From the IMG/VR virus record IMGVR_UViG_3300005253_000004, positions 55,471 to 119,470 of that record: 64,000 nt of DNA. One strand, given 5' to 3'. Position numbers and translations under genes: made by a program. Below the pieces are notes generated by a model. The model searched no databases. It was given only the letters and a program-made list of their open reading frames with translations, and had not been told where the DNA came from. Positions 1 through 64,000 of this stretch are shown here, piece by piece; the stretch's first letter is position 1, and every line of letters starts with the position of its first letter. This stretch comes from a virus.

Positions 1-247
1 TCCCCTCAGGGGGGAGATAGCTGGAGTCATGTACCGCAGTACAATTATTCCTATTCCCAACTATCTCAATAGAGAACCACTGTTCTTGTTGTAGTTCTTC
101 ATGTTGTTGTTGTTTATGTTGTTGTTTACCTTTTGGTGTGCCCTCTGGGCGTGTTGGTCTGATTGTTACCCTTTTCGAGCCAGGAGCGTGGATCTCCCAG
201 TCTCTAGGCGAGGGTGCGTCCCGACGCGAAAACCTAAATGCGTTCAT
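1..247 (-). CDS. Partial small protein with Gln/His-rich segment, cut by window edge
   Basis: An open frame starts at ATG 247 and runs past base 1, giving about 82 visible codons. The start is preceded by a GGGAGGT ribosome site and lies about 55 nt below the promoter at 307-335. The N-terminus is basic and Pro-rich (MNAFRFSRRDAPSPRDW). A Gln/His-rich stretch (KQQHKQQQHEELQQEQW) follows. No family is recognised. Promoter and ribosome site support a real gene; the product is unknown. Confidence 0.55.
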   Translation of the reverse strand, partial: MNAFRFSRRDAPSPRDWEIHAPGSKRVTIRPTRPEGTPKGKQQHKQQQHEELQQEQWFSIEIVGNRNNCTAVHDSSYLPPEG

Positions 248-306
248 ATCCTACCTCCCTTTGTTTGGAGCCTCCCTCCACAGGGACTCTCCCTTTCTTC
301 TACTAC

Positions 307-335
307 ATTATAGCTTATCTTTCAAACTTTTGCAA
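307..335 (-). promoter_or_regulatory. TTGCAA-N17-TATAAT promoter, leftward
   Basis: Read on the minus strand: TTGCAA at 335-330, a 17-nt spacer ending AAGC, and TATAAT at 312-307. It lies immediately after the helicase stop codon and points at the partial gene at the left edge. Confidence 0.7.
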
Positions 336-336
336 C

Positions 337-1737
337 CTACCCTTTATTAGCCTTCGCTTTCTTCTGCGCTTGCAGCTCAGCAGGGGTGTACTTCCGCTTA
401 CGTGGGCCCTCATCAACCTCGCAAGTGTCTGCTTCTACTTCGTTATTCGTGATACTCATCCTGCTAAGGTCCACCTCAAGGAACACGCTCCGCTTGGAAC
501 GCTTGGCGAACCGCTGCTTGAGGTCAACCAGCTCCATCACGATCTCTTCATCGGATAGTTCTTGTTGCCGCATCCCAATGATGCAGGCTGCCTCTTGCAG
601 ATGCTTGACCGAACCTTGTGCCATCTCCAGGCTGAGAGGATCCCTCTTCTTCGGGTCCCTCCCGAACCCTGAGCGGTTGGTCTGCGCTGCTGTCCATACT
701 AGTATGTTGTGGCGCTTCGCAAAACGGGAGAGATCACGGCTGATCGCACCCAGCCAATCCCATACCCTATCCCTACTGTACCCGGTATCACAAGGCCGCA
801 TCCTCTCGATGAAGTCCAGCACCAGCACGTCAGGCTTCCACCCGAGTAGGTTGACCCACTTCATCATCTCGGATTCGAGATCGTCCACGCTAACCTCTCG
901 GTTTACCTCAGTAATCCGGAGCTTTTCATGTAACCCTTCTCGCCACTTCCGCTCCAGCTCTGGTGTGTACGCCACGCCTGGGTCATCGATGATGTCTTGC
1001 ACCTTGACGCCTGTGATCTTAGACAGCACACGTTCTGTCTGCTCCTCAAGCGACAACTCATTGGTGACCAGCCATACCCTGCGCTCCTCTACTGCGGACA
1101 TCTTGTGCGCCATGTTCACCAGCATGCTGGACTTACCATCCCCCGTGGGGGCCATTATGATACCGAGCTGCTTCGTTCGCAGCCCACCCCCTGTCCACTT
1201 GTCGATGACGTGGATCCCACACGGGATACGCACTAGCTCTGGTGTGAACCCATGGCTATCAATGAGGTTGTCGATGGCCTCGCGCACATCCATCGTCCTG
1301 TCCTCGTTCAGATCCCCATGCTTAGTGAGGAATCTGTACAAAGCTTTAAGCATGTCACCACCCTCAAGCTCCGCCTGCTTCTTCAAGAAACCTTGGTCTG
1401 CGCTCAATTCTTGGAAGTCACGCACCACACCCGTATCCCTCGCCTTACCTAGCGTGTAGAGCTGGGTGGACCGGTCAGGTATGGTTTCTGTGATGCTGTC
1501 GAGTGCAGCTTTGTACCTCAAGTCGTACGCTTCCTTGTCTTTGTCTTCGAACACCTTGTGTAGTGTGTTGATGGACGGCTGCTCTCCGTGCTTTCGGGTG
1601 AAAGCAAAAAGCTCAGCCAGGATAGGTACCAGCTCAGAGGTGTTGAGCCACGAGGGCTTGAATGATGTCGCAAACTTGCGAGCGTCCTCCGGACGTGCGG
1701 TCAAGGCATAGAGGAAGGCCTTCTCATCGAACTTCAT
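337..1737 (-). CDS. DnaB-like replicative DNA helicase
   Basis: This 466-aa protein has the RecA-fold core of DnaB/gp4-type hexameric helicases, which unwind DNA ahead of the fork. Walker A is near residues 195-204 (MAPTGDGKSS) and Walker B near 303-311 (DVLVLDFIE). A sensor-like WTAAQTNRSG segment and a late KQRFAKRSKR basic stretch also match the family. The first 170 residues would be the DnaB-like N-terminal domain but are divergent. The start overlaps the upstream small gene by ATGA. It is the last gene of the long leftward array. Confidence 0.9.
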   Translation of the reverse strand: MKFDEKAFLYALTARPEDARKFATSFKPSWLNTSELVPILAELFAFTRKHGEQPSINTLHKVFEDKDKEAYDLRYKAALDSITETIPDRSTQLYTLGKARDTGVVRDFQELSADQGFLKKQAELEGGDMLKALYRFLTKHGDLNEDRTMDVREAIDNLIDSHGFTPELVRIPCGIHVIDKWTGGGLRTKQLGIIMAPTGDGKSSMLVNMAHKMSAVEERRVWLVTNELSLEEQTERVLSKITGVKVQDIIDDPGVAYTPELERKWREGLHEKLRITEVNREVSVDDLESEMMKWVNLLGWKPDVLVLDFIERMRPCDTGYSRDRVWDWLGAISRDLSRFAKRHNILVWTAAQTNRSGFGRDPKKRDPLSLEMAQGSVKHLQEAACIIGMRQQELSDEEIVMELVDLKQRFAKRSKRSVFLEVDLSRMSITNNEVEADTCEVDEGPRKRKYTPAELQAQKKAKANKG

Positions 1738-2012
1738 ACTAGGCTCCCTGCCGCTCTAGCGTAGTACGCTTTACCTACGTCTTTCTCTGAATTAAGGAGC
1801 AGCCAAACTATTACTATGCTCTCTGGCATAGAGAGACCACACTCATTACATTTTAAGTATGCAGGATTCATTGAGTGCCGTTTCCAGCTAGCCTCGCAGG
1901 CTAGGTGTGTAATTCCTGATCCTTGTTTTTTCCAATCTGCCCAACGAGGTTCTAGTATAGCCCACTCCCCTATCCTTATCAATTCTATTACATCTTTACC
2001 ATTAGCTTTCAT
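1734..2012 (-). CDS. W-HxC-CxxC family small protein, copy 1
   Basis: 92 aa. Trp17 starts the N-terminal strand. The histidine/cysteine site is spaced as HLAC (36-39), one residue longer than usual. CNEC is at 55-58, followed by the Pro-initiated helix MPESIVIVWLLL. A 20-residue tail follows the helix. A strong AGGAGG site precedes ATG 2012. Function unknown; probably binds a metal through 1 His and 3 Cys (inference). Confidence 0.75.
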   Translation of the reverse strand: MKANGKDVIELIRIGEWAILEPRWADWKKQGSGITHLACEASWKRHSMNPAYLKCNECGLSMPESIVIVWLLLNSEKDVGKAYYARAAGSLV

Positions 2013-2072
2013 GCTTCCTCCTTGTACCGGGTCAAATATTTCCCATAGTGGTACACGTTTTCATGCTCGTCA

Positions 2073-2101
2073 ATTCGAGCGAATAAACTGTTTAGGTGTA
2101 G
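2073..2101. repeat. 29-bp direct repeat, copy 1
   Basis: ATTCGAGCG followed by ACTGTTTAGGTGTAG, separated by a few variable bases. It lies in the gap between two W-HxC-CxxC genes and recurs at 2398-2426. Read leftward, the frame through both copies gives LHLNS..ARI, so it may be a remnant of coding sequence. Confidence 0.55.
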
Positions 2102-2108
2102 CCTCTGC

Positions 2109-2384
2109 TTACGGTAGATCTTCTTCGTTGTTCCACATGTACAAGTTATGGAAGCCTACTATCTCATCTGGCTCAGAGGTTTCGCACTGGCCGCACACCC
2201 TATCGTAGTATAAGCAAAACGACCACTCTTCTTCGCTAAACCTAGAGATATCCCCACCACAGCGGTGTTGAATGACTACCCACTTACCATACTTAGGGCC
2301 GCTATCTGGCGCCGTGGCACGCACCATCCGCCAGTCACCCTTTGTAAATAGTATTTCAAATACCAGTCTGGGTTCTACTTTCAT
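2109..2384 (-). CDS. W-HxC-CxxC family small protein, copy 2
   Basis: 91 aa with the full family layout: GDW (16-18), QHRC (39-42), CGQC (64-67), then EPDEIVGFHNLYMW and an acidic tail. It is most like copy 3 at 3849-4112, sharing the GFHNL.MW.N.ED ending, so the two look like a recent duplication now split by RtcB. Function unknown. Confidence 0.8.
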   Translation of the reverse strand: MKVEPRLVFEILFTKGDWRMVRATAPDSGPKYGKWVVIQHRCGGDISRFSEEEWSFCLYYDRVCGQCETSEPDEIVGFHNLYMWNNEEDLP

Positions 2385-2397
2385 TTCTTACCTTTCG

Positions 2398-2426
2398 ATT
2401 CGAGCGGACACACTGTTTAGGTGTAG
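2398..2426. repeat. 29-bp direct repeat, copy 2
   Basis: Second copy of the 2073-2101 repeat, lying just upstream of the copy-2 gene and overlapping its leader. The middle five bases differ; the flanks ATTCGAGCG and ACTGTTTAGGTGTAG are kept. Confidence 0.55.
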
Positions 2427-2432
2427 GTTTAA

Positions 2433-2585
2433 TTAGGATCCTCCGTCGAAGCGCGCTTGACGCTGGTACCTACCACACCTCTTGCAGTACCGTTCTTGCA
2501 CGATCGCCTTCGCATTGCTATCAACCATGTCCACTACAGTTATCTTGCTCCACTTAGCCCAGTCATGCCAGATCCAACACTTCAT
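2433..2585 (-). CDS. Small CxxC protein, 50 aa
   Basis: ATG 2585 is preceded by AAGGGG at good spacing and the gene starts two bases after the RtcB stop. The sequence begins MKCWIWHDWAKW and contains YCKRCG near residues 34-39. A Cys/His near the N-terminus plus a distal CxxC resembles small zinc-binding phage proteins with an 'H-W-x-K-W ... C-x-x-C' layout. It is not an obvious member of the main paralogous family, since the His/Cys order differs. Confidence 0.65.
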   Translation of the reverse strand: MKCWIWHDWAKWSKITVVDMVDSNAKAIVQERYCKRCGRYQRQARFDGGS

Positions 2586-2587
2586 GT

Positions 2588-3841
2588 TTACCCCTTTATA
2601 CACACCAAAGCCTTAAGCGTGTGCTTGATCTTCACAAGATCCTTCTGTGCTGCCATGACAGCTTCGATGTCCTTGTAGCAGCCGGGTGTCTCATCTATCA
2701 CATCCTTGTCCTTGCGGCACTCGACACCTTCAGTAGCCTTGATGTGGTCCTCTACTGTGAAGGTTCGCTTGGCTTCCGACCTCGACATAACTCGGCCAGC
2801 GCCGTGACTGCAAGAGTTGAAAGATAGAGGATTACCCAGACCTTCCACAATGTAGCTCCGAGCGCCCATAGAACCAGGGATGATACCGAGATCACCAACC
2901 CTAGCACGAACGGCGCCCTTTCTTGTGACGAATACGTTCTTCCCATAGTGGTTCTCCTTCTGTACATAGTTGTGGTGGCAGTTGATCGCCGTATCTGCTG
3001 TAGTACCCACTTTGTGGGCATCCCAGTCCGCTCGGCGTCCAATCGCCGTGTACAGAGCGATCAGTGCCTGCTCCATCATGATGGCGCGGTTGGTGAGTGC
3101 GTAGTTCTGCGCCCACCCTACCGCCTCAACGTAATCGTCGTGGTACTCTGTACCCTCAGGCAGGTACGCCAGATCCTTATTGGGCAAGTCGATGTTCCAC
3201 GTCTCACACTCACCCTGTGCCAGCTTGATGAAGTGCGTGCCGATCCGATTCCCGATACCCCTGGAGCCTGAGTGGAGCATGCACCACACGTCATCGTTCT
3301 CATCAGCGCACACCTCGATGAAGTGGTTGCCGCCTCCTAGCGTGCCTAGCTGGTACAGTGGGTCACCAAACTGTTGGATACGTGGGTACTTGCACCCTAT
3401 CTTGTCGAACCCACCACTCAACTCATTGTGCCAAAGCAGGCAGGCCGAGTTGGGGATGGTGTCCCGCCACCGCCCCTTGTCGGCGAGCCCGCCGTTGTCT
3501 GTCCTGCCGTGGGGTACAGCCGCCACGATTCCGTCGTAGATCCCCCGTCGGAACTCGTACACCTCGTCCAGCTTGATGGCGGGGATGCGCTGGGCCACCA
3601 TACCACACCCAATGTCCACACCTACCGCAGCGGGGATGATCGCCTTCTTCGTAGCGATGACGCTACCTACAGTGGAACCCGTGCCCCAGTGTGCATCAGG
3701 CATGACAGCCAAGTGCTTGTGAATGAAGGGGAGTTGAGCTGTTTGACGTAGCTGTATCTCAGCCTTGATGTCTAGCTCCACGCCATCCACCCATGCCTTG
3801 ATCGGAACCTTCTGCTTGTTACCAGTTAGCACTCGCATCAT
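2588..3841 (-). CDS. rtcB: RtcB-type RNA ligase
   Basis: RtcB joins RNA 2',3'-cyclic-phosphate or 3'-phosphate ends to 5'-OH ends using GTP and Mn2+. At 417 aa it has the family length and all motifs: MPDAHWGTGSTVG (47-59), GVDIGCGM (74-81), LGTLGGGNHFIE (165-176), HSGSRG (190-195), NCHHN (287-291), GSMG (323-326) and SHGAGR (345-350). His346 corresponds to the guanylylated histidine. No archease gene is visible nearby. The likely role is repair or re-joining of tRNA cut by host nucleases (inference). Confidence 0.95.
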   Translation of the reverse strand: MMRVLTGNKQKVPIKAWVDGVELDIKAEIQLRQTAQLPFIHKHLAVMPDAHWGTGSTVGSVIATKKAIIPAAVGVDIGCGMVAQRIPAIKLDEVYEFRRGIYDGIVAAVPHGRTDNGGLADKGRWRDTIPNSACLLWHNELSGGFDKIGCKYPRIQQFGDPLYQLGTLGGGNHFIEVCADENDDVWCMLHSGSRGIGNRIGTHFIKLAQGECETWNIDLPNKDLAYLPEGTEYHDDYVEAVGWAQNYALTNRAIMMEQALIALYTAIGRRADWDAHKVGTTADTAINCHHNYVQKENHYGKNVFVTRKGAVRARVGDLGIIPGSMGARSYIVEGLGNPLSFNSCSHGAGRVMSRSEAKRTFTVEDHIKATEGVECRKDKDVIDETPGCYKDIEAVMAAQKDLVKIKHTLKALVCIKG

Positions 3842-3848
3842 ACTCTCC

Positions 3849-4112
3849 TTATACTGTATCTTCTTTGTTGTCCCACATCATTAAGTTGTGGAAGCCTATC
3901 ATCTCTTTAGGCTCAAGCATCTTGCAGCAGCTACATCGCCGATTACTATGATAACAAAGTGACCACCCATTATCACTAAATAGCTTCTCTTCATATACAC
4001 TTGAGTCACAACGATGTTGAACAATGAGCCACTGCCCGTAGCCTCCCGGTCGTGTTACACGGACTAATCGAAAGTCACCTTTATCAACCAGTATGTTAAA
4101 CTTGTAACTCAT
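3849..4112 (-). CDS. W-HxC-CxxC family small protein, copy 3
   Basis: 87 aa. ATG 4112 overlaps the ligase stop (TGATG). The usual Trp is replaced by Phe (GDFRLV, residues 12-17). HRC is at 33-35 and CSCC at 60-63, followed by EPKEMIGFHNLMMW and an acidic tail. Closest visible relative is copy 2. Function unknown. Confidence 0.8.
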   Translation of the reverse strand: MSYKFNILVDKGDFRLVRVTRPGGYGQWLIVQHRCDSSVYEEKLFSDNGWSLCYHSNRRCSCCKMLEPKEMIGFHNLMMWDNKEDTV

Positions 4113-5071
4113 CACATGTCATCCCTTGAACGCCACCCTAACCAAACCGGGAACCGAGGCTTCGCTGTCTCTCCGCTTGGCTGATGCTTGTACTTAGCGA
4201 TGTACCCTATGTAGATCTGCTTGTTATTCCACCATTCTTTGCGTTGCTTTTTCGTCACTCCCTTCATGGTGCCTATAGAGAACTCGATGCCTGTCTTGAG
4301 GTCACGACACAGCCACTTGCCGAGGTGCCCGTTGGGTACCTTGCCTGCCTTGGCGCTGGACCTCTCCGATCTACCATGAGCATTGGTTTTCTTGGGGTTG
4401 GTGTTGGTACACATCTCTTCAAACCCAATGATCTCTGCCTCATCATCTTGGAAATGCTTGTACTTACCCATACCACCATGAGTCATAGTGCTGCGACCGT
4501 GGAGATACACATGTCCTTGCCTTGCGATGACCCCTTCATACCCCTCGTCCACACACTTGTTCCAATACTTCATGAATCCTTCAGAATCAAAGACAAGGGT
4601 TGGTTTTACCAACTTGATGCACGCTGGCTTAGGCCTGGGCAGCTTGTCCAACTGCTTCACTCTCTGGTTATAGAAGTCAGGGTTATCATAGATATCGAAC
4701 ACGTAGTAGATAAAGTCAGGCTCACCCTCTACCTTCATGATAGGACCGGAGGACTCACCGAATGTCTTGGCACCCTTGATGAACAGCTCACCATCCATGC
4801 CCTCTACCCCGTACTCTTCCAGCACCTTGCGGATGTGGAGGTTGGGGATGGGCTTGAGTTTGAAGCTCATAGGTGTCCCGTTTGGGTACGTGACACACCG
4901 GATCCCGTCAATCTTGGGGGTGCATAGCGATGGGTACTGCACGTCTACCTTAGGGTCACGAATGGTAAACGGTTTCATAGGCCTGAAGGGGCCTTGTAGT
5001 TCTGCTTCTGTCTTGTTTACCGGCTTCCTGTACTTGGGCTTGTACTTCTTGAACGTCTTAGACTTTTTCAC
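4112..5071 (-). CDS. ATP-dependent DNA ligase
   Basis: 319 aa, the length of small phage ligases such as T7's. Motif I is KIDGIR with adenylated Lys53. MDGELF, FDIYD (motif III) and EGVIAR (motif IV) follow. A KYKHFQDDEAEI segment marks the start of the OB domain. The enzyme seals nicks during replication and repair. The start is GTG at 5071, with GGAG 10-12 nt upstream, overlapping the previous gene. The N-terminus is very Lys-rich. Confidence 0.9.
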   Translation of the reverse strand: MKKSKTFKKYKPKYRKPVNKTEAELQGPFRPMKPFTIRDPKVDVQYPSLCTPKIDGIRCVTYPNGTPMSFKLKPIPNLHIRKVLEEYGVEGMDGELFIKGAKTFGESSGPIMKVEGEPDFIYYVFDIYDNPDFYNQRVKQLDKLPRPKPACIKLVKPTLVFDSEGFMKYWNKCVDEGYEGVIARQGHVYLHGRSTMTHGGMGKYKHFQDDEAEIIGFEEMCTNTNPKKTNAHGRSERSSAKAGKVPNGHLGKWLCRDLKTGIEFSIGTMKGVTKKQRKEWWNNKQIYIGYIAKYKHQPSGETAKPRFPVWLGWRSRDDM

Positions 5072-5345
5072 TTTTATCTATCTCCTTCCAATTCATCATA
5101 GCCACCAGCCCTACGATTTCTTTAGGCACGGGTTTTTGACACTCCCAGCATCTATCCTCTTTATTAGGTTCCGCGTCCTGCCACTCCCAACACCAGTGAG
5201 CCTCCTCCCCATCGAATCTAAAGCCACACCCTACTATATGCTCACCATAGATTGTAGCATTATCATCATCATCCCCGCTGTGGTGGTACTTAACTACCGC
5301 CCACCCTTTTATGTCAGGCACTAAAATCTCTCTCGCAGAGCGCAT
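5058..5345 (-). CDS. W-HxC-CxxC family small protein, copy 4
   Basis: 95 aa. GW at 14-15, a stretched His..Cys site (HIVGC), CWEC, then PVPKEIVGLVAMMNW. The middle has an extra Trp-rich acidic segment (CWEWQDAEPN). The start overlaps the upstream stop (TGATG). Function unknown. Confidence 0.75.
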   Translation of the reverse strand: MRSAREILVPDIKGWAVVKYHHSGDDDDNATIYGEHIVGCGFRFDGEEAHWCWEWQDAEPNKEDRCWECQKPVPKEIVGLVAMMNWKEIDKSEKV

Positions 5346-6040
5346 CAGTCCACCACAAAGCCAGTGCTGTCACCTCTGGCACGGCCCCTTGCGAGTAGTC
5401 CTACGATGGACTCCTTAGGGTCACGGAACCTGAAGTCATGCTCCATACCACTGATTACCTTGTGACCCCAGAACTTCTCAGGGATCTCCTCTCTGAATAC
5501 CACAGCCACGTTGCCGCCGTAGTAGAGGATCCTCCCTACTTGTTGGGGTGTGGTGTGTTCATTGAAGCTGTAGGTGAGGTAGTAGTTGGGTGGGAAGCTG
5601 TTCTCGTTGAGATACTTGAACATCCTCTTGCGCCCCTTGGTGTAGTCGTAGAACTGGATGTTGGGGAGGGCTTCCATGTCGATGTAATCTTCCCATTGGA
5701 TGTCACTTGTACCATTCAGCCTAGCTACTGGGGTGTACCCCTTCTTGATAGCCCGTGCCTCAAGGTTGATGAGTTCCCCAACCAACCTGTCTGTGTACCC
5801 TTGCCTATCCTTGAAGAACTCTCGCGTCTTGCGGATGCGCGCAGCTTGCACCATACGCATGGCGCCCCGGCCAGCGGTGTATAGGCAAGACTCACGGCAC
5901 CCTGGTGTTGAGTGTGGGCACATGGTGTGCTTTCCATCAGCCACCTTGTCGGGCGCGAGGTACTGTATCACTGCTTCGTAGCCGAACTCGTCTAGCATCT
6001 TCACTGTCTTAGCGTTTGATCTACTGTTGCTGAGTAGCAT
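5345..6040 (-). CDS. Phage GP88-like Cys-motif protein
   Basis: 231 aa. It begins MLLSNSRSNAKTVKM and has a cysteine cluster MCPHSTPGCRESC followed by LYTAGRGAM near residues 40-60. It resembles a family of phage proteins I know as gene-product-88-like, seen in actinophages and others; biochemical role not established. The remainder is a mixed alpha/beta domain with KGYTPVARLNGTSDIQW. Placement between ligase and HNH genes suggests a nucleic-acid-related role (inference). Confidence 0.6.
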   Translation of the reverse strand: MLLSNSRSNAKTVKMLDEFGYEAVIQYLAPDKVADGKHTMCPHSTPGCRESCLYTAGRGAMRMVQAARIRKTREFFKDRQGYTDRLVGELINLEARAIKKGYTPVARLNGTSDIQWEDYIDMEALPNIQFYDYTKGRKRMFKYLNENSFPPNYYLTYSFNEHTTPQQVGRILYYGGNVAVVFREEIPEKFWGHKVISGMEHDFRFRDPKESIVGLLARGRARGDSTGFVVD

Positions 6041-6049
6041 TGGCTGCTC

Positions 6050-6505
6050 CTATATGACGTGCTTCCAAGTTTTGCGTTGTTTGATACGTCCTATTACACC
6101 GTGACTCACTCTATAATCTTTGGCCATTACACGCTGCGATCTAGGATCACAGCGGATAGCCTTTACTTGTGTTTCGGTGAGTTTTGCTCTCCCACTTCGA
6201 ATTCCACGCGCTGGCCGACGACGCCCTTTATTTACCATGTCTGTCATGTTGTCAGCTTGTGTTCCTAAGAACAGATGTGAGGGTCTCACGCAAGGTGGGT
6301 TGTCGCAGGTATGTAAGACACACAGCCCTTCAGGAATATCATAGCTCATTGCGTAAGATACACGGTGAGCCTGATGTTTTCGATCCTTAAGCCAAAACGT
6401 ACCATACCCATTAGGATTATAGTAAGCCTGCCATTCCCAGCATCCTGATCCTTTTTGTACCTTGTTCCAGAATCTTTTCCAATCTTTAGTCCCTCTCTTT
6501 AACAT
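6050..6505 (-). CDS. HNH homing endonuclease with HTH tail
   Basis: 151 aa. An HNH_3-type core (GCWEWQ, HRVSYAM, LHTCDNPPCVRPSHLFLGT, ADN) is followed by a helix-turn-helix (KLTETQVKAIRCD ... VIGRIKQRKTWKHV). It is closely similar to the nuclease at 35198-35638 on the other strand. Such enzymes cut specific DNA and spread their own genes. Its start overlaps the end of the UvsW-like gene. Confidence 0.88.
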   Translation of the reverse strand: MLKRGTKDWKRFWNKVQKGSGCWEWQAYYNPNGYGTFWLKDRKHQAHRVSYAMSYDIPEGLCVLHTCDNPPCVRPSHLFLGTQADNMTDMVNKGRRRPARGIRSGRAKLTETQVKAIRCDPRSQRVMAKDYRVSHGVIGRIKQRKTWKHVI

Positions 6506-7955
6506 CGAACCCCTCCTCCTCCCATATTTTCTTCCTTGCGGCCGAGTGTCGCTTCAAGATCGCTCCCGTCTGATCATTAAAGTCTATTACCAAAACCTCA
6601 TGTTTCCCTGCTGCTTTTCTCAAGCCTCGGCCAATCTTCTGAAGCGCTGCCACTTTGGACTTCCCACCTCCAGCCAAGATGAGGGTGCGTAGGTTGGGTA
6701 TATCCACACCCTCTTCGTAAATACCTGTCGCAATTATAGCACTTATTTTCCCAGATTGCAAGTCAGCTATCCCTTTGGTTCTATCCTTGTTCTTTGTAGC
6801 CCCGTTATGAACTGCTGGAACTGGAATCCCCTTATTTATCGCCATTCTTCGGAGGATACTTGCATGTCCTAATCTAGATGTCATCACTAGTGCAGGCTTC
6901 GGACACTTGACCAGCTCCTCTATGATTCTCTTGTTCCTGTTCAAGTTCAGTACGATGGCATGGTCGTAGACATCAGGCCAGCTTTTTGGGCGTCCGATAT
7001 CTGGCATCTTAATTATCACCACCCTAGGCGGCGTAAGGTAGCCAGCTTTGATGAGCCGTTCATTGGTAATATGAGCGAGTCTGTCACCAGTACACCCCAT
7101 GAGGAGCTGGTTGCTGTACTCGTCCTTCAAGAACGGAGTCGCAGTGAGTCCAAATCTATAGTAAGCACGGCGGAATTGCCGAGACACCGAAACAAGCTGA
7201 TTACCCACCGCTATCTTGCTGGCTGCGAGGTGAGCCTCATCGAAGAAGATCTGCTCTGCCCCAAGGAACTGTTTAATTTTCTCGTTGTCACCCTCTTTGA
7301 AGAGCCTATCTAGTGTCTGCACCGTAGCTACAGTAACTCCTGACGTGTTAGGATCAAACACTCCGTCGCCTATCTGCCCTGTGTCTATGCCGTACTTCTT
7401 GAACCTTTCCCTTGCCTGGGTAACGAGGTGCTTACGATGTACTATAAACATGGTGGGTACTGGTATCGCTTGGCATAAGGCTACAGCCAGCTCAGTCTTA
7501 CCGCCTCCCGTAGCTATCTGAAGCACACCTTGAGGCCAGTGGTACCCTGCGGTAGTGCCCATGAATACTTTGTTGTTCACCGCAGCAAGAAAGGCATCGG
7601 CTTGGTAATCTCTTAGAGGTACGCTATACTCATAGCTAGGCATCTGCGGCCTATGCCTTAGGTCGTTGAAGGTGAAGGGCATCGTAGCCAGTGCTGCCAG
7701 CTCTGCGTGGATGTAGGGTAACAACCCTGTAGGAAAGAAGGCACTACCATTGCTAGGGTGTGGCTTACTGAGGATGCTTGTGCGTCCATCCCATCCTTTT
7801 GCTCCCTTGGTCTGGAGCCATAGCTTGTGTTGCCTCATGTACCGGGCACCAGGGGCCATCGTCTTGACAGCCTCCCGTACCTGAGCATACATCTCTAGCT
7901 CACCGTCACCTTCTGGCTTGACCAGGGCTATGGTGTTGTCGAATTCAATCAGCAT
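6486..7955 (-). CDS. UvsW/SSL2-like superfamily 2 DNA helicase
   Basis: 489 aa. Walker A is IATGGGKTEL (147-156), then FFDEAHLAAS (motif II), FGLTATP (motif III), and a C-terminal helicase domain with ILAGGGKSKVAALQKIGRGLRK (motif VI region). The layout matches T4 UvsW and related SF2 helicases that migrate branched DNA and restart forks. It is next to HNH and small W-HxC-CxxC genes. High confidence in the family, moderate in the exact role. Confidence 0.88.
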   Translation of the reverse strand: MLIEFDNTIALVKPEGDGELEMYAQVREAVKTMAPGARYMRQHKLWLQTKGAKGWDGRTSILSKPHPSNGSAFFPTGLLPYIHAELAALATMPFTFNDLRHRPQMPSYEYSVPLRDYQADAFLAAVNNKVFMGTTAGYHWPQGVLQIATGGGKTELAVALCQAIPVPTMFIVHRKHLVTQARERFKKYGIDTGQIGDGVFDPNTSGVTVATVQTLDRLFKEGDNEKIKQFLGAEQIFFDEAHLAASKIAVGNQLVSVSRQFRRAYYRFGLTATPFLKDEYSNQLLMGCTGDRLAHITNERLIKAGYLTPPRVVIIKMPDIGRPKSWPDVYDHAIVLNLNRNKRIIEELVKCPKPALVMTSRLGHASILRRMAINKGIPVPAVHNGATKNKDRTKGIADLQSGKISAIIATGIYEEGVDIPNLRTLILAGGGKSKVAALQKIGRGLRKAAGKHEVLVIDFNDQTGAILKRHSAARKKIWEEEGFDVKERD

Positions 7956-8226
7956 CTGTCTCCGATCCCCATCGTTGAAGTTTTAGTAGCCCCACGATCC
8001 CATCGGACGGAGCTGCATTACACACATTACATTGTGGGGAGTTATCTTCTACGTTCACCGCGTTTGTACCTAAAGTACACCGATGTATGATGTGATACCT
8101 ACCACTCATGTCTGCTGGTGTTCTTTTGTAGAGGCACCATAACCCTTCTTCAAACAGGATGGCTCTATCCGCAGATTCCGCACCACTGCGGTGCGGTGGA
8201 CTAAAGATGTCTTTAAGCTTTATCAT
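7945..8226 (-). CDS. W-HxC-CxxC family small protein, copy 5
   Basis: 93 aa. EEGLWCLYK strand, IIHRC, CNVC, then PSDGIVGLLKLQRW. The end overlaps the start of the UvsW-like gene, and the start overlaps copy 6. First of three consecutive copies (5-7). Function unknown. Confidence 0.8.
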   Translation of the reverse strand: MIKLKDIFSPPHRSGAESADRAILFEEGLWCLYKRTPADMSGRYHIIHRCTLGTNAVNVEDNSPQCNVCNAAPSDGIVGLLKLQRWGSETDAD

Positions 8227-8524
8227 TTAGTGCCCACCTTGCAAGCGTTATGTAACCTTCCATCTCATCAGGCACACGCTCACCGCATCGCCCGCACTTC
8301 CATGTACTTCGGAAAGAGGGTCCGTCAGCAGCGTCAACAACCACACAGTACCATCGCTCGCCATGTTGGTGGTACCTCCTACTTGTTACTATTGCTTTGC
8401 CGGTGTTCAAGACTAGCTGCCAATCTCCTTGGATAACGGGGGTAGACCCGGGCCACAGTATGACGTCTGCTTCGTATAGTTTTCCTAGGTCATCCCTTCT
8501 AGACCACGTATTTCTAGTTGTCAT
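8213..8524 (-). CDS. W-HxC-CxxC family small protein, copy 6
   Basis: 103 aa. QGDWQLV strand, then HQH in place of HxC, WKCGRC, VPDEMEGYITLARW. Nearly the same ending as copy 7, so the pair is a tandem duplication. The HxH form shows the first metal-site position accepts His or Cys. Function unknown. Confidence 0.8.
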   Translation of the reverse strand: MTTRNTWSRRDDLGKLYEADVILWPGSTPVIQGDWQLVLNTGKAIVTSRRYHQHGERWYCVVVDAADGPSFRSTWKCGRCGERVPDEMEGYITLARWALNDKA

Positions 8525-8885
8525 CTACCGCCCACCTTGCGAGGTTGATGTAGCCTTCCATCTCTTCGGGCACTTGCTCGCTGCAATGCCCACACTTCCA
8601 CTTATCCTCCCCTGGATAATCTTCCTTGGGTGATGATGATTTAAAGTAAGAGATTACAGTGTACCATCGCTTACCATGCCTGTGGTATTGCCTGTACCTT
8701 AATCTTTTGCCGGGGTAGACACATAGCTTCCAGTCACCTTGGATTATAGGCGTAGCGTTACTCTGGTGGTACTTCTCCGCCTCATGATCCTCTCTCTTCA
8801 AAGGGTCTTTGCGGTACGCCTTCCTTGACCTCGGGTGCCTGTCATTTGTCGGTGCCACAGACCCTGCGACGGACTTCGTTTTCAT
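8514..8885 (-). CDS. W-HxC-CxxC family small protein, copy 7
   Basis: 123 aa. A 40-residue basic extension (MKTKSVAGSVAPTNDRHPR...) precedes the family domain: QGDWKLC, HRHGKRW, WKCGHC, VPEEMEGYINLARW. Closest to copy 6. AAGCTGGAG precedes ATG 8885. Function unknown. Confidence 0.8.
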   Translation of the reverse strand: MKTKSVAGSVAPTNDRHPRSRKAYRKDPLKREDHEAEKYHQSNATPIIQGDWKLCVYPGKRLRYRQYHRHGKRWYTVISYFKSSSPKEDYPGEDKWKCGHCSEQVPEEMEGYINLARWAVDDN

Positions 8886-9304
8886 GTCTTCTCCAGCTTA
8901 GCCTTGACTGCGATCAGTTCTTTGTTGAGTCTGGTTTGTGTCCGTTGCAGTTTGGTTTTGGCTGTCGCTTTCTTCTTCGCTACGTTGTGTTTGGTGATCT
9001 CCTTCTTGTACTTCACCTGCCATGCTTTATATGATTTGTATTCGATCTTGTACTCTTGTAGTTTCTCTTCGTAGATTTCCCTTGACTGCGGCGGTGCGGT
9101 TAGGCAAAACTCTGAGCCGCTATAGCATCTGTAATCTACCTCAATCTTTATGTCTTTTGAGTCCACCTCTGGGTTCTCGTTCTTGAACTTCTCGACAGCC
9201 ACCAGTAGCTTGGGGAGCGAGATACAATCTTCACCCAAGCCCACGTCTACCTCTGTCGGCTTGGTCGGCTTCTTCGGTCGGTTACGCATCTTGAAACTAC
9301 TCAT
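8882..9304 (-). CDS. Hypothetical coiled-coil protein
   Basis: 140 aa, unrecognised. The N-terminus is Pro/Lys-rich; residues 20-60 form a mixed segment with Cys at CYSGSEFC. From about residue 75 the chain is Lys/Glu-rich and helical (YEEKLQEYKIEYKSY..., then KKKATAKTKLQRTQ), predicted to form a coiled coil. ATGA overlap with the HNH gene upstream and the W-HxC-CxxC gene downstream shows it is co-transcribed. Confidence 0.6.
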   Translation of the reverse strand: MSSFKMRNRPKKPTKPTEVDVGLGEDCISLPKLLVAVEKFKNENPEVDSKDIKIEVDYRCYSGSEFCLTAPPQSREIYEEKLQEYKIEYKSYKAWQVKYKKEITKHNVAKKKATAKTKLQRTQTRLNKELIAVKAKLEKT

Positions 9305-9989
9305 CAGTTGGCTCCCTCATAATCCTGTACTGTTTGGTTGTGACTGCTTGCTTCACCTTGTTGGTGATAGCAGCCTTCGTATCCTTGCCTTTGCCCATGC
9401 CCTCCAGTGCCTCGGCCATCGTGTTCTGCCCTTCGACCAGCTTCTCCATACCCTTAGGCACCCAATCATGGGTGATGACATACCTCATACACGTAGCTAC
9501 GTCGGTCAGCCTTGTGTTGAGCCGCTGCTTTAGCATGTCTATCTTGCCTTGAGGTTGCCCGTCCCTTACCGCTACGAACAACTCTTCACAACAGTCAGCG
9601 AAGCTATCAAGCCCGGTGATATCCTGTCGTAGCTTGCGTGTACTTCGGTACTCCTGCTTACAGGGCGCACACACTACGATGAGGTTGTCAGGTCGTGCCT
9701 CACCACCCACCTTGAGTGGTACGTAGAACATCAGCCGTGCTGCGTTCAACGTCGCCCTGCCTAGATAGCTGAGGCGTGTGTCGCAGAACACACACTTGCC
9801 ACGGTACTGGTGGAAGCACGCTTCTGCGTCTGACACCTTGATCTTTTCATACGTCTGCCATAGCTTGTCCTTCCCTGTCACCTTGGAGTACGCCTTCTCT
9901 ATCTCGTTGTTGATCTCCTCTATGCCGTGCTTCAGGAAGGGTGTGTTCAACCTCTTAGGTACACGCCTTGTCCGTTTCTTAGCCTCCAT
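9297..9989 (-). CDS. HNH-type nuclease domain protein
   Basis: 230 aa. A zinc-linked HNH-like core lies at about residues 60-120: GKCVFCDTRL, then ARLMFYVPLKVGGEARPDNLIVVC and APCKQEY. The usual His before the loop is replaced by Tyr (FYVPL), so catalytic activity is uncertain. The C-terminal 100 residues are helical. It may be an HNH relative or a repurposed DNA-binding protein. Confidence 0.6.
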   Translation of the reverse strand: MEAKKRTRRVPKRLNTPFLKHGIEEINNEIEKAYSKVTGKDKLWQTYEKIKVSDAEACFHQYRGKCVFCDTRLSYLGRATLNAARLMFYVPLKVGGEARPDNLIVVCAPCKQEYRSTRKLRQDITGLDSFADCCEELFVAVRDGQPQGKIDMLKQRLNTRLTDVATCMRYVITHDWVPKGMEKLVEGQNTMAEALEGMGKGKDTKAAITNKVKQAVTTKQYRIMREPTDE

Positions 9990-10326
9990 ACTGTAGTACC
10001 TCCCAGTTCTGAAACTTCCACACCGCTATCATGCCCTCGGGTATCTCTTTGGTGCAGCGCCAGCAATGTGAGCTGTCGTCGGGGTATACCACTACTTGAT
10101 ACACGTAGTTACCTCTCTTATGTGGGTAAGGTTCCTGCCCCTCGTACCCATTAGGGTAACACACATGCTTGAGCAGCGAGTAGTATTTACTCCGACTTGA
10201 CCTGAAGCTTTGTCCTTCTTCCGGCTGACGTAGCTTTTCGATAGTCCAGTCTCCATCGTTAAGTAGCACTTCCGCATCAGCTTGCGCGTCTCGCGCTGCC
10301 ATGTAGTTAACGAAGGGCTTAATCAT
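9979..10326 (-). CDS. W-HxC-CxxC family small protein, copy 8
   Basis: 115 aa. NDGDWTIEKL strand, KHVC, a 30-residue insert (YPNGYEGQEPYPHKRG...), CWRC, then EIPEGMIAVWKFQNW. A helical 17-residue lead precedes the Trp strand. Function unknown. Confidence 0.75.
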   Translation of the reverse strand: MIKPFVNYMAARDAQADAEVLLNDGDWTIEKLRQPEEGQSFRSSRSKYYSLLKHVCYPNGYEGQEPYPHKRGNYVYQVVVYPDDSSHCWRCTKEIPEGMIAVWKFQNWEVLQYGG

Positions 10327-10328
10327 AC

Positions 10329-10571
10329 CTATACCTTTGCGTCGTGCAACACATCCGTTCCAGCATGGACGACCAGCTCAAGCTGTGTTGCATTGAGGAA
10401 CACACCAGCTTCATCTACGTCCTCGTTCAACTTGGAGTGGATTACTACTAGGTAGTTGCCCAACTTACTTGAGTAATAAATCACTACCTTCTCTGCTCCG
10501 TTGAAGTTCTCCGATGTAGCCTTGTGGTTGTACCCAGGGGGTACTTCGTACTTGTTAATGTCACCCATCAT
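10329..10571 (-). CDS. Hypothetical protein, 80 aa
   Basis: Not recognised. It reads as an alternating beta-rich small protein (AEKVVIYYSSKLGNYLVVIHS) with an acidic middle and no Cys. Two adjacent ATG codons follow AAGAGGTG. It overlaps the upstream stop, so it belongs to the same transcript. Confidence 0.55.
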   Translation of the reverse strand: MMGDINKYEVPPGYNHKATSENFNGAEKVVIYYSSKLGNYLVVIHSKLNEDVDEAGVFLNATQLELVVHAGTDVLHDAKV

Positions 10572-11002
10572 GCACCTCTTTTGAACGGTTTGTGTAATGA
10601 AGTTGAATGAATACCTGCTGGTTTGTTACAATCACACTGATCGAAGTCGGAGTCACCTTCCTCTGGTTCGATTTCTATAGGGCAATGACAATCCTCAACG
10701 ATTGACCCTTTGTCGAACTCCATCGTCCTGTACTTCAGGTCAACGTCACCGTTTTCTTCGATCTTCTCGTCCTCATAAGGCGCAGCCTTCTGTCTGTCGA
10801 ACTCAGCGATAGTACCAAGGAGCACACCTCTGATACTTGCAATGGTATCATAGCACGGGACACTTTTGAACCATCGAGCTACGATCATGTAGATCACATA
10901 GGTAACGTGCCCTGCCGAATACCCGTGCTCATCCAGTACGAGGCATAGATCATCTAGCCTCTCATCATACTCTTGCCTATAATCTTGTGTGATATACGGC
11001 AT
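10568..11002 (-). CDS. Small phage protein resembling DUF6899
   Basis: 144 aa. The first 90 residues have the pattern MPYI..R..(Y/D)..L..L, then VTYVIYMIV, Y..I..IRGVL....EF, and APYEDEKIEENGDV. This is typical of a family of short phage/archaeal proteins I believe is DUF6899; function unknown. A C-terminal tail adds a cysteine cluster (EDCHCPIE ... FDQCDCNKP) that may bind metal. The assignment is from memory of the motif only. Confidence 0.6.
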   Translation of the reverse strand: MPYITQDYRQEYDERLDDLCLVLDEHGYSAGHVTYVIYMIVARWFKSVPCYDTIASIRGVLLGTIAEFDRQKAAPYEDEKIEENGDVDLKYRTMEFDKGSIVEDCHCPIEIEPEEGDSDFDQCDCNKPAGIHSTSLHKPFKRGA

Positions 11003-11325
11003 TAGATATAGTTACCTCCTATGTTTGCTTGCTTGGTGTCTGCTGGTGGTGCCGGTGCCGCTGCCCTCGCTGCCATAGCCTGAAGGTCTGTCATGCTGAT
11101 TGGTCTCCCGCCAGCACCAGCGCCACCCATCAGAGCGGACAAGGGTATCCCAAAGGCACCCTCCTCACTGTCATCCTCGCTTACTTTTTCTGTCACCGTC
11201 TTGATGTTGTTGTAGATCACCACCAGCATCACCAGTATGCCGGTAACAATTACACCAGCACCGAAGCCGAGCAGTCCTGCCATGATCCAGGTATTTAGTG
11301 CTACCACAGTCGTTTGACCTCCCAT
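11002..11325 (-). CDS. Single-pass membrane protein, Gly/Ala-rich tail
   Basis: 107 aa. One strong transmembrane helix at about residues 12-38 (IMAGLLGFGAGVIVTGILVM). A polar segment and a Gly/Ala/Pro-rich C-terminus (MGGAGAGGRP, AARAAAPAPPAD) follow. The start lies inside the last codons of the sigma-factor gene, preceded by AAGGAT. Function unknown. Confidence 0.6.
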   Translation of the reverse strand: MGGQTTVVALNTWIMAGLLGFGAGVIVTGILVMLVVIYNNIKTVTEKVSEDDSEEGAFGIPLSALMGGAGAGGRPISMTDLQAMAARAAAPAPPADTKQANIGGNYI

Positions 11326-12563
11326 AGATCCTTGATTTTAGCCAAGGCTGTCTTTTCAATCTTTCGTATGCTTTCTCTGCTGTAATCCTTACCACCGTAC
11401 ACTGACATAAGCAGCGGGCCTATCTCCTTCAGTGCCTTAGGCACCCTGTCCGCTGGATCATGGAAGTATCGAAGTGATATGATCTGGAACTCTATCGTAT
11501 CTAGGTTGTCTTGAAGTAACTCAAGCAGTTGCTCCTTCCTATCCTGTGTTTGGATCAGCTCCGTGACATCGGGGTCATCGTTGCTAAGCATCTCACCGAT
11601 GGTGGTAGGGTTGTTCTTATTACGGTTAAAGGGTTGATCCAAGTGGATGTAGTTGCTCATGAGTATCTTAATGAGTTCGTCTATCTCTTTAACTGTGAAG
11701 GTATTGCTGTCTACCAAGACACCCTTCTCTTTTTGAATCTTGTTCGCCTCGTTGGTCAGTGCATACAAGTTAAGGTTGTCACTCTCCAGCAGCTCATACG
11801 CCTTGACTACGATGAGTATCCTACCCATTTTGTTTCGAGGTACACGCACCAACCTACTGTTGTTCAGTATCCATTCCTGTATCAATCGCTCGCCTCTGCT
11901 GTAGGCGTAGGTACATAGCTTCACTCGCTTCCCTTCAGGTGTTTGGAAGCAAGGATCATACTTGCGTATGGATTCAAGGAAGTACATCTGTACCTCTTGC
12001 ACCGCATCGTTTTCATCAACACTCAAGATGCTAGATGAACTGCTGTTTGCTATCTCATGTGCTGCCATGAGCATGGAGCGGAGCAGCGTGTCCTCTATCT
12101 TCGCTACCTCAGCCTGCATACGGGCTAGGATCTTGGTGGGAGTCACTAGCTTCACCATCTCAGAGTAGCAGTACTCGGAGGGTAGCATATCAAAGATGAA
12201 GTGACTTGCTGCTCGATGCCCAGCAGGGTTACGTGTTCCTAGGCGCTGAAGTATACCCTCCATCTCTGTTTCTAGCTGAGCACTTAGCCCCTTCACTCTG
12301 GTATTGAAGCGAGCACACAGCTTGGCTACTGATCGGCCTTCTGCCTTTGTTTGCCGGTATAGATCTAGGTACCATTGCCTGCACTTTCTCTTGGAGAGGA
12401 TGTACATGCGTAGCTTTTGTCGTGCTATCGTGTACTCGTAGACCAGTCTGATCTCTTCTCCTTCGGTGAGGTATACTTGGTTGCGTCCTACCTCCTGATA
12501 CTGTCGATACTTGTAGTGGTTCTTGTGACTGTCGTACTGCCCTGTATCAGCGTTCACACTCAT
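11301..12563 (-). CDS. Sigma-70-family RNA polymerase sigma factor
   Basis: 420 aa. Region 2 is visible at about residues 180-245: DAVQEVQMYFLESIRKYDP, then LCTYAYSRGERLIQEW and RLVRVPRN, matching the core-binding and -10-recognition helices. Region 3 is spread over 250-330 and region 4 ends in a helix-turn-helix (LKEIGPLL...YSRESIRKIEKTALAKIK). The long N-terminus has no clear motif. It probably redirects host RNA polymerase, perhaps to the TTGCAA/TATAAT promoters in this window (inference). Confidence 0.85.
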   Translation of the reverse strand: MSVNADTGQYDSHKNHYKYRQYQEVGRNQVYLTEGEEIRLVYEYTIARQKLRMYILSKRKCRQWYLDLYRQTKAEGRSVAKLCARFNTRVKGLSAQLETEMEGILQRLGTRNPAGHRAASHFIFDMLPSEYCYSEMVKLVTPTKILARMQAEVAKIEDTLLRSMLMAAHEIANSSSSSILSVDENDAVQEVQMYFLESIRKYDPCFQTPEGKRVKLCTYAYSRGERLIQEWILNNSRLVRVPRNKMGRILIVVKAYELLESDNLNLYALTNEANKIQKEKGVLVDSNTFTVKEIDELIKILMSNYIHLDQPFNRNKNNPTTIGEMLSNDDPDVTELIQTQDRKEQLLELLQDNLDTIEFQIISLRYFHDPADRVPKALKEIGPLLMSVYGGKDYSRESIRKIEKTALAKIKDLWEVKRLW

Positions 12564-13573
12564 AGTTTAATCCTATTGACTTTGGAGTCAAGTTTGTACC
12601 AGCTATCCAACTTTTGTTTGTTATCCCAATCCTCTTTGTTTGTGATAATGCCTTTTACAAACACACCTTCCGAGGTTCGGAGGATAGCGCCGGTTCTCTC
12701 ATATCTGGTGGCGTTGAGCGAATACCTGTTCTTCTTGATTGTCAATCCTTTGTACTCTGGAGGTACCCTCGTCGTGAGTGCATTACATGTCTCATTCCAG
12801 GTATCCCGAGCATCAAGGTAACCCTTAGCTCGACTGTCGAGCGAACTATCAAGCAGTTCTGGATAAGGAACCAGTGTTTGAATGGTGCAATCCGGACTGC
12901 CACCGGCGTAAATGGAACAATCTTCAAGCTTGTACCCGTGCTCAAGTGGATTAACAGGGCCACTAAGTACCTTGAGGATAGAGTCATCTAACGCAGGTGG
13001 TTGGAACCCAACAGGCTGCTTGTGTGCCCACCAGATACCACACAGTTGTACTGCTCCCGGCGGATCCTTTATCAGTTCTTTAGCTTCGCTGATGGTGGCT
13101 GCCCTTGCTGGGATCGCATCCAACTCACTGAATGTGTTGACACCTTCCCATAGCACTACAGCATCTTTGACCCCCTTCTTTCTGTATAGGAGGTAGGGTT
13201 TGTCTCCTATCTCAATGAGCATTTCATTATCATTGAAATCAATGACACCTGAGGCTAGGAGTTCACCGTCAGCCTCGTTTAGCACTGTAGCAGGTAGCTT
13301 GGGTGAGGGGTAGGTGTCCAGTACTTTATTCATTCTGTATGTAAAGCAACTCGTATTATGCGAATGAAAGAAACTCACACGCTCTTTAGCGGTGTCTAGG
13401 TTGATGGCAATGAGGTCATTGCCACTAGGTCTACCATAATTAGTCGTTGCTCGCACCAGTACCTTACAATGGTCACCATCAAGCACACGGTAGGTACCAT
13501 GCACTCTCTTCCTTCCAAGCTTGCCCTGTAGGAAGGCTTGAATGAAAGTAATCGTTGTCCATTTAGTAGCCAT
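12560..13573 (-). CDS. Hypothetical protein, 337 aa
   Basis: Unrecognised. The start is ATG 13573 (MATKWTTITF), preceded by GGAGGT, rather than the longer frame opening at 13627. The chain is soluble and beta-rich with scattered Cys and no clear catalytic motif. It lies directly upstream of the sigma factor with an ATGA overlap, so the two are co-translated and may work together (inference). Confidence 0.6.
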   Translation of the reverse strand: MATKWTTITFIQAFLQGKLGRKRVHGTYRVLDGDHCKVLVRATTNYGRPSGNDLIAINLDTAKERVSFFHSHNTSCFTYRMNKVLDTYPSPKLPATVLNEADGELLASGVIDFNDNEMLIEIGDKPYLLYRKKGVKDAVVLWEGVNTFSELDAIPARAATISEAKELIKDPPGAVQLCGIWWAHKQPVGFQPPALDDSILKVLSGPVNPLEHGYKLEDCSIYAGGSPDCTIQTLVPYPELLDSSLDSRAKGYLDARDTWNETCNALTTRVPPEYKGLTIKKNRYSLNATRYERTGAILRTSEGVFVKGIITNKEDWDNKQKLDSWYKLDSKVNRIKL

Positions 13574-13574
13574 T

Positions 13575-13805
13575 CTATCTACCTCCGATTTCAACGGTGG
13601 GCTCATCCGGCTGATGCTCAGCACCACACGCTATGCACACTAGCACCTCGGAATTTTCCTTAGTTTCCGTGGGGTTGAACCATTTGGTCAGCTCTACCTG
13701 TGTCTCTTTCGGCTTGTTGTTTTTCTTCTCGTCCGTTGTACCTCCGCAGAAGTGGGTTACTTTCTCATCCATTGAAAACCAATCACTAAGCACAGCTTCA
13801 CTCAT
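13575..13805 (-). CDS. Small CxxC protein, 76 aa
   Basis: ATG 13805 overlaps the upstream stop (ATGA) and follows AGGAG. The sequence starts MSEAVLSDWFSMDEK and has HFC near residue 20. It ends with a CIACGAEH knuckle near residues 57-64. The His-x-Cys... no: order is HFC then CxxC, as in the main family, but the Trp strand and Pro-helix are missing, so membership is doubtful. Possible distant or degenerate relative. Confidence 0.55.
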   Translation of the reverse strand: MSEAVLSDWFSMDEKVTHFCGGTTDEKKNNKPKETQVELTKWFNPTETKENSEVLVCIACGAEHQPDEPTVEIGGR

Positions 13806-14206
13806 GTCAACTCCTGTTGTCCTTTCCATTCGGCTATGGCTGCTAGTACCTGCTCTCTGTCAATCGACTCAGGTTCTATCGCTGAGTCGTTCCAGATGTC
13901 TCGGAGATGCCCGTTGTAGACAAAATCTAGGATTTCATTCGAAGGGTCCACGAAGTACTCATCGTCCGTGGCTTTGTTGTAGTTGAGCAAACTAAACCCT
14001 GAGATCATGCTGTTGGGTATACCAGCACCACAACAGCGACACATCGGAAACTCACGGTTCAAGTTTACGATGTAGGCATCACCCTCACGGCCGCTGAAGC
14101 GGCAGTTGTGCAGGATGACGGGTCCCTCGTCCGTGGGGTGGTCCTCAAGCTGCCAGTCTCCATCGACTTGAAGGACTTCACCTGTACCAGGTTCATTTCT
14201 ACTCAT
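13802..14206 (-). CDS. W-HxC-CxxC family protein, copy 9, with C-terminal extension
   Basis: 134 aa. DGDWQLEDH strand, LHNC, CRCC, then GIPNSMISGFSLLNY. About 50 extra residues follow the family domain (acidic, helical, ending AAIAEWKGQQELT). The extension suggests a fused partner or a longer interaction surface. ATGA overlaps on both sides. Confidence 0.78.
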   Translation of the reverse strand: MSRNEPGTGEVLQVDGDWQLEDHPTDEGPVILHNCRFSGREGDAYIVNLNREFPMCRCCGAGIPNSMISGFSLLNYNKATDDEYFVDPSNEILDFVYNGHLRDIWNDSAIEPESIDREQVLAAIAEWKGQQELT

Positions 14207-14496
14207 TTCATTATGTCCCCATTCTGTAGCTTGAACAACGCCACGATACTAGGTGGCATTCGCTCAGCGCAGTAAGGACACGCTGTCTTATTACTGTGAT
14301 GCTCTATCAGCATCCGACAAGGAGCGCTAGACACTTTACAGTCGTGTGATATGACTGACTGCCATCCCTCTGTGTCAGCCCAAGAGGTGGGGTGGGGCTT
14401 GTGTAGCCCCCACTTTCCTTCCTCGAATAGAACTTCAGTCGCCTTGATGGCTTCCTTGTGACTGTCTGCCTTCAATGAAAGACCAGAGAGGCTCAC
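14203..14496 (-). CDS. W-HxC-CxxC family small protein, copy 10
   Basis: 97 aa. EEGKWGLHK strand, ISHDC, CPYC, then MPPSIVALFKLQNG. Immediately downstream of the VWA metallopeptidase gene with an ATGA overlap. Function unknown. Confidence 0.8.
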   Translation of the reverse strand: MSLSGLSLKADSHKEAIKATEVLFEEGKWGLHKPHPTSWADTEGWQSVISHDCKVSSAPCRMLIEHHSNKTACPYCAERMPPSIVALFKLQNGDIMK

Positions 14497-15710
14497 AACG
14501 TCAGGTCCACCTTGACCTTGGTTCCGAACGGCACGCTATGCCCCTCGTATCCAGGTGGGTGAGCCCAGAGTACTGGGAACTCAGGCGGTATCGGAGGGAA
14601 CGATGTCTCTAGGTCAGTGAAGGCGATCACCATACCTACCTTGTCACGGCTTTCTTCCACCTTCTCAAAGACATCAACGTGTGAGGTGCCACCCCGTGTG
14701 GCCTTGATCTTCTTGATGGTGTTGAGGTCATACTCTTCTACGTGGTAGCACTCAACGTCATGGAAGTAGATCTTGAGGAACTGACACCCTGTCTCTCTCA
14801 GGATACCGGAGCATTCCGATACGAACTGAGACAGGTTGTCATCACTGATAGACCCAGAGGTGTCGATCATTATGATGGCACCGTTGGGGCTACGTGTCCT
14901 TGAAGGGAGCTTCATCCCGAATGCACGGGACCGCCTGTTGTCACGATGGTAGCTGTATCTACCACGGAACATCGAGGTAGCCTGCCTTCGGAGGTACTCC
15001 TTCCATGTTACGCTGGGTCTGCGGATATCAGCCAAGAAATCATCAGCAAATCCAGGGCACTTACCCCTGTTCTTTGCATTGATAGCGGCGGCGATAACGT
15101 GTTGCTTCCACTTCTCCACCGTCTCGCTGTCTATCTTCGCACCATGCAAAGCACCCGAGGTACAGCCACGATCACCAACTTGGCTACCGGGTTTGACATC
15201 AGGGCCTTCGCCCCCTTTCCCGTCTTTGTGCGGGCAATCACCAAAGGCTTTCTGATCCTCTGGGTTTTGGATCAGATGGTAATAGATCTGCTCCGTGGTC
15301 TTGCCTTTGTACTTCTCCATGAGTTCATCGGTGATGTTCTTCTTGCTCACCTTGGACTGTGTCATCCCTGCATCAACGAGGATACTATCCACCTTGATAT
15401 CAGCAGCGATATTCCACACCTGATGGTTGCCGCCGTTAGGAAACCGGACGGTGCATCGCTGAACAAGGTGTAGCACTTCGTGCGCGAGTTCAAACATGAC
15501 TTCTTGGGTCGAAGTCATCTTCTTTATCCAGTCAGGATGGTACCACATGTTACCTTTATGATCCACGCAGGTAGTACCCACCCCTGCTGTCTTACTCTCG
15601 TGGAAAACCATTCGCATTACTAATTCTCCGAAGAAAGGAAAGGCCATCAACAATTGCATGCGGGCCTTAGTTAGTTTCTCTCTCGGATCGTCGGTGTCAA
15701 TCTTCTTCAT
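14493..15710 (-). CDS. VWA-domain metallopeptidase-like protein (DUF2201 type)
   Basis: 405 aa. The N-terminal half has a zinc-metallopeptidase motif HEVLH (77-81) and the extended WNIAADIKVDSIL segment of the DUF2201 putative metallopeptidase family. The C-terminal half is a von Willebrand A-like domain with a metal-site motif, MIDTSGSIS. Such proteins are typically encoded beside MoxR AAA+ ATPases; the partner here is at 16639-17787, with three small W-HxC-CxxC genes between. The substrate is unknown. Confidence 0.85.
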   Translation of the reverse strand: MKKIDTDDPREKLTKARMQLLMAFPFFGELVMRMVFHESKTAGVGTTCVDHKGNMWYHPDWIKKMTSTQEVMFELAHEVLHLVQRCTVRFPNGGNHQVWNIAADIKVDSILVDAGMTQSKVSKKNITDELMEKYKGKTTEQIYYHLIQNPEDQKAFGDCPHKDGKGGEGPDVKPGSQVGDRGCTSGALHGAKIDSETVEKWKQHVIAAAINAKNRGKCPGFADDFLADIRRPSVTWKEYLRRQATSMFRGRYSYHRDNRRSRAFGMKLPSRTRSPNGAIIMIDTSGSISDDNLSQFVSECSGILRETGCQFLKIYFHDVECYHVEEYDLNTIKKIKATRGGTSHVDVFEKVEESRDKVGMVIAFTDLETSFPPIPPEFPVLWAHPPGYEGHSVPFGTKVKVDLTL

Positions 15711-15763
15711 ACTTTACCCTTTCCCTTAGGATTAGCTATCAGACCCTAGTTCAGTTAAAACCC

Positions 15764-15871
15764 TTAAACTTTTGATCTCAGCGAGGGCCTCTTCACACTC
15801 TTGACGTAGTAGTGAGAGCGCTCTTCCGTCGCTTGTTTGATAAGACCCTCTAGCTTTTCTATGATGTCCAT
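15764..15871 (-). CDS. Microprotein, 35 aa
   Basis: ATG 15871 follows GGGAG at a 7-nt spacing and sits right behind copy 11's stop. The N-terminus (MDIIEKLEGLIKQATEE) is amphipathic helix; the C-terminus is basic. The ribosome site and first codons match those of the gene at 23421-23591, which also follows a W-HxC-CxxC copy. Region 15711-15763 downstream holds nothing obvious. Confidence 0.45.
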   Translation of the reverse strand: MDIIEKLEGLIKQATEERSHYYVKSVKRPSLRSKV

Positions 15872-15872
15872 G

Positions 15873-16142
15873 TTACTTCTCCCACTCAAGTAGTTTCTCG
15901 AAGCCTTGCATTTCCTTTGGTGCCTCGGCTCTACACCTCGAACACACAGGCATAAGGACTAGCTGTCTAATCCAGGTCTCTTCGTGTTTGTGATACACCC
16001 TGTAGTAGCTATCACGTCCTGTTATTACTGTCCCAACTCTATCATATCCAACTCTATCATATAGCTCATAAAGCCTCCACTGTTCTGTCTCATCCTCAAC
16101 GACTATCTTAGGGACATTGGGTACCTCTTTACCTTGTCTCAT
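15873..16142 (-). CDS. W-HxC-CxxC family small protein, copy 11
   Basis: 89 aa. EQWRLYEL strand, YHKH (HxH variant), CSRC, then EAPKEMQGFEKLLEW. A near-duplicated YDRVG(Y)DRVG segment lies in the loop after the Trp strand. First of a run of three between the MoxR and VWA genes. Function unknown. Confidence 0.8.
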   Translation of the reverse strand: MRQGKEVPNVPKIVVEDETEQWRLYELYDRVGYDRVGTVITGRDSYYRVYHKHEETWIRQLVLMPVCSRCRAEAPKEMQGFEKLLEWEK

Positions 16143-16378
16143 ACCTTTCCTCTATCCCATGACATTAGGTTCATAAAGCCTTGCATCTCCTTTGGTGGTA
16201 GCTCACCACAAGTATTGCATGAACCAGGGTGCCAATCCTCAGCGTAGTCGCGATCACAACGTGACCAAGACCCTCTGTGGCCACCAACTCTACTATGCCA
16301 GTGCATAATATAGAGGAGGCCTGACCCCGATGTTGCTGTGTGTAGCCTCCAATCACCTTGTCGTACCAAGGCAGGCAC
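16139..16378 (-). CDS. W-HxC-CxxC family small protein, copy 12
   Basis: 79 aa, near the minimum size of the family. RQGDWRLH starts at residue 5. MHWH is the HxH variant, CNTC follows, then PPKEMQGFMNLMSW. Almost the same helix as copies 11 and 13. Function unknown. Confidence 0.8.
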   Translation of the reverse strand: MPALVRQGDWRLHTATSGSGLLYIMHWHSRVGGHRGSWSRCDRDYAEDWHPGSCNTCGELPPKEMQGFMNLMSWDRGKV

Positions 16379-16379
16379 G

Positions 16380-16637
16380 TTACCGCTTCCAATTCGTAAG
16401 GTTCAGAAACCCTTGTGTCTCAATAGGGACAGGCTCAGAACAATCCTGACAGTGGGTTGGACCACACCTAGCTAAGTACGGAGGTCCGTTACGACCACCA
16501 CCATACCTATCATCATGCCTATGCCACACGGCATAGTAATCGGTGGGGCTCTTACATATAACCCACTCATCCTTGTCTAGCACCACCTCAGATTGTGACC
16601 AAGGTAGTGTATAGTACAGAGCCACAGTGTTTGCCAT
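16380..16637 (-). CDS. W-HxC-CxxC family small protein, copy 13
   Basis: 85 aa from ATG 16637, chosen because it lies just after the MoxR stop at 16639. DKDEWVIC strand, WHRH, CQDC, then PVPIETQGFLNLTNW. Function unknown. Confidence 0.8.
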   Translation of the reverse strand: MANTVALYYTLPWSQSEVVLDKDEWVICKSPTDYYAVWHRHDDRYGGGRNGPPYLARCGPTHCQDCSEPVPIETQGFLNLTNWKR

Positions 16638-16638
16638 C

Positions 16639-17787
16639 CTATGTTCCACTGTTAGCGAGGTACGAGCCGTACTCAGCATACATTAGTTTGAAGTATTTAT
16701 TCTTAGCTGCCTTCACCCTGTCCGCCTCACTCAATTTACTGAGTGCGATGATGGTTGCCATCTTGGCGATGAGCAACCCGAACTCAGCCTCCAGCTCGGG
16801 GCGCAGCACATACTGGAGTGCCTTGCTCCACTTATTCCAGTTCTCCTCGATGTTGATGTGATGCTCAAGTGCAGAGATCGTAGCGTACAACACATCAACC
16901 TCTGTCTTGGGCGGGATCGGAGCGTTCGCCGGGTCCTTGCAGATAACCTCGGGAGCGATCAGCTTGGTCGTGTTGTTGGCGAAGGCAGAGAACGCAATCC
17001 CGACACCCGAACCGATGCAACCAACGGCTGTCTTGTAGAGCCACTCACCTGCGACACCACCCTTCGGATCCATCTTGTACATGGCCTTGCTCATCATCTC
17101 CCAAGTCCTCGGCGTAGCAAAGGCTTTCTCTGCTGCTGCGAGCTTGACCACCTCGGCAAAGGTGTTCAGACATTGAGGCATTCTCCGAATGAAGGCAGTA
17201 ATCAGGGGGTTGATATGGTTATCAATCGCCCACTCCAACCACGAGTCTACGTCTGTCTTGGCGTAGTAATGCTTCATCCGATTAGCTAGAGCCATCGGCA
17301 TCTCAAATGCCGCTGACTTGTCCTCGACCCTGTTCCCCGCAGCTATGATATAGACGTTATCACGGAGCTGAAGGTTCCCTACTTTCTTCTCACCGAACAC
17401 CTTGAAGCAGGCAGCCTGTGTCTGCTCATGCCCTGTCACGATGTCATCAAAGAAGATAACCATCTTCTTCTTCTGCCATTCGGGAGGTGCCTCGGTGCTG
17501 GCATGGTACGCCCAGATGGGAGCGAGGATCCGAGTAGCCACAGCCTCACCCTTGTGCTTGTACTCAAACGGCACACCACTGATATCGGTGGGCTCCGAGC
17601 ATCCAGCGAGAACCAGCACGATCTCATGCGGATCCTCTTTCCTTGAGAACACAGCCTTGGTTGCCTCGGTCTTGCCAATACCGGGAGGACCCCAGATCAT
17701 AGTGGCAAACTCAGGCCCTAGCCTGTACACGATGTCAAGGATCTCACTCACATTCTGCTGGCAGATTTCCTGTCCTGCTGTTCCCAT
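16639..17787 (-). CDS. MoxR-type AAA+ ATPase
   Basis: 382 aa. Walker A is GPPGIGKT (33-40), Walker B VIFFDDIV (110-117), with AAGNRVEDKS as sensor region and a following arginine-rich LANRMKHYY. MoxR ATPases act as chaperone-like remodelers with VWA partners, here the gene at 14493-15710. The usual context is metal insertion or complex assembly; the phage role is unknown. Confidence 0.88.
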   Translation of the reverse strand: MGTAGQEICQQNVSEILDIVYRLGPEFATMIWGPPGIGKTEATKAVFSRKEDPHEIVLVLAGCSEPTDISGVPFEYKHKGEAVATRILAPIWAYHASTEAPPEWQKKKMVIFFDDIVTGHEQTQAACFKVFGEKKVGNLQLRDNVYIIAAGNRVEDKSAAFEMPMALANRMKHYYAKTDVDSWLEWAIDNHINPLITAFIRRMPQCLNTFAEVVKLAAAEKAFATPRTWEMMSKAMYKMDPKGGVAGEWLYKTAVGCIGSGVGIAFSAFANNTTKLIAPEVICKDPANAPIPPKTEVDVLYATISALEHHINIEENWNKWSKALQYVLRPELEAEFGLLIAKMATIIALSKLSEADRVKAAKNKYFKLMYAEYGSYLANSGT

Positions 17788-17788
17788 T

Positions 17789-18031
17789 TTACTTCTCCTC
17801 TTTGGTGTTGTTGTTGAAGCGTGATTCGTCTGCTGCGTCCATGAAACCTACACCACCTGGGGGCATGTTACCCCATAGGTACTCGGTTATTTCTTCTGCG
17901 GTGTCACCAGGTATACCTATAGAAATCACATACCTTTTTACTTGCTCTGGCTTTCGTTTCATTGCGGCCTTTACGAGGTTACTTAGCATGTCTTTAGTCA
18001 TTGCTTTACCCGATGGTTTAAATCTACTCAT
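17789..18031 (-). CDS. Hypothetical protein, 80 aa
   Basis: Unrecognised. Starts at ATG 18031 after a strong GGAGGA site. The N-terminus is basic and helical (MSRFKPSGKAMTKDM); the C-terminus is Gly/Asn-rich and acidic. It directly precedes MoxR and is probably translated with it. Confidence 0.55.
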   Translation of the reverse strand: MSRFKPSGKAMTKDMLSNLVKAAMKRKPEQVKRYVISIGIPGDTAEEITEYLWGNMPPGGVGFMDAADESRFNNNTKEEK

Positions 18032-18324
18032 GTTCCTCCTTCGAGCCCCCAGTTTCTTAAGCGTACAACTGCTTGTATCCCATCAGGTACAGGCGCCTCG
18101 CAATGCAAACAAATTGGATCGCAATCTATCTCCCAACAATACTCACCATAGTAGAATTTAGGGTCGCCGGGTGCAGGCTTATTAGGGTTGTAGCTAAGAG
18201 TACACGCTTCATGCGATCCATAAACGTGCTGTGTTCTGTAATCGGTTCCGCTGTCGTGTATGACAGCCCATCCTTCAGACTCAAGGAGCAACTCTTCTTT
18301 GTCTAACAACTCAATTGCCTTCAT
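18028..18324 (-). CDS. W-HxC-CxxC family small protein, copy 14
   Basis: 98 aa. ESEGWAVIH strand, SHEAC (one extra residue in the His-Cys site), CLHC, then PVPDGIQAVVRLRNW. A Tyr/Trp-rich insert (FYYGEYCWEIDCD) lies between the two metal sites. Function unknown. Confidence 0.78.
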   Translation of the reverse strand: MKAIELLDKEELLLESEGWAVIHDSGTDYRTQHVYGSHEACTLSYNPNKPAPGDPKFYYGEYCWEIDCDPICLHCEAPVPDGIQAVVRLRNWGLEGGT

Positions 18325-18326
18325 GG

Positions 18327-18677
18327 TTACTTCCCCACATCTGAGAGTAGGACGTAGTGTACCAACTCCTTGAAGGCATCACTCATCTCACTCAGTTCTT
18401 TCTGACAGTCACACAGTTCCTCTCCAGGTTCTTCGCTGGAGTCTTTGGAACACGCTGATACCCCTGCTCTACCGTACCTGTGGGAATCCCAATCCTTTGC
18501 TGACACCACCTTGAGGGTGGTCGTGCTGATGCTGTCACCTTCAAAGACATCGAGAATCTTGAGTACAGTGCCGGGTTCAAGCACATCGTTGGTTGTCACG
18601 ACGGCGGGGTAATAGATATACATGGTGTTCGTACCCGGCCTGATCTTCCTCGGTCGCTGTAGTAACGATAGGTTCAT
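18327..18677 (-). CDS. Hypothetical protein, 116 aa
   Basis: Unrecognised. The first 70 residues look like a small beta domain (MYIYYPAVVTTNDVLEPGTVLKI). A Cys/Glu-rich link (ACSKDSSEEPGEELCDC) and a helical C-terminus follow. Contiguous with the leftward transcript. Confidence 0.5.
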   Translation of the reverse strand: MNLSLLQRPRKIRPGTNTMYIYYPAVVTTNDVLEPGTVLKILDVFEGDSISTTTLKVVSAKDWDSHRYGRAGVSACSKDSSEEPGEELCDCQKELSEMSDAFKELVHYVLLSDVGK

Positions 18678-18707
18678 TGGTTTTTCTCCATTCGCTCGAC
18701 ATACAGC

Positions 18708-19058
18708 TTACTTGATTTCGGGCAGGTTGTCAAGTCCACCTCCCTTGGTGTCGTACTGTAGGCTATAGAGTGTAACCCCAAAGAGGTTCGTCTCCTCTTT
18801 GAGTACACCCTTAGCTATGTACTCGTCCTTGATGATGGTGAACTCCTTGCTGGTGCAACCGCAATGCTTTCGTATGTCCTCCTCGTCAAGAGCAGCACCT
18901 CCACCCTTGACAACCACCGCCTCCAAGAACATGTACCTGTTGAACACACCGTGTGTGATAGCCGGAGGCATCGCCTTCATCAGCCCTTCGATTGCCTCAG
19001 TCACCACCGGGTTGAGGGTAGGTCCTTGGCACGCCTCTGCTTCTGCTCGTTCACTCAT
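18708..19058 (-). CDS. Hypothetical protein, possible winged helix
   Basis: 116 aa. After a 30-residue lead, helices and a strand pair (FNRYMFLEAVV ... DEEDIRKHCGCTSKEFTIIKDEYIAKGVLKEE) look like a small winged-helix fold, ending in a beta hairpin (LFGVTLYSLQY). This is a fold guess from the sequence pattern. Its start overlaps the next gene upstream. Confidence 0.5.
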   Translation of the reverse strand: MSERAEAEACQGPTLNPVVTEAIEGLMKAMPPAITHGVFNRYMFLEAVVVKGGGAALDEEDIRKHCGCTSKEFTIIKDEYIAKGVLKEETNLFGVTLYSLQYDTKGGGLDNLPEIK

Positions 19059-19333
19059 CCCGACACCTCAAGGCAGTACTGGTACAAGGGGCGCTGCCGT
19101 TGGTTGGTATGCATCCTACCCGTGCCGACCTTGCGTGCCTTACGGTCACGGGACTCAGCCCTTGCGTTCTCTTTTTCCAAGAGATTAGAAACAAGCGCAT
19201 GACCTATCGGGATCTCGGTTGCCGGATCCTCCTCTCCGTAGTGGTCGATGTACCTGTGTGTGGGCATCTGATGTATCTTCTTGCACACCCGACACCGCCT
19301 TGTAACATAGACACGGAACTTAACTTTCGTCAT
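19055..19333 (-). CDS. Small basic CxxC protein
   Basis: 92 aa. RRCRVCKKIH near residues 12-21 is a zinc-knuckle-like site, and the rest is Arg/Glu-rich helix (ENARAESRDRKARK). It likely binds nucleic acid (inference). A GGGAG site precedes ATG 19333. Confidence 0.5.
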   Translation of the reverse strand: MTKVKFRVYVTRRCRVCKKIHQMPTHRYIDHYGEEDPATEIPIGHALVSNLLEKENARAESRDRKARKVGTGRMHTNQRQRPLYQYCLEVSG

Positions 19334-19360
19334 GTCGTTCTCCCTTTCTGTGGTTGTACC

Positions 19361-19525
19361 TTACACCTTCTTAGGATAGAAGTGATCTCGTAGATCAAAC
19401 TTATCATCCTCATCGCAATGCTTCTGCCAATGGAAATCACACACACTAACACACCGAGTGCGCTTTTTGAAGGCAGCGTACTCTAAGTAGAAGAATCGTC
19501 TACACCTCTTAACATCACAGTTCAT
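19361..19525 (-). CDS. Small Cys/His-rich protein, 54 aa
   Basis: The start is ATG 19525, overlapping the upstream stop (ATGA), rather than the longer frame. Cys residues and HWQKHC give a candidate metal site, e.g. CDVKRC, CVSVCDFHWQKHC. Function unknown. Confidence 0.5.
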   Translation of the reverse strand: MNCDVKRCRRFFYLEYAAFKKRTRCVSVCDFHWQKHCDEDDKFDLRDHFYPKKV

Positions 19526-19752
19526 TGTCCCTTCTCTCTGTTCTTCTTGATTAGTTTGTTGGCGTAGTCTTGAAACCACTCAGCCCATTCTTCATCCTCG
19601 ACCCAAGTATGGTCCTCTTCACGTTGGGCAACGTGGAGGCAGAACATATTGAATACTGAGTCCACTTCAGGCTCAGACTCAAGGCAAAACTCCAACAAAT
19701 CCAACACCTTACGCCGGTGCTTGTCCATCAAGGGCTTGCGTGTGATACTCAT
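19522..19752 (-). CDS. Hypothetical acidic helical protein, 76 aa
   Basis: Unrecognised. Mostly helical and acidic, with Trp-rich EDHTWVEDEEWAEWFQDY in the C-terminal half. Ends in a basic KKNREKG tail. Overlaps the membrane microprotein upstream. Confidence 0.5.
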   Translation of the reverse strand: MSITRKPLMDKHRRKVLDLLEFCLESEPEVDSVFNMFCLHVAQREEDHTWVEDEEWAEWFQDYANKLIKKNREKGQ

Positions 19753-19844
19753 AGCACTGTACTACACAGCGCACCTGCTATAGCGATGAACGCCAACTCC
19801 CCGAGGAGTATGATCCAACCACTCGCTCGCTGTAGTCTACTCAT
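19749..19844 (-). CDS. Membrane microprotein, 31 aa
   Basis: ATG 19844 overlaps the upstream stop (TGATG) and follows GAGGGG. After a short basic lead, one hydrophobic helix fills the chain (GWIILLGELAFIAIAGALC). One of nine such tiny membrane genes in this region. Real by position and overlap; function unknown. Confidence 0.5.
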   Translation of the reverse strand: MSRLQRASGWIILLGELAFIAIAGALCSTVL

Positions 19845-20068
19845 CACACATCCCCTCTGAATGATGCTGACTTTTCCCACTCAACAGCCACCTCAACGAT
19901 GGACCCTGCATCAATACCACCAGCAAGACGCTGCGCTTCCTTGCAATGCCCATGCCCGCTGAAGATGAGCTTCTTTAGTTGCTGTTCATTGGTACGCTTG
20001 CCCCGCTCAGCTTGTCGTGCCTCTGCTGCTGTGCGTCGTGCCTCCTTAGCAACTCTACCTTTTCTCAT
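19844..20068 (-). CDS. Hypothetical basic protein, 74 aa
   Basis: The N-terminal half is a strongly basic, Ala-rich helix (KEARRTAAEARQAERGKR). The C-terminal half contains FSGHGHCKEAQRLAGG. It may bind nucleic acid (inference). It overlaps the upstream HTH gene. Confidence 0.5.
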   Translation of the reverse strand: MRKGRVAKEARRTAAEARQAERGKRTNEQQLKKLIFSGHGHCKEAQRLAGGIDAGSIVEVAVEWEKSASFRGDV

Positions 20069-20252
20069 CGTCCTCGTCCTTTCTTGTCTCTACGCTGTGA
20101 AGTATCTCTTTCTGTAGGCTATCGGGCTGTGTCACCTTGCGTACCCGGCGTAGCCCTGCCTCATCGGGGCGTCCGATCTTGCGTGCTATCTGCTCGTCAG
20201 TCATCCCTTTCAGTGCCATCTTCTTGATCCGCTCGTCGGTTTGATTGAACAT
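20055..20252 (-). CDS. Small helix-turn-helix protein, 65 aa
   Basis: ATG 20252 is chosen because GGAGAAAG precedes it. The first 45 residues look like a helix-turn-helix: DERIKKMALKGMTDEQIARK followed by a recognition-like RRVRKV. The tail is acidic. Possible DNA-binding regulator. Its start is nested inside the end of the membrane gene upstream. Confidence 0.55.
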   Translation of the reverse strand: MFNQTDERIKKMALKGMTDEQIARKIGRPDEAGLRRVRKVTQPDSLQKEILHSVETRKDEDDEKR

Positions 20253-20571
20253 CTTTCTCCTCCGCAACCCGCATCGCCTGTGTCAGCTCAAGTTCGACCT
20301 CTTTCATGGTAGCATGGAAAGCTTCGGTTGCTTCCTTGATCCTCTGCTCTTGGTCATTGGTGAGCTTCACGCTGACTTTATTGGTGCTTTTGTTTTTGAG
20401 GGCTTTGCGTGCCTTGTACACCCACCACATAACACACGCAGCCATTGCGATAGCCCAGCCTGTGCTTGGGTCCTCGTCGCTCAACTGCAAGACCATAGCC
20501 AGTAGGCACCACACCGCTGCGAACAGCGCACCTTGGAATGTTTCGAACCATGTAAAAAACCTGTGAAACAT
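20197..20571 (-). CDS. Two-helix membrane protein
   Basis: 124 aa. Two hydrophobic segments at about 12-32 (GALFAAVWCLLAMVLQL) and 39-55 (WAIAMAACVMWWVY), then a basic turn and a long charged helix. The topology is holin-like, but it is not near the lysis genes, so its role is open. Confidence 0.55.
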   Translation of the reverse strand: MFHRFFTWFETFQGALFAAVWCLLAMVLQLSDEDPSTGWAIAMAACVMWWVYKARKALKNKSTNKVSVKLTNDQEQRIKEATEAFHATMKEVELELTQAMRVAEEKDVQSNRRADQEDGTERDD

Positions 20572-20575
20572 TACG

Positions 20576-20746
20576 TCACTCCTCTTTGTCTGTCAAAGCA
20601 AGCACGTCTGTCACGTACCTAAGGCACGATGGGTGGTGATCGTTGATACAACCAACATCATCGCATCCGTTTACTCTGCTCTTGAAGCACGCTATTACAC
20701 CCAAGAGACAGGTTCGTATCGCTTTGTACTTCTCTTTGTCTGTCAT
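20576..20746 (-). CDS. Small Cys-rich protein, 56 aa
   Basis: ATG 20746 overlaps the stop of the membrane microprotein upstream (ATGA). Contains several Cys (RTCLLGVIACF, GCDDVGC, HHPSC) that could form disulfides or a metal site. Function unknown. Confidence 0.45.
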   Translation of the reverse strand: MTDKEKYKAIRTCLLGVIACFKSRVNGCDDVGCINDHHPSCLRYVTDVLALTDKEE

Positions 20747-20850
20747 ATACTTATGCCGCCTGTGATTCGGGTGAACATTGATGTGATCTGCTCTGCGTAA
20801 TGGACATGAGCAAGCCACCCTAGTACTACTCCGACGATCAGTCTTAGCAT
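20743..20850 (-). CDS. Membrane microprotein, 35 aa
   Basis: ATG 20850 overlaps the upstream stop (TAATG) with AGGAG upstream; it ends by overlapping the next start. One hydrophobic helix (LRLIVGVVLGWLAHV) then a polar tail. Confidence 0.5.
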   Translation of the reverse strand: MLRLIVGVVLGWLAHVHYAEQITSMFTRITGGISI

Positions 20851-21257
20851 TACTTATCTCCTTCCTCTTTGAATGTGAACGAGTAGCTCTTGCCATCGAC
20901 AATGCACAGTGCTTCCTTTTCCTTCTTCTTCTGCTCCTTTAGGTGCTTGGCGAGGCTCTTGTCGTATGCCTTCTTGTTCTTGCTGGTCCACTCAACGAGG
21001 TAGTCCACCACATCGAGTGCCGAGTGGCAGCACGCATTACAGACATGGTGTCTTTCCAGATTCCACTGGTTGTTTGGGTGCGTCCACGAGCAGTACCTAG
21101 TGGGTCCGACCTCCCACTGAGCCATGAAGTATGTCTCGTCACGCAACCAATCTTGGCACCGCTCACACTGGACCCAGTATTTCTCTTTCTCCTTCCACTC
21201 CGACTGGTTGATCTCTTTGATCTCGGCCGCTTGGTGATGCCGTGTGTCTAGTCTCAT
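20850..21257 (-). CDS. Zinc-finger-like protein, 135 aa
   Basis: ATG 21257 overlaps the upstream stop. CERCQDW near residues 32-38 and HHVCNACCHS near 71-80 form a likely four-ligand metal site about 40 residues apart. The C-terminus is a Lys/Glu-rich helix. Resembles small phage HNH or zinc-ribbon proteins without catalytic residues. Confidence 0.55.
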   Translation of the reverse strand: MRLDTRHHQAAEIKEINQSEWKEKEKYWVQCERCQDWLRDETYFMAQWEVGPTRYCSWTHPNNQWNLERHHVCNACCHSALDVVDYLVEWTSKNKKAYDKSLAKHLKEQKKKEKEALCIVDGKSYSFTFKEEGDK

Positions 21258-21403
21258 CACTTCTCCTCATTGGACAACGAGCCATCGCTCTTGCTCATGT
21301 AACAGTCACCGATGGCCTTCATCGGTGCGTAACACCACGCGCATGGTTGGTTGTTCTTCACGCATTGTGCCTCATGGTGGCATTCAGTGCAATGTATTGT
21401 CAT
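21257..21403 (-). CDS. Small Cys-rich protein, 48 aa
   Basis: ATG 21403 follows GGAGGTAGT. HCTECHHEAQC and CAWCYAP give two candidate metal-binding pairs. The CAWC...P spacing is faintly like the family's CxxC-Pro helix, but no Trp strand is present. Function unknown. Confidence 0.5.
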   Translation of the reverse strand: MTIHCTECHHEAQCVKNNQPCAWCYAPMKAIGDCYMSKSDGSLSNEEK

Positions 21404-21404
21404 A

Positions 21405-21476
21405 CTACCTCCGTGCTGTGACGGTAAAGAACAACCAAGATACCAAAACAATTCCTACAAAATGATACCACTCCAT
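21405..21476 (-). CDS. Membrane microprotein, 23 aa
   Basis: ATG 21476 has a TGGAG site upstream, and the stop overlaps the ribosome site of the next gene. Almost entirely one hydrophobic helix (FVGIVLVSWLFFTV) with a basic end. Very short, so only tentative. Confidence 0.35.
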   Translation of the reverse strand: MEWYHFVGIVLVSWLFFTVTARR

Positions 21477-21491
21477 AGCGTACTCCAGTGA

Positions 21492-21560
21492 CTATGATGC
21501 TTCATGCAGCATAGACCAATGGCTACAAGGCCCGGAGACCCCGTGCCATTGAGCTATGCT
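21492..21560 (-). promoter_or_regulatory. CATAG switch-like RNA element, copy 1
   Basis: On the minus strand GCATAG-CT-CAATGGC pairs with GCCATTG-GT-CTATGC across a 21-nt loop: 6 bp, a 2x2 internal loop, then 7 bp. The 3' CTATG can instead pair with a downstream CATAG (loop GCATGAAG). The two hairpins are mutually exclusive. The element lies between the GKARW gene and the microprotein start. Confidence 0.6.
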
Positions 21561-21561
21561 A

Positions 21562-21948
21562 CTAGCTGGCCTTGAAAGTACCGGCCTTGTTCTTCGTGCC
21601 CATCACCACAAAGCTCGGAACGTGCTCAGACTGGATACTCCAAGCACCTTCGCTCTTTGAGAAACGAGCCTTGCCTCGGCCAGATGCACCGAAGCGGATC
21701 TTCTTGATCTCTTTCAGCACGGCCTCGGCCTCCGGGTTACCCCGAGGTGAACCGAGCGGCATGTCATTGGAGTCCACGAACTCCATGAATACGTACTCCG
21801 TGCCGTACTCGTCGCTGTTCTTGTCGTTCCGGTACCCGATGACTCGTCCGAAACTCCCTTTGGACTTCGGGCTTTCGCTCTTCTTGATGAAGGCTTCGAG
21901 GCGAGCGAGTTCCGCTTTCTGCTGCTTGAGTGTCATCTTCTTGGGCAT
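21562..21948 (-). CDS. GKARW-family small protein, paralog A
   Basis: 128 aa. Helical N-terminus (LKQQKAELARLEAFIKK), a strand pair (YVFMEFV), then the signature IRFGASGRGKARFSK and W..Q...PSFVVMG. It is paralogous to 27835-28128 and 28412-28708. Function unknown; the basic GRGKAR segment could touch nucleic acid (inference). It has its own promoter and structured leader. Confidence 0.65.
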   Translation of the reverse strand: MPKKMTLKQQKAELARLEAFIKKSESPKSKGSFGRVIGYRNDKNSDEYGTEYVFMEFVDSNDMPLGSPRGNPEAEAVLKEIKKIRFGASGRGKARFSKSEGAWSIQSEHVPSFVVMGTKNKAGTFKAS

Positions 21949-21961
21949 TTGGATCTCCTAT

Positions 21962-22056
21962 TGAGGGCCTCTAGTGTGGCACTATGCCTCACTAGCTAAC
22001 CCTCAGCGTGCTGGTCCCATTGACCAACACATCCATTGAGGCACACCACCTCAATG
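21962..22056 (-). promoter_or_regulatory. Three-hairpin leader RNA
   Basis: Read leftward: CATTGAGG/CCTCAATG (8 bp, 22056-22034), TGTTGGTC/GACCAGCA (8 bp, one wobble, 22029-22009), and a long branched stem TGAGGG...CCCTCA enclosing CTAGTG/CACTAG and GGC/GCC (22005-21962). All lie between the promoter at 22080-22108 and the gene at 21948. Confidence 0.65.
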
Positions 22057-22079
22057 AATCTGCCGGTCGATCTGCCTAC

Positions 22080-22108
22080 ATTTTGACATAACTTGAGCAG
22101 GTTGTCAA
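22080..22108 (-). promoter_or_regulatory. Sigma-70-like promoter, TTGACA-N17-CAAAAT
   Basis: Minus strand TTGACA (22108-22103), 17-nt spacer, CAAAAT (22085-22080). The -35 is a perfect consensus; the -10 is 4/6. Expected start near 22073, leaving a leader of about 125 nt containing three hairpins. Confidence 0.5.
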
Positions 22109-22239
22109 CTCACCTCCTTAGCATTACAGTCAGTGCAAGTGTGCTTCCTCCCTGTCCAATGATAGTAGCAGCCAACGGAACAGATAAAATCATACCTTCT
22201 GACCGGATAGAATACCCACGGATACTGAAGGACCTTCAT
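22105..22239 (-). CDS. Small CxxxC/CxxC protein, 44 aa
   Basis: ATG 22239 follows a TGAGGTG site. The chain has CSVGC (20-24), His27 and CTDC (35-38), a four-Cys arrangement that could bind zinc. Aromatic-rich N-terminus (YPWVFYPVRRY). Function unknown. Confidence 0.5.
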   Translation of the reverse strand: MKVLQYPWVFYPVRRYDFICSVGCYYHWTGRKHTCTDCNAKEVS

Positions 22240-22249
22240 AAACGACACC

Positions 22250-22480
22250 TCAGCCAGTATCATACGCACCCTTCCTTCGTACCACGTTGTGCATCGTCAC
22301 ACCAGACACCTTGTAATGGGTGGCTAGGGCCTTGAGTGTAGTACCCTCGACGAAGAACTCCTTGCGGCACCGAGCCACCTGTGAGGGTGTCAGCTTCTTT
22401 CCCTTGTCTTTGGAACTCATGTTCTTGTTCAGACCAAGCAAGTGCATGGCTTCTCCTATTTCGATGGGCTTGTGTCTCAT
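22250..22480 (-). CDS. Helix-turn-helix protein, 76 aa
   Basis: The C-terminal half is an HTH: KLTPSQVARCRKEFF, TTLKALATHYKVS, VTMHNVVRRKGAY, much like the DNA-binding tails of HNH homing nucleases. The N-terminus contains AMHLLGLNKN. Likely DNA-binding. AAGGAGCTGAA precedes ATG 22480, the same leader as the next two genes. Confidence 0.65.
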   Translation of the reverse strand: MRHKPIEIGEAMHLLGLNKNMSSKDKGKKLTPSQVARCRKEFFVEGTTLKALATHYKVSGVTMHNVVRRKGAYDTG

Positions 22481-22490
22481 TTCAGCTCCT

Positions 22491-22805
22491 TCAGTCGTCG
22501 TTCATGTTACGGCCACAGAATATACGCAGCCACCAAGGCTTGCGAAGCTTCTTGAACACCGCTCTACCACAAGCGCAGTGCCAATCTACCCAGTGCCAAT
22601 CTACCCACCACCCAGGCCACCGCTCTCTCAAGGATCTGACTATTCTCTCCGCCGGTTCAGCAGTTAGATAATCATAGAACAGTACCTCTCCAGCCATGTA
22701 AACGGAGTTCTTACAAGGTTTGTACTTTTGTGCCTTGTCATAATCATGCGCTGCACACAAGCACTCGACGTTGCAGCTTACATCCTCCGATAGATTGTGT
22801 CTCAT
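22491..22805 (-). CDS. Hypothetical protein with WVDWH repeat
   Basis: 104 aa from ATG 22805, preceded by AAAGGAGCTGAA. The N-terminal half is Cys-rich (CNVECLCAAHDYDKAQK). A 15-bp tandem duplication gives WVDWHWVDWHCACG, then a basic Trp-rich end. Function unknown. Confidence 0.5.
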   Translation of the reverse strand: MRHNLSEDVSCNVECLCAAHDYDKAQKYKPCKNSVYMAGEVLFYDYLTAEPAERIVRSLRERWPGWWVDWHWVDWHCACGRAVFKKLRKPWWLRIFCGRNMNDD

Positions 22806-22818
22806 TTCAGCTCCTTTC

Positions 22819-22938
22819 TTACAGTACACTGAGTAGCAAGCAGGCTAGCACACCTAGTAATGCGGCGCGTAGCCGTAGTATTGTATCTCGGTTCTTGAAT
22901 CTTTCTCCTATGACCTCAAGCAACTGTTCATCGCTCAT
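22819..22938 (-). CDS. Membrane microprotein, 39 aa
   Basis: ATG 22938 follows AAAGGAGCTAAA. Amphipathic N-terminus (MSDEQLLEVIGERFKN), C-terminal transmembrane helix (ALLGVLACLLLSVL). Tail-anchored layout. The ATG chosen removes a 31-residue extension without ribosome site. Confidence 0.55.
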   Translation of the reverse strand: MSDEQLLEVIGERFKNRDTILRLRAALLGVLACLLLSVL

Positions 22939-22939
22939 T

Positions 22940-23128
22940 TTAGCTCCTTTTACACACTCTGGAGAAGCATAGCTTAGCAGACGAGGACAGTCCTCGTTGC
23001 GTAGAGTCAGTGCAGACCTTGCCTCTCTCATAGGTGATGATGTTGCCTAATCTTTGGTTCTCTTCGATGTCGAGGCAGCAGCCTGAAATCCAAGGCAGCA
23101 GCAGCAGTACAACGATCAGGTATCTCAC
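22940..23128 (-). CDS. Small lipoprotein, 62 aa
   Basis: GTG start at 23128 overlaps the upstream stop (TAGTG) and follows GAGGAG. A signal helix (RYLIVVLLLLPWISGC) ends in a lipobox-like ISGC. The mature part is about 45 residues with further Cys. An exported lipoprotein; it could be an outer-membrane spanin or an envelope-exclusion factor (inference). Confidence 0.6.
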   Translation of the reverse strand: MRYLIVVLLLLPWISGCCLDIEENQRLGNIITYERGKVCTDSTQRGLSSSAKLCFSRVCKRS

Positions 23129-23424
23129 TATGTCTCCTCGTTCTCGCAACGGTTGCCATACCAAACCAACTCTTGCATTCCTATTACTTGGTCGGGTGCT
23201 GACTCTCCGCACACCTGACAAGACCAGCCCTCCTTGAAATCGTAGTTGCAGTAGGCATACACAGAGTCTACTGAGTTGGCTTCGGTACATCTTGCATCAT
23301 TAATGTGCTTGTGTCTAGCACCAGCATTCCATTGGCGTCCCATGTGCCGATACCTATGGATCACCCAGTTATCTTCCAAATCTAGGTAGGTATCCTCTAT
23401 AAAGCTTTTGAAGTGCCTGCTCAC
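23128..23424 (-). CDS. W-HxC-CxxC family small protein, copy 15
   Basis: 98 aa. LEDNWVIHRY strand, RHKH (HxH variant), CQVC, then SAPDQVIGMQELVWY. Acidic C-terminal tail. Extra Cys at ARC and AYC in the loop. Function unknown. Confidence 0.78.
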   Translation of the reverse strand: MSRHFKSFIEDTYLDLEDNWVIHRYRHMGRQWNAGARHKHINDARCTEANSVDSVYAYCNYDFKEGWSCQVCGESAPDQVIGMQELVWYGNRCENEET

Positions 23425-23591
23425 TGTATCTCCAAATCATTCCAATGAAAGTTCGGATGACATGCCAAGATACCAGCACGGTACGCCAACACTATGGCAT
23501 CATCCATGTCACACTCCAAAGCAGCTAGATTCTGTTTTGCTACCTCTGCCTTGAGTTGTTTGATCTTTGCTGCCAGTGTGTCGTTGTCCAT
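23421..23591 (-). CDS. Small helical protein, 56 aa
   Basis: ATG 23591 follows GGGAGAAGTAAC, the same leader as at 15871. N-terminal Lys/Ala coiled coil (AAKIKQLKAEVAKQN), then a Cys/His-bearing tail. Like 15764-15871 it follows a W-HxC-CxxC copy ending in WEK, so the two-gene unit was probably duplicated. Confidence 0.5.
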   Translation of the reverse strand: MDNDTLAAKIKQLKAEVAKQNLAALECDMDDAIVLAYRAGILACHPNFHWNDLEIQ

Positions 23592-23592
23592 G

Positions 23593-23841
23593 TTACTTCT
23601 CCCATGCACACAGGTTGATGAGCCCTTTGAAATGCTCGGGTATCTCAGCCATGCATACACTACATTGGACTTCACGCTTCAAAGCAGCCCCGTAGCACAG
23701 CGTGTCACAGTGGTGTAGATAATACCATGCTTCGTTGGATGGTGGATACTTTGTATCTCGGGTATACTTTATTATACCCCAACCATCAACCAATGGTGTC
23801 TTAGTAAAAACTAAGCCGGTTACGACAAGACCATGAGTCAT
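23593..23841 (-). CDS. W-HxC-CxxC family small protein, copy 16
   Basis: 82 aa. VDGWGIIKY strand, LHHC, CSVC, then EIPEHFKGLINLCAW. Ends in WEK, as copy 11 does. Function unknown. Confidence 0.8.
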   Translation of the reverse strand: MTHGLVVTGLVFTKTPLVDGWGIIKYTRDTKYPPSNEAWYYLHHCDTLCYGAALKREVQCSVCMAEIPEHFKGLINLCAWEK

Positions 23842-24023
23842 TCAGTCACCTCGATCTTAGCTACACGGTGCCAGAACACAGCACCGTACCTTTGCTTAGC
23901 CCCTTCGGCTAGCCACACATGGGCTTGGCCCTCGTTCTTGAACCCCGACTCGATGATGACCTGAGTACAAGTCACCTCGCCGGTAACATCCTTGTCCTCC
24001 AGAGTGAAGATTACTTTAGCCAT
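23838..24023 (-). CDS. Hypothetical protein, 61 aa
   Basis: Start at ATG 24023 (MAKVIFTLED), overlapping copy 17. It looks like a small alpha/beta protein: ITFTLED-like strand, CTQVIIE, helix GQAHVWLAEGAKQRYG, strand AKIEVTE. Unrecognised. Confidence 0.55.
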   Translation of the reverse strand: MAKVIFTLEDKDVTGEVTCTQVIIESGFKNEGQAHVWLAEGAKQRYGAVFWHRVAKIEVTE

Positions 24024-24288
24024 CACTGACCCCTTTGGCACCTGCCATGAGCAGCACCATCAAGCCTTGTATCTCATCAGGCACGGGCTCTTCGCAGTAG
24101 TAACAAACACACGGATCGTCGGAGGTGAACCATGCGTAGCTTCCAGGTCGAACAGTTGTGTTTTTGGATAGCTTACGTACCTTACTGTAAACTTTGAGGT
24201 CACACTTATGGTTTGCATAGTACTCAAACAGGTGCTCTTCTTCGTTATTTATGATGTTCCAATTACCTAGAGTAAACAAGGCCATCAC
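24016..24288 (-). CDS. W-HxC-CxxC family small protein, copy 17
   Basis: 90 aa. TLGNWNIIN strand, ANHKC, a Lys-rich loop, CYYC, then PVPDEIQGLMVLLM. The helix lacks the usual terminal Trp. Function unknown. Confidence 0.78.
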   Translation of the reverse strand: MMALFTLGNWNIINNEEEHLFEYYANHKCDLKVYSKVRKLSKNTTVRPGSYAWFTSDDPCVCYYCEEPVPDEIQGLMVLLMAGAKGVSDG

Positions 24289-24295
24289 CTGTCTC

Positions 24296-24451
24296 CTACC
24301 CCCTGTTGAGGTACTCGGCCATAGCTAAGGCACCTACCTCATCGTCCCATTTGTCATACACCACCAAGCCACCCGTTGTATCATCTTGAAGCACAACAAG
24401 GTACTTGTTGGCTCCCGTTGCCACCTTGACCGTCAACACGTAGTACTCCAT
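24296..24451 (-). CDS. Small hypothetical protein, 51 aa
   Basis: ATG 24451 has a near-perfect AAAGGAGG site. Sequence begins MEYYVLTVKVATGANKYLVV and reads as two beta strands, a turn (DDTTGG), another strand and a C-terminal helix. Unrecognised. Confidence 0.6.
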   Translation of the reverse strand: MEYYVLTVKVATGANKYLVVLQDDTTGGLVVYDKWDDEVGALAMAEYLNRG

Positions 24452-24531
24452 GTTACCTCCTTTGTTGACCTGTATTCTACGAAATTGGCCCGTCTAGTAC
24501 GAATACAGTGGCCTGTCGTACAGGCATGTCA

Positions 24532-24882
24532 TCAAACTTCTCCATGCTGTTCAATCACAGTGTTGATAACCAACAAGTCACCCTCAGCACGGAGCTTGCT
24601 ACCCTCAGCATAGAGCTTTTCACCCTCAGCACGGAGCTTGCTACCCTCAGCATGGAGGTTTTCACCCTCAGCATAGAGCTTGCTCCCCTCAGCATGGAGG
24701 TTTTCACCCTCAGCATAGAGCTTGCTCCCCTCAGCATGGAGGTTTTCACCCTCAGCATAGAGCTTGCTCCCCTCAGCACGGAGCTTGCTACCCTCAGCAT
24801 AGAGCTTGCTCCCCTCAGCATAGAGCTTGCTCCCCTCAGCACGGAGGTTTTCACGTCGTTTCTTTGCTTCTTTGATTGTCAT
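24532..24882 (-). CDS. Heptad-repeat protein (LxAEGSK repeats)
   Basis: 116 aa. After MTIKEAKKRREN come about 13 seven-residue repeats of the form L-(Y/R/H)-A-E-G-(S/E)-(K/N). Each is 21 bp. The regular Leu spacing suggests a long helix or coiled coil. Similar AEGxKL repeat proteins occur in many phages with unknown function. The 21-bp repeats vary in two positions, so copy number may change between strains. Confidence 0.7.
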   Translation of the reverse strand: MTIKEAKKRRENLRAEGSKLYAEGSKLYAEGSKLRAEGSKLYAEGENLHAEGSKLYAEGENLHAEGSKLYAEGENLHAEGSKLRAEGEKLYAEGSKLRAEGDLLVINTVIEQHGEV

Positions 24883-24927
24883 GTTATCTCCTATGTTGTA
24901 CTACAGCAGCTCGCAAGGGAACACCCC

Positions 24928-25026
24928 TTACGGCAGAGTGCTACGGTACTCTGAGATGTCGAACGACATCGCAAGGTAGAAAAACCCAGCGACCACAGCT
25001 ATGAACACCGCCATCGCAACCCTCAC
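24928..25026 (-). CDS. Membrane microprotein, 32 aa
   Basis: GTG start at 25026 overlaps the upstream stop (TAGTG). One hydrophobic helix (VAMAVFIAVVAGFFYLAM) near the N-terminus, then a polar end. Tentative but in series with its neighbours. Confidence 0.4.
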   Translation of the reverse strand: MRVAMAVFIAVVAGFFYLAMSFDISEYRSTLP

Positions 25027-25190
25027 TACCACCTACCTCTGACCAGCCCTCGGGACAGGCTGTAGTTCGGATGCACCAGTGTCGGGCTCTTGTCGTTCTC
25101 CAAGTACAACCAGATACCCTTGCTACCCTTGGGACCTCTGGTTGCCAGTCTCAGGGCCTTCTTGAACCACATCGCTTCGATTTGTTTCAT
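25026..25190 (-). CDS. Small basic protein, 54 aa
   Basis: ATG 25190 follows ACGGAGG. Sequence starts MKQIEAMWFKKALRLATRG and is basic throughout, ending RGRW. Overlaps neighbours on both sides. Unrecognised. Confidence 0.5.
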   Translation of the reverse strand: MKQIEAMWFKKALRLATRGPKGSKGIWLYLENDKSPTLVHPNYSLSRGLVRGRW

Positions 25191-25315
25191 GTTACCTCCG
25201 TCTTATCCATGAGTCTCTTCAGACTCTTGAGTTTGCGTATTGCTACCTCTATGCAAGCCCACAGTATAGCAGCAGCACCAACAAATACACCAAGACTAAA
25301 ACAAAACCAGTCCAT
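25187..25315 (-). CDS. Membrane microprotein, 42 aa
   Basis: ATG 25315 overlaps, by its stop (ATGA), the next gene. N-terminal hydrophobic helix (FSLGVFVGAAAILWACI) then a basic helix (AIRKLKSLKRLMDK). Single-pass layout with a cytoplasmic basic tail. Confidence 0.5.
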   Translation of the reverse strand: MDWFCFSLGVFVGAAAILWACIEVAIRKLKSLKRLMDKTEVT

Positions 25316-25316
25316 G

Positions 25317-25598
25317 TCAGCTCTGTACTACATGCTTACAATGGCAGCAACCCTCGGCCTTCACCTCGGATGCCGCTGGGTCGCGCAGGAACTTAGCCCT
25401 GGGGCGTTCTATCACGGTGACGTAGTAGGACATTGATCCTTTGCTTCCAATACCAGGATCACCAGGATCACCAGAGTCCTCACGTTCCCTCATGTTCTTG
25501 ACCATGCGGTTCCGGCACTTGTCGGCCGCTTGGTAGTTATCGAACGGTCCGAGTATGTTGACTCCGGTCCACGTTTGACTTACAATTACATGCTTCAT
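25317..25598 (-). CDS. Hypothetical protein with GDPGDPG turn
   Basis: 93 aa. The N-terminus (HVIVSQTWTGVNILGPFDNY) and the middle (SYYVTVIERP) look like a small alpha/beta domain; a short GDPGDPG repeat sits in the linker and CCHC near the end. Preceded by the CATAG RNA element. Confidence 0.5.
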   Translation of the reverse strand: MKHVIVSQTWTGVNILGPFDNYQAADKCRNRMVKNMREREDSGDPGDPGIGSKGSMSYYVTVIERPRAKFLRDPAASEVKAEGCCHCKHVVQS

Positions 25599-25613
25599 TG
25601 TGTACTCCTGTGG

Positions 25614-25662
25614 CTATGATGCCTCATGCACCATAGACCAATGGCCGAAGCCATTGAGCTAG
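25614..25662 (-). promoter_or_regulatory. CATAG switch-like RNA element, copy 2 (UUCG loop)
   Basis: Minus strand: CAATGGC-TTCG-GCCATTG, a 7-bp stem closed by a stable UUCG tetraloop, extended outward by CCTAG/CTATGG. The 3' CTATG can instead pair with CATAG 13 nt further on. Ends a few bases above the ribosome site of 25317-25598. Confidence 0.65.
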
Positions 25663-25670
25663 GGTGCAAC

Positions 25671-25928
25671 TCAGCTCCTATATATTGAGTCCAACGTCAC
25701 GTTCACCACCATTTCAATTTTCTCTGCCTTCTCAGGTGTTACCCCCAAGAGCCCTTCAAACTCCGTGAAACCATAGCCTATGCCTGTCCTGAACGATACC
25801 TCTTCATTGAACACGATGCCCAACGCAGACCCGTCGCTCTTCAGCGTCATCATAGCCATATCCAGACCGTCAAGCCACCAGCCATCTGGTAGGCTAGGCT
25901 TACAGGTACGACGTACTCCTTGCTTCAT
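25671..25928 (-). CDS. Hypothetical protein, 85 aa
   Basis: Unrecognised. A small mixed domain with WWLDGLDMAMMTLKSDGS and GYGFTEFEGLLG, ending in a helix and strand (KIEMVVNVTLDS). AGGAGG precedes ATG 25928; the leader is the repeated box A. Confidence 0.55.
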   Translation of the reverse strand: MKQGVRRTCKPSLPDGWWLDGLDMAMMTLKSDGSALGIVFNEEVSFRTGIGYGFTEFEGLLGVTPEKAEKIEMVVNVTLDSIYRS

Positions 25929-25948
25929 TGGAGCCTCCTTGCTAGTCT

Positions 25949-26001
25949 CCTGTCAAAGGAAAGGTAGAAAACTGACCGTAAAAGCCCACTATGAGCCCAA
26001 G
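25949..26001 (-). promoter_or_regulatory. Repeated leader box, copy A
   Basis: Minus strand: GGGCTTTTACGGTCAGTTTTCT then TTTCCTTTGACAGGAG, directly above a ribosome site. Shares TTTACGGTCAGTTTTCT with copies B-D. Confidence 0.55.
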
Positions 26002-26208
26002 TCAGCTACCTTCCCTGATGATACGCTTGTTCTCAGCGTCCCACTTGGCAACAGCCGTCTCAGCCTCGTCGAGCGCGTGCTTCACCAATGTGTGTAGCTC
26101 TGTGGGTAGTAGAGTCCAAGGATCCTCAGATACCACCCATTCAGGGTCACAGAACAGCTTTGACTCAGCCTTCATCACTACCAGCTTAAACCTCTGCTTG
26201 GCGGGCAT
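26002..26208 (-). CDS. Hypothetical protein, 68 aa
   Basis: Unrecognised. Strand-rich N-terminus (RFKLVVMKAESKLF) with DPEWVVSEDPWTLLP, then a C-terminal helix (LVKHALDEAETAVAKWDAENK). AGGAGG precedes ATG 26208. Confidence 0.55.
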   Translation of the reverse strand: MPAKQRFKLVVMKAESKLFCDPEWVVSEDPWTLLPTELHTLVKHALDEAETAVAKWDAENKRIIREGS

Positions 26209-26308
26209 GGTACCTCCTCAGGTCCTCATAGAGCCTCACCAAACGTGCCTTCGACGCTATCAGCGCCGCGATCTCAACCTTCAAGGCTTTGATATCCTTA
26301 TCCAACAT
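26186..26308 (-). CDS. Small helical protein, 40 aa
   Basis: ATG 26308 follows AGGAGGTACC. Sequence MLDKDIKALKVEIAALIASK then RLVRLYEDLRRYHARQ: one long amphipathic helix, probably a coiled coil. Its last codons overlap the next gene by 23 bp. Confidence 0.5.
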   Translation of the reverse strand: MLDKDIKALKVEIAALIASKARLVRLYEDLRRYHARQAEV

Positions 26309-26381
26309 GGTACCTCCTATGCTTCGTCCACGCCCAGATCTCGGTTATGCCACCCACAACCACAATCAGTGCTAGTACCAT
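26298..26381 (-). CDS. Membrane microprotein, 27 aa
   Basis: ATG 26381 (or the TTG just before it) sits 9-14 nt below AGGAGG. One hydrophobic helix (VLALIVVVGGITEIWAW) then a basic end. Confidence 0.35.
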   Translation of the reverse strand: MVLALIVVVGGITEIWAWTKHRRYHVG

Positions 26382-26393
26382 CAATCAATCAAT

Positions 26394-26441
26394 CCTCCTG
26401 TCAAAGAAAACGTAACAAACTAACCGTAACAACCCCTACTA
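26394..26441 (-). promoter_or_regulatory. Repeated leader box, copy B
   Basis: Minus strand GTTACGGTTAGTTTGTTACG, then TTTTCTTTGACAGGAGG. The most diverged copy of the box. Lies above microprotein 26298-26381 and supplies its AGGAGG. Confidence 0.45.
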
Positions 26442-26621
26442 GACCCACCCCCTCAATACCCTAAGCTGGGACAAGCACACTTCTCTGTTCCTATAGGCCA
26501 GAGCTAACTGCTGCTCTCTCACCCCAGCGATGCACAGTCGAACGTCCTGCCAGTAATCAATGCCTCTGCTGAACCACTTTACACCCATCAGAAGCTCTCG
26601 GATCAGGCTGTCGTGCATCAT
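26439..26621 (-). CDS. Small helical protein, 60 aa
   Basis: GGAGG precedes two adjacent ATGs at 26621/26618. Sequence MMHDSLIRELLMGVKWFSRG then YWQDVRLCIAGVREQQLALAY: two helices, basic at the end. Unrecognised. Its leader carries CATAGCTCAATG, the left half of the CATAG element. Confidence 0.5.
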   Translation of the reverse strand: MMHDSLIRELLMGVKWFSRGIDYWQDVRLCIAGVREQQLALAYRNREVCLSQLRVLRGWV

Positions 26622-26659
26622 GGTGCCTCCTTATCACCTCCCTGAGTCATTGAGCTATG

Positions 26660-27043
26660 TTATAGGAGACCCTTCAACTGTTCCATCAGGAACAATCTCG
26701 GAGCGAGGATGATCTTTGCCACGGTGAACAGACAGACAAGGAACCCAGCAAGCGTAGCCCCACCACCGAAGAGCCCCAGCATGAAGGCAAAGCACGGATC
26801 TTCGCCGTTCTTTGATGTATCGAGGATGCGCCACAGCTTCACAGTTGCGTACATCACACCACCAAACGCCAAGCCCCAGAACACACTCCAGACTCCGTTG
26901 TAGAACAAACTGTAGGTCAGGATCTCTTGGACCAGCAGCGGAGCCTGCTCCACTACGAAGCTCTCCGTTGATTCCACATACTCCATGACCTTGGCGATGG
27001 CCTCGCCGCCTTGTACCAGCAGTTTCTCAGTGACCTCGTTCAT
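26660..27043 (-). CDS. Multi-pass membrane protein
   Basis: 127 aa. After a 45-residue amphipathic N-terminus there are two to three hydrophobic segments, about 50-68 (GVWSVFWGLAFGGVMYATV) and 85-110 (FMLGLFGGGATLAGFLVCLF). The N-terminal helix (LVQEILTYSLFYNG) resembles small phage membrane proteins. Candidate holin or envelope protein; no lysis gene nearby. Confidence 0.6.
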   Translation of the reverse strand: MNEVTEKLLVQGGEAIAKVMEYVESTESFVVEQAPLLVQEILTYSLFYNGVWSVFWGLAFGGVMYATVKLWRILDTSKNGEDPCFAFMLGLFGGGATLAGFLVCLFTVAKIILAPRLFLMEQLKGLL

Positions 27044-27050
27044 TTTGTAC

Positions 27051-27110
27051 TCCTATGGCAAAGAAAACCAAAATTACATTAAAAACCCCTAGTACCCACT
27101 AAGAGCCCAA
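27051..27110 (-). promoter_or_regulatory. Repeated leader box, copy C
   Basis: Minus strand: TAGTGGGTACTAGGGGTTTT, TAATGTAATTTTGGTTTTC, then TTTGCCATAGGAG. Ends in the ribosome site of the membrane gene 26660-27043. Confidence 0.5.
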
Positions 27111-27112
27111 TG

Positions 27113-27322
27113 CTACTTCTCGACGAAGATCTGGCCCCGACTGTCAACCAGAAGCCCCGTCACTGTCTCATTGACCCCTGCGACAAGGCGTACTACGTTG
27201 CTGTTGTTCGTGAATGCCAGCACAAGGTACCCATTGACAATCACATTCACACCTAGAGCCGTGTTCTCCAGCTCCACCTTACCCAGAGGCTCTGCTACCT
27301 CTTCCTTCGTTACGAATCTCAT
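27113..27322 (-). CDS. Hypothetical beta-rich protein, 69 aa
   Basis: Unrecognised. Mostly alternating strands: VNVIVNGYLVLAF, NVVRLVAGVNETVTG, GQIFVEK. Suggests a small beta-barrel or sandwich. Its leader is the CATAG element copy 3. Confidence 0.55.
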   Translation of the reverse strand: MRFVTKEEVAEPLGKVELENTALGVNVIVNGYLVLAFTNNSNVVRLVAGVNETVTGLLVDSRGQIFVEK

Positions 27323-27337
27323 AATACTCTCCTGTGG

Positions 27338-27466
27338 CTATGATACCTCATGCATCATAGACCAAGAACACAGAGCCAAAGCAAGCATACTCGGAGTCAC
27401 TCAAGCAACAACGCTCCACTTGAGGCTAGCCTTTCGCCCTTCGACCCTGCGCCCTTGGTCTATGCT
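27338..27466 (-). promoter_or_regulatory. CATAG switch-like RNA element, copy 3
   Basis: Minus strand: CATAGACCAAG (from 27463) pairs perfectly with CTTGGTCTATG about 100 nt later (11 bp). The same CTATGAT can instead pair with ATCATAG just downstream (7 bp). Then CCACAGGAG leads into gene 27113-27322. Confidence 0.6.
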
Positions 27467-27528
27467 GCTCAGATCAATTGTCGAGCTTCTCCTCTGTGCC
27501 GTGCTCCATGTATAGCTTATACGCTTGG

Positions 27529-27630
27529 TTATGGACCAAATGGAACGCCCATAAGCCAGCCAAAGGCCCAGGTAACACCGCTGATAACGACTACATTGAT
27601 GAAAGACACCGGATTTCCGAACTCGTACAT
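27529..27630 (-). CDS. Membrane microprotein, 33 aa
   Basis: ATG 27630 follows ATAGGAGATTGAAC. Sequence begins MYEFGNPVSFINVVVISGVT and continues hydrophobic (WAFGWLMGVPFG). An overlapping frame (GTG start) also stays open, so the exact product is uncertain. Confidence 0.4.
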   Translation of the reverse strand: MYEFGNPVSFINVVVISGVTWAFGWLMGVPFGP

Positions 27631-27638
27631 GTTCAATC

Positions 27639-27742
27639 TCCTATGGCAAAGGAAAAGCAGAAAACTGACCGTAAATACCCCTACAACATAGACCAAAGGC
27701 TACAGAGCCTCTAGTACCGCCTCTGCGCCCTTGAGCTATGTT
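27639..27742 (-). promoter_or_regulatory. Composite leader: CATAG hairpin (copy 4) plus leader box D
   Basis: Minus strand: ACATAG-CT-CAAGGGC pairs with GCCTTTG-GT-CTATGT (27742-27685). Box D follows at once: GGGGTATTTACGGTCAGTTTTCT, TTTTCCTTTGCCATAGGAG. Here the CATAG that can compete for CTATG lies inside the ribosome site. Only place where both element types join. Confidence 0.6.
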
Positions 27743-27757
27743 ACTTCGGGGGTCAGC

Positions 27758-27838
27758 CTAACCTCCCATGAGGTATTCTAGCCCTCTGATGGCTGTGTAG
27801 ACTATGACTCCGAGGCATATGATCTCGAAGAGACTCAA
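27758..27838 (-). CDS. Possible membrane microprotein, 26 aa
   Basis: TTG start at 27838 overlaps the upstream stop (TTGA). One hydrophobic helix (SLFEIICLGVIVYTAI) then GLEYLMGG. No clear ribosome site, so weakly supported. Confidence 0.25.
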   Translation of the reverse strand: MSLFEIICLGVIVYTAIRGLEYLMGG

Positions 27839-28128
27839 GACCCGAACACGGTGCCCTTGAGAGCCGATGCCTTGATGCTCCAGAGGCTATCCTCGCGGCA
27901 CCAACGCGCTTTGCCCCGTGACGAAGCGCCGTAGCGGATCGCCTTGAGCTGCTTACGCAGCTTCAGGTCGTCCTTGGGGATGCTGACGAACACGTACCGC
28001 TCACCGTAGGCCTCGGTGTTCTTTGCGTTCTCAGTGATAACGATGCCATTGTCCTTGCCAGCAGCGGCTATGACGGCATTGAGCTTCTTCAGCTCTTTGT
28101 GTGCTGCCTTCAGTTCGGTCTTGGTCAT
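27835..28128 (-). CDS. GKARW-family small protein, paralog B
   Basis: 97 aa. MTKTELKAAHKELKKLNAVI start, then ERYVFVSIPK, LKAIRYGASSRGKARW and LWSIKASALKGTVFG. Very similar to paralog C, including the first residues and the GTVFG end. Function unknown. Confidence 0.65.
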   Translation of the reverse strand: MTKTELKAAHKELKKLNAVIAAAGKDNGIVITENAKNTEAYGERYVFVSIPKDDLKLRKQLKAIRYGASSRGKARWCREDSLWSIKASALKGTVFGS

Positions 28129-28361
28129 TATGTCTCCTTTTTAGTGAACCCCAAGTTGATCTCTCTGTCCCATCGTTGCTTCGTGAGCCTACGATGTTGT
28201 CGCTCTGCTACCGCGACCCTGTGCTGTTGAGCCTCCACCGCAGCTTTCAGAGTCTCCAGCTTGGTGCTTTGTACCTCGATCCTGGCTTCTTGGCGTCTGA
28301 GGTTGTCACACGCTCTGACGTACAAGTCCATAGGGCTTTCTCTCTTGGAGAGTTTATACAT
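28128..28361 (-). CDS. Basic coiled-coil protein, 77 aa
   Basis: Arg/Gln-rich helix throughout: DNLRRQEARIEVQSTKLETL then AVEAQQHRVAVAERQHRRL. Predicted coiled coil with positive charge. CCTGTGGCCTT leader with AGGAGG. Unrecognised. Confidence 0.55.
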   Translation of the reverse strand: MYKLSKRESPMDLYVRACDNLRRQEARIEVQSTKLETLKAAVEAQQHRVAVAERQHRRLTKQRWDREINLGFTKKET

Positions 28362-28411
28362 TTAGGCCTCCTGTGGCCTTGGACAAGGGGGCGAAAGGTC
28401 AATGAATCCGG

Positions 28412-28708
28412 TTACTTGCCGAACACGGTGCCTTCAAGGGCCGAAGTCAAGACGCTCCAGGCAACTTCGTCCTTGTTCCAGCGGGCCTTACCGTGCGCAA
28501 ACCGGCCCCAACGCAGCGCCTTGATCTGCTTACGCAGCTCCGTGGAGGTCTTGGGGATCTTCACGAAGCTATAATCACCGAATTCGGCGTTCTTCGCGTT
28601 GACGTAGACCTCGATCTCCGTGTTGCCTTCGGCAATCTCGTGCTTTGCGATGAAGGCATTGAGTCGTTTGAGGTCAGCCTTAGCCTTGCGCAGTTCTGTC
28701 TTGGTCAT
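28412..28708 (-). CDS. GKARW-family small protein, paralog C
   Basis: 98 aa from ATG 28708 (MTKTELRKAKADLKRLNAFI), chosen for its AGGAG site; a longer frame to 28786 lacks one. Signature LKALRWGRFAHGKARWNK and AWSVLTSALEGTVFG. First gene of the long leftward transcript, about 57 nt below a promoter, so probably expressed early (inference). Confidence 0.68.
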   Translation of the reverse strand: MTKTELRKAKADLKRLNAFIAKHEIAEGNTEIEVYVNAKNAEFGDYSFVKIPKTSTELRKQIKALRWGRFAHGKARWNKDEVAWSVLTSALEGTVFGK

Positions 28709-28771
28709 TATGTTCTCCTGTCGGGGTATAGTGTTACCGTAGCAGCGGACTGCCCGCCGCTCGACAAAACG

Positions 28772-28800
28772 AGTATCGCACGTCAAGTCGAGAAAGTCAA
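28772..28800 (-). promoter_or_regulatory. Sigma-70-like promoter, TTGACT-N17-GATACT
   Basis: Minus strand TTGACT (28800-28795), 17-nt spacer, GATACT (28777-28772). Located at the head of the 28-kb leftward gene array, with no plausible alternative gene upstream. Probably read by host sigma-70. Confidence 0.6.
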
Positions 28801-29355
28801 ATCCTCAACAAAATCAACTACTTACACGACCGACTTGCCGGTTCATACATGGTAAACCCCCCGCTAAGCTGCTGTTAATAACACTTTTTAGTGATACTGT
28901 TTAGTACTGATAATACCCTAGACAGGACGTGGGGTTACAGCAATAGTGCTTCAATGCCGTGGAGTTACAGCCTTGAGTACCTACTACTGTTTCCAAGGGG
29001 GGGGTGGGTCTATTGGTGTTGCCATCAGCTTAATATATCCAACTAGATCGCGGGGTTAGCCCAATCTGTGTAGTTTTAGACCCTTTTTGCTCTTTATGTG
29101 CTTTAATTAGACCGGTCATTCGCAAGAATGCCTTTATTTACGTGTACTTAGCCTTATTCCTTAGTGTATACCCACAAGAACCCAGAGGACAAGAGGTCTA
29201 GAGAGCCTAAGTAGTGGTTATAACGTACACATGGGGGTTTATGGTGGTAGTAGGGGTGTTTATGGTAAGTGTTCGTTGTTTCTTACGAATCTCTTGACTT
29301 GGTTGAGTCCGGACTCGGGTATCAGACCCCCGAAAAGGGGCCATTTAGGTGTTAT
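28801..29355. other. Gene-free region with short direct repeats, possible origin or control region
   Basis: No convincing open frame. Contains CGTGGGGTTACAGC (28928) and CGTGGAGTTACAGC (28958), 30 bp apart, and CGCGGGGTTAGCC (29049). Also GGGGTTTATGGT twice (about 29232 and 29254), a perfect 12-bp palindrome GAGTCCGGACTC (29305-29316) and a GACCCC-GAAA-GGGGCC hairpin (29325-29342). AT-rich in the middle. Function inferred only from the repeats. Confidence 0.4.
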
Positions 29356-29670
29356 TTAGGGGGCTTTTTGAGCAATTTGCATTATGGCGTACGCATGTTC
29401 TGATTCGAGCATCAAATACAAACATTCCAGCTCCTCCGGAGGCGATCTCAGACAGCGGGAGCAAGCCCAGCAGGGATCGGGGTGTCTTGCTCTCATGGGG
29501 AACTCGGCGTTCAAGTACAATACTAGTAGGTACTCAAGGCCCCCTTTGAGCACCGGTTGGCACAGGTGGTACATGTGGTGTAACCCCGAAACACTCGAAA
29601 CACTCGATTTCGCTATCACCCAGTCGTTCATTTCGAGCTTGATTTTTAGTCTGGAGCCGTCTTTAGTCAT
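29356..29670 (-). CDS. W-HxC-CxxC family small protein, copy 18
   Basis: 104 aa; last gene of the dense array. MNDWVIAK strand, YHLC, an extra Cys before CSRC (PCWACSRC), then SPPEELECLYLML. A 20-residue helical tail follows. The stop runs into a GC-rich hairpin. Function unknown. Confidence 0.75.
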   Translation of the reverse strand: MTKDGSRLKIKLEMNDWVIAKSSVSSVSGLHHMYHLCQPVLKGGLEYLLVLYLNAEFPMRARHPDPCWACSRCLRSPPEELECLYLMLESEHAYAIMQIAQKAP

Positions 29671-29912
29671 GCTCCCTCCTTCAAGAACCAGAACATGGCC
29701 TGGATGCCCTCCGGAGGAGCCTCCCTACATGCGAAACACGGGATACCCCGGTAGCAAAGACCGTAAACGAACGGATGCCATTCCAAATCGCTTCCGCATT
29801 TATGCCTACTGCAGGAACCACGGCATCTATGCTCGATGCTGATCGCCCGGATGGAGTTCAAATTGCGCCAGGCAAGCCGGAATGCCCCGATAGTGATTAG
29901 AGGCTCAGTCAT
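29667..29912 (-). CDS. W-HxC-CxxC family small protein, copy 19
   Basis: 81 aa. IGAFRLAW replaces the GDW strand (Phe first, Trp later). EHRC, CFAC, then APPEGIQAMFWFLKEG. Ends right after the helix. ATGA overlaps on both sides. Confidence 0.78.
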   Translation of the reverse strand: MTEPLITIGAFRLAWRNLNSIRAISIEHRCRGSCSRHKCGSDLEWHPFVYGLCYRGIPCFACREAPPEGIQAMFWFLKEGA

Positions 29913-30183
29913 TTTCCCTCCTAGAGTCCATATCTCCGGTCAGCATGACAAACAGCGCCTGAAGACCCTCAGGGACACGGGAGTGACATTGCGTGCAAGG
30001 ATATTGGAAGTACCGATAGATGTCTCGCCGAGCTGTCCACCACGAATGTTCACAGTTATGCCACAGATAATACAAGTAAGGGGTTCCTTGCTGGTGTTCT
30101 GGCGTTCCTTCTGTTTGCTCGTACAGCCCCCACCCTGCTTCAAAGGCGATGGGGTCAGGTTGCGGTTTCGGTTCAGTATCCAT
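29905..30183 (-). CDS. W-HxC-CxxC family small protein, copy 20
   Basis: 92 aa. EAGWGLYE strand, LWHNC, CTQC, then RVPEGLQALFVMLTGDM. The LTGDM ending is shared with copy 25. Pro-rich lead. Function unknown. Confidence 0.8.
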   Translation of the reverse strand: MDTEPKPQPDPIAFEAGWGLYEQTEGTPEHQQGTPYLYYLWHNCEHSWWTARRDIYRYFQYPCTQCHSRVPEGLQALFVMLTGDMDSRREND

Positions 30184-30186
30184 AGT

Positions 30187-30408
30187 CTACTCCTCCTTCA
30201 TGAATAAGAGCATCACTTGGATACTGTCCGGAGCTCTCTCTTGACAATTCCGACAAGGGCGATGACAAAGGCTAGGGGTTCCGCTAAACCCTTCCCATCG
30301 GTCCTTACACCGGTGCTCGATGAACCACCAGTCATATCCGCCCTTGTACCTGTACCGGGATAATCGGAAGTTTCCATATTCAAAGCGGACCGTTTTGTAG
30401 TCAGCCAT
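30187..30408 (-). CDS. W-HxC-CxxC family small protein, copy 21
   Basis: 73 aa, the shortest copy and close to a minimal domain: YGNFRLSRY (Phe for Trp), WFIEHRC, CRNC, APDSIQVMLLFMKEE. Useful for modelling the core fold. Confidence 0.8.
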   Translation of the reverse strand: MADYKTVRFEYGNFRLSRYRYKGGYDWWFIEHRCKDRWEGFSGTPSLCHRPCRNCQERAPDSIQVMLLFMKEE

Positions 30409-30640
30409 TGGGCTCTTCCTTCATAATCCAGAATATCGCTTGAAGGCCGTCTGAGGGACGACTCTTACACCAAGAGCACTTCCACCCCCGCGCCTGGACG
30501 CTGAAGATACGTCCGCGCCAGCAACCTTCATCGTCGTGGCCTTCTGGCACGGGGCACTTGTGCTCTAGGTACGTGTGCCGCATTATTGTCCCCATGTGCC
30601 GGCGGACCAGTCGGTAATCATTGTCAGTTTTGAGAACCAT
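30401..30640 (-). CDS. W-HxC-CxxC family small protein, copy 22
   Basis: 79 aa from ATG 30640, preceded by GAGG. TDNDYRLV (Tyr for Trp), LEHKC, WKCSWC, then RPSDGLQAIFWIMKEE. The 50 codons upstream in frame belong to the neighbouring gene. Function unknown. Confidence 0.75.
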   Translation of the reverse strand: MVLKTDNDYRLVRRHMGTIMRHTYLEHKCPVPEGHDDEGCWRGRIFSVQARGWKCSWCKSRPSDGLQAIFWIMKEEPNG

Positions 30641-30654
30641 CAAGGTCGCCTCAA

Positions 30655-31080
30655 TCAGTAGGCCCTTCCTAAGGGGAGTAAAACCCCGCCTGACCAAGGC
30701 CCAAATGTACCCGGCGGGTCGTCTTCTTCCACGCGCCTGCGCAGTTCCAGGACTTCGCTTACCTCCAAGGAGGTGTTGTCCGGCTCCAGCAGGCACCAGA
30801 CAGCAACGATGCTTGCGGGTGGAACTGCGAAGCAGTTCTCGCAGTGCCAGTTGGGCTTGATCTTCCGGGTCCCGTTGATAGAGAAGTCAGACCCTATGTC
30901 GGCTCGGTACTCACAGAGGTACATATCCCATTCAGTCTTTTCGCACTGGTGCCAGAGCCCATGCGTGGTGAACCTGTTATGATACTGGAGGATCCTCCAC
31001 CGGCCTCGTTTGAGCTTCTCAGCACCGTACTCTGTTTCGATGTACTCTGCTTGGGACTTCCATACGCCTTTCAGACTCAT
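30655..31080 (-). CDS. W-HxC-CxxC family protein, copy 23, with C-terminal extension
   Basis: 141 aa from ATG 31080 (ATGA overlap). RGRWRILQY strand, LWHQC, WHCENC, then VPPASIVAVWCLL. About 40 residues follow (acidic, then PGTFGPWSGGVLLPLG). One of four copies with an added tail. Confidence 0.75.
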   Translation of the reverse strand: MSLKGVWKSQAEYIETEYGAEKLKRGRWRILQYHNRFTTHGLWHQCEKTEWDMYLCEYRADIGSDFSINGTRKIKPNWHCENCFAVPPASIVAVWCLLEPDNTSLEVSEVLELRRRVEEDDPPGTFGPWSGGVLLPLGRAY

Positions 31081-31343
31081 GACCCCTCCATCAAGAACCA
31101 GAAACACGCCTGAAGCCCTTCGGCGGGGCGTTCTTTGCATAAGGGGCATTCCGTGCCTCGGTTGCCGGTCGTGTAGATCATCCCACGCCATTGTTCTTCC
31201 CATTTAAGGCCAGCAACAGAGCACTTGTGCTCGATGAGGATTACTGCGGGGAGATACACGGCGCCCATCCCGGTTTGACGGGTGTACTGGCGAATTCGCC
31301 ATCTGTCGATCTGGAGGTGGACTGTCGATCCGAGGTCACTCAT
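31077..31343 (-). CDS. W-HxC-CxxC family small protein, copy 24
   Basis: 88 aa. IDRWRIRQY strand, LIEHKC, CPLC, then RPAEGLQACFWFLMEGS. The strand resembles copy 23 and the helix copy 19, in line with local duplication. Function unknown. Confidence 0.8.
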   Translation of the reverse strand: MSDLGSTVHLQIDRWRIRQYTRQTGMGAVYLPAVILIEHKCSVAGLKWEEQWRGMIYTTGNRGTECPLCKERPAEGLQACFWFLMEGS

Positions 31344-31579
31344 GGCTTCATATCCCCTGTCATCAGGACGAACATTGCTTGGATCCCTTCGGGGACTGCT
31401 TTATGACACCAACCACAAGGGTGGTGTAGCCCTCTATACCTATACCGAGTAGCCACTAAGCCAGTGGTGTCTAGACATACGTGATGAAGAAAGTGACTCA
31501 TTTGCCAGCTAGGGCTCTGGTCTTGTGTGACGCAGAGGTCCCAGGTATCCTCAGACCAGATGACGTCTTTGGTCTTCAT
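31340..31579 (-). CDS. W-HxC-CxxC family small protein, copy 25
   Basis: 79 aa. SEDTWDLCV strand, LHHVC, CGWC, then AVPEGIQAMFVLMTGDM. Close to copy 20 in the helix. ATGA overlaps on both sides. Confidence 0.8.
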   Translation of the reverse strand: MKTKDVIWSEDTWDLCVTQDQSPSWQMSHFLHHVCLDTTGLVATRYRYRGLHHPCGWCHKAVPEGIQAMFVLMTGDMKP

Positions 31580-31959
31580 GGCTTGTACTCCCAGATCTGT
31601 CCAGGCTGCCCGATCGGTGTGCCACTACCCATGTAGAAGAAACCCCCTGGGACTAGGTAGAGGTAGTTCGAGGAGTAGAAGGGTGAGAGCTCTTCTTGGT
31701 ACTGGGGTTCTTCTAGGAGGTCGAAGTTCTTCAGCTTCCATAATCCCATGATCGAGTCCGGGATATCTGCTCCACAATGCATACAGGTCTGCATCGTCTT
31801 CATTTCCCAGGTGCTGATCGGCTTGTACTGGAGCAGAAAGTTCCACTTCCATTTGCACTTGTGATAAACTGTATCGAACATATCCTCGTACCCAGGGATA
31901 CCCTTGATGATCCAGCCTTGATCCTTAAATAGAACTCCTTCGTCACGCAAGCGACTCAT
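31576..31959 (-). CDS. W-HxC-CxxC family protein, copy 26, with aromatic extension
   Basis: 127 aa from ATG 31959, preceded by CAGGAG. DQGWIIKG strand, VYHKC, CMHC, then DIPDSIMGLWKLKNF. About 48 extra residues are rich in Tyr, Phe and Gly (FYSSNYLYLVPGGFFYMGSG). Function unknown. Confidence 0.75.
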   Translation of the reverse strand: MSRLRDEGVLFKDQGWIIKGIPGYEDMFDTVYHKCKWKWNFLLQYKPISTWEMKTMQTCMHCGADIPDSIMGLWKLKNFDLLEEPQYQEELSPFYSSNYLYLVPGGFFYMGSGTPIGQPGQIWEYKP

Positions 31960-32231
31960 CCGTGCTCCTGCCCGTATCGCACCAGCTCCCAAAACCCAAC
32001 CAGCTCAGTAGGAACGTCGGCGCAACAGTGGCTACAGCGTGGGTCGCCTTGAGGGTCATGTATCATGTTGGCATCCTTCTTCCACACGCTGGAGCATCGA
32101 TGCCACAATGTGGCAGTCGGTTGCCTCGCTCTGCCCTTCGACGGCGGGCCTAAGTATTCATCGTTGATGATGAAGAACCCATCATCCTCCCACAGGATTT
32201 TCCGATCGAGAAACTTAGGCACGGTAGTCAC
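31956..32231 (-). CDS. W-HxC-CxxC family small protein, copy 27
   Basis: 91 aa, GTG start at 32231 directly after the upstream stop. EDDGFFIIND replaces the Trp strand, LWHRC, CSHC, then DVPTELVGFWELVRY. No good ribosome site, so translation is probably coupled to the upstream gene. Confidence 0.75.
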   Translation of the reverse strand: MTTVPKFLDRKILWEDDGFFIINDEYLGPPSKGRARQPTATLWHRCSSVWKKDANMIHDPQGDPRCSHCCADVPTELVGFWELVRYGQEHG

Positions 32232-32582
32232 TCAAAACGGCATGCCGCGCAGCGAATCGGCCCAAGGATCCGGCTCCGAAGCGTCTGCTATTTCATTTGT
32301 ACTGCGGTCCCAGTCTAGCATGATGTAGGCCCCGGTTAGTCCTTCGGGGCTGAGAGCGTTGCACATCGTGCAGCGCCAGCCCTGCTCATCCGGACTAGAA
32401 TCGAAGCTCCTCCACGCGCCGTACCTGCACTCATAGATGGTACGGTGCTTGACGAGTTCTTCATCGCCGTAGTCATCGCAGTTGTGCCAGATCCGGACGT
32501 CCTTGCTCAATGCACTTTTCAGTAGCCGAAACCGACCTTCTCGCATCAGCATTTGCATGTATGCCCTAGGTTGGTGCGTCAT
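32232..32582 (-). CDS. W-HxC-CxxC family protein, copy 28
   Basis: 116 aa from ATG 32582 (ATGA overlap, GGAGG upstream). REGRFRLLK (Phe for Trp), IWHNC, WRCTMC, then LSPEGLTGAYIMLDW and a 23-residue acidic tail. Function unknown. Confidence 0.76.
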   Translation of the reverse strand: MTHQPRAYMQMLMREGRFRLLKSALSKDVRIWHNCDDYGDEELVKHRTIYECRYGAWRSFDSSPDEQGWRCTMCNALSPEGLTGAYIMLDWDRSTNEIADASEPDPWADSLRGMPF

Positions 32583-32857
32583 CCTAGCATAGCCTCCATA
32601 TGTGTCATCTGCCATAAAGCTTGGATACTCTCGGGGATTTCTTCTTCGCACAACCCACAGCGAGGGGTGTTCTTCATGTTATCAGAGTGGACTACGAGTT
32701 CTTTTCGATCATCCTTAGGGCATTCATGAAGCACGATAGGTGCCTCGGAAAGGTGCTTCCACTTCACACCCCACTTAGTGGGTGCGAGGAGTTTCCACGT
32801 TCCTTCTTGGATTATAGGCGTATCGTTGTACAAGTAGCGATCATCTTCTAGTCCCAT
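32579..32857 (-). CDS. W-HxC-CxxC family small protein, copy 29
   Basis: 92 aa. QEGTWKLLA strand, VLHEC, CGLC, then EIPESIQALWQMTHM. GGGAAG precedes ATG 32857. Function unknown. Confidence 0.8.
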   Translation of the reverse strand: MGLEDDRYLYNDTPIIQEGTWKLLAPTKWGVKWKHLSEAPIVLHECPKDDRKELVVHSDNMKNTPRCGLCEEEIPESIQALWQMTHMEAMLG

Positions 32858-32869
32858 GGGTTCTTCCCT

Positions 32870-33076
32870 TTATCGCTTCTGGGGGCCTTCCGGCACCTTG
32901 AGGATGGTCCTGCTTTTGTCTAGCTTGCAGCCCTCGTCACAGTGGAACTTCATACTTTTTCTGCCGAACAGTTTCACGGCCTTCACAGGCTTATTGTGAT
33001 TCCGACAGTAACGTATTTTCGAAAACCCTGCCGCACTCGGAAGGACTGTTCTCGGATTGCGCATTCGTTTACCCAT
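32870..33076 (-). CDS. Small basic Cys protein, 68 aa
   Basis: Unrecognised. Basic (MGKRMRNPRTV...), with YCRNHNK and FHCDEGCKLDK giving C-x2-H and C-x3-C, a plausible zinc site. It interrupts the family array but lacks the Trp strand and Pro-helix, so I do not count it as a member. Confidence 0.5.
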   Translation of the reverse strand: MGKRMRNPRTVLPSAAGFSKIRYCRNHNKPVKAVKLFGRKSMKFHCDEGCKLDKSRTILKVPEGPQKR

Positions 33077-33249
33077 TACCCCTCCGTAGGCTCCTTAATT
33101 CTGCGTTGGATCTCTCTGCGAATATCAGCCACTATATACCCGCTACCCGAGTCGTCGTTGAAATAATCCTCATTGTCGTCTATGTATTCTATAAGTTCCT
33201 TCAGCTCGGCTTTGACTGCCATCTCTGCCGCGTATCTATTAATTCCCAT
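33076..33249 (-). CDS. Small acidic helical protein, 57 aa
   Basis: ATG 33249 follows AGGAG. Sequence MGINRYAAEMAVKAELKELI then an acidic stretch (DDNEDYFNDDSGSG) and a basic helix. Unrecognised. Second of two non-family genes in the array. Confidence 0.5.
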   Translation of the reverse strand: MGINRYAAEMAVKAELKELIEYIDDNEDYFNDDSGSGYIVADIRREIQRRIKEPTEG

Positions 33250-33257
33250 GGTGTCTC

Positions 33258-33587
33258 CTATGAGATTGGTGCTTCGTAAAGTCTGACTGCCATCGCAATG
33301 CCTTTGTCGAGAACGAACCCACACCCTTCACACCAATACATCGGGCCGTCGTTGTTCTCGCGGAGCGTCATCTCTTTGTAGTCTTCTCGTCCTTCGCAGT
33401 GGTGGACGAGCATTTCGTGCGGAACTGTGTTGTACTTAACGAGGTACACGTTTTCGGCTATTTTCTTCACCGAAGATTCCGTCTTTTGCGTCTCTTCTTT
33501 GGAAGGGACTCGTTGGTAAACGGTGTCACCCTGACCGAAGAACGCGGGGCGAGCACGACGAATGATGCGAGCTATACCTTCCTTCAT
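33258..33587 (-). CDS. W-HxC-CxxC family protein, copy 30 (diverged)
   Basis: 109 aa. NVYLVKY in place of the Trp strand, LVHHC, YWCEGC, then LDKGIAMAVRLYEAP where Pro is lost. A 40-residue basic lead precedes. Included because the His-Cys and Cys-Cys sites and the order of elements are kept. Confidence 0.65.
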   Translation of the reverse strand: MKEGIARIIRRARPAFFGQGDTVYQRVPSKEETQKTESSVKKIAENVYLVKYNTVPHEMLVHHCEGREDYKEMTLRENNDGPMYWCEGCGFVLDKGIAMAVRLYEAPIS

Positions 33588-33943
33588 AGCTCCTCCTCCA
33601 TGATGATGATCCCTTTGATCCCATCAGAGAGGGTTTTCTCACAGCGACGGCACTTACCGTAGATGCTGATACCTCCTCCTTTGGTCTTGTAATACTCTAC
33701 CCATGACGGAGCCCTGATCCTATCGTCGTCACAGGCATGTGCCAATCGAGACCCTAGATCGTATTGTAGGGCCCTCCATGACGCGAACGAAAACCAGAGC
33801 GGGGAGTTCCTAGCAACGACGTTCAGCCGAGTGTACTCCTTCTGGACCCTCTCTACGATGACAGGCTTCGGGCACCAGTACCAGTCATCAATCTGAGGCC
33901 ACATCTCTTTGCGGATGAGCGTTTTCCGATGGTAGCTTCTCAA
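33584..33943 (-). CDS. W-HxC-CxxC family protein, copy 31 (diverged)
   Basis: 119 aa. I place the start at TTG 33943, overlapping the upstream stop (TTGA) with GAGG at 7 nt, rather than the longer frame to 34066. DWYWCP strand, AHAC, CRRC, then LSDGIKGIIIMEEE. A Trp/Arg-rich middle is extra. Start uncertain. Confidence 0.6.
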   Translation of the reverse strand: MRSYHRKTLIRKEMWPQIDDWYWCPKPVIVERVQKEYTRLNVVARNSPLWFSFASWRALQYDLGSRLAHACDDDRIRAPSWVEYYKTKGGGISIYGKCRRCEKTLSDGIKGIIIMEEEL

Positions 33944-34254
33944 GCTAATCCCTCGTCGCCTGTCCCTAAGCCATCGCTCCAGATGGCTCGAAGTCCATTT
34001 TCGTCTTCTGAGTCCCATATTTCTTTGCATCCTGTACAGTAATACCAGCCGTGAGTAAAGTCCCATCGGACCCTTTCAGTCAGGATCACCCATGTTGAGG
34101 GGTCCCCTGTATCTAAATCTTGCTCACAGATATGCAGAAGGGGCTGTACCCCCTCGTTATCATGCAGGTTCGGATCTCTGACAAACCACGCATCCTTAGG
34201 GAGTTCCTTGACTGGAACCTTGTAAACACCAGTACCCTCTATCCATTCTTCCAT
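33940..34254 (-). CDS. W-HxC-CxxC family protein, copy 32, first gene of the array
   Basis: 104 aa. KDAWFVRD strand, LLHIC, YYCTGC, then an acidic segment and NGLRAIWSDGL. The ATG at 34254 lies only 7 nt below the TATAAT of its promoter, so the mRNA is probably leaderless. Opens the run of 15 family copies. Confidence 0.68.
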   Translation of the reverse strand: MEEWIEGTGVYKVPVKELPKDAWFVRDPNLHDNEGVQPLLHICEQDLDTGDPSTWVILTERVRWDFTHGWYYCTGCKEIWDSEDENGLRAIWSDGLGTGDEGLA

Positions 34255-34260
34255 ATCTTC

Positions 34261-34289
34261 ATTATAGCTTTTCTTTCAAACTTTTGCAA
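34261..34289 (-). promoter_or_regulatory. TTGCAA-N17-TATAAT promoter for the family array
   Basis: Minus strand TTGCAA (34289-34284), 17-nt spacer ending AAGC, TATAAT (34266-34261). The spacer is nearly the same as that of 307-335. Drives 33940-34254 and the array. Confidence 0.72.
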
Positions 34290-34300
34290 CCCCCGAAAGC

Positions 34301-34329
34301 TTGCAATTTTCTGCGGGATAAGCTATAAT
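34301..34329 (+). promoter_or_regulatory. TTGCAA-N17-TATAAT promoter, rightward
   Basis: TTGCAA 34301-34306, 17-nt spacer ending AAGC, TATAAT 34324-34329 followed by GG. Divergent from 34261-34289 with 11 bp between the two -35 hexamers. Confidence 0.65.
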
Positions 34330-34336
34330 GGTATAC

Positions 34337-34365
34337 GTGCAAAGAAAAAGGAGAATTCCTATAAT
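34337..34365 (+). promoter_or_regulatory. GTGCAA-N17-TATAATTAAG promoter, rightward
   Basis: GTGCAA 34337-34342, spacer ending ATTCC, TATAAT 34360-34365 then TAAG. Second of two tandem rightward promoters; the ATTCCTATAATTAAG core recurs at 53562 and 61131. Confidence 0.7.
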
Positions 34366-34444
34366 TAAGTAGGAGCAACGATATCCACCCAGGAGACTCC
34401 AGTCTCCCTGCTTCGCGAGGACGTGCCAATCTAGAGGTACGGTC

Positions 34445-34612
34445 ATGGGACAGCCCAGCAGAGTTTACCTCGCGCAGCCTTTTAGGAGAATCATGATACT
34501 CTTTTTCAAATACTGGATCGAAGTCCTGAAACTGACCAAGGATCAGGCGTATAGGGTGCTCTACAGGTTCGTCCGGTTTTCGGCAGGTACAAAGGAAGAT
34601 GACGTTGTATAG
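34445..34612 (+). CDS. Small protein, 55 aa, start ambiguous
   Basis: ATG 34445 follows GAGGT; an internal ATG at 34493 has a better AGGAG and would give 39 aa. The shared part (MILFFKYWIEVLKLTKDQAY) is hydrophobic at the start, then basic. First gene of the rightward operon; it is followed by an 11-codon mini-frame. Unrecognised. Confidence 0.5.
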   Translation: MGQPSRVYLAQPFRRIMILFFKYWIEVLKLTKDQAYRVLYRFVRFSAGTKEDDVV

Positions 34613-34731
34613 GAGGCAACTCGTATGCTTAACGAACTTCAACTCAGAAGAAGGAGGTGATCTTTGTTTACGGGCCGTGGTGGCTCCGTGTACAGGTCAC
34701 CATGGTCCGCCCCTCGGGGCACAGGGAGAAT

Positions 34732-35208
34732 ATGAGTGATCAAGTAGTCCGTTATGAGACGGAAGAAGAGTACATCGAATATACAAATCATCGCCGCTGG
34801 CTCGCTACTGGTACACTGGTATCCTTCCCTGATTGGGCCAAGGATCCGGATGCTTACTGGAACGCGCACGCTGCCTACATACAGAAGCACCCCACCGCTG
34901 TCTTAGAGATGTGGACGCTGCTTCATAAAGAGCACATTGACCCCGGCACAGGCGAACTCCTCAGTCAAGACTGCAGTTATACCACTCTTGCGTATGAAAA
35001 TCTTGAGATAGGGAAAGTTTCTAGACAGCTCGTCAGAGACAACGAGCTGTCGGATCCAGGTACCCCTGTGTCTATAGAGTTTAGCGACATCAAAGAAGCA
35101 CAGAAAATGAGAGCGTTTCTGATGCAAGGAACGCCAGGATATTATTACGATATTAAGCATCGGGTGGGTGTGGCTATCATAGACAGGGAGACCAAAAATG
35201 CTGAATAA
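34732..35208 (+). CDS. Hypothetical protein, 158 aa
   Basis: Start at ATG 34732 (MSDQVVRYETEEEYIEYT) with GGGAG; a GTG at 34657 would add 25 residues. Soluble, acidic, with aromatic-rich DWAKDPDAYWNAHAAYI. Ends in a strand-helix unit (YYYDIKHRVGVAIID). No motif recognised. Confidence 0.55.
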   Translation: MSDQVVRYETEEEYIEYTNHRRWLATGTLVSFPDWAKDPDAYWNAHAAYIQKHPTAVLEMWTLLHKEHIDPGTGELLSQDCSYTTLAYENLEIGKVSRQLVRDNELSDPGTPVSIEFSDIKEAQKMRAFLMQGTPGYYYDIKHRVGVAIIDRETKNAE

Positions 35209-35638
35209 AATGTTGAAGAGGTTTTGGGCTAAGGTTAAACAAGGACCTGGATGCTGGGAGTGGCAGGCTGTCTGTTTTCCCGATGGGTATGGTGCTTTTA
35301 GATTGAAAGGTTCGATGCAAGGTGCTCATCGTGTGTCTTATGCGATGGGGCATGATATTCCCAAAGGTATGTGTGTCTTACATACCTGCGATAACAGACT
35401 ATGCGTAAGGCCCTCACATTTGTTCTTAGGAACAAAAGCCGACAACATGGCTGACAGAGACGCCAAAGGGCGGCAAGCAAGAGGGGTTCATAACGGAAAA
35501 GCAAAGCTTACTGAAGCACAAGTGAGAAGTATCCGCTCTGATCTTAGATCGCTGCGTGTGATAGCCGAAGATTATGAGGTGTTTCATACCACAATAGGAT
35601 GCATTAAACGACGTGAAACCTGGAAGCACGTCAACTGA
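35198..35638 (+). CDS. HNH homing endonuclease, paralog of 6050-6505
   Basis: 146 aa. Same layout as the left-arm copy: GCWEWQ, HRVSYAMGHDIP, LHTCDNRLCVRPSHLFLGT, ADNM, then a KLTEAQVRSIRSD helix-turn-helix. On the opposite strand and 29 kb away, showing nuclease mobility within one genome. GGGAG precedes ATG 35198, which overlaps the upstream gene. Confidence 0.88.
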   Translation: MLNKMLKRFWAKVKQGPGCWEWQAVCFPDGYGAFRLKGSMQGAHRVSYAMGHDIPKGMCVLHTCDNRLCVRPSHLFLGTKADNMADRDAKGRQARGVHNGKAKLTEAQVRSIRSDLRSLRVIAEDYEVFHTTIGCIKRRETWKHVN

Positions 35639-35668
35639 AAGAGGCTGTTGTTGACAAGGAGATCAAAG

Positions 35669-36415
35669 ATGATGGGTAATTTGTTTAAGAAAGAACTGAC
35701 GAAAATGGCAGAGGACCAAACCTTTAATGTCGCCGCACCCGGTGCCTACTACACCTCCACAGGGAACGACCCGAACAGGAGTCACGGTGCTGTGGTCGCC
35801 AACATCCATACCAAGCACGGAAAAGGCTTCTGGTCTCATATCCAGATCCATGCAGATGATTTCATTCAATATAAGCTGTTTAACGGGGTACGTCTCGGGA
35901 TGCTTCTATACAAACTAAAGCTCCATGAGCCTCGGGATGAAGAAGGTTTACGCCCTGACTGGCACTACATCAAGAATCAAGAGAATGCTAACGCGAAGCT
36001 GGAGGCTACTCTTGGGAAGACCTTCCTAGCAATTGATGAAGATATCTCCGAATGGGCTGCTAAGGAGCAAGAAGGCAAAGGCCATAGAAAATTCATCAAA
36101 AGCATCGCCAAAACGGATCCGGAGAACCTGAAGATGATCGCTGGACTGAAGGACCTCCACGATGGGATGGAGGCCCCGTTGGGGGACCACAACCCGGAGA
36201 ATTCCCAGCCTATGTCGAGCGGCACTGTCCCGACTATTACTGGACCGGTTTCCGCCGGAGTGGTCTATAACTACCAGCCACAGCCCGCTGGGTTATCCGT
36301 GGGATCAGAAACTCTTATCTCGGTAGACCCTGAGAGTAACGTCACGCTCGGCGACGGTATGAAGAAAGCTATCAGGGACGTGCTAGACGAACCTGAGACT
36401 GGCAAGGCTCCATAA
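35669..36415 (+). CDS. Hypothetical protein, 248 aa
   Basis: Starts at ATG 35669 after AAGGAG. N-terminus MMGNLFKKELTKMAEDQTFN; a central domain with HGKGFWSHIQIHADDFIQYK and a helical EWAAKEQEGKGHRK. The C-terminal third is Pro/Gly/Ser-rich (GTVPTITGPVSAGVVYN). Possibly virion-associated (inference). Unrecognised. Confidence 0.55.
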   Translation: MMGNLFKKELTKMAEDQTFNVAAPGAYYTSTGNDPNRSHGAVVANIHTKHGKGFWSHIQIHADDFIQYKLFNGVRLGMLLYKLKLHEPRDEEGLRPDWHYIKNQENANAKLEATLGKTFLAIDEDISEWAAKEQEGKGHRKFIKSIAKTDPENLKMIAGLKDLHDGMEAPLGDHNPENSQPMSSGTVPTITGPVSAGVVYNYQPQPAGLSVGSETLISVDPESNVTLGDGMKKAIRDVLDEPETGKAP

Positions 36416-36525
36416 AGGGGCCCGAAGGGCGCGCCCTGCGTAAAGGGTGCAGTGCGAAGATGGAGTCGCTACCCCATCTTAGGACCGTAAGACCTCCTTG
36501 GCTATTGGTACGCTGGGGAGGTTTC
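36416..36525 (+). ncRNA. Structured intergenic RNA, possibly terminator or leader
   Basis: GC-rich stretch with several stems: AAGATGG/CCATCTT (7 bp), and AAGACCTCC paired with GGAGGTTTC (8 bp) enclosing TTGGCTATTGG. No long U-tract follows, so it is not a textbook terminator. It separates the upstream operon from the promoter at 36526. Confidence 0.4.
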
Positions 36526-36554
36526 TGGCATTTAAGGTAGAAAATTCCTATAAT
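36526..36554 (+). promoter_or_regulatory. TTGCAA-type promoter variant, rightward
   Basis: TGGCAT (36526-36531, 4/6 to TTGCAA), 17-nt spacer ending ATTCC, TATAAT 36549-36554. ATTCCTATAATTA core as in sister promoters; ATG of the next gene is 18 nt downstream. Confidence 0.6.
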
Positions 36555-36571
36555 TAGGTAGGAGGGTTGTT

Positions 36572-36919
36572 ATGAGTAAGACCAGTAAAATCGCTGTTTT
36601 AGATGAACGAAATGCCGAAGTGCTTGTAGAGCTTATTTGCGGTCCAAACATTAGCGAGACACTGAGAATTCAAGCTATGTCTAAGTTGACCGAATCTAAT
36701 AAAGACGACACGTTTTTTACCACCATGTTCAAAGAGAAATTGGATTGGGGGAAATGCCCCCACTGCAGCCATGAAAACTTCTGGCTGACGCCCGAAGACC
36801 AAAGCAATCAGATGGGCTGGGTGAGCCACAAAGAAGACAAGCGAGTGCCTGAAAATACGGATGCAAAGTCGTGTCCTCTTTACGAACAAGCTTGCAAAAA
36901 GAAGCGGATAGTAACGTGA
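36572..36919 (+). CDS. Small zinc-knuckle protein, 115 aa
   Basis: GGAGGG precedes ATG 36572. An N-terminal helical half is followed by CPHCSHENFW near residues 62-71 and CPLYEQAC near the end. The four Cys likely bind zinc. It overlaps the HNH gene by GTGA. Its role is unknown. Confidence 0.6.
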   Translation: MSKTSKIAVLDERNAEVLVELICGPNISETLRIQAMSKLTESNKDDTFFTTMFKEKLDWGKCPHCSHENFWLTPEDQSNQMGWVSHKEDKRVPENTDAKSCPLYEQACKKKRIVT

Positions 36920-37491
36920 AATCTGCTTCTCAAAAACAGAGAGAGTATGCTGAGCGGCACCCTGAGAGAATAAAAGAGTATCGTAAACAATGGATAGAAT
37001 CAGGTCGTTCTGCGGAATATCAGCGGCGGTGGAAGAAACAGAACCCTGAGAGTCACAAAAAGAACATGGATCGTTATAACGGTTCAGAGAAATCTAAGGC
37101 GTGTCAGAAAAGATACAACGATAATAATAAAGAAAAACGTAGAGCAGTAGGTCGACGCTGGTACCAGAAAAACAAAGAAAAAGCTAAGGCTCGTTCTGCT
37201 ACTTATTTCAAGACACCAAAAGGCAGATTGGTGAAACGGGCATGTGATAACAAACGTAGAGGAGCAGGAGGCACCTTCACAGCCGAGGACATCAAAGATT
37301 TATACGCGACCCAGGGAGGTCGCTGTTACTACTGTAGTGTTGAGATAGAAAGTGGGTACCACATCGAACATATGACTCCTTTGAGCAGAGGGGGAAGAAA
37401 CGATGTGTCTAATATCTGTCTAGCTTGTGCGCCTTGCAACTTGCAGAAGCACACAAAGACGGCAGAAGAGTTCAAAGGAGAACAGAAATGA
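36916..37491 (+). CDS. HNH endonuclease
   Basis: 191 aa from GTG 36916, overlapping the upstream stop. A long basic, Arg/Lys/Tyr-rich N-terminus (about 110 residues) precedes a classical HNH: CYYCSVEI, YHIEHMTPLSRGGRND, NICLACAPCNLQKH. The tail repeats resemble DNA-binding regions of phage HNH nucleases. Cuts DNA; may act near packaging or as a homing nuclease. Confidence 0.85.
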   Translation: MKSASQKQREYAERHPERIKEYRKQWIESGRSAEYQRRWKKQNPESHKKNMDRYNGSEKSKACQKRYNDNNKEKRRAVGRRWYQKNKEKAKARSATYFKTPKGRLVKRACDNKRRGAGGTFTAEDIKDLYATQGGRCYYCSVEIESGYHIEHMTPLSRGGRNDVSNICLACAPCNLQKHTKTAEEFKGEQK

Positions 37492-37694
37492 AGAAAGGAT
37501 TTCTCGCAGGATTGGTAGTGCTGGTGTTTGCGCTTGGGGGTTGTGGGACCCTCAGTTTTGGTCAGTTGGGTAGCGCCTTCTCGAAAGTAGGCGATGTGCT
37601 GTCTGATGAGTGCGCAGATGTTCCTACAAGCGAGGTTAAAAACTGCCTTGCGGCCCTCAAGGACAAGGTGACAGAAGACGAAGCGGTAGAGTAA
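37488..37694 (+). CDS. Lipoprotein, possible outer-membrane spanin
   Basis: 68 aa. A signal peptide (MKKGFLAGLVVLVFALGGC) ends in the lipobox LGGC, so Cys19 would be lipidated. The mature part is about 50 residues with two more Cys. It sits directly before an endolysin-like peptidase and an inner-membrane protein, as o-spanins do. Overlaps the HNH stop. Confidence 0.65.
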   Translation: MKKGFLAGLVVLVFALGGCGTLSFGQLGSAFSKVGDVLSDECADVPTSEVKNCLAALKDKVTEDEAVE

Positions 37695-37695
37695 C

Positions 37696-38073
37696 ATGCT
37701 CGCAGAGCTAAGTATAGGCATAGCCTTAGGGTGCTTGGTCCATATGCCTAACTTCTGCTTAAAGGATGACGTGCGTATTAATGGTGCTCACCTTGACCCA
37801 GTGATGGTTCGGATCATCGATGTGGCCCGTGAAACAGCACCAATGTTGGAGAAGGGTACTGTCTGGATCACCAGCGCGAACGATAGCGAACATATGGAAG
37901 GTTCATTACATTTTAAGAATCGAGCCTTTGATATTCGGATTAAGAATATTATCGGTGATGTTAAACACGAAGCAAGGTTATGGGCTGAGCGTATGCAGGT
38001 TTTATTGGGTGATAACTACGATGTACTACTGGAAAAGACCCACCTACATATTGAGTGGGACCCCAAGGAGTAA
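37696..38073 (+). CDS. M15-type peptidase, likely endolysin
   Basis: 125 aa. Zinc ligands of the M15 (D-Ala-D-Ala carboxypeptidase-like) family: SEHMEGSLHFKNRAFD, with His and Asp of the SxHxxGxAxD type, and later THLHIEW. Cleaves peptidoglycan cross-links to release phage. The N-terminal 20 residues are hydrophobic (SIGIALGCLVHM), perhaps a signal. Second gene of the lysis cassette. Confidence 0.78.
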   Translation: MLAELSIGIALGCLVHMPNFCLKDDVRINGAHLDPVMVRIIDVARETAPMLEKGTVWITSANDSEHMEGSLHFKNRAFDIRIKNIIGDVKHEARLWAERMQVLLGDNYDVLLEKTHLHIEWDPKE

Positions 38074-38075
38074 CA

Positions 38076-38333
38076 ATGGTAAACGGAAATGGGTGGGTAA
38101 AACCGGTATTGATTGGGGTCGCTGTTCTTGTCTTAGCTTCGGCCGTTATTGGTAGTACTACGAATACGATTGCCAACTCGATAGGTCGGCGTGGGTTAGA
38201 AGTCGAAGTCAGCGCCATCAAAGAAGATGTTGACGAACAGAAAGAAGCAGTCAGAAGCATCCCTGTGATGGCTTCGCAGATTAAGGACATTAAAGCTGAC
38301 GTTGGTAAGATCTTGGAGGAGCTAAGAAAATGA
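38076..38333 (+). CDS. Inner-membrane coiled-coil protein (i-spanin or holin candidate)
   Basis: 85 aa. One transmembrane helix near residues 8-28 (VKPVLIGVAVLVLASAVIG) and then a charged helix (EVSAIKEDVDEQKEAVRS, DIKADVGKILEELRK) typical of coiled coils. N-terminal anchor plus periplasmic coiled coil fits an i-spanin paired with the lipoprotein at 37488. A holin is not excluded. Confidence 0.6.
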   Translation: MVNGNGWVKPVLIGVAVLVLASAVIGSTTNTIANSIGRRGLEVEVSAIKEDVDEQKEAVRSIPVMASQIKDIKADVGKILEELRK

Positions 38334-38518
38334 ACGAACTGGAACTCACACAGAAGCTCCGAGAAAAGTACGTAGGAGACCTACCGAAGGCACACAAAGA
38401 GCGGAGTGTTGAGGATGCGCTGCAGGAGGCGCTAGACAACACCACCCCAGAGCGCGCAGGGGCACCGAATCAAAGCCACTATGCGTTTGAAGGTGATGAC
38501 GAACTGGAGTGGATTTAA
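38330..38518 (+). CDS. Small acidic protein, 62 aa
   Basis: Unrecognised. Glu/Asp-rich with N-terminal helix (LELTQKLREKYVGDLPK) and ending EGDDELEWI. Overlaps genes on both sides (ATGA, TAATG). Confidence 0.55.
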   Translation: MNELELTQKLREKYVGDLPKAHKERSVEDALQEALDNTTPERAGAPNQSHYAFEGDDELEWI

Positions 38519-38781
38519 TGATAAAAGAACAAGACGAAGACCGAATCTCAAAAGGATTACTCGGAACGGCTGCGAACGCCTACGAACCCTCGTACAACAC
38601 TCTGTCTAACCCTTACAACACACAAGCTACGCGGGATGTGTCAGCAGGCAAGAGCGGCATCGTAGGGAATGCTAAAGCTGGTGACAAGGTGTACAACCCC
38701 GATACTGCTGTTCGGAAGAAGATCTCGCAGAAGATAAAACAACGTCATAAGAGATTCGTCAAGGAGCAAAAACGTGGCTAA
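38518..38781 (+). CDS. Small protein, 87 aa
   Basis: Starts at ATG 38518 overlapping the previous stop. Polar and basic at the C-terminus (KKISQKIKQRHKRFVKEQKR), with NAYEPSYNTLSNPYNT in the middle. Unrecognised; may be a scaffold-type or DNA-binding protein (inference). Confidence 0.5.
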   Translation: MIKEQDEDRISKGLLGTAANAYEPSYNTLSNPYNTQATRDVSAGKSGIVGNAKAGDKVYNPDTAVRKKISQKIKQRHKRFVKEQKRG

Positions 38782-39136
38782 CACGAAGGCTAGGGTTAAG
38801 GCGTTGTTGAGAGGGCCTACCGCTATAGGGTCTACTTCTAGCAACCTATTCACGAACGCCACTACAATGCAAGGTACCCTTTTAAGAGGGAGAAGCGCAA
38901 ACACCGGTGGATACTCTAAAAGTAAACAGACTGACCCGTGGAGCCTCGCAGCCCCAAGAAAAAGAGAAACAAGCGGCTATTCTTCTCCATATACAAACGA
39001 ATTCGATTACACAGAGAACCGTGCGCGTGAAGCAGAGCGAATTAAGAATACACCTGCAACTACCACTGAGGAATTTCTGAAACAGAAGAAAAAGAAGACG
39101 GTTTTGAGTAAGCTGAATACGAATACAAAACCGTAG
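38774..39136 (+). CDS. Hypothetical Ser/Thr-rich protein, 120 aa
   Basis: GTG start at 38774 after GGAG. Low-complexity, rich in Ser, Thr, Asn, Tyr, with SGYSSPYTNEFDYTENRA and a Lys-rich end. Directly before the terminase. Unrecognised. Confidence 0.5.
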   Translation: MANTKARVKALLRGPTAIGSTSSNLFTNATTMQGTLLRGRSANTGGYSKSKQTDPWSLAAPRKRETSGYSSPYTNEFDYTENRAREAERIKNTPATTTEEFLKQKKKKTVLSKLNTNTKP

Positions 39137-39151
39137 CATGGCGAGGGAGAT

Positions 39152-41305
39152 ATGCCGAACAAGAGTACGACAAAGAACGCTCCGCGTAAGAAGGCGAAGC
39201 TAAAAGCATCTGAGAAGAAGTTCGCGGAGCTGATGGTCCTCGATAAGATGGGGTGCATCGAAGCCGCACGCTTGGCGTTCGGGTGGCCTTGCGAGCCTAA
39301 GTCGTCCACTGCACAGAAAGCCGTTAATCTTAACCGCGCCCAGCGGATCATCAAATACAAATTCCAAATAGCCCAGAAGCTTGACCAAGAAGTCACTGCT
39401 CAGCAGGTGTTGTCTGATACGTCGAATATTGAGTTCGACAGCCTGCGGCAGTTCATTTACCGCCGCCTGGAGGGTATCCGAGACGACCCCAACGCCCATG
39501 GGAACAGCCGCTTCAAGGCTATCGCCGCTCTGGAGAAGATGGTAGACCCTAGTGCAGATGTGAACCTCATCCTCATGTGGGTGGACATGATGTGGCGGGC
39601 TTCCATGGCGCACTGCCCTTGCTGCCACAAGACCTTTCCTTTGCGACATATCAAGAACGAGAAACTCAACAAGTTTCGTGAAGACGTGGACTTGGCTCCA
39701 GACGAAGAGGCGGAGACTCTGCTTGACCGCCGCATGACCATCCTAACTAGAGCTGATAACCGGAAGAAGCCACACCCCGGACAGATTATAGCACTCAACG
39801 CTCCAGAGCGCAACATCGCGGGCCTCGGGCCTGCGAGGTGTGGCAAATCGCTATTGCTCGCTATGTTCGCCTTGTTGGCGTTCTTGATCCCTGGCGTGGA
39901 GGTGTGGATCCTGGCCCGTATCTATGCTGATGCCGCTTCTGAGGTGGAATACCTCGACAAGTTCTTGAACACCCTGTTCTTTCCGTACACAAAACACATT
40001 ATCACCCGCAGGTACGATAGCAAGACCGAGGAGCTGACCCTTGAATCTAAGTGGGGCTCCGTGCTGAAGATCAAATCAGCTAAAGCCAAGGGATCCATCT
40101 CTGGTAGGGAACTGGAGCTAGCGTTGGTCGCTGAGCCCGGTTGGGTACCAGATGACATATATAATCACCTCCGAGCGCGGATGACGTCCCGGTTGGGCAG
40201 GACGCTGCTCTTCGGTACTCCGCAGGGTTTCGGCGGGATCCTTGGCAGGTTCACACAGATGACCGGGAAAGACGGGCAAGGGCGAGCACGGCGGATACCT
40301 ACCAACGAGCGTACTATTGAAGCAGGGTGCCCTTGGAACATCTCTCTTCTCAAGTACAGTATGGATCCTACAGAGAACCCTGAGTACGTCGCTTCTGAGC
40401 TGGCGGCGGCACGGCAGGAATTAACGGAGTCGGAGTTCGCCTCGGAGTTTGAAGGGTTGATGGCGTCTGCGGAAGGTGCGATCTTCGCTCAGCTTCAAGA
40501 ACGCCATATGACAGTGATACCCCGTGACCTTTATGAGAGGTGTGCGTGGGTCCTGGGGATTGATCAAGGCCCGAAGAACTTCGCTGCGTGTCTCTTAGGG
40601 TTTGATGGTCGGACAGTGGTCGCTGCGAACGAGTACTTCGACAACGACCCCCGTACCATGAAGTCGAAGATGGACATCGTCCGTGACCTAGTCCCTAACT
40701 GGATCCGGAAAGCCGGTGGTGACCCCAACCGCTGGGTGTTGACCATCTTCGACTGCGACCCCCCTATCCTGAATGAGCTAGATGAGTTCGAAGAAGATAA
40801 GCGGGAGTGGCCTACAGACGTGACGTTCCGGGTCAAGGACAAGAAGGGCCGTTGGAACCAGGAGAACTGGCGGCGTGAAACCTACGAGTACCTCAATTCT
40901 CTGGCTCAGCCTACACACCCTCACATCTACTTTGATGACTTGAACTGTGACTACCTCCACGACCAGCTTCTACGTGCCCAGACATCTAAGACCGATGAAG
41001 GGAAAGGCTGGGTTATCAAGGATCCAGTGCGTGGAGACCACGTACCTGATGCTTTCATCATGGCGTTGTTCACAATTCTTTCGGGCCAGTTCACGATGCC
41101 AGACAGGAAATTTGACACTGGTGATCCCTATGCTGAAGCGAAGAGAGCATTCGAGTTTTCGCTTAGGGAGGCCGAGAACAAGGAGCTTTCTGGATTTACT
41201 GAAAAAAGGCCTACCTCAGACGAGAACTTCAAAGACGTGTTTGGAAGACCCCGGAAAGGCGGGGGGTCGCGCTCCAAGAAGCATTGGAACTACAAGGATT
41301 ATTGA
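39152..41305 (+). CDS. terL: Terminase large subunit with fused small-subunit-like N-terminus
   Basis: 717 aa. Residues 1-140 resemble a TerS-type domain: SEKKFAELMVLDKMGCIEAA with following RAQRIIKYKF and VTAQQVLSDTSNIEFD. A CPCC...H insert (155-166) may bind zinc. The ATPase has Walker A GPARCGKS (226-233) and a Walker B region LALVAE (323-328) in which Asp is replaced by Ala before the catalytic Glu. The nuclease has VLGIDQGP (Asp471), IFDCD and DHVPDAFIMAL. Packages DNA into procapsids. No separate TerS gene is seen. Confidence 0.88.
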   Translation: MPNKSTTKNAPRKKAKLKASEKKFAELMVLDKMGCIEAARLAFGWPCEPKSSTAQKAVNLNRAQRIIKYKFQIAQKLDQEVTAQQVLSDTSNIEFDSLRQFIYRRLEGIRDDPNAHGNSRFKAIAALEKMVDPSADVNLILMWVDMMWRASMAHCPCCHKTFPLRHIKNEKLNKFREDVDLAPDEEAETLLDRRMTILTRADNRKKPHPGQIIALNAPERNIAGLGPARCGKSLLLAMFALLAFLIPGVEVWILARIYADAASEVEYLDKFLNTLFFPYTKHIITRRYDSKTEELTLESKWGSVLKIKSAKAKGSISGRELELALVAEPGWVPDDIYNHLRARMTSRLGRTLLFGTPQGFGGILGRFTQMTGKDGQGRARRIPTNERTIEAGCPWNISLLKYSMDPTENPEYVASELAAARQELTESEFASEFEGLMASAEGAIFAQLQERHMTVIPRDLYERCAWVLGIDQGPKNFAACLLGFDGRTVVAANEYFDNDPRTMKSKMDIVRDLVPNWIRKAGGDPNRWVLTIFDCDPPILNELDEFEEDKREWPTDVTFRVKDKKGRWNQENWRRETYEYLNSLAQPTHPHIYFDDLNCDYLHDQLLRAQTSKTDEGKGWVIKDPVRGDHVPDAFIMALFTILSGQFTMPDRKFDTGDPYAEAKRAFEFSLREAENKELSGFTEKRPTSDENFKDVFGRPRKGGGSRSKKHWNYKDY

Positions 41306-41829
41306 TGGCGTGGAATAAGAGAAAGGAAGGACGCCCTAAAAGAAGGGAGTTTGGTGGAGGCTCAATCAACCGAACTGTATACGATTACATCTTAGAGGTA
41401 CTCCCTGAAAATAAGACGATATTAGAACTGGGTAGTGGGTGGGGTTCTGGAGAGTTGATGCAGCACTGGAATTTGTACTCCATAGAGCACAAAGAGGCTT
41501 GGTTCAAACTTTACAACCCACAGTCTTTTTTAGTCCCGGTTACACATGAACTAGGATGGTATGATATTGAGATACTGAAGGAAGCGCTATCGGGGTTGAA
41601 GTATGATCTACTTTTGATAGACGGTCCTCATTATGGAAGAGAACACTTCCCTGCTAACCTAGACTTGTTTGATACAACTGTACTTATGATTTTCGATGAT
41701 GTGAATCGTAGTGTAGGACAAAACGTCATAAAGGAAGTATCTGAGTTAGTGTGTAGACCTTATGTGATCCATTATCCGAATACTAAAGAATCGTTTGGAG
41801 TTATAGAAGGGACACAAACATGCCCGTAA
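41305..41829 (+). CDS. Class I SAM-dependent methyltransferase
   Basis: 174 aa from ATG 41305, overlapping the terminase stop (TGATG). ILELGSGWGSGEL (residues 40-52) is the SAM-binding motif I; LLLIDGPHYG and LMIFDDV follow at the expected spacing. Similar in length and motifs to 42085-42633, so the two may act in turn. Substrate unknown; probably a glycan or small molecule given the island. Confidence 0.75.
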   Translation: MAWNKRKEGRPKRREFGGGSINRTVYDYILEVLPENKTILELGSGWGSGELMQHWNLYSIEHKEAWFKLYNPQSFLVPVTHELGWYDIEILKEALSGLKYDLLLIDGPHYGREHFPANLDLFDTTVLMIFDDVNRSVGQNVIKEVSELVCRPYVIHYPNTKESFGVIEGTQTCP

Positions 41830-42107
41830 CGGCGTTCGAGAAGAATATTGTTAAGTCTTGTGAGATGAGAACTATTTGTGAGGTGCTTCGTGAAATCTAT
41901 TGGCACACAGAGGATTCTGTTGTTCGTGAGAAAGTCTTAGAAGCTACTGTCATGGCTAAGAAGATGGATGGGAGACTAAGGAAGTACAAGAAGCACTGGG
42001 ACAAACAGGGTATGTGGGAACCTAATGAGGGTGCTGAAGGGAAACTGAAGCAAAGACAAGAACAGTATGAAAGGGAGAAACCTGATGGCGAAAAGCGAAT
42101 GCCTTGA
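41820..42107 (+). CDS. Small helical protein, 95 aa
   Basis: Mostly helical and basic, with KKMDGRLRKYKKHWDKQGMW. Small proteins of this shape occur in phage structural clusters, but I do not recognise the family. Overlaps genes on both sides. Confidence 0.5.
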   Translation: MPVTAFEKNIVKSCEMRTICEVLREIYWHTEDSVVREKVLEATVMAKKMDGRLRKYKKHWDKQGMWEPNEGAEGKLKQRQEQYEREKPDGEKRMP

Positions 42108-42633
42108 AGAGCTAGGTTTTGGAGACTGGTCGATTGACAAAGACCTTTATGATTTCATACGAAAGGTCCTACCAGAAGGCAGCACAATACTAGAGTTGGG
42201 CAGCGGGTTCTCTACAGGGGAATTGTCGAAGTACTACACTATGTTCTCTGTGGAGCACGATGTGGCTTTTCTAGATAAATACGACTCCACGTACCTACAC
42301 GCCCCTTTAAAGGAACACAAGAAGCTCAAGAACCACGATAGCACTGAGTGGTATGACGCTAGTATCCTCCATGACTTGTTGAAGGGGTTGAAGTACGATC
42401 TTCTGTTGGTAGACGGTCCTCCCCAAACAAGGTCAGGGTTTGTTAAGTACATCAACTTGTTCGACACTAGCGCCATCTGGGTTTTCGATGACGCTGGTAG
42501 AAGCATTGATAGAGCTGTAGTCAACTCAGCCGCTAGTGTACTAGGGGTTCCGTGGGTGAACTACCGCAGCGAGGCAGGCGGGAAGGTGTATTCAGTGCTC
42601 AACAACCCGCTACTTAGGAGTACTGATGAATAA
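42085..42633 (+). CDS. Class I SAM-dependent methyltransferase
   Basis: 182 aa from ATG 42085, preceded by GGGAG. Motif I is ILELGSGFSTGEL, then LLLVDGPPQ and IWVFDDAGRS. Clearly paralogous to 41305-41829. Probably methylates a sugar or other small substrate. Confidence 0.75.
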   Translation: MAKSECLEELGFGDWSIDKDLYDFIRKVLPEGSTILELGSGFSTGELSKYYTMFSVEHDVAFLDKYDSTYLHAPLKEHKKLKNHDSTEWYDASILHDLLKGLKYDLLLVDGPPQTRSGFVKYINLFDTSAIWVFDDAGRSIDRAVVNSAASVLGVPWVNYRSEAGGKVYSVLNNPLLRSTDE

Positions 42634-43366
42634 CTGGATTACGTTTATAGGGGAGGGGAGAAGTGGGCACACAATTGTTTCTGCTATATTGGATTCGCAC
42701 CCTAATGTCCGTTTGGCAGAGGAGCAGAAGCTCATCACTAAGTGGACACGGGATGGGTGGTCACGGGAGAAAATCATCGACGCCGTCAAGAACTGCGGGC
42801 ATGGGAAAGAGCGTAAACCGAAGGCTCTACCAGGGTCGCTGACGTGGGAAGAACCGCTGCTGGCGATAGGAGACAAGTGCGGCTGGGACGCTGTGAACCT
42901 CACTAGAAAGCACGGAGAGAGTATTGACGTTTTAGATAGGTTCAGCGAACACATGTTGATGCCAGTTAAGTTGATCCACACGATCCGGAATCCGTATGAC
43001 AACATCACCGCTTACCTCGACAGCCCCAAGTCCAACCGGATTTGGCGGGATGAGGATACGCTGCATCGTATGTGCATTCGGCGATACGCGAGGTTCTACA
43101 GCACAGCGATTAAGCTATTGGAAATTTACCCCAGGTTTGATCTCTACAACGAGGAGTTGATCAAGAATCCAGAGCGTACGTTGACAAAACTGTGTGCGTT
43201 TCTTGACCTCCCTGTTGTGGAGCCTTGGCTGACCAACGCAGCGAATGCTGTGTACAAGAAGCCGAATGAAAGATCTAAGCGTCGAGTATGGCCTGCTGCA
43301 TGGGAAGAGCAGATGCCATGGCGCATCATAGGGAAGTATGCTTTCTTTGAGAGGTACACAAAATGA
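42626..43366 (+). CDS. Sulfotransferase
   Basis: 246 aa. The 5'-phosphosulfate loop is FIGEGRSGHTIVSAIL (residues 7-22) and the 3'-phosphate site IHTIRNPYDNITAYL. PAPS is the sulfate donor. First of four sulfotransferase-like genes in the island. Acceptor unknown; neighbours suggest glycan. Confidence 0.8.
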   Translation: MNNWITFIGEGRSGHTIVSAILDSHPNVRLAEEQKLITKWTRDGWSREKIIDAVKNCGHGKERKPKALPGSLTWEEPLLAIGDKCGWDAVNLTRKHGESIDVLDRFSEHMLMPVKLIHTIRNPYDNITAYLDSPKSNRIWRDEDTLHRMCIRRYARFYSTAIKLLEIYPRFDLYNEELIKNPERTLTKLCAFLDLPVVEPWLTNAANAVYKKPNERSKRRVWPAAWEEQMPWRIIGKYAFFERYTK

Positions 43367-43983
43367 TTAGAGTGCGGGACGACGACGTGCTGCTGAGTTC
43401 TAGCAGCAAGGGAGACGAGTTTACGAAGTTTCAAATGGTGCATAATTGGATCTGTGAGGTGCCTGACCGTCTCATTCATGTACCTACCATTCTAGTGACA
43501 GAGATTCAGGAGTTCCCGAAGTGCATTGAGTACATCCGCGAAGAGGCAGCAGAAGGGCGTATGGCCCCTGAGATACATGGACTGAAGCACCATGACTACG
43601 CGGCTCTCACTTCAGCAGAGATCGTTCTAGAGTTGGATGAGTGCCAGGAGTGGATCTATAAGAACCTTGGTTGCACCCCCCACAAGTTTTACTCACCTTG
43701 GGGCGCTGGAGCGGATGAACGAGGCGCACACATCAAAGGAGCCGCGAAGTCACTGGGTCTTGAGTTAGTGACATGTGAGAGCATCCACAAGATGGACGGA
43801 CGGTATGGGGTAGTCCAGGCTTTGTTGGATGGCAAAGACATTAGCTACCTTGAAGATGATGAGATCTTTCTACATTGGTGGCAGAACGTGACTCGCCTCA
43901 AGAGGATCATAGAGGTCATCAAATTTGGTTCTTGGGAGTCGGCCAGGGCAGCGAACAAGAAGTTGTTCAAGGAGGAGAAATGA
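43363..43983 (+). CDS. Polysaccharide deacetylase-like protein
   Basis: 206 aa. IRVRDDDV at the N-terminus and APEIHGLKHHDY, then HKFYSPWGAG, match the metal and catalytic regions of NodB-type carbohydrate deacetylases (D-D, H-x3-H, and a substrate loop). Would remove acetyl groups from a glycan. ATGA overlaps on both sides. Confidence 0.7.
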   Translation: MIRVRDDDVLLSSSSKGDEFTKFQMVHNWICEVPDRLIHVPTILVTEIQEFPKCIEYIREEAAEGRMAPEIHGLKHHDYAALTSAEIVLELDECQEWIYKNLGCTPHKFYSPWGAGADERGAHIKGAAKSLGLELVTCESIHKMDGRYGVVQALLDGKDISYLEDDEIFLHWWQNVTRLKRIIEVIKFGSWESARAANKKLFKEEK

Positions 43984-44555
43984 GTTACGAAGAGTATATT
44001 AGAGATTTATTGAATCGAAGGGTCAAATCCTGGCAAGACCGCGCTGCCTACATAAATGCAAAGTGGGGACCGAAGCGCCTAGGTGTTGACAACCCGGGCA
44101 ATAGAGCAGACCGTGCGTTCCTAGAAGAATACGCCGTAGGCTTAGGTGTTGACATTTGCTGTGGTGACTTTCTTTTAGGTGACGAATCCATTGGCGTTGA
44201 CATCCGAAGAACGGTGCTCGGTGCTGACTATCACTACAGCGGGGATGACCTGGCTTTCTCTAAGACAAACGAGTTGGACTACGTTCTTACCAATTACATT
44301 GAGGCTATGCCCAATGTGATTAAAGCACTCAATGAATGGTTCCGTGCTTTGAGAGCAGGTGGTACAATGGCTATCGTTTGTAGAAATGCAGATGTATACC
44401 CAGGACCTGAAGGTGCTCTAAAGAACCGACATAGAGTACACACTTTCAGTAAGGTGACGTTGTCTCATTATTTAGGCCGGGTTGGGTTCGAAGATATTAA
44501 CATAAAGGAGACAGAACACCAAACGCTGCATGTGACAGCAAAGAAGCCAACATGA
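43980..44555 (+). CDS. Methyltransferase (type 11-like)
   Basis: 191 aa from ATG 43980. Motif I is GLGVDICCGDF (residues 51-61), followed by DYVLTNYIEAM and LRAGGTMAIVC. The order fits the methyltransf_11 group. Acceptor unknown. Confidence 0.7.
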   Translation: MSYEEYIRDLLNRRVKSWQDRAAYINAKWGPKRLGVDNPGNRADRAFLEEYAVGLGVDICCGDFLLGDESIGVDIRRTVLGADYHYSGDDLAFSKTNELDYVLTNYIEAMPNVIKALNEWFRALRAGGTMAIVCRNADVYPGPEGALKNRHRVHTFSKVTLSHYLGRVGFEDINIKETEHQTLHVTAKKPT

Positions 44556-45676
44556 TTAAGATTGTAGAATCAGAGGTCACATCATTCGATACCAGCAAAT
44601 GGGCTGATATGGTAATAGGGCCTGCCCGGAGGAGGTTCTTGACTCCAACAGGTGAGCATTACCGTCTTCTGATTCACCTCGCGCATAAGATCTCAGATGG
44701 TGTATTTTACGACGTAGGAACGCTTGATGGGGCGTCTGCGATAGCGTTGGGGTCGAACCTTAGTAATCTTGTTACATCTTGGGACATCAGCGAGGTTTCT
44801 AGAAAGACCGCAGGGTATGCTTACCCTAACGTACCTGGGATGGACAACATCGAGTTTCGTACCAAGAGTATCTTCGATGAGCCTGCGTGGATTTATGACG
44901 TAGCAGACATCATCTGTTTGGATATAGCTCCACATGATGGGATTAAAGAACGTCTGTTCATGGAAGTATTAGAGAAATCGAATTTTAAAGGACTTCTGAT
45001 TTGTGACGATATACGTAACCGACGCTTCCCTAATTTGTCAAAGTGGTGGGATGAGATTGACCATCCTAAATGGATTATCCCGTATGCTCACTGTAGTGGT
45101 ACTGGTATAGTTTCATATGGAGATGAGACCATCGTCAAAGGGTACCCAACTGTTTCTCACGGCATCAAAGGTCACTTGTCTAGAGTCGAAGCAAACTGGC
45201 TTAACGAGATGCCAGCACGGATTGGAGACGGATTATATGGTGAGTTAGGCACCTACAGAGGAAGGTCTGCGGCCTGTATAGCAGGCGGCATACAGACCAG
45301 TGGTATAAAAGCACACCTCATCACAGTAGACTCTTACGATGGTAGGAGTATGACTTCAGGAAGACCACACTCAATGGAGGATACAGTTGCCTGTTTCAAG
45401 GAAAAGGGGATCAGCGAGTATGTCACTTTCATGAAAGGGCTGACGGTCCCTATGGCTGATAAGTGTAGATCTCAAAGATTTGACTTCCTCTTCATAGATG
45501 CCGACCACTCATACGAAGGGTGTAAGGCTGACTTTGTGGCGTGGAGCCCTTTGGTTAGGTCTGGCGGGGAGATCGCATTCCACGATGCCAACTTAGATTC
45601 AGTACTCCAGGTAGTGAAAGAGAGCGGGTGGGAGTGGCATATGGTAGACACGATGGCGGTGGTAACAAAGCCATGA
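44552..45676 (+). CDS. Protein with two methyltransferase domains in tandem
   Basis: 374 aa. The first domain has FYDVGTLDGASAIAL and LDIAPHDG; the second has YGELGTYRGRSAACI, FLFIDADHSYEG and GGEIAFHD. Both look like the SAM-binding Methyltransf_24 type. Two modules in one chain suggest an internal duplication or two methylation steps. Confidence 0.72.
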   Translation: MIKIVESEVTSFDTSKWADMVIGPARRRFLTPTGEHYRLLIHLAHKISDGVFYDVGTLDGASAIALGSNLSNLVTSWDISEVSRKTAGYAYPNVPGMDNIEFRTKSIFDEPAWIYDVADIICLDIAPHDGIKERLFMEVLEKSNFKGLLICDDIRNRRFPNLSKWWDEIDHPKWIIPYAHCSGTGIVSYGDETIVKGYPTVSHGIKGHLSRVEANWLNEMPARIGDGLYGELGTYRGRSAACIAGGIQTSGIKAHLITVDSYDGRSMTSGRPHSMEDTVACFKEKGISEYVTFMKGLTVPMADKCRSQRFDFLFIDADHSYEGCKADFVAWSPLVRSGGEIAFHDANLDSVLQVVKESGWEWHMVDTMAVVTKP

Positions 45677-46344
45677 ATCGAACAATCGTCTCGTACCCGG
45701 GGAGTGGTAGAACTTGGCTTCGTGTTGTCATAGGAAAGCTGTGTTCCCTTCAGAACGGCACTTCAGATAAAGACTTGTTCAGGACCCCAGGATACAACTT
45801 CTTTCACATACTACCCCCGGAAGGACTCATGGGAAGGAACTTGTTTCTTCTGAGGGACCCTAAGGACGTTTTGAAGTCTAGCTACTATGAGTACAAATAC
45901 CGCCTGAAGAGAGGCGCAGATGATATTGGAACGTTTTCTGAGTTCCTTAGGGGCCCGGCGGGTGCTTCTCAGATAACGCGACGTTATAACAACTGGCACG
46001 ATGTGTGGGAAAAGGATAGTATCTCCGGGGTGGAGTTTTATGAAGACATAGTCGCAGACCCAATAGGTGAGTTCTCTGACCTACTTGATTGGTTCGGGCA
46101 GGAGTATAAACCAATGGATCTAGCCGAAGCTGTCAAGTTTGCAGAGTTTGAAAACCTACGTAGGCTTTCTAAAGAGCAGTACTTCAACTCAACGTATCTA
46201 AACGCTGAAAACCCTAACGATGCTAGAACCTATAAGTTTAGAGTAGGTAGGGTCGGGGAAGGTAACGCGTTCATACCAGAAGAAGACATGGAGTATGTTG
46301 AGAAGACGTTTAGCAAGATCAAATGGAGTAGGTACCGTGGGTGA
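45673..46344 (+). CDS. Sulfotransferase
   Basis: 223 aa. SYPGSGRTWLRVV is the 5'-PAPS loop and LLRDPKDVLKSSYYEY the 3'-phosphate site, typical of carbohydrate/alcohol sulfotransferases (Sulfotransfer_1 type). Acts with the other island enzymes (inference). Confidence 0.8.
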   Translation: MNRTIVSYPGSGRTWLRVVIGKLCSLQNGTSDKDLFRTPGYNFFHILPPEGLMGRNLFLLRDPKDVLKSSYYEYKYRLKRGADDIGTFSEFLRGPAGASQITRRYNNWHDVWEKDSISGVEFYEDIVADPIGEFSDLLDWFGQEYKPMDLAEAVKFAEFENLRRLSKEQYFNSTYLNAENPNDARTYKFRVGRVGEGNAFIPEEDMEYVEKTFSKIKWSRYRG

Positions 46345-46909
46345 CGGGAAGATCCTAATTATGGGTGTTGGGGGTTGTGGGTCTGGTTTCCTGTGGAAGC
46401 TACTTGATGATTGTGGTCTTGAGACTCTTGGTATCAATGAGTGGATGCGGCACAGCGGCATCAGGCAGGCAGTAAAGGAAGGCGTTCATGCTGAATTTAA
46501 GTCCCCCAAAGTCATCAAACATCTTGGAGGGTTTCTTACCAATTTGAACTATCATATTGACCAACACAATTGGGAAGTCGAACACATTTTCTTTGCCGTG
46601 GCGTCTCTAGGTATGCAGATGCAGAGCTTTAGGGAGCGTACCCGCCGAGGGCCTTTTGATTACGATACCTATCTGGATAAGTACAGGTATCAGCTAGGCA
46701 CGGGCCTGATCCAACTAATCGAAAGAGACCATCCCTTCAGCCTTATTGAGTGCCCCCGTTCTTTATCAGATTCTAAGTACTGCTACAACAAATTGAAGAT
46801 CGTCCTACCAGATACATCGTATGAAGAGTTCGCTGAAATCCATAAAGCTAGAGTGAACCCTGTGCGGTTGAAGAATAGGCTAAAGGGTTTGGAGGAACAG
46901 AATGACTAA
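46337..46909 (+). CDS. Sulfotransferase-like P-loop protein
   Basis: 190 aa from GTG 46337, overlapping the upstream gene. ILIMGVGGCGSGFLWKLL is a P-loop of the sulfotransferase fold. The 3'-phosphate motif is not clearly seen. Short C-terminus. Likely a diverged sulfotransferase. Confidence 0.6.
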   Translation: MGDGKILIMGVGGCGSGFLWKLLDDCGLETLGINEWMRHSGIRQAVKEGVHAEFKSPKVIKHLGGFLTNLNYHIDQHNWEVEHIFFAVASLGMQMQSFRERTRRGPFDYDTYLDKYRYQLGTGLIQLIERDHPFSLIECPRSLSDSKYCYNKLKIVLPDTSYEEFAEIHKARVNPVRLKNRLKGLEEQND

Positions 46910-47795
46910 GCTGATCGGGGTAATGTGTGTACGAGATGAAGCGGATTTACTTCCTGAGGTCTACCCTCATATTAAGGAACTGGTGGATGAAATTTACGTC
47001 TATGATGATGGCTCTACGGACGACACCTGGGGGCTGGTGAAGGACGCAGACTACGCCATTCGGCGGGAGGACGACATTAACCGCCTTAGTATTCCGCGAC
47101 CCAACTATCATCACCTCCTAGAGAAGATCAAGGAGAATCACAACATAGAGGAAGAGGATGTTTGGGCGATCATCACGATGGGTGATCGGTTTTTCCTGAA
47201 CAAGACACCGCGCCAGATTGTGAAGGAGGCAGGAGATTACGTGTCGGTACAGGGGATCCAGTTGGATTTCTTGCGGCACCGCAGGGACCCTTGGACGGAA
47301 GAGAATGATGGGTTCCCAAACTACTCACAGAGCCTACGTGAGCTTTGTCGAGCGGTGCGGGTAGATGAACGATGCACGGTGGCCTATAAGGTGACGAACG
47401 AGACCACCTATCAGCGGGCCAGATACCCCTGGCCTAAAGGAGCAGGCACGCCACAGTATTCAGATCTCGGGGATAAGATCTCATTGGACATGCCTTATCT
47501 CGAACACCAAGGAAGACGTTCACCTAAAGCAGCCCAGTGGCGATACAACACAGGGAGCCGCCCTATTGGGAGGAAGTATCAGCATTGGGACTTCAGCACG
47601 TTTGAATCTTCTATGAAGAGTATGCGCCGGTTTTATGAACCTTATCGGGTCTACCCTTGGGCGGGGTCTGAGTCGTTGGAGTTGATCATCAAGTGGTACA
47701 ACACTGAAGAACTGATGAATACTTCAAGTAGGCGATGGTTCTTCAAAGGTATGGAAGCGGTGTGGCCCGAACTGCCTCCGAGGACTGACATATGA
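46902..47795 (+). CDS. Glycosyltransferase, GT2-like
   Basis: 297 aa. [18 protein letters not shown], then [12 protein letters not shown], matches GT-A fold family-2 glycosyltransferases. No standard DxD metal motif is visible later (ITMGDRFFL is the nearest), so donor use is uncertain. Would add a sugar to an acceptor. Confidence 0.72.
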
Positions 47796-48331
47796 GCACC
47801 AAGCATTGTAGCTTGACAGGGGTTCATGAAGTAGGTCGCGGAACTTATGGAGAACCTGTTGTGAGGCACTGGAAAGAGAAGCCTCCTGCTAAGCTACGTG
47901 TGGGCGCATACTGTTCCTTCGCAACAGGAGTAACCATTTTCCTGGGTGGGGAACACAACACACACTGGATCTCTACCTATCCGTTCTGTTCTATGCTGCA
48001 CGCTAAAAGCAAAGGCCACCCTAAGACCAAAGGCGATGTCGTTATCGGGAATGACGTGTGGATTGGTAGCGGTGCAACCATCATGTCAGGGGTTACGATT
48101 GGAGATGGTGCTGTAATTGGGGCTGAGGCTGTTGTAGCTAAGGACGTGGCTCCTTACGCCATAGTGGTCGGCAACCCTGCGTGTGAGATACGTAAACGGT
48201 TTAATGATGATACTATTGTGTATCTCCTAGACCTGAAGTGGTGGGACTGGGACGAGGAAAAGGTGCTGGGGGCTGCTGATATATTCATGTCAGGTGACTT
48301 CGATAAGTTGAAGGAGTACGCAAATGGGTAA
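47792..48331 (+). CDS. Hexapeptide-repeat acetyltransferase (XAT-like)
   Basis: 179 aa. Left-handed beta-helix repeats ([18 protein letters not shown], then [17 protein letters not shown]) with [13 protein letters not shown] before them and the [13 protein letters not shown] ending. This matches xenobiotic/NodL-type acyltransferases that use acetyl-CoA. Forms trimers in the family. Confidence 0.85.
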
Positions 48332-48923
48332 GATCTTCGGCATAGGCTTGTCCCGCACAGCGACCAAAGGACTATCTACGGCTCTCAACAGCCTTGGAAT
48401 CAAAACGATCCACTATCCTGAAGAATACGATACGCTCAAGTTGTTGTCGAACGGGGTCTTCAAGCTGCCTATATTAGAAGAGTATGATGCCATCACAGAC
48501 ATCCAGACGGTTCCGTTCTACCCCCAGCTAGACGAGGAATACCCAAATAGTAAGTTCATCTTCACTGTGCGTGACATTGACTCGTGGCTGGAATCTACTA
48601 AGAAACATTTCAAAGGGGTAGAGCGCGAGGAACGCTTGGTGAGGGACATTAAGTACTCTGAGGTTTACTGGATGCGGTCTGCGGTGTACGGGACGTTGGT
48701 ATGGGATCGTAGTGTGTTCCGGCAACGTTATTACACTCACCATACAGCGGTCATGGACTACTTCGAAGGCAGAGACAATTTGTTGGTGCTGGATATCTGT
48801 GCTGGGGACGGGTGGAATAAGCTGTGCCCCTTCCTTGGTGTGGATACTCCTAATAGTAGGTTCCCGGATAACATAACCGCCGAGCGCCTCGTCAAGAGAG
48901 CTTGGAGAAACAGAAGCAAATGA
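48324..48923 (+). CDS. Sulfotransferase (Sulfotransfer_4 type)
   Basis: 199 aa. [19 protein letters not shown] is the 5'-PAPS loop; [12 protein letters not shown] the 3'-phosphate site; [14 protein letters not shown] the family C-terminal signature. Fourth sulfotransferase-like gene of the island. Confidence 0.8.
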
Positions 48924-49657
48924 AACACTATCTTATCACACCGTGGAATGCTGACAATCTCGACCCGGAGTGGTTGGACGAGAGGCATATCCTGTATGAG
49001 AAGTACTGTCTTCCATCTGTTCTCTCACAAGATAACGAGGACTTTGAGTGGCTCTTGATAGTAGACTCCCGAACTCCAAAGCAATACAAGAGTAGATTGG
49101 AATCCTATCCAGCTACGATAATCTATCATGACTTCGGGACTACTGAGTGGAAGTTCGACTTGGAAGGCAAGGGTAGGGGGCACCGTGCTGTCAACCTCGA
49201 ACACAGCGTGGCTGAGCCTCTACGAAACTACATAGGTACACCAGACACAGACTACGTGATTACGTCTAGGCTGGATAGTGATGACGCCATTAGCGTTGAC
49301 CACATTGCCAAAATACAGAGACATGCCAAACAGCGTGGTATAAGAAAAGAAAGGTTCTGGCTAAACATTGTCAGAGGTATGAAGCTGCACGAAGGAAACG
49401 TGTACCCGATCAACCGACAGAGTAACCCTTTCATCTCGTTTGTGGAGCCGCCGTACGATTTGTTGACTACCTATCAAGTCTCACACGTCGAGGCGGTGTG
49501 TACAGGACATCATATCGAGCAAGTACGAGAAGGAAGCCCTACTTGGTTACAAGTAATACACGGCGGAAACCTGTGCAACAGGCTGATGAGGTTTCGTGGT
49601 GAAAGACCTTTCTCAACGGTGAGCGACTGCTTCAAAGTAAAAGGCCCCGGATCGTAA
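48920..49657 (+). CDS. Rhamnosyltransferase-like glycosyltransferase
   Basis: 245 aa from ATG 48920. WLLIVDSRTPKQYKSRLESY, VITSRLDSDDAISVDH and a later WLQVIHGGNL match the putative rhamnosyl transferase family. The DSDD is the likely metal-binding DxD. Last gene of the island; its stop codon lies within the terminator hairpin. Confidence 0.75.
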   Translation: MKHYLITPWNADNLDPEWLDERHILYEKYCLPSVLSQDNEDFEWLLIVDSRTPKQYKSRLESYPATIIYHDFGTTEWKFDLEGKGRGHRAVNLEHSVAEPLRNYIGTPDTDYVITSRLDSDDAISVDHIAKIQRHAKQRGIRKERFWLNIVRGMKLHEGNVYPINRQSNPFISFVEPPYDLLTTYQVSHVEAVCTGHHIEQVREGSPTWLQVIHGGNLCNRLMRFRGERPFSTVSDCFKVKGPGS

Positions 49658-49667
49658 CCCGAGGCCC
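49634..49667 (-). terminator. Intrinsic terminator between convergent operons
   Basis: Stem GGCCcCGG / CCGaGGCC with a 7-9 nt loop. On the minus strand it is followed by TTTTACTTT. It lies between the plus-strand glycan island and the minus-strand block, so it may stop both; the minus strand has the better U-tract. Confidence 0.65.
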
Positions 49668-49695
49668 TTCCCTCCTTACACCGCTCTGACGAACC

Positions 49696-50061
49696 TTAGT
49701 CGATCTCCCCCTCCGACAAGAACCCTGGGTCGCCTACAGCTCTAGGCGACGGCCGAAGTCGTTTCGCGTCAACGGATATCCCAAGCGCTGACGTAATCGT
49801 CACCACCAGTTGATCCACTGTATTGAAAGCGAACTTGATCGATCCGCCTGGACCGTTCGACCTACTCACGATCAGCGAACCATCCTCAAAGAACTGAACC
49901 ACAAACTGCTCGTAGTCGATCTGAGGTGGTAGCTGAGGGATATCCTGCATAGCGCCAGCAAAACTGACAGCGCTCCTCAGGTTTTCCGCTTCAGCAGGTG
50001 CAATCGTGAGGCCCTCAATGGTGATGACCTCCGAGTCTGCTACTACCTTGAAGTCAGCCAT
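49696..50061 (-). CDS. Hypothetical beta-rich protein, 121 aa
   Basis: ATG 50061 follows AAGGAGG. Sequence MADFKVVADSEVITIEGLTI and YEQFVVQFFEDGSLIV, SIKFAFNTVDQLVVTI are strands. Acidic C-terminus. May be a virion component (inference). Unrecognised. Confidence 0.55.
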   Translation of the reverse strand: MADFKVVADSEVITIEGLTIAPAEAENLRSAVSFAGAMQDIPQLPPQIDYEQFVVQFFEDGSLIVSRSNGPGGSIKFAFNTVDQLVVTITSALGISVDAKRLRPSPRAVGDPGFLSEGEID

Positions 50062-50371
50062 TACTCTCCTCCTTTTCCTTAGTAAGTATCTCTGGAAGCT
50101 CCCCGCCCACTTCAAGACTGTTTTCTTCATTGTATGAGTCAACCACTGTTTGCGCCATTGCCTGAAACCCTTCGGGGTTTTCACGGAACTCATGCGCCAT
50201 GATGACCTTCGTATCGTGCTTCTTCCCAGCAGTTACTTTATCGTAATGTTTATCTTCTTGATGCACCCCATCTACAGGTGGGTTAGGAATGCGGTTATCG
50301 TCAGAACTTTTCCAACAACCCTCATTCGTCACCCTAGGGTCTTTCAGTGCTTGACGTTGCTTATTCCTCAT
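50054..50371 (-). CDS. Hypothetical polar protein, 105 aa
   Basis: Unrecognised. Lys/Asp/Asn-rich with KKHDTKVIMAHEFREN. Its end overlaps the start of the next gene. Could be disordered. Confidence 0.5.
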   Translation of the reverse strand: MRNKQRQALKDPRVTNEGCWKSSDDNRIPNPPVDGVHQEDKHYDKVTAGKKHDTKVIMAHEFRENPEGFQAMAQTVVDSYNEENSLEVGGELPEILTKEKEESNG

Positions 50372-50985
50372 TAGATGCTCTCCGTACTTTCAGCCGGTGC
50401 GGCCAACGCGTCGTGTTTCTCCTTGATCTCCGGATGCTCAGAAAGGAACATATTCAGAGCCGTCTTGGAAGGAAACTGCCGAGGCGGGTTGGTCACGAAG
50501 CAGCTTCTCTCCGGATCCAGTGTACGACTGATAGACCCCTTGGCTTTGTCTGTGCTTACCAGCTGCTCAAGGATCGCGATACGAGCCTGCACCTTGTCTA
50601 CCTTCTTCTGCATGTTGCCGTACCCAGCTTGATCCAACAGTTCCTGCATCACATCATCGTCAACGCTGACGCCTTGCTGCGAGCGGGAGCCCTTGGTTCT
50701 ATCAAGGAAGGTACGAATACGATCCTTGTGCTCTGCCACGTACGCCCTCAGGGTCTCAAGAGCTTGGAAGTCGTAGCTCAGATTCGAGTCCTGAAGGAAC
50801 ACGCCTTCAAAGTCCAGAATCTTCTTGGTCTCTTCTGACCCTGGCTTGCCGGGGCGGAAATCGTCCAACTGCTGCATGGTGATGTTCACCTCGCCATCGG
50901 CGGGGACATCAATGAAGATGCCCTGTTGATAGTCAATGCTCACGTCAAACGGGGTCGGGTTGATCAGATTTGCAACTACTGCCAT
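50371..50985 (-). CDS. Hypothetical protein, 204 aa
   Basis: Opens MAVVANLINPTPFDVSIDYQ with a strand-rich first 60 residues. A helical middle (MQELLDQAGYGNMQKKVDKVQ, split by one turn) and a C-terminal PPRQFPSKTALNMFLSEHPE motif follow. Plausible virion or scaffold protein. Unrecognised. Confidence 0.55.
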   Translation of the reverse strand: MAVVANLINPTPFDVSIDYQQGIFIDVPADGEVNITMQQLDDFRPGKPGSEETKKILDFEGVFLQDSNLSYDFQALETLRAYVAEHKDRIRTFLDRTKGSRSQQGVSVDDDVMQELLDQAGYGNMQKKVDKVQARIAILEQLVSTDKAKGSISRTLDPERSCFVTNPPRQFPSKTALNMFLSEHPEIKEKHDALAAPAESTESI

Positions 50986-50986
50986 T

Positions 50987-51181
50987 TCATTTCTCCTTCT
51001 TTTGTCTACCTTGTGATCTCAGCTTTATGCCCTCCTCCACCAGCAATATCCTGATGGTGCTCGCTGAGGTATCGAACCATTCTGCTACTTCCTTCAGAGA
51101 CCCACCTCCTTGGTAGGCCCCGATGATATTGTCCTTGAGCTGTAGCAACTGTCGCTTCTTGTTGCTGATGCGTCTACTCAT
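50987..51181 (-). CDS. Small HTH protein, 64 aa
   Basis: Basic with a helix-turn-helix: DNIIGAYQGGGSLKEVAEWF, TSASTIRILLVEEG. Likely DNA-binding. First gene below the promoter at 51205-51233 with GGAGGA 8 nt upstream. Could repress the inverted block (inference). Confidence 0.6.
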   Translation of the reverse strand: MSRRISNKKRQLLQLKDNIIGAYQGGGSLKEVAEWFDTSASTIRILLVEEGIKLRSQGRQKKEK

Positions 51182-51204
51182 TTCCTCCTCCTGCTCTCTT
51201 CTTA

Positions 51205-51233
51205 ATTATAGGAACTTTTAACTTTAATTGCAA
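51205..51233 (-). promoter_or_regulatory. TTGCAA-N17-TATAATTAAG promoter, leftward
   Basis: Minus strand TTGCAA (51233-51228), 17-nt spacer ending GTTCC, TATAAT (51210-51205) then TAAG. Drives the HTH gene at 50987-51181 and the genes below. Confidence 0.7.
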
Positions 51234-51241
51234 CTTAATGT

Positions 51242-51958
51242 TTAATGTTTAATCTCTTCCGTCACGACAGGCGGCTCTGCTGCTTGTGCTTCTTCAAGCT
51301 CCGCTTCTGCCGTTTGCACCGCATCTACAAAACTATTTGCGGCGCTCCGCAGCTCCACATTTTCCTTTTCTAGCTCTGTAACCCGCTTCTTAGCTTCGGC
51401 CGTGGCTTTCTCCTCCTTGAGGGAAGGCACCGGCTCCGTGGCGCCATCGGCCCGCAGCGCCCCAAAGCCGAGCTGCTCTCTCACCGTATTACCTACCGCA
51501 AATCCTACTGCAGTAGCGATTTTCGACTCAATGACACCAGCCAGATTCAGGGAAATGGCCTCGATCCGCTCTACCTGCTTGGGCTCCATGGCGATCCGAG
51601 CGGTCCGGAACATGTCGTAAAAAGCGTCCTTGATAGCCACGTCGAATGCCTTAGGTACTGGCTTTGCTGCTTTCGAAGGGTCTGGTGTGAAGATGGCCTG
51701 AGATTGGCCTCTGAAGAAGTCCGCGGTTGCGGCCCCGAAATCCTGAGCAGCCAGCTCTAGGAACTGATCGAGGTTCTTCTGGGTAGGTGCCTCTTTGAGA
51801 ATTTCCAGCCGATTCATCACCGGAGCTGAGTTCTTTCCTAATTCAAAATGCAGAGTCCCCGGGCGGTGTTGCCCTTCCCCACTGCACATATTTGCTATTT
51901 CTTGATCGACGTTCGCGAGAAACTGCACCAGCCTCTCCCTGTTGACTTCTTCGCTCAT
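51242..51958 (-). CDS. Hypothetical protein, 238 aa
   Basis: Helical throughout, with an N-terminal domain (MSEEVNRERLVQFLANVDQE), a middle KPVPKAFDVAIKDAFYDMF and a C-terminal coiled coil (RVTELEKENVELRSAANSF). Acidic. Possibly a scaffolding-like protein. GGGAG precedes ATG 51958. Confidence 0.55.
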   Translation of the reverse strand: MSEEVNRERLVQFLANVDQEIANMCSGEGQHRPGTLHFELGKNSAPVMNRLEILKEAPTQKNLDQFLELAAQDFGAATADFFRGQSQAIFTPDPSKAAKPVPKAFDVAIKDAFYDMFRTARIAMEPKQVERIEAISLNLAGVIESKIATAVGFAVGNTVREQLGFGALRADGATEPVPSLKEEKATAEAKKRVTELEKENVELRSAANSFVDAVQTAEAELEEAQAAEPPVVTEEIKH

Positions 51959-52094
51959 CTTGTCTCTCCCTTTGTTTGATTTCTTTCTTCAGTTTGCGGC
52001 TGCATCTCTGACAGACTAGCCGATTGTCTACGACCTTGATACCATCGATGACTTTGCATCGGTCACAGAGGTCGTTATCCTTGTGGTTGTGCAT
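51843..52094 (-). CDS. Small two-CxxC zinc-ribbon-like protein
   Basis: 83 aa. CDRCKVIDG (10-18) and CQRCSRKLKK (28-37) form a likely zinc ribbon, then a highly Arg/Glu-rich helix. Its last 116 bp overlap the start of the gene at 51242-51958 in another frame, so its end may be shorter in practice. Supported by the metal pairs. Confidence 0.5.
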   Translation of the reverse strand: MHNHKDNDLCDRCKVIDGIKVVDNRLVCQRCSRKLKKEIKQRERQDERRSQQGEAGAVSRERRSRNSKYVQWGRATPPGDSAF

Positions 52095-52695
52095 CTTGCT
52101 TCCTTGCGTTGGGTGAATTGTGTGTTTTGTGTTGCCTTAGGATGTGTGTCCTCACTCTGTGGCAGTTAGAACACACTAAATCACAAACTTTGATCTCTTC
52201 TTCTACGACTCTGATATTCTCCAAGGTTCTTTTGTATGAGTTGTGCTTTGATAGGGTAAATCCTTTCGATTCGTTTGGTCTGTGGTCGAAGTCCATTACA
52301 ACCCAATCGTAAGTATCTCCGCAGTCTAGACAAGGGGTTCTGGTGTACTTGTCTTCTAGATAGTGTTGGATCTTGTTTCTGTTCTTCTCATGTTTTCTGT
52401 GCCACGGCATACCATACTTCCTATTCTCAGTCTTAGTTCTTTCTGGATTGTCTTTTCGCCATTGCCGTTTTCGTGCTACAGCAGCTTTTCGTACGGCTGG
52501 GTCTGCTCTTCGCCTCGCAGTATCCCTGGCATCGGCACGGGCTCTGTTCTTCAAATACCAAGCAGAAGAACTTTCTGTATTACAAGCCTTACACCACGCC
52601 CTACGCTTTCCAGGTTTCTTTTTCTGCCACTGCCATGCGAAATAACCTAGAGGGTGCTCACATTTGCATTTCGTACAGATTTTGGTATCACTCAT
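52075..52695 (-). CDS. HNH endonuclease with zinc-ribbon
   Basis: 206 aa. CTKCKCEHPLGYF near the start and CKACNTESSSAWY form a first Cys cluster. A basic helical middle follows. The catalytic HNH is at the end: CLDCGDTYDW, VMDFDHRP, VCSNCHRVRTH. Common among phage free-standing nucleases. Overlaps the integrase stop. Confidence 0.85.
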   Translation of the reverse strand: MSDTKICTKCKCEHPLGYFAWQWQKKKPGKRRAWCKACNTESSSAWYLKNRARADARDTARRRADPAVRKAAVARKRQWRKDNPERTKTENRKYGMPWHRKHEKNRNKIQHYLEDKYTRTPCLDCGDTYDWVVMDFDHRPNESKGFTLSKHNSYKRTLENIRVVEEEIKVCDLVCSNCHRVRTHILRQHKTHNSPNARKQDAQPQG

Positions 52696-53482
52696 CCAAG
52701 AAGCCCATGTCGAGAGTTTCGGAGCTGGTATTCCAGTAAATATCCAAGGTTGTTGACACCGAAGAGTGTCCTAGTACCTTGGAGACAAGGAGCGGCGAAC
52801 TTCCTGCGTCCAATGCGAGGGTTGCGAACGAATGGCGTAATCCGTGGTACGTTATGGTTTTGATACCTGCCTCTTTACAGTACCTTTTGAGGTACGGGTT
52901 CGGATCGAAGATCGAAGGAATAACGTTTGACTTTCGTTTCTTCTTACAGCTATTATAGGTAATAAATGCTGGCTGTGCCACTATGATTTTCTCAAGAGCG
53001 GAACTTATTGGAACATAACGGCTTTTTCCACTTTTGGTTTCGCCTTCGTAGGACCGCTGCACCAAAATGCGGTTGCGCAACATGTCTAGATCCCCCCACC
53101 TGAGTCCGAAAGCTTCCCCTCTTCGGATGCCGGTGTTGATCCCGAGATGATACGCCAAGTACAAGGGACTGGAGGTTGGTATAACGGCGCTGAGAGCGAC
53201 GATCTCAGGACGAGTGAGGGCTTTGGGTGGGAGCTGTTGTTTCGAACGTCCTACGCGCTTTACGTGATCCCTGATATCCAGCTCTATTCCGGTTTCATCC
53301 CGGACGTGCTCTTTTGCTATATATAGCAAGCATTTCACAGTACCGGGCTGCAGATCGACCTCCCATAGATCGACGACCTCATCGAGATTGGACCCGTCGT
53401 CTGCGAGGTTGGGGCCTACCCAGTTACGGAATAAAGACTCTTTCGCTCTGATTGTACTCGGCCTGCCTCTTAGGTTTTTCAT
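52688..53482 (-). CDS. int: Tyrosine recombinase (integrase)
   Basis: 264 aa. Catalytic residues read: Arg120/121 in GIRRGEAFGLRW, Lys150 (KSGKSRY), His213 and Arg216 in YHGLRHSFAT, His239 in LGHSSVSTT, Tyr249 in LDIYWN. The N-terminus is short, with a basic start and little core-binding domain. Likely integrates the phage into the host chromosome or resolves dimers. No attachment site could be identified. Confidence 0.9.
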   Translation of the reverse strand: MKNLRGRPSTIRAKESLFRNWVGPNLADDGSNLDEVVDLWEVDLQPGTVKCLLYIAKEHVRDETGIELDIRDHVKRVGRSKQQLPPKALTRPEIVALSAVIPTSSPLYLAYHLGINTGIRRGEAFGLRWGDLDMLRNRILVQRSYEGETKSGKSRYVPISSALEKIIVAQPAFITYNSCKKKRKSNVIPSIFDPNPYLKRYCKEAGIKTITYHGLRHSFATLALDAGSSPLLVSKVLGHSSVSTTLDIYWNTSSETLDMGFLDE

Positions 53483-53515
53483 TGGTCTCCAAAGAATTAC
53501 ATTATCTCATGCTCC

Positions 53516-53544
53516 ATTATAGCTTATCTCTCAAAAGATTGCAA
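53516..53544 (-). promoter_or_regulatory. TTGCAA-N17-TATAAT promoter for the integrase
   Basis: Minus strand TTGCAA (53544-53539), spacer ending AAGC, TATAAT (53521-53516). The -35 hexamer is shared with the divergent promoter 53539-53567 because TTGCAA is its own reverse complement. Confidence 0.72.
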
Positions 53545-53567
53545 CTCTTAGAGGGATTTCCTATAAT
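53539..53567 (+). promoter_or_regulatory. TTGCAA-N17-TATAATTAAG promoter, rightward
   Basis: TTGCAA 53539-53544, 17-nt spacer ending TTTCC, TATAAT 53562-53567 then TAAG. Drives the tail-fibre operon; uses the same -35 hexamer as the integrase promoter. Confidence 0.72.
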
Positions 53568-53603
53568 TAAGAGAGAGAACAGCAGGTTACGGAGGGAGCT
53601 GCA

Positions 53604-53882
53604 TTGGACGAAAACAAGGAAGTTGAAGAAAGAACTCCAGGGCTGGTTCTGACCGGATTCGGGAAGCACAAGCTGAAAAACATGTTGGAGTGGATAGGTA
53701 CCGACAAAGAGATAGACCTCCTCACAGCCTTCCGGAAGTGGCCTGCCGTGTACCGAGAGGAACGGATAGCCGACGAAGAGGACCTAGAGTACGCTTGTCG
53801 GTTTCTAGCCTTCCTTCAGGATGCCGTTTTAGAGTACGAACTACAGAGCCCCCCAGAAGGGGGCAAGGAGAACACCGAATGA
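53604..53882 (+). CDS. Small acidic helical protein, 92 aa
   Basis: TTG start at 53604 with GGAGGGAG upstream. Helical with KHKLKNMLEWIG and DEEDLEYACRFLAFLQDAVL. Acidic. First gene of the virion operon. Unrecognised. Confidence 0.55.
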   Translation: MDENKEVEERTPGLVLTGFGKHKLKNMLEWIGTDKEIDLLTAFRKWPAVYREERIADEEDLEYACRFLAFLQDAVLEYELQSPPEGGKENTE

Positions 53883-54181
53883 GTTTAGGACAAACTGCTG
53901 CGCGAAGAACTGACAGTCAATACGCTGCTTCTGGGACTATGACCGTGGCGACTGGAGCGCCCGTCAAGGTCTACTGTGTAGAGCTGGCTGCTGATATTAG
54001 TAATGCCACGGTCTTCACGATCTATGACGGTGACGGAACTACAGTAAGAGGAAAGGTACATCTCGCTGCCAACACCAGCCTCAGTTGGGGCTGCTGTCAC
54101 ATCGCTGACAAAGGAATCGCTGTTAATTCTGACAAAGCTGCTGCCTCCTGTACGGTATTCCACGACAGTCCCGGTAATTGA
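53879..54181 (+). CDS. Small beta-rich virion-type protein, 100 aa
   Basis: ATG 53879 overlaps the previous stop. MSLGQTAARRTDSQYAASGT, VKVYCVELAADISNATVFTI and DGTTVRGKVHLAANTSLSW read as a small beta-sandwich, like head-fibre or decoration proteins. This is a fold guess. Confidence 0.55.
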   Translation: MSLGQTAARRTDSQYAASGTMTVATGAPVKVYCVELAADISNATVFTIYDGDGTTVRGKVHLAANTSLSWGCCHIADKGIAVNSDKAAASCTVFHDSPGN

Positions 54182-54196
54182 TCGAGAGCACAATGA

Positions 54197-54715
54197 ATGG
54201 CCTTCTACGTTGGCTCCTACCTGATCCTACAGGATTCGATAGATCTAAAACACGACTCTGATAATTGGGAGTTGCCGGATACGACCGCCCATCAAGGGCA
54301 CATGGGCCAGACATCCAACGTTGAAGAGCTGCTGATCAAACCAGAAGACATGGATCTACTCCCGACCCAGATCCAATTCGGGATAGATGAATGGAGCGCA
54401 GATGAGGGGTTTTCACCTGACCATGAGGCATTCAGACAATTCTATGTGCGAGACGAGGCATTCTACGTTCGAGGTTTTGTGCCGCGTGATTACTGGACGC
54501 CGACGTTTTACCCAGCCGGAAACTTCTACGTCAGAGGATTCACTCCTATCGACTACTGGACACCCATGTTCTACCCAGCAGGGAATTTCTACGTACGAAA
54601 CTTCGTTCCTACTGACCACTGGGTGCCAATGTTCTACCAAACCGGAAACTTCTACGTGAGAAACTTCACCCCTACAGATTTGTGGTCTGAGTTCTACCCG
54701 GCGGATTACTCGTAA
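54197..54715 (+). CDS. Protein with 20-residue aromatic tandem repeats
   Basis: 172 aa. About five repeats of the pattern FYVRxFxPxDxWxPxFYxxGN (residues 80-165) follow an acidic N-terminus. Each repeat is 60 bp. The aromatic strand repeats suggest a fibre or adhesive tip. It precedes the large tail fibre by a one-base overlap, so probably part of the same assembly. Confidence 0.6.
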   Translation: MAFYVGSYLILQDSIDLKHDSDNWELPDTTAHQGHMGQTSNVEELLIKPEDMDLLPTQIQFGIDEWSADEGFSPDHEAFRQFYVRDEAFYVRGFVPRDYWTPTFYPAGNFYVRGFTPIDYWTPMFYPAGNFYVRNFVPTDHWVPMFYQTGNFYVRNFTPTDLWSEFYPADYS

Positions 54716-57700
54716 TGGCAGGTAACGACACAACGACTTCTGTAGAATTCTACGCCCCTTGGCCCGACTTCGGTAGGGCACTTAACCAGCAATGGGGGGA
54801 GATACGCCACGACATGGCTGCGCTCGCTCCGCTCGTTCGGGGCGCAGGCCTTGACTCGGACGGCGACTTCTCTACTCTGGACGACGTAGAGAAGACAGCG
54901 TTACAGGCGTGGGAGCTGGGTGAAGACGGCTTCCATAACAAGATCCGGCACTTCTGGAACAAAGCCACCGACACCCTTGAGATCCAAGCCAACATCCCGC
55001 CTGGAACCGAGCAGGCCCCAAACTGGTACACTGTGTGGTCGGTTGGCGACGACGGACAAGTCACTCAGCAAACCACCCCCACTACTGCAAGCAACGTAGG
55101 CACCGGAGCAGACGTCTTCAAACAGAAGACTGGCGTGGACCTACAGTTTAGAACCATTAAGGCTACCGGCGTCCTGTCTGTAGCGGAGAACAGCCTCGAC
55201 CTCACCCTAACCAGTACTGCGGAAGCCAACACAGCTAGCAGCCTTGGGGGTGCTTCGCTGGTTGGTACGAAGGTTGGCGTGGATCTCCCGTTCAAGGGCC
55301 TCACGGCTGGGGACAACATGGAGCTTACAATCGGGGCTAACTCGATCACGTTGAAGTCCACGTCCCAGATCGTTGAGTTCTACGGCATTGTGGTTGCTCA
55401 TTCTGATGACAGTTACACAGCCCGGGGCACACACGTCCTTAAGGTCAATGTAGACCACTTCTACCTGACAGGTAGCGGGCGCTCTAACGAAACCCTCCTC
55501 AACCTCAGAGGAGAGATCTTCAACTCTGATCTCTACGTTGCTGTGGCAGGAGACACCATGACAGGTGCTCTCCTCCATCCTGACGGTTCTGCTGGTGCTC
55601 CTGCCGTATCCTTCTCAGGGGACACAAATACTGGTATTACTCGCCTAGCTTCTGACGATCTGGCGCTGGTGTCTGGTGGTGCTGCTGTCTTGCGTGCTCT
55701 CACTGACCGCGTGTACCTCCCTAAGAACCTCCAGATCCTGGCCGATGGTACCGCTGCTGCTCCTGACTTATTCTTCTTCCCTGATACTGATAGCGGTATC
55801 TATCAGGAAGGCGTGGATAGTGTCGCTTTTACTACAGGCGGTAAACAAGCCGGGTACTTCGACTCCTCTCAAAACCTACATGTATTTAATGATCTTAGGT
55901 CTAGTAGAGTAGAAGCGGGGGTTGGTAACTTTTATACATCGTTGATTGTAGGTAGCACTGCTACTCTGAAGTACGATGGTAATCTTCTTATAGATCCGCA
56001 GGGCTTAGGAGGCAGCGGTTACACTGATTTCACGGGTGGGATCTTTGTAGCCGAGGATGAAACCTCATTCAGTAGGTTCGGCGGCGATCCGACGGGCCTC
56101 AACCCAAGCGACACGCAAGACACACTGGCCGCACGCATGGTTCGGTCTACTACGGGTAGTGGTTCGAGACGCGCTGGACTATTCGTTATGGATCTCGACT
56201 GGACCGGGACCAATGCTGGCGGTCTAAACATGGGTGTGAATGGTCTGGTCTATACCGACGTAACCACCGACGCTGGTAACACAAAGACAACCGCATTCGG
56301 CGGCGGCGTTGGCGGCAGATACGCTTTTCGACATCTGAGTTCTGGTTTGTTCTCGATGGCGGGTGGAATCTCATCGATGGCAGCAATCACTGGTGCCGAT
56401 GAAGAGGGGACAATCACAGACGCCTACGCCTTTCTCAGTGAGGGTGGGGATGGCGGTGCCGCCTCTGGCGAAATTACCAACTACTATGGATTCTGGCACA
56501 AGGGGTCCGGTGGGAATGTTGTCAATGAGTTCGCCATCTACATCGAGGATATGGGTAACGCGAACCTAGGCGACGCTGCCCCCATCAAGATTGACCAACA
56601 AACCGGGCCGGGTGGCGCGGCGATCTGGTTGTCGGCAGATAATGCGACCCCGAGCGGAGTAGCAAACGGCATCGCGTGGGGAAGCAATCAGCAGATTAAT
56701 ATCTATCCCAGCAGCGGCGATCTGACTACGGACGGCAACTTCTTACTGACCTCTGCCTCAGAGCTGCGGTTCAGGCAAGCCACTACCGGCATCTATTCCC
56801 AGGCCAGCGACTTCCTAGACCTCTTTGCTTCCGGGGCCGTCCGAATCGGCAACAGCGACGGACAAGCGCCGACCACCTATTTATCTGTCGAACCTGACGG
56901 TGACGTTATCTGGACCACCGCTGCTGGAACTAGCAAGATATCCCTCCGGTCGGACAAGTTCTTGCTTATGGATGGCGTCTTGGGCTTAGACGGGGGGGTA
57001 CTCTACTTCACCGAAACCACCACCCCGACGCCCATCGGCAACGCGGGTGCCATTTACACCAAGGCCAACAATGAACTCTTCTTCCAAGACGGCGCGGGCG
57101 CGGAGCACAGCGTCGCCCTCCTCGACTCAATCTCGCAGTTTTATGCTGTGACGTTTAGAGAGTCGGGCCCTGGGCGTGTGTTGCAGTCGGATACTGTCAC
57201 GTTCGATACTGCTGGCTTCTACGTTTCTATAGGCGGTGATGGTAAACCTTTGGTTTCCCCACAGGGTACTATCATCCGGACTGATACACATGAGGGTATT
57301 TATAATCTGATACATCTAAATGATGGTGGGTTGGGGGACGATGAAGCATTAGGAATGACCGTATCTTCGGATGGCGCTACAATCACACTTACTATCACAA
57401 ACACAGCCCCAGGTAAAGCGGCAACCGATCCGCTAGAACTTCAGTTTGAAGGACAGAACTACACATATACTCCTAGCGGTGGTGCAGAGACTCTTACTCT
57501 GAGTGCTGGTTCCGCTACAGTTCCGGTTGAGAACTTTGTTGTTTTTGAACTTAGCGGCGGGGTGCCTTTTCTTGCTACTTCTGCCACAGACTGGCCTAGT
57601 GACACCTTGGGCGAACACCACGGTAGAGTCTGCTCGGTTGTTGTTCAAGACGCGGCGAGCGTTCAGACCCACGGTGCTCTAAAGATACATGCGTGGACAG

Positions 57701-59394
57701 ACCATATTGAAGAAGTACACGGAGCCGGTTCCGGAGAACGAGGGGAGCGGGGGCACCTCCACTCAATCGCTGAACGCCTTCGAAACGAGCCTGCGGTTTG
57801 GCGTAGTGGCTCTGCTATTACCGTTGACAACAGCGGTACAACCAACCCACTGTACGTGCATATCACCAGCGGAACCGGGTACCAAATGCACCGGCACTCT
57901 AGCCCTGCGCTAGACACAGACGCCTCTGATAGCATCTGGGTAGTAAACGACGACACCACCCCGTATCGCAAGATTGATAGTCTAGATGATGTAACTCGAT
58001 ATGCTACTGGTGGAGACGGAGCAATTGGAGTTTCAGCGAAGCTAACTGTTGTTCTTTGGATGGTTGTCAATGAGAACTCAAGCGATACAAAGCTCTTCCT
58101 TAATGTCCCAACCGGAGGTTACAACACAGTATCAGCAGCCCAAACGGACTCTTCTAATAAAAGAGTACACAATATTCCTCAGGCGTATGTTGGAACGTCT
58201 ATTCTTTTGTATGAGCTTGTGCTTAGTAGATCTGGTGGCGGTAGTACTTGGACTGTTGAAGATACTATTGACTTGCGCGGCGTCCCTGGCGTAGCTGTTG
58301 GCGGTGGTGGGGCAGCCACTACTGGTGAGGTTAATACAGCCAGCAACGTGGGTGCTGGTGCTGGGGTGTTCGCCCAGAAGAACTCCATTGACTTAGAATT
58401 CAAATCCCTCAAGAGCCAGGACTCTACTATCTCTGTGACCAACGACGCCGATGAGATCTTTATTGGAGCTACGGGGTCGTTCTACACTAACGTCACTGTA
58501 GAAGGTACCGGGAAGGTTGGGATTGGTACAAATAATCCACAAAGTAAATTACATATTATCGACGCAACTGAAGCTAGTATTTCTTTACTGGAAGATGAAT
58601 CTTCAGGAGCAGACGTTTGGTACGACGGTGCAAATAACCTATTTAAGATTAGCACAGGTACTGGCGGTGCTGGAAACCAAACGGATCGTTTCTCAATACA
58701 AAGAGATACGGGTAACGTCGGGATTGGAACGACTACTCCTCAAAGAGGTTTTCATTACGAAGGGATATTTCTAAAGGTTGATAGGATAAATAGTGACCCA
58801 CATTTTGAGATAGGATTCCAAGGAAACCCAGGAACAAATACTATACTGGGAAGAATGAAGTTTGGTGAATCTGTTAGTGGCGCAACAACTTTTAACGTAA
58901 GAGCGACAATGGAGGCAATAACAAGTCCCACTAATTCAGATTTAGGAGAATTGTTATTTAAGACTGGATCCGGTCCACTCGAAGCGGGGCGCTTCGACGC
59001 AGATCGAAACCTCCACGTCCTCAACGACGTCAAGGCTAGTAGGGTAGAAGCAGGCCACGGTAGCTTTTACACTGCGTTGAACGTGGACGGACCAATTACT
59101 GTTGACGGAGGTGCTGCGAAGTTAACTGTTGGTGATAGTGAAACCGGAAACGATAGTATTATCTCTTACTATGATGATGGTGCCCTCGCTTGGACTGTTG
59201 GGTTCGATAATACTGCTACTGAATTTGTCATCACCAGTGGTGCTATGGATGGAACTAATAATGAGATCAATCTTGCACCGGATAAGATTGGATTCTTTAA
59301 TACCGCGCCGATAGCTAAACAAACAGGTGTTGGTGTGGATGCAGCTTCCATACATGCTGCGCTTGTAGCTTTGGGGTTAATAAGTGGACCGTAA
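54715..59394 (+). CDS. Large tail fibre protein
   Basis: 1559 aa. N-terminal 60 residues (TTSVEFYAPWPDFGRALNQQ) may attach to the virion. The body has repeated fibre modules: GVDLxFxxxKATG, GDTMTGALLHPDGSAGAPA, SFSGDTNTGITRLASDDLAL, VGIGTTTPQ-type motifs and several GFDAxLHVxND copies. It ends with APDKIGFFNTAPIAKQTGVG. Such proteins form trimeric beta-helical fibres that bind the host. No chaperone domain is seen. Confidence 0.8.
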   Translation: MAGNDTTTSVEFYAPWPDFGRALNQQWGEIRHDMAALAPLVRGAGLDSDGDFSTLDDVEKTALQAWELGEDGFHNKIRHFWNKATDTLEIQANIPPGTEQAPNWYTVWSVGDDGQVTQQTTPTTASNVGTGADVFKQKTGVDLQFRTIKATGVLSVAENSLDLTLTSTAEANTASSLGGASLVGTKVGVDLPFKGLTAGDNMELTIGANSITLKSTSQIVEFYGIVVAHSDDSYTARGTHVLKVNVDHFYLTGSGRSNETLLNLRGEIFNSDLYVAVAGDTMTGALLHPDGSAGAPAVSFSGDTNTGITRLASDDLALVSGGAAVLRALTDRVYLPKNLQILADGTAAAPDLFFFPDTDSGIYQEGVDSVAFTTGGKQAGYFDSSQNLHVFNDLRSSRVEAGVGNFYTSLIVGSTATLKYDGNLLIDPQGLGGSGYTDFTGGIFVAEDETSFSRFGGDPTGLNPSDTQDTLAARMVRSTTGSGSRRAGLFVMDLDWTGTNAGGLNMGVNGLVYTDVTTDAGNTKTTAFGGGVGGRYAFRHLSSGLFSMAGGISSMAAITGADEEGTITDAYAFLSEGGDGGAASGEITNYYGFWHKGSGGNVVNEFAIYIEDMGNANLGDAAPIKIDQQTGPGGAAIWLSADNATPSGVANGIAWGSNQQINIYPSSGDLTTDGNFLLTSASELRFRQATTGIYSQASDFLDLFASGAVRIGNSDGQAPTTYLSVEPDGDVIWTTAAGTSKISLRSDKFLLMDGVLGLDGGVLYFTETTTPTPIGNAGAIYTKANNELFFQDGAGAEHSVALLDSISQFYAVTFRESGPGRVLQSDTVTFDTAGFYVSIGGDGKPLVSPQGTIIRTDTHEGIYNLIHLNDGGLGDDEALGMTVSSDGATITLTITNTAPGKAATDPLELQFEGQNYTYTPSGGAETLTLSAGSATVPVENFVVFELSGGVPFLATSATDWPSDTLGEHHGRVCSVVVQDAASVQTHGALKIHAWTDHIEEVHGAGSGERGERGHLHSIAERLRNEPAVWRSGSAITVDNSGTTNPLYVHITSGTGYQMHRHSSPALDTDASDSIWVVNDDTTPYRKIDSLDDVTRYATGGDGAIGVSAKLTVVLWMVVNENSSDTKLFLNVPTGGYNTVSAAQTDSSNKRVHNIPQAYVGTSILLYELVLSRSGGGSTWTVEDTIDLRGVPGVAVGGGGAATTGEVNTASNVGAGAGVFAQKNSIDLEFKSLKSQDSTISVTNDADEIFIGATGSFYTNVTVEGTGKVGIGTNNPQSKLHIIDATEASISLLEDESSGADVWYDGANNLFKISTGTGGAGNQTDRFSIQRDTGNVGIGTTTPQRGFHYEGIFLKVDRINSDPHFEIGFQGNPGTNTILGRMKFGESVSGATTFNVRATMEAITSPTNSDLGELLFKTGSGPLEAGRFDADRNLHVLNDVKASRVEAGHGSFYTALNVDGPITVDGGAAKLTVGDSETGNDSIISYYDDGALAWTVGFDNTATEFVITSGAMDGTNNEINLAPDKIGFFNTAPIAKQTGVGVDAASIHAALVALGLISGP

Positions 59395-59403
59395 GGAGAG
59401 GCT

Positions 59404-59814
59404 ATGCCTAGAATAACAGACATAATCAATAAAGCAAACCCATTAATAACATGGAAGATTTATTATCACGACCCAAATTCTAAAGATTACTACTCCACGT
59501 TTTCTAATTTAGACGGAACAGCAGAGCAAGCTCCGGTTAACGGCGTGATCGTGATTCAACAACCCATAGAAAACGGCAGGGGTATTGATCAAGTTACAAA
59601 TGGGGACTACTACGCATTAGACGAAGAGAATAAGTGGATTGGTATGGATGTGTTGGGGCTACAAGATCGTATAGATAATAACATTCCGTTTACTGCACTC
59701 AAAGAAGGGCGGTGGATAAATCTTGAACGCTTTTGGGATATTTTGTATTTGGCGGGCGATGACAAAGATTTTGTAAGTGAGCCAGAAGGAAGAATATCTA
59801 GGATTCCTAAATAG
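59404..59814 (+). CDS. Hypothetical tail-associated protein, 136 aa
   Basis: ATG 59404 after GGAGAG. Beta-strand-rich: TWKIYYHDPNSKDYYSTFSN, GVIVIQQPIENGRG. No Cys. The context, between fibre and other virion genes, suggests a fibre accessory protein. AT-rich compared with the fibre. Confidence 0.55.
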   Translation: MPRITDIINKANPLITWKIYYHDPNSKDYYSTFSNLDGTAEQAPVNGVIVIQQPIENGRGIDQVTNGDYYALDEENKWIGMDVLGLQDRIDNNIPFTALKEGRWINLERFWDILYLAGDDKDFVSEPEGRISRIPK

Positions 59815-59826
59815 GAGTAATTAGTT

Positions 59827-60450
59827 ATGGCTGGTGGTGGTCCTGGGATACAAGGTCAAATTGGATTTAGAGGAAGAGAAGATACTGTTGTAGAGGGCTC
59901 GGATACTACTTGGTTTGCACCGACCAATACTAATTGGACGGCCCCTGCTCTTGATACAAACTTTAGAGTAAGGTTTGAGATAGAAGTACAGTCACTTACT
60001 AACAATTGGGACACTGGGCAATTTACATTGTGGTATTCACATAATAGTGGTTCATTTACACAAGTTACAACTACTACTTCTTCTGTAATCAAAAGTGTGT
60101 CTTCTAGTGTAGCGGGTTATGATGATGACGATGATACAACTCAATTAATAGGAAGCGGGTTCTTTAAAATAGATAATAATCAGGTTAATGAAGGTGATAA
60201 CTTTACTTCTTCTTTTACATGGCTGATAGCAGACGGCACCCCTCAGTATACAGAAACAGAATGGGTGTTACAGTTTATTAGCGCCGACCTTAAGAGTGGC
60301 GATACCGTTGAGTTAAGAATACGAAGGTTTGGGGGAGCTGTTTTCGGCGGTGGCTACGCACAGTTCCCAGTCATCTCTATACAAGACCCGCAAGTAGAAA
60401 TAAGAGGAAAAGAAGTAATAATCAACGGGAAAGAAATAGCTATCAAATGA
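59827..60450 (+). CDS. Hypothetical Gly-rich beta protein, 207 aa
   Basis: Starts MAGGGPGIQGQIGFRGREDT. The body is beta-rich with FRVRFEIEVQSLTNNWDTG and FTLWYSHNSGSFTQV; ends IRGKEVIINGKEIAIK. Resembles a phage minor tail or appendage protein by composition only. AT-rich like the gene before it. Confidence 0.55.
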   Translation: MAGGGPGIQGQIGFRGREDTVVEGSDTTWFAPTNTNWTAPALDTNFRVRFEIEVQSLTNNWDTGQFTLWYSHNSGSFTQVTTTTSSVIKSVSSSVAGYDDDDDTTQLIGSGFFKIDNNQVNEGDNFTSSFTWLIADGTPQYTETEWVLQFISADLKSGDTVELRIRRFGGAVFGGGYAQFPVISIQDPQVEIRGKEVIINGKEIAIK

Positions 60451-60460
60451 GGAGAGAAGC

Positions 60461-60709
60461 ATGGCAAGAACAGAAACATACAGAAAAGACGCGAATGGGG
60501 ACGTCTTAGTCAGGCGTGTGCATACACAAGAAGATATTCATGGGGTTACTTTCACTGTACGGGACACAGAAGAACCAATTAATAAAAAAGCATTACGCCG
60601 TCTTAAGGAAGCACTCAAGACTATTCGTGAAGAGCTACAAGAACTACAAGAAGAAAAAACAATACTTGTAGACAACATAGCAAAAATAGAAACCGCAAGA
60701 GACAGCTAA
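60461..60709 (+). CDS. Coiled-coil protein, 82 aa
   Basis: ATG 60461 follows GGAGAG. N-terminal strand region (TYRKDANGDVLVRRV), then a long charged helix (ALRRLKEALKTIREELQELQ). Likely coiled coil with a virion role. Unrecognised. Confidence 0.6.
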   Translation: MARTETYRKDANGDVLVRRVHTQEDIHGVTFTVRDTEEPINKKALRRLKEALKTIREELQELQEEKTILVDNIAKIETARDS

Positions 60710-60719
60710 GGAGGGAGTC

Positions 60720-60959
60720 ATGGTAACAAATGAAGAGCTAGGTAAAGCAATGCGATGGGTTATCCGAGGGTTGACCGAAGACAAGGTTGATACCAACAAC
60801 GTCCAAGCAGTAGTGACGTGGATGATCGAAAACCCAATGCCAGTGAAAGAGGTGTGGTTGGCGGAAACCGAAGAGAAAGACGAGCAGGATAGGCTTGCTC
60901 ATATCGAAGCACTCAAAGCAGAAATCGTTAAACTAGAGGGAGGTCTCGTCAATGTTTGA
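60720..60959 (+). CDS. Small helical protein, 79 aa
   Basis: Starts MVTNEELGKAMRWVIRGLTE and is helical to the end (DRLAHIEALKAEIVKLEGG). AAGGAGGGAG precedes ATG 60720. Unrecognised. Confidence 0.55.
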   Translation: MVTNEELGKAMRWVIRGLTEDKVDTNNVQAVVTWMIENPMPVKEVWLAETEEKDEQDRLAHIEALKAEIVKLEGGLVNV

Positions 60960-61098
60960 TTTGAAGGAACTACAGCAACTGAGCTATTTCCTCACCAGGG
61001 CACAGCTCAACGGCAACGAGAGCATCGCTCACGCCACGCTCCTCGTCAAGCTTCAACGGCTGATCGAGAAGGCAGCCTCCCCGGAGGAGCAAGAGTAG
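60952..61098 (+). CDS. Small helical protein, 48 aa
   Basis: ATG 60952 follows GAGGGAGG; it overlaps the previous stop. Helical: MFDLKEL..QQLSYFLTRAQ, NESIAHATLLVKLQRLIEKA. Unrecognised. The stop lies just before the next promoter. Confidence 0.5.
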   Translation: MFDLKELQQLSYFLTRAQLNGNESIAHATLLVKLQRLIEKAASPEEQE

Positions 61099-61107
61099 CC
61101 CCAACGC

Positions 61108-61136
61108 GTGCAAAAGATTGAGGAAATTCCTATAAT
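61108..61136 (+). promoter_or_regulatory. GTGCAA-N17-TATAATTAAG promoter, rightward
   Basis: GTGCAA 61108-61113, 17-nt spacer ending ATTCC, TATAAT 61131-61136 then TAAG. Drives 61162-61419 and the portal gene; ribosome site AAGGAGG follows. Confidence 0.7.
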
Positions 61137-61161
61137 TAAGTAGACTACAAGGAGGACAACT

Positions 61162-61419
61162 ATGTCTGACGGACAAGCGACCATGGATAAGTGGGGCCGT
61201 AAGATGGAACGTCGAGAAGACGAGGGCCGAAAAGCCAAGCAGAGTCTGAAAGCAGCTATCTCTGCGGCTATGAAGGATCCTGACACTCACACCAATATCA
61301 CAAATCAACTCAAGAAAGCCCGCCTAGGCGGCGAGCCAATGAAACAGCGCGCAGGGTTCGGGGATGACGGTGAGATCATCACCGGGAAGCCTGAGGACAG
61401 CCCCTGGCTGAGAGACTAA
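61162..61419 (+). CDS. Small basic helical protein, 85 aa
   Basis: Starts MSDGQATMDKWGRKMERRED. Charged helix for the first half, then ITNQLKKARLGGEPMKQRAG and an acidic end. First gene below its own promoter; unrecognised. Might be a scaffold-like helper for the portal. Confidence 0.55.
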   Translation: MSDGQATMDKWGRKMERREDEGRKAKQSLKAAISAAMKDPDTHTNITNQLKKARLGGEPMKQRAGFGDDGEIITGKPEDSPWLRD

Positions 61420-61422
61420 TCA

Positions 61423-61800
61423 GTGCGAGGTAAACGGGATATTGAGAGGGAGCTGATACACGCGGAGGCGAAGATAGAGTCTCTACAAACTCTACTGGAA
61501 TCGGCACAGACCGATAGACAAGAGTTGAAGTCTCAAGTCACCAAACTTCAGGATGCCCTGGTTGCAGCCAGGGCCCCTGAGGCGTACCGTGACCAACAGA
61601 TAGCGAAGGAAGAAGAGAACCGTACCCCTAGGGATCAAGCGCAGATTGATAAAAATCGACTGATTCAGAAGACTACAGAAGGGTACATGCATGCGCTGGA
61701 GAGGCCTATGGATGTGGATGATCTAGATGCTCTCCTAGCTAGGAGTTCGATGCACGATATAAAAGGACCTCCTAGTCTACACGGGAACGATGAAAGCTAA
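61423..61800 (+). CDS. Coiled-coil protein, 125 aa
   Basis: GTG start at 61423. Helical (RELIHAEAKIESLQTLLES, RQELKSQVTKLQDAL), then a mixed tail (LERPMDVDDLDALLARSS). Its stop overlaps the portal start (TAATG), so the two are translationally coupled. Confidence 0.6.
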   Translation: MRGKRDIERELIHAEAKIESLQTLLESAQTDRQELKSQVTKLQDALVAARAPEAYRDQQIAKEEENRTPRDQAQIDKNRLIQKTTEGYMHALERPMDVDDLDALLARSSMHDIKGPPSLHGNDES

Positions 61801-64000
61801 TGGCTGATTCAAAAGCTACAGGCGCTGCTAATTCACAATGGATAAAAGGCAAGCTCCATACCCTAGACGCGATCCCTCAGGGGGATCCGAAGGTAGGGCT
61901 CGCCATAGCGGCCTACGCAGACGCAGTGAATACCAACCGGAATAGCCACCTCTGGGTGCGAGCTGTCCAATGGGTAGAGAACTTTCTCTTTTCTCTAGGG
62001 CGTCACTACATGGATGATATCCTCGTATCTCGACTAACCAATGACGCAGACTCAGGCCAACAGTCTGTAGTGCGGGAAGCGGCAAATAGCATCCCGAAGC
62101 CCGTCAACGATCTGTTGGGACGTTACGTCGAAACGAATATAGCCCTGCTGACAGAGAACAAGCCGATACCTCGGATTGACTCAAAATCAGGGAGAGCCGA
62201 GGATGAGGACGCAGCGCAGCTATCAGAACTGACCATGGAGTATATGTGGGAAGCCCTGGATCTGCCTGAGAAGCACAGAGAGATAGCCAGGATCATCCTC
62301 CACTGCGGTGTTTGCTGGCTGGAGGTGATCTACGACGAGACTCATGTCAGGCGGATGACGGTTCCGGAGACTGAAACCTCTGAATCCTCAACCGTACCGG
62401 GAGTGGGGGCCGGTCCTATCCAGCTACCCGTACCCAGAGAGACAGAGATCCATGACGAGCGCGGGAGACCCATCTACACGGATAAGGTAGAGTATGGGGA
62501 CATCGTTGCTACTATCGTGAGTCCTTTCGAGATGCACCTTCCTCAAGTCCATTGGTGGAACGGGGAAGATATGGGCTGGGTGATGCGCGAGTATTACACA
62601 GACATGGACATGTTAGAGGATCGATTCAAGGCACCGGGTCTGAAGCTGCACAAGAAAGATGGCTGGTACCTTGATCGATTGAAGAAAGCACAGACGGCCA
62701 ACACTCAGAACCTCCCGATCTGGTGGTGGGAGCGGATCGCTAACATGGTCGAAGGATCAGGCCCCTCGCTGTATGTAGGCACCTCTGAGACCTGGGACGG
62801 CTACACAACAGTCCGGATCTTCGATAGGAAGCCGAACGCGAAGTGGCCTCGTGGCAGGACAATAATGACGGCTGGAGATCAGGTGATCTATGATTCTCCA
62901 AAGAAGCGAGGAGCACGCGCATATGACCCTCGCTGGCCTGACCGATGGCATCCTTATGTCCGGTATCGCTGGGAGGCGATGGCTGGTAGTATCAATGGTA
63001 GATCGCTGGTGTGTAAGCTCCTTCCGAAGTTGAAGAGGGTGAACGCGATTGACACCACGATGATCATGTGGCGGCGTACAGTTCCGATGTCTGCGTGGGT
63101 TATTCCGAAGGGGTCTCAACCCGTCGAGGACCAGTGGCTTGGAGTCCCTGGTCAGATCTGGGAGTACGACCCACGGAGAACTGCGGGTGCTGCACCCGAA
63201 CCTATTTATCCGCCGCCCTACCCGGCTGCGGCTGAGCAAGAGCGCCAGCAACAGATTCAGGAGATGGAAGCTATCGCTGGTACGGAAGAGATTTTGAGAG
63301 GTCAACGCCCCACCGGTGTCAACTCGGCCGCAATGATCGATATCCTGCGGAAACAGGCACTGGCTGGGCGTTCCTCTATTCTACAAGAGTGGGATGAAGC
63401 CTTGCAGAAGGAAGGCTCGATCATACTCCAAGAAGTGATCAAGCACATTCGGAACGACGATAGGTACGCAGAGAGACTAAGGATTCTGGCGCGTGACAAG
63501 TCCAGCACTCTAGCTATCCGTAGCTTCAGTGGAGCGGACCTCACGGACAACGTCATTGTCCACATCGACACGGCCTCCATGGCGCTGTCGAGCAAGGAAG
63601 CGAAGCAGGCTAAGGCTATCGAATTGATCCAGTACTCAGCCGGTCTACAAGGGCTGCCACCTGGATTGCAGGCGAAGATCCTTGAGGAGATGGGCTACGA
63701 AGACGCTTTCATCCCGCAGGGTGCAGACGTGTCACGCGGTAAACGCATCATGGCCTGGATCCGACAGGAGGCATACGAGATGATCGTCCCGATGCCTGAG
63801 GACGACCCGTTCATCTTGTACGGTATGTTCGTCGAGGAAATGAAGTCAGATGGTTTCCATAACCTCAACGAGGAGCAGCAGTTGATACTCTTGTCGTTGG
63901 TGGACCTATACAAGCAAATGGCTGAAGAACGACAGCAAGAAATCATGCAGATACAGATGATGCAAGCAGAAATGGCTAGAGGCGGCGGTGGTGGCGGAGG
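61800..64000 (+). CDS. Portal protein, cut by window edge
   Basis: ATG 61800 overlaps the previous stop. The visible 733 codons read as a phage portal protein: NDLLGRYVETNIALLTENKP, then helical and strand motifs, IWWWERIA, and a segment of LRKQALAGRSSILQEWDEAL with AAMIDILRK before it. Near the right edge it has a long helix and ends in a Gly run (ARGGGGGGG) where the window stops. Forms the dodecameric DNA gate at the capsid vertex. The frame is open through base 64000, so the gene is truncated. Confidence 0.85.
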   Translation, partial: MADSKATGAANSQWIKGKLHTLDAIPQGDPKVGLAIAAYADAVNTNRNSHLWVRAVQWVENFLFSLGRHYMDDILVSRLTNDADSGQQSVVREAANSIPKPVNDLLGRYVETNIALLTENKPIPRIDSKSGRAEDEDAAQLSELTMEYMWEALDLPEKHREIARIILHCGVCWLEVIYDETHVRRMTVPETETSESSTVPGVGAGPIQLPVPRETEIHDERGRPIYTDKVEYGDIVATIVSPFEMHLPQVHWWNGEDMGWVMREYYTDMDMLEDRFKAPGLKLHKKDGWYLDRLKKAQTANTQNLPIWWWERIANMVEGSGPSLYVGTSETWDGYTTVRIFDRKPNAKWPRGRTIMTAGDQVIYDSPKKRGARAYDPRWPDRWHPYVRYRWEAMAGSINGRSLVCKLLPKLKRVNAIDTTMIMWRRTVPMSAWVIPKGSQPVEDQWLGVPGQIWEYDPRRTAGAAPEPIYPPPYPAAAEQERQQQIQEMEAIAGTEEILRGQRPTGVNSAAMIDILRKQALAGRSSILQEWDEALQKEGSIILQEVIKHIRNDDRYAERLRILARDKSSTLAIRSFSGADLTDNVIVHIDTASMALSSKEAKQAKAIELIQYSAGLQGLPPGLQAKILEEMGYEDAFIPQGADVSRGKRIMAWIRQEAYEMIVPMPEDDPFILYGMFVEEMKSDGFHNLNEEQQLILLSLVDLYKQMAEERQQEIMQIQMMQAEMARGGGGGG

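What the first reader, a model, noticed from the sequence alone, without database searches (positions are those of the whole stretch)
1734..34254. A 32-copy paralogous family of small W-HxC-CxxC proteins fills a phage genome
Seen directly: 32 minus-strand genes, 73-141 aa, share the same order of elements. These are a strand with Trp (or Phe/Tyr) and alternating hydrophobics, then HxC or HxH, then CxxC, then Pro-xx-(I/M/L)-xG and a hydrophobic helix often ending in Trp. Copies are scattered singly, in tandem, and in a run of 15. Known: one-genome expansions this large are rare in phages; a His/Cys + CxxC site suggests a zinc ribbon-like fold. Inference: a variable set of host-targeting or RNA/RNAP-binding factors, each with its own target. 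I do not know this family by name.
Basis: partly seen in the sequence, partly recalled or inferred. Interest (0 to 1): 0.92.

Follow-up and report, generated by a model that had tools for sequence, protein, structure and literature searches.

The report
35-copy zinc-knuckle protein family in phages
A complete 119-kb environmental phage genome carries about 35 diverged copies of one undescribed small, probably zinc-binding protein, and related phages carry their own shifting sets, which looks like a diversified kit for binding many partners early in infection.

Summary
HMMs built from only the scattered or only the clustered copies recover nearly all of the other half; shuffled controls do not. 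The window has 31 secure and 2 marginal copies. The complete genome (119,470 bp, 121-bp terminal repeat) has about 35, plus one broken by a stop codon. A sister genome has 31, a 49-kb relative 17, and 17 of 18 further clade contigs carry copies. The motif is H-x(1-3)-[C/H]...CxxC-xxxx-P. The four ligands are identical in 26 orthologue pairs, while loops are 53-55% identical. Two AlphaFold models agree on a beta4-alpha fold without a PDB or viral match. No Pfam, PHROG, NCBIfam, PADLOC or cultured-phage relative was found. Copies sit in fixed early-region slots whose copy number differs between relatives, under purifying selection (median omega 0.33). The main array starts at a sigma70-type promoter conserved in three genomes. 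Best reading: a metal-stabilised scaffold diversified to bind several, probably host, partners early in infection. Family, ligand site and evolution are well supported; metal, fold and targets are inferred. 'Zinc ribbon' in the strict sense is not supported.

The parts
1734..2012 (-). family copy 1 (92 aa), H-x2-C, CxxC
   Evidence: held-out HMM E=5.4e-9
2109..2384 (-). family copy 2 (91 aa); AlphaFold query 1
   Evidence: held-out HMM E=3.6e-9; model pLDDT 83.4
3849..4115 (-). family copy 3 (87-88 aa), nearest paralogue of copy 2 (46-49% identity)
   Evidence: held-out HMM E=1.3e-8
5058..5345 (-). family copy 4 (95 aa), H-x3-C
   Evidence: held-out HMM E=6.3e-5
7945..8226 (-). family copy 5 (93 aa)
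   Evidence: held-out HMM E=9e-9
8213..8524 (-). family copy 6 (103 aa), HxH
   Evidence: held-out HMM E=2.7e-5
8514..8885 (-). family copy 7 (123 aa), HxH, tandem sister of copy 6 (56% identity)
   Evidence: held-out HMM E=6.9e-6
9979..10326 (-). family copy 8 (115 aa)
   Evidence: held-out HMM E=7.5e-8
13575..13805 (-). marginal copy (HFC...CxxC); a conserved single-copy gene in each relative, 95% identical to G002
   Evidence: held-out HMM E=0.83 only; absent from the iterated model; orthologue
13802..14206 (-). family copy 9 (134 aa, C-terminal extension)
   Evidence: held-out HMM E=8.8e-5
14203..14496 (-). family copy 10 (97 aa)
   Evidence: held-out HMM E=3.2e-9
15873..16142 (-). family copy 11 (89 aa), HxH
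   Evidence: held-out HMM E=5.5e-4
16139..16378 (-). family copy 12 (79 aa), HxH
   Evidence: held-out HMM E=1e-6
16380..16679 (-). family copy 13 (up to 99 aa), HxH
   Evidence: held-out HMM E=3.4e-4
18028..18324 (-). family copy 14 (98 aa)
   Evidence: held-out HMM E=1.1e-5
23128..23424 (-). family copy 15 (98 aa), HxH
   Evidence: held-out HMM E=3e-5
23593..23841 (-). family copy 16 (82 aa)
   Evidence: held-out HMM E=1.6e-6
24016..24288 (-). family copy 17 (89-90 aa)
   Evidence: held-out HMM E=1.9e-7
29356..29670 (-). array copy (104 aa), last gene of the run
   Evidence: held-out HMM E=0.0041; iterated E=6e-11
29667..29912 (-). array copy (81 aa)
   Evidence: held-out HMM E=8.6e-6
29905..30183 (-). 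array copy (92 aa)
   Evidence: held-out HMM E=5.3e-7
30187..30408 (-). array copy (73 aa, shortest)
   Evidence: held-out HMM E=2.3e-7
30401..30640 (-). array copy; the domain starts near the ATG at 30640, the long ORF 30401-30796 overlaps the next gene
   Evidence: held-out HMM E=1.3e-4; starts
30655..31080 (-). array copy with C-terminal extension; probable start at 31080
   Evidence: held-out HMM E=3.8e-4; starts
31077..31343 (-). array copy (88 aa); AlphaFold query 2
   Evidence: held-out HMM E=5.1e-6; model pLDDT 88.2
31340..31579 (-). array copy (79 aa)
   Evidence: held-out HMM E=4.1e-6
31576..31959 (-). array copy; probable start at 31959
   Evidence: held-out HMM E=2.9e-10
31956..32231 (-). 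array copy (91 aa)
   Evidence: held-out HMM E=2.2e-9
32232..32582 (-). array copy; probable start at 32582
   Evidence: held-out HMM E=2.2e-5
32579..32857 (-). array copy (92 aa)
   Evidence: held-out HMM E=1.8e-9
33258..33587 (-). array copy (109 aa), divergent
   Evidence: iterated HMM E=1.5e-4; orthologues in G002 and G001
33584..34066 (-). array copy with N-terminal extension; true start uncertain
   Evidence: held-out HMM E=0.023; iterated E=6e-8
33940..34254 (-). marginal, first gene of the array (HIC...CTGC)
   Evidence: scores only when in the training set; orthologues in G002 and G001
34261..34289 (-). promoter-like site TTGCAA-17-TATAAT heading the array
   Evidence: same site in G002 and G001
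34301..34329 (+). divergent partner promoter-like site TTGCAA-17-TATAAT

Best explanation
These genes are paralogues of one undescribed phage protein: a small domain of four beta strands and a C-terminal helix, held by one metal (probably zinc) bound by His, Cys/His, Cys and Cys. Shown by sequence: the family, the conserved ligands, purifying selection on the scaffold with faster-changing loops, copy-number turnover in fixed slots of the early region, and a conserved sigma70-type promoter at the head of the main array. Predicted: the fold and the metal. Inferred: host RNA polymerase makes the array in the first minutes of infection, and each copy uses the same metal-stabilised scaffold to present different loops to a different partner, most likely host proteins of the defence, transcription, translation or nuclease machinery, inhibiting or redirecting them. 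The set would be a host-takeover and counter-defence repertoire that stays large because hosts and targets vary.
For: Family beyond chance. Ligands invariant with only Cys/His exchange and 104/104 identical between orthologues, loops 53-55% identical. Two AlphaFold models with the same topology. Real, constrained genes: median omega 0.33 against 0.21 for other early genes and 0.25 for other small ones; dN higher than in other small genes, p=0.04, and than in all others, p=0.002. Same slots, different copy numbers between relatives; neighbours more alike than expected, p=0.0014. Head-of-array promoter pair conserved in three genomes, while plus-strand structural genes carry a different element. 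Wide pI range fits different partners. Present throughout a phage clade.
Against: No target, no expression data, no host known. Omega is below 1 in every class of sites, so an arms race is not demonstrated. Some copies sit among replication genes and have stable orthologues, which would also fit phage-internal roles. Metal binding and fold are predictions.
Confidence: 0.45

Rival explanations
1. A phage-internal set: the paralogues assemble with each other or with phage replication, recombination or packaging proteins, so that their diversity reflects subunit or operon-specific specialisation rather than host targets.
For: Copies lie between the helicase, ligase, VWA and MoxR-like genes in conserved slots; 26 of 35 have orthologues in the sister phage.
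Against: The copy number in a slot changes from 0 to 3 between close relatives, and few orthologues survive in the 73%-terminase relative, which is unusual for subunits of a core machine.
Confidence: 0.25
2. Nucleic-acid-binding factors (RNA or DNA) with different sequence preferences, for example regulators of phage or host transcripts.
For: Zinc-knuckle-like ligands, many Trp (4.2% against 1.6% in large phage proteins), and a strand order like that of PUR repeats (not significant).
Against: Domains are mostly acidic (median net charge -2, pI 4.2-9.2); no nucleic-acid-binding fold matched.
Confidence: 0.15
3. Mobile or selfish small genes, for example relics of HNH homing endonucleases, that spread by insertion without serving the phage.
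For: Many copies scattered singly between genes; the genome also has several HNH-type genes; one copy is broken by a stop codon.
Against: No nuclease motif or family match; purifying selection; neighbours related by tandem duplication.
Confidence: 0.05
4. Chance resemblance among unrelated small Cys/His-containing ORFs, no single family.
Against: Split-half HMM recovery, shuffles, orthologues under selection in other phages and matching structure models.
Confidence: 0.01

Closest known systems
Early host-takeover proteins of phages (for example the ribosome-targeting set of phage phiKZ, PMC10914614)
   Same: Phage proteins of the early region; the array is first behind a strong host-type promoter.
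   Different: Those are unrelated proteins in one phage; here one fold is repeated about 35 times. No target is shown here.
Zinc ribbons and zinc knuckles (Pfam Zn_ribbon_9, zinc_ribbon_16)
   Same: Four Cys/His ligands, one of the two pairs being CxxC.
   Different: Single members reach only E 0.04-0.05; the first pair is Hx(1-3)[CH] at the end of a strand; a C-terminal helix follows CxxC; no fold match.
DUF6980 (PF22400)
   Same: Short protein with an N-terminal Cys pair and a later CxxC; one relative's copy gave 16.4 bits (cut-off 27).
   Different: Profile-profile probability 4%, aligning only nine residues around CxxC.
Phage multicopy genes such as HNH homing endonucleases
   Same: Many copies scattered between genes of one phage genome.
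   Different: No nuclease motif, arrays made by tandem duplication, and separate HNH-type genes in the same genome.

Membership tests
Zinc ribbon (classical) | Two CxxC-type knuckles on beta hairpins | tested here: not met
   First pair is H-x(1-3)-[CH]; only the second is CxxC
Zinc ribbon (classical) | Sequence or fold match to a zinc-ribbon family | tested here: not met
   Pfam best E 0.04-0.05 in single members; no Foldseek hit below 0.001
Zinc ribbon (classical) | Binds one zinc through four Cys/His | not testable with these tools
   Ligand conservation fits, no metal measurement
DUF6980 | Score above the Pfam cut-off or a profile match | tested here: not met
   16.4 bits against 27; hhalign probability 4%
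HNH homing endonuclease | HNH or other nuclease motif | tested here: not met
   No Pfam, PHROG or PADLOC nuclease match beyond chance
PUR-repeat nucleic-acid-binding fold | Structural match to PUR repeats | tested here: not met
   3nm7 at E=2.2, TM 0.27; only the order of strands and helix agrees
Early host-takeover proteins | Early, host-RNAP-driven expression | tested here: inconclusive
   Conserved sigma70-type promoter heads the array; no transcript data
Early host-takeover proteins | Binding to a host target | not testable with these tools
   No host or interaction data

The most novel reading that the evidence does not exclude
A phage clade has evolved a dedicated repertoire: one novel metal-stabilised scaffold, kept in 30 or more copies per genome, whose loops are diversified through tandem duplication to recognise many different host or defence targets, in effect a library of binders built on a single fold.
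Probability: 0.3. Interest if true: 0.85.

Novelty: new variant of a known kind. Interest (0 to 1): 0.63.

Why it matters
Phages usually meet host diversity with many unrelated small proteins. A genome that spends 9% of its length on about 35 versions of one undescribed domain, with copy number shifting between close relatives, is a natural mutational series: same scaffold, same ligand site, different loops. If the copies have different targets, pull-downs of a dozen could reveal host weak points or defence systems at once, and the domain would be a compact binding scaffold. If they share one target, the question becomes why a virus needs so many versions. Either answer is testable with synthetic genes.

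Tried and rejected
Alignment A1 could not seed a peptide-pattern search (no conserved stretch). A first DNA pattern with the wrong Cys spacing found nothing (my error); the corrected one found two more family-bearing contigs and two matches without a credible family hit (L016, and Pedobacter L019). tblastn of three copies against 50,697 phage records gave nothing significant; the terminase has only one partial 28% relative there. 198 Bacteroidota genomes searched as a specificity control gave three weak hits, the best (E=3.6e-4) with five stops inside its match. DUF6980 was followed up and dropped. Foldseek against PDB and BFVD gave no usable match for either model. Paper searches found no description of such a family; sample number 3300037246 is in no held paper, so environment and host remain unknown. 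An HNH or mobile origin was considered and rejected. The G002 and G001 adjacency values each include a locus-edge duplicate, so only the G000 value is used; the 147 members contain at least two such duplicates. The 80% median identity of 'other' ORFs includes spurious overlapping ORFs; the cleaner comparison is.
Full report
WHAT WAS CLAIMED.

OBSERVATION. The window is bases 55471-119470 of a 119,470-bp IMG/VR record. The first and last 121 bases of the record are identical, so the genome is in all likelihood complete. I collected 33 candidate genes from the ORF list. To avoid circularity I built one HMM from the 18 copies below 25 kb and another from the 15 copies above 29 kb. Each found nearly all copies of the other block (13 of 15 at E 3e-10 to 0.023; 17 of 18 at E 3e-9 to 6e-4), while shuffled ORFs of the whole genome never went below 0.067 with any model. 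Two genes (13575-13829 and 33940-34254) are marginal; the other 31 are secure in an iterated model. Two further copies lie in the rest of the genome (L003:6977-7321 and L003:16831-17295), and a third (genome about 54227-54516) is interrupted by one in-frame TAG just before its CxxC and was not seen at the matching place of the sister genome. The set covers 15% of the window, 9% of the genome and 92% of the array 29356-34254.

RELATIVES. The terminase led to a sister genome (G002, 119,599 bp, terminase 90% identical) and a more distant 49-kb fragment (G001, 73%). They hold 31 and 17 copies. A corrected motif search and the DnaB-type helicase brought the clade to 18 more contigs, 17 of which carry copies. 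An iterated search gathered 147 proteins, at least two of them locus-edge duplicates. None matches Pfam, PHROGs, NCBIfam or PADLOC beyond chance, nor any cultured phage by tblastn of three members. In 198 Bacteroidota genomes used as a specificity control there was no credible hit.

ANATOMY. Across the aligned members the His is invariant, the second ligand is Cys (81%) or His (19%), and the two Cys of CxxC are 99-100% conserved; an aromatic in strand 2 (W 79%, F 15%, Y 5%), the Pro after CxxC (88%), a helix Leu and a frequent final Trp (53%) complete the pattern. Cys-to-His exchange as the only tolerated change is what a metal ligand allows. The pattern occurs in 143 of 147 members and in 2.7% of shuffled members. 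AlphaFold with two different queries, one scattered and one array copy, gave the same topology: four strands, the Hx[CH] pair at the end of strand 3, CxxC after strand 4, then a C-terminal helix; pLDDT 83.4 and 88.2, pTM 0.73 and 0.76. The alignments behind the two models overlap, so they are not fully independent. Foldseek found nothing at E below 0.001 in the PDB (both models) or among viral models (first model). The fold has no recognised relative, within the limits of a predicted model. Domains are mostly acidic (median pI 6.0, range 4.2-9.2) and rich in Trp.

EVOLUTION. Of 35 copies, 26 have reciprocal best hits in the sister phage, with median identity 63%. Median dN/dS is 0.33 for the family, 0.21 for all other early-strand genes and 0.25 for other small ones; family dN is higher than that of other small genes (p=0.04). 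Ligands are identical at 104 of 104 orthologous positions, other core positions at 87%, loops at only 53-55%. Conserved gene slots hold different numbers of copies: between the MoxR-like ATPase and the VWA protein 3, 2, 1 and 1 copies in G000, G003, G002 and G001; between the UvsW-like helicase (6486-7955) and the 9297-9989 gene 3, 2, 1 and 0. Adjacent copies in G000 resemble each other more than other pairs do (permutation p=0.0014). In L015 nearby copies are up to 82% identical in DNA. This is birth and death mainly by tandem duplication, in slots that persist.

EXPRESSION CONTEXT. The first ORF of the array starts 7 bases after the -10 hexamer of a TTGCAA-17-TATAAT promoter, so its message would be nearly leaderless or its start lies further in. 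This promoter is paired with a divergent copy, and the same pair stands at the same place in the two other genomes. Further copies precede other minus-strand operons (genome 37816, 47449, 55805, 62231), all four with a counterpart in G002. Plus-strand (structural) regions carry a different element, TTCCTATAATTA, and the phage encodes a sigma-like protein (11301-12563; weak Sigma70_r4 match). By sequence signals the array therefore belongs to the early class. This is inference; there are no transcript data.

MECHANISM. The data show a scaffold with a constrained ligand site, loops that change faster, many copies per genome, an early-type promoter and variable content. The simplest reading is a set of binding proteins with different partners. 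Early phage proteins commonly engage host machinery (for example ribosome-bound phiKZ proteins, PMC10914614, read), so host partners are most likely, but a phage-internal set is the main rival. Omega below 1 means that an arms race is not demonstrated. A common nucleic-acid-binding role is disfavoured by charge, and a mobile-element origin by the lack of nuclease motifs, the selection and the tandem linkage.

MEMBERSHIP. It is not a classical zinc ribbon (ligand layout and fold differ), not DUF6980 (tested), not HNH. It may work like a small metal-knuckle adaptor, but it is a family of its own.

VERDICT. A real, large, apparently unlisted protein family that characterises a phage clade. Novelty is rated as a new variant of a known kind (diversified small early proteins of phages); the new part is the single-fold repertoire of 30 or more copies. 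How rare such an expansion is among phages was not measured here, and the host is unknown.

Noticed in passing
34261-34329; genome 37816, 47449, 55805, 62231 (minus strand): A near-identical sigma70-type promoter (TTGCAA-17-TATAAT, often with aaagtttgaaag in the spacer) recurs before minus-strand operons and is conserved in the sister phage.
   Followed up: partly
34356, 36545, 53558, 61127 (+), 51214 (-); genome 7128, 22049 (+): A second shared element, TTCCTATAATTA, mostly on the plus strand ahead of structural regions; candidate late promoter for the phage's own sigma-like protein (11301-12563).
   Followed up: partly
L012:2311-2679 (G001 38311-38679): A family ORF in the relative carries in frame the first ~30 codons of a protein like the G000 gene at L001:8204-9421 (probably the major capsid protein), 62% identical over 45 aa: a fusion or a captured fragment.
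   Followed up: partly
21562-21948, 27835-28128, 28412-28786 (minus): A second small paralogous family in the same region (shared ...RxGASxRGKARWxxxxxxWSI...).
   Followed up: no
24532-24882 (minus): An ORF made of 21-nt tandem repeats (AEGSKLY/AEGENLH heptads).
   Followed up: no
21471-21563, 25593-25645, 26640-26662, 27317-27468, 27721-27743: Short intergenic repeats (CTATGATGCTTCATGCAGCATAGACCAATGGC and relatives) that recur between small genes; function unknown.
   Followed up: no
14493-15710 and 16639-17787 (minus): A VWA/metallopeptidase-like (DUF2201) and MoxR-like AAA gene pair, very conserved (92 and 97% identity to G002), with family copies between them.
   Followed up: no
2588-3841 (minus): An RtcB-type RNA ligase gene (Pfam E=2e-121) in a phage whose window has no tRNA gene.
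   Followed up: no
42067-49657 (plus): A run of genes that look by eye like methyltransferases, sulfotransferases, a glycosyltransferase and a hexapeptide acetyltransferase next to the terminase: possible surface-glycan or DNA modification genes.
   Followed up: no

Follow-up and report, generated by a model that had tools for sequence, protein, structure and literature searches.

Repeated hairpins between small genes

The window, by which we mean the whole 64,000-nucleotide stretch of DNA from an uncultured phage analysed here, carries four copies of a repeated hairpin (W1–W4). All four lie where a preliminary description of this DNA had placed them, and all are read on the minus strand, which is the coding strand here. 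Each copy contains a long hairpin built of paired segments, P1–P3 in all but W2, and W1–W3 also have a short adjoining hairpin, P4. A fifth half-copy reported near 26640–26661 is present as well, reduced to its 5′ arm.

21506–21562, minus strand: W1 long hairpin P1–P3; its CATAG lies 3 nt from the stop codon of the gene at 21562–21948
21492–21514, minus strand: W1 P4, CTATGCTGC-ATGAA-GCATCATAG, 8 of 9 pairs, exclusive with P1; 4 nt to ribosome site TGGAG, start codon at 21476
25628–25667, minus strand: W2 long hairpin, closed by a UUCG loop, with TGCACC/GGTGCA as its outer pairs and no P3
25614–25636, minus strand: W2 P4, CTATGGTGC-ATGAG-GCATCATAG, 9 of 9 pairs; 4 nt to AGGAG, start codon at 25598
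26650–26659, minus strand: half-copy, consisting of 5′ arm CATAGCTCAA alone, immediately after the stop codon that ends the gene at 26660–27043
27352–27469, minus strand: W3 long hairpin, about 33 pairs including outer and inner extensions, with a large apical domain
27338–27360, minus strand: W3 P4, CTATGATGC-ATGAG-GTATCATAG, 9 of 9 pairs; 4 nt to AGGAG, start codon at 27322
27684–27743, minus strand: W4 long hairpin P1–P3 without an adjoining P4, followed by a second repeated leader (family 2)

Four further copies, R1–R4, lie in G002 (119.6 kb), a relative. W1, W2, R3 and the half-copy start 0–8 nt behind a stop codon. No relatives were found for the protein of gene 21562–21948.

The long hairpin is maintained as RNA

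Comparison of the eight copies from the window and G002 demonstrates that the P1–P3 stem is a sense-strand RNA structure. Standard pairs occupy 176 of 193 pair cells (151 Watson–Crick and 25 G·U, with no A·C), and both sides have changed in 5 of 25 pair columns. The preliminary description had proposed a covariation search and staked its idea on compensatory changes in relatives, and such changes are what we observe.

Several details of the stem required revision. What had been described as a 2x2 CU/GU internal loop is made up of one C·U mismatch and a U·G wobble; R4 has C·C at the mismatch position, and W3 (the copy at 27353–27465) is fully paired there (A-U, C-G). The helix first described as CATAG..CAAxGG goes on as a third paired segment, except in the 25614 copy (W2) with its UUCG loop, and in three copies the first pairs reach further outwards with changing letters (GTAGC/GCTGC, TGCACC/GGTGCA and AAC/GTT). 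A long helix, about 17–33 bp when all segments are counted in the predicted folds, is maintained even though loops differ between copies, as do the inner and the outer letters. The lower stem (TAG-CT-CAA / TTG-GT-CTA) is nearly constant, with 13 of 19 pairs free of any variation in a six-copy alignment, and the upper stem varies. Sliding 80-nt folding flagged W1, R1 and R3 and not the other copies; as a set, the copies are thus not uniformly the most stable spots.

A second hairpin is predicted to form when the 5′ arm is removed

P4, which is mutually exclusive with the first hairpin, is present in six of the eight copies and absent beside W4 and R2; its 54 pair cells include 44 Watson–Crick and 8 G·U pairs and no A·C. 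The central proposal of the preliminary description, a leader RNA that recurs before small genes and can form either of two hairpins but not both, is borne out by these data. Its second hairpin, drawn as CTATG/CATAG, does exist in the first three copies and extends over 9 bp instead of those letters alone. No T tract follows this hairpin.

Folding predictions for seven RNAs place the intact molecule almost wholly in the long-hairpin form in six cases, and removal of the 5′ arm leads to predicted P4 formation in all seven. On reaching the P4 form, predicted Shine–Dalgarno exposure goes up in two RNAs, stays the same in two and goes down in three; predicted start-codon exposure increases for W3, R1 and R4 and is the same or lower for the other four. 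The further suggestion of an attenuator, read as turning the ribosome site on and off, is so far not supported, given the predicted prevalence of the first form and these inconsistent changes; a switch operated by a bound protein may still apply.

We also scanned for the layout in which a middle segment can pair with either of two flanking ones (1-2-3), using a scan devised after the copies were seen, which makes it a description of them and not an independent test. The first setting gave four sense matches (1, 2 and 1 in three regions), none antisense and none in 48 shuffled sequences. A looser setting gave nine matches in 33.2 kb of sense strand, six of them the elements W1, W2, W3, R1, R3 and Q2 (a copy in the relative G003); the other three were non-elements with 2–3 mismatches, and R4 was missed. 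Background at this setting was zero on the antisense strand and shuffle means summing to 0.4, with eight matches of 2–3 mismatches in 250,940 control strand bases.

Copies recur at gene joints in relatives

A covariance model built from the four G002 copies alone ranked the four window copies 1–4 in a search of 180,091 bases on both strands (E values of 1.9e-13, 1.8e-11, 3.9e-6 and 4.1e-5), demonstrating that the repeat is not a chance occurrence. In the more distant relative G003, the two-hairpin layout recurs in Q2 with little shared sequence and little of the lower-stem sequence retained. R4 lies immediately behind a tRNA-His gene and Q2, in the other phage, immediately behind a tRNA-Ile gene. 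Within G002, R1 and R3 share a 56-nt stretch without a single difference. At the copies, neighbouring genes differ between relatives, and the hairpins probably mark places where relatives swapped genes.

Neither near nor distant searches found DNA relatives among named phages. Relatives were also sought by protein, and among named phages the terminase gave one weak match and the ATPase many distant ones. In viral contigs, the strict element pattern including P4 had no matches, a stem-form pattern matched G002 only, and a looser stem pattern matched G002 and two further contigs that received no covariance-model score. The element pattern had no matches in bacterial genomes.

A candidate RNA-processing cassette

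Sense-RNA structure, two exclusive hairpins, position, recurrence and gene differences at the joints were all computed, and from them we infer cutting, the nuclease responsible, protection of 5′ ends and recombination through the copies. Our leading reading, held tentatively at a probability of about 0.4, is a portable cassette that lies between cistrons and combines RNA processing with a leader, with the copies also serving as homology patches for gene exchange. Long messages of the small-gene region would run through P1–P3, between a stop codon or tRNA 3′ end and the next ribosome site, and a host nuclease specific for double strands, of the RNase III type, would cleave the long helix. With the 5′ arm lost, the freed 3′ arm (CUAUG...) would pair with the CAUAG just downstream, and the new message would start with P4 about 4 nt upstream of its ribosome site. 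P4 would protect and standardise this 5′ end, making each small gene an independent unit at any place of insertion; the copies could for that reason also act as homology patches between relatives.

The processing reading is supported by selection on sense-strand RNA in both P1–P3 and P4, by maintenance of helix length through changes of letters and by the predicted formation of P4 in all seven RNAs once the 5′ arm is removed. The copies are long imperfect RNA helices in intercistronic space, as expected of an RNase III signal, and phage T7 provides a precedent in its R1.1 signal. Copies after tRNA genes, where a mixed tRNA–message transcript must be parted, and gene joints that differ between relatives also favour processing. 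Against it, W4 and R2 lack P4, the ribosome site is predicted to be less exposed with P4 in three of seven RNAs, and conservation of the lower stem exceeds what a nuclease cutting double strands would require, which gene conversion between copies could explain. No phage-encoded RNase III was matched in G000, G002 or G003 in searches with positive controls, so the enzyme would have to come from the host.

A translational switch appears unlikely. In it, CTATG (segment 2) would choose between segment 1 and segment 3 (CATAG) as its partner and so set ribosome-site access, prompted by a ribosome upstream, a ligand or a protein. The 1-2-3 layout in six of eight copies, its recurrence with other letters in G003 and the rise in start-codon exposure in W3, R1 and R4 suit such a switch, as does the 0–8 nt distance from a stop codon in W1, W2, R3 and the half-copy, close enough for a ribosome ending translation to cover segment 1. 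However, predicted exposure of the Shine–Dalgarno sequence rises in only two of seven RNAs and that of the start codon fails to rise in four, W4 and R2 have no P4, and R4 and Q2 follow tRNA genes and would have no upstream ribosome.

We consider an RNA operator improbable, one at which a protein of the phage or its host would recognise the conserved lower stem, C·U mismatch included, and so repress or protect the message. The lower stem hardly varies compared with the upper stem, as an operator would predict, yet W3 has no mismatch, R4 has C·C and Q2 keeps little of the sequence, and a search that lacked a responding positive control found no RegA-type regulator. Slightly less probable again is a mobile or duplicated hairpin of little function, kept by gene conversion or solely as recombination homology. 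The identity of R1 and R3, the half-copy and the differing joints are compatible with this history, but compensatory and wobble-keeping changes in P1–P3 and P4 are unexpected without selection on RNA. A DNA-level promoter, operator palindrome or terminator is very unlikely: cluster K mycobacteriophages have imperfect inverted repeats before starts for which a DNA-binding role has been proposed (PMC3203893), and another repeated motif after W4 and R2 may be a promoter, but 25 G·U against 0 A·C cells are unexpected for a DNA palindrome, no copy has a sigma-70-like site, and a single terminator-like match overlaps the W4 3′ half in a region whose count is near that of shuffles (9 versus 6.3).

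Small accessory genes are numerous in phages and are swapped between relatives, and how they are correctly expressed wherever they land is not well known. If the processing reading is true, the hairpin would answer both questions by making each gene an independent message and by marking exchange points. Its compensatory changes make the hairpin testable with short RNAs in vitro.

Comparison with known systems

Rfam 15 gave no match at gathering score across the whole window, and none for the elements in window 16000–34000, L018 and L030 even with E values allowed up to 1. A tRNA-like origin was rejected: although the 5′ arm looks like the D-arm of a tRNA (TAGCTCAATGG, a sequence shared with the G002 tRNA-Thr), the D-stem partner is not conserved and tRNA prediction gave nothing on any copy. 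We also rejected a riboswitch with a ligand pocket, since apical loops are not conserved, and an intrinsic terminator, whose G+C-rich stem and T tract find no counterpart here, with no T tract and one weak overlap at W4 and none on R1–R4.

In erm-type leaders, which are translational attenuators, segment 2 pairs with segment 1 or with segment 3 beside the ribosome site. The elements share this alternative pairing and its two mutually exclusive hairpins in six of eight copies and in Q2, but they have no leader peptide common to all copies, two of them follow tRNAs, and predicted masking of the ribosome site is inconsistent.

Among the RNase III processing signals of T7 early mRNA, R1.1 comprises 60 nt of structured RNA that separate two early genes (PMC6121014). 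The elements share with it a size of about 60 nt, a place between the cistrons of a polycistronic phage transcript and a long helix with internal mismatches. They differ in having P4 next to the ribosome site and a recurring lower-stem sequence, neither of which figures in the account of R1.1 considered here, and cleavage is a proposal for the present elements.

PeSL cassettes of T4-like phages and inverted-repeat motifs of HGTV-1 are intergenic stem-loop cassettes at gene-shuffling sites (by secondary mentions in PMC4503421 and PMC3950731). The copies here also lie at joints of shuffled genes; unlike PeSL, with its early promoter, and the HGTV-1 motifs, with their TATA-like box, they carry no sigma-70-like promoter, and they may carry a phage-specific promoter of another kind.

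The SAS/ESAS elements of cluster K mycobacteriophages are recurring inverted repeats whose spacer varies, located directly upstream of the ribosome site of assorted genes (PMC3203893), a placement common to both systems. The 13-bp SAS GGGATAGGAGCCC given there was not found at the ribosome sites here, where leaders read CCACAGGAGTACACAATG and similar. According to its authors, departures in the ESAS arms generally do not support RNA pairing (PMC3203893), whereas arms here compensate as RNA, the consensus differs and a second exclusive hairpin is present. It is possible, though doubtful, that the elements represent a 1-2-3 device not described before, in which cutting of the first hairpin, and not a ligand or stalled ribosome, triggers the second. 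Such a device, an equally doubtful prospect, would combine processing, 5′-end protection and ribosome access in one mobile cassette, with genes swapped as self-contained units.

Copies of the hairpin in two related phages

The source is an uncultured virus record (G000) of 119,470 bases, of which the window is 55471-119470. Its four hairpin copies (W1-W4) read on the minus strand, the strand of the genes predicted from about 16 to 33 kb of the window, and are therefore in the transcribed sense. A relative, IMGVR_UViG_3300037246_000990 (G002; 119,599 bases), shows 97% identity in the ATPase and 90-91% in the terminase and has four copies, R1-R4, at the corresponding region; the terminase of a more distant relative, G003, is 74% identical. 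From the outside in, a copy consists of outer pairs, P1 (CATAG/CTATG), a C·U mismatch with a U·G pair, P2 (CAAxGGC/GCCxTTG) and a third paired segment, P3, usually set off from P2 by one bulged base. In W1-W3 the 3′ arm of P1 also serves as the 5′ arm of a second hairpin, P4; four bases separate P4 from the ribosome site, and the start codon comes next. P4 was found in R1, R3 and R4 as well, and does not adjoin W4 or R2, where another repeated leader comes next.

A covariance model built from six copies and searched in G000, G001, G002 and G003 found four places each in G000 and G002, and none in G001 (16.6 kb) or G003 (49 kb) in whole-record searches at E up to 10; a locus search gave one weak G003 place, Q1 (E 0.65). 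A second model, built from R1-R4 alone and searched in 180,091 bases, returned W4, W1, W2 and W3, in that order, as its top four matches, more than chance would give. Its antisense matches were the same places read in reverse, with lower scores. The next match was again Q1 (E 0.05), which lies immediately 5′ of a gene in the G003 small-gene region and may be a diverged copy. Another G003 hairpin, Q2, has the same layout in mostly different letters: a helix of about 23 bp (GCCATAGCC.../...GGCTATGGC), then P4 (CTATGGCA/TGCCATAG), AAGGAG and the start codon. Both models missed Q2, which was found by eye; a layout scan, written only later, also recovers it with 0 mismatches.

Strong intergenic hairpins of the G003 small-gene region, mostly without the CATAG core (locus L030)
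14320-14240 (-), Q1
12325-12260 (-), Q3
11100-10960 (-), Q4

Pairing is compensated at the RNA level

Read directly from eight copies, 25 pair columns of P1-P3 (18 in W2) gave 193 cells: 151 Watson-Crick, 25 G·U, 0 A·C and 17 other. G·U occurs in 11 of the 25 columns and A·C in none, and both sides have changed in five. Among the 54 P4 cells of the six copies having P4, 44 are Watson-Crick, eight G·U, none A·C and two other. By the tool's count, 98.2% of 114 cells pair in the six-copy alignment, falling to 20-53% when the partner is slid. Its covariation score exceeds all 500 of 500 shuffles; its three double-change pairs are not above shuffles (220/500), and 13 of 19 pairs are invariant. As the copies are related, none of these counts represents independent events. 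The pattern points to RNA rather than DNA: the copies form a real, transcribed-sense, compensated structure.

Copies mark joints between exchanged genes

The gene 5′ of R1 is homologous to that 5′ of W4 (69/101 identical) and the gene 3′ of R1 to that 3′ of W3 (32/67), which means that an additional segment in the window sits precisely between two copies. Homologous genes precede W1 and R4 (with a tRNA in between at R4), and different genes come after them; W2 and R3 have homologous downstream genes (26/87 identical) and different upstream genes. The gene upstream of W2 has a homologue elsewhere in G002 (37/88 identical), with other sequence after it. The 56-nt hairpin is the same, letter for letter, in R1 and R3. 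The copies thus lie at joints between exchanged genes, and may have caused the exchanges.

Neighbouring leaders and proteins

Small genes are preceded by a second repeated leader (TACTAGGGGTATTTACTGTAAGTTT..., some copies ending in TTTGCCATAGGAG), which may be a promoter or operator of the phage. A third repeated hairpin (GGAGAGCGAAGCTCTCC/GGAGAGCGTAGTTCTCC, then AAGGCCACAAGAGG) has two copies, in G002 only. Both phages have, at matching places, a sigma-70-like promoter with TG before the second hexamer (10 and 11 of 12 matches); behind it lies another strongly structured leader (folding z -6.9 and -6.4), then the gene at 21562-21948. Paralogous small proteins with endings like CxxC...P(E/D)xIQ...W probably bind zinc, and G003 has a similar set. 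By its sequence, the ORF at 2588-3841 (-) resembles an RtcB-type RNA ligase.

Neighbouring features (window; L018 is a locus of G002)
27686, 27094, 26441 (-) and 29248 (+), second leader
L018 8594, 9134, 10551 (+) and 12572 (-), second leader
L018 8437 and 9072, third hairpin
21955-22108 (-) and L018 10928-11085, sigma-70-like promoters with the structured leader
16380-33600 (-), many CxxC proteins
24532-24882 (-), protein mostly of AEGSKLYAEGENLH repeats
21405-21476 and 27529-27630 (-) and L018 10606-10683, very short ORFs (23-33 aa) downstream of the leaders described here, one hydrophobic stretch each

A possible role in message processing

Distances from the upstream stop codon to the start of the 5′ arm were worked out from coordinates.

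Stop-codon distances (nt)
Window: W1 3; W2 8; W3 63; W4 94; half-copy (5′ arm only) 0
G002: R1 89; R2 47; R3 0

R4 starts 6 nt after a tRNA-His gene and Q2 about 2 nt after a tRNA-Ile gene. In such transcripts the tRNA has to be separated from the message, an arrangement in keeping with a processing site but not with control by a ribosome upstream. In partition-function folding of seven RNAs at 37 °C, predictions for a host whose temperature may differ, P1 had a probability of at least 0.90 in six, R3 instead forming P4 (0.95); with the 5′ arm removed, P4 reached at least 0.91 in all seven. P4 thus fits a fallback hairpin, predicted to form after loss of the upstream part.

A translational switch, in which refolding would control the ribosome site, appears unlikely and ranks behind processing. 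Passing to P4 is predicted to expose the start codon more in W3, R1 and R4, and the same or less in the others; predicted ribosome-site exposure goes up in two RNAs, stays the same in two and goes down in three, which lends no support to a uniform on/off switch. The most likely job, tentatively at a probability of about 0.4, is to process the message, whose new 5′ end would then refold.

Within one uncultured phage lineage, this RNA structure is repeated and sits at joints where genes have been shuffled. No description of it came up in the literature searched, which covered few subscription journals. Known systems for comparison are the ESAS repeats (PMC3203893; recently surveyed in PMC12699233), PeSLs, by secondary mention (PMC4503421, PMC3950731), and the T7 R1.1 signal (PMC6121014).
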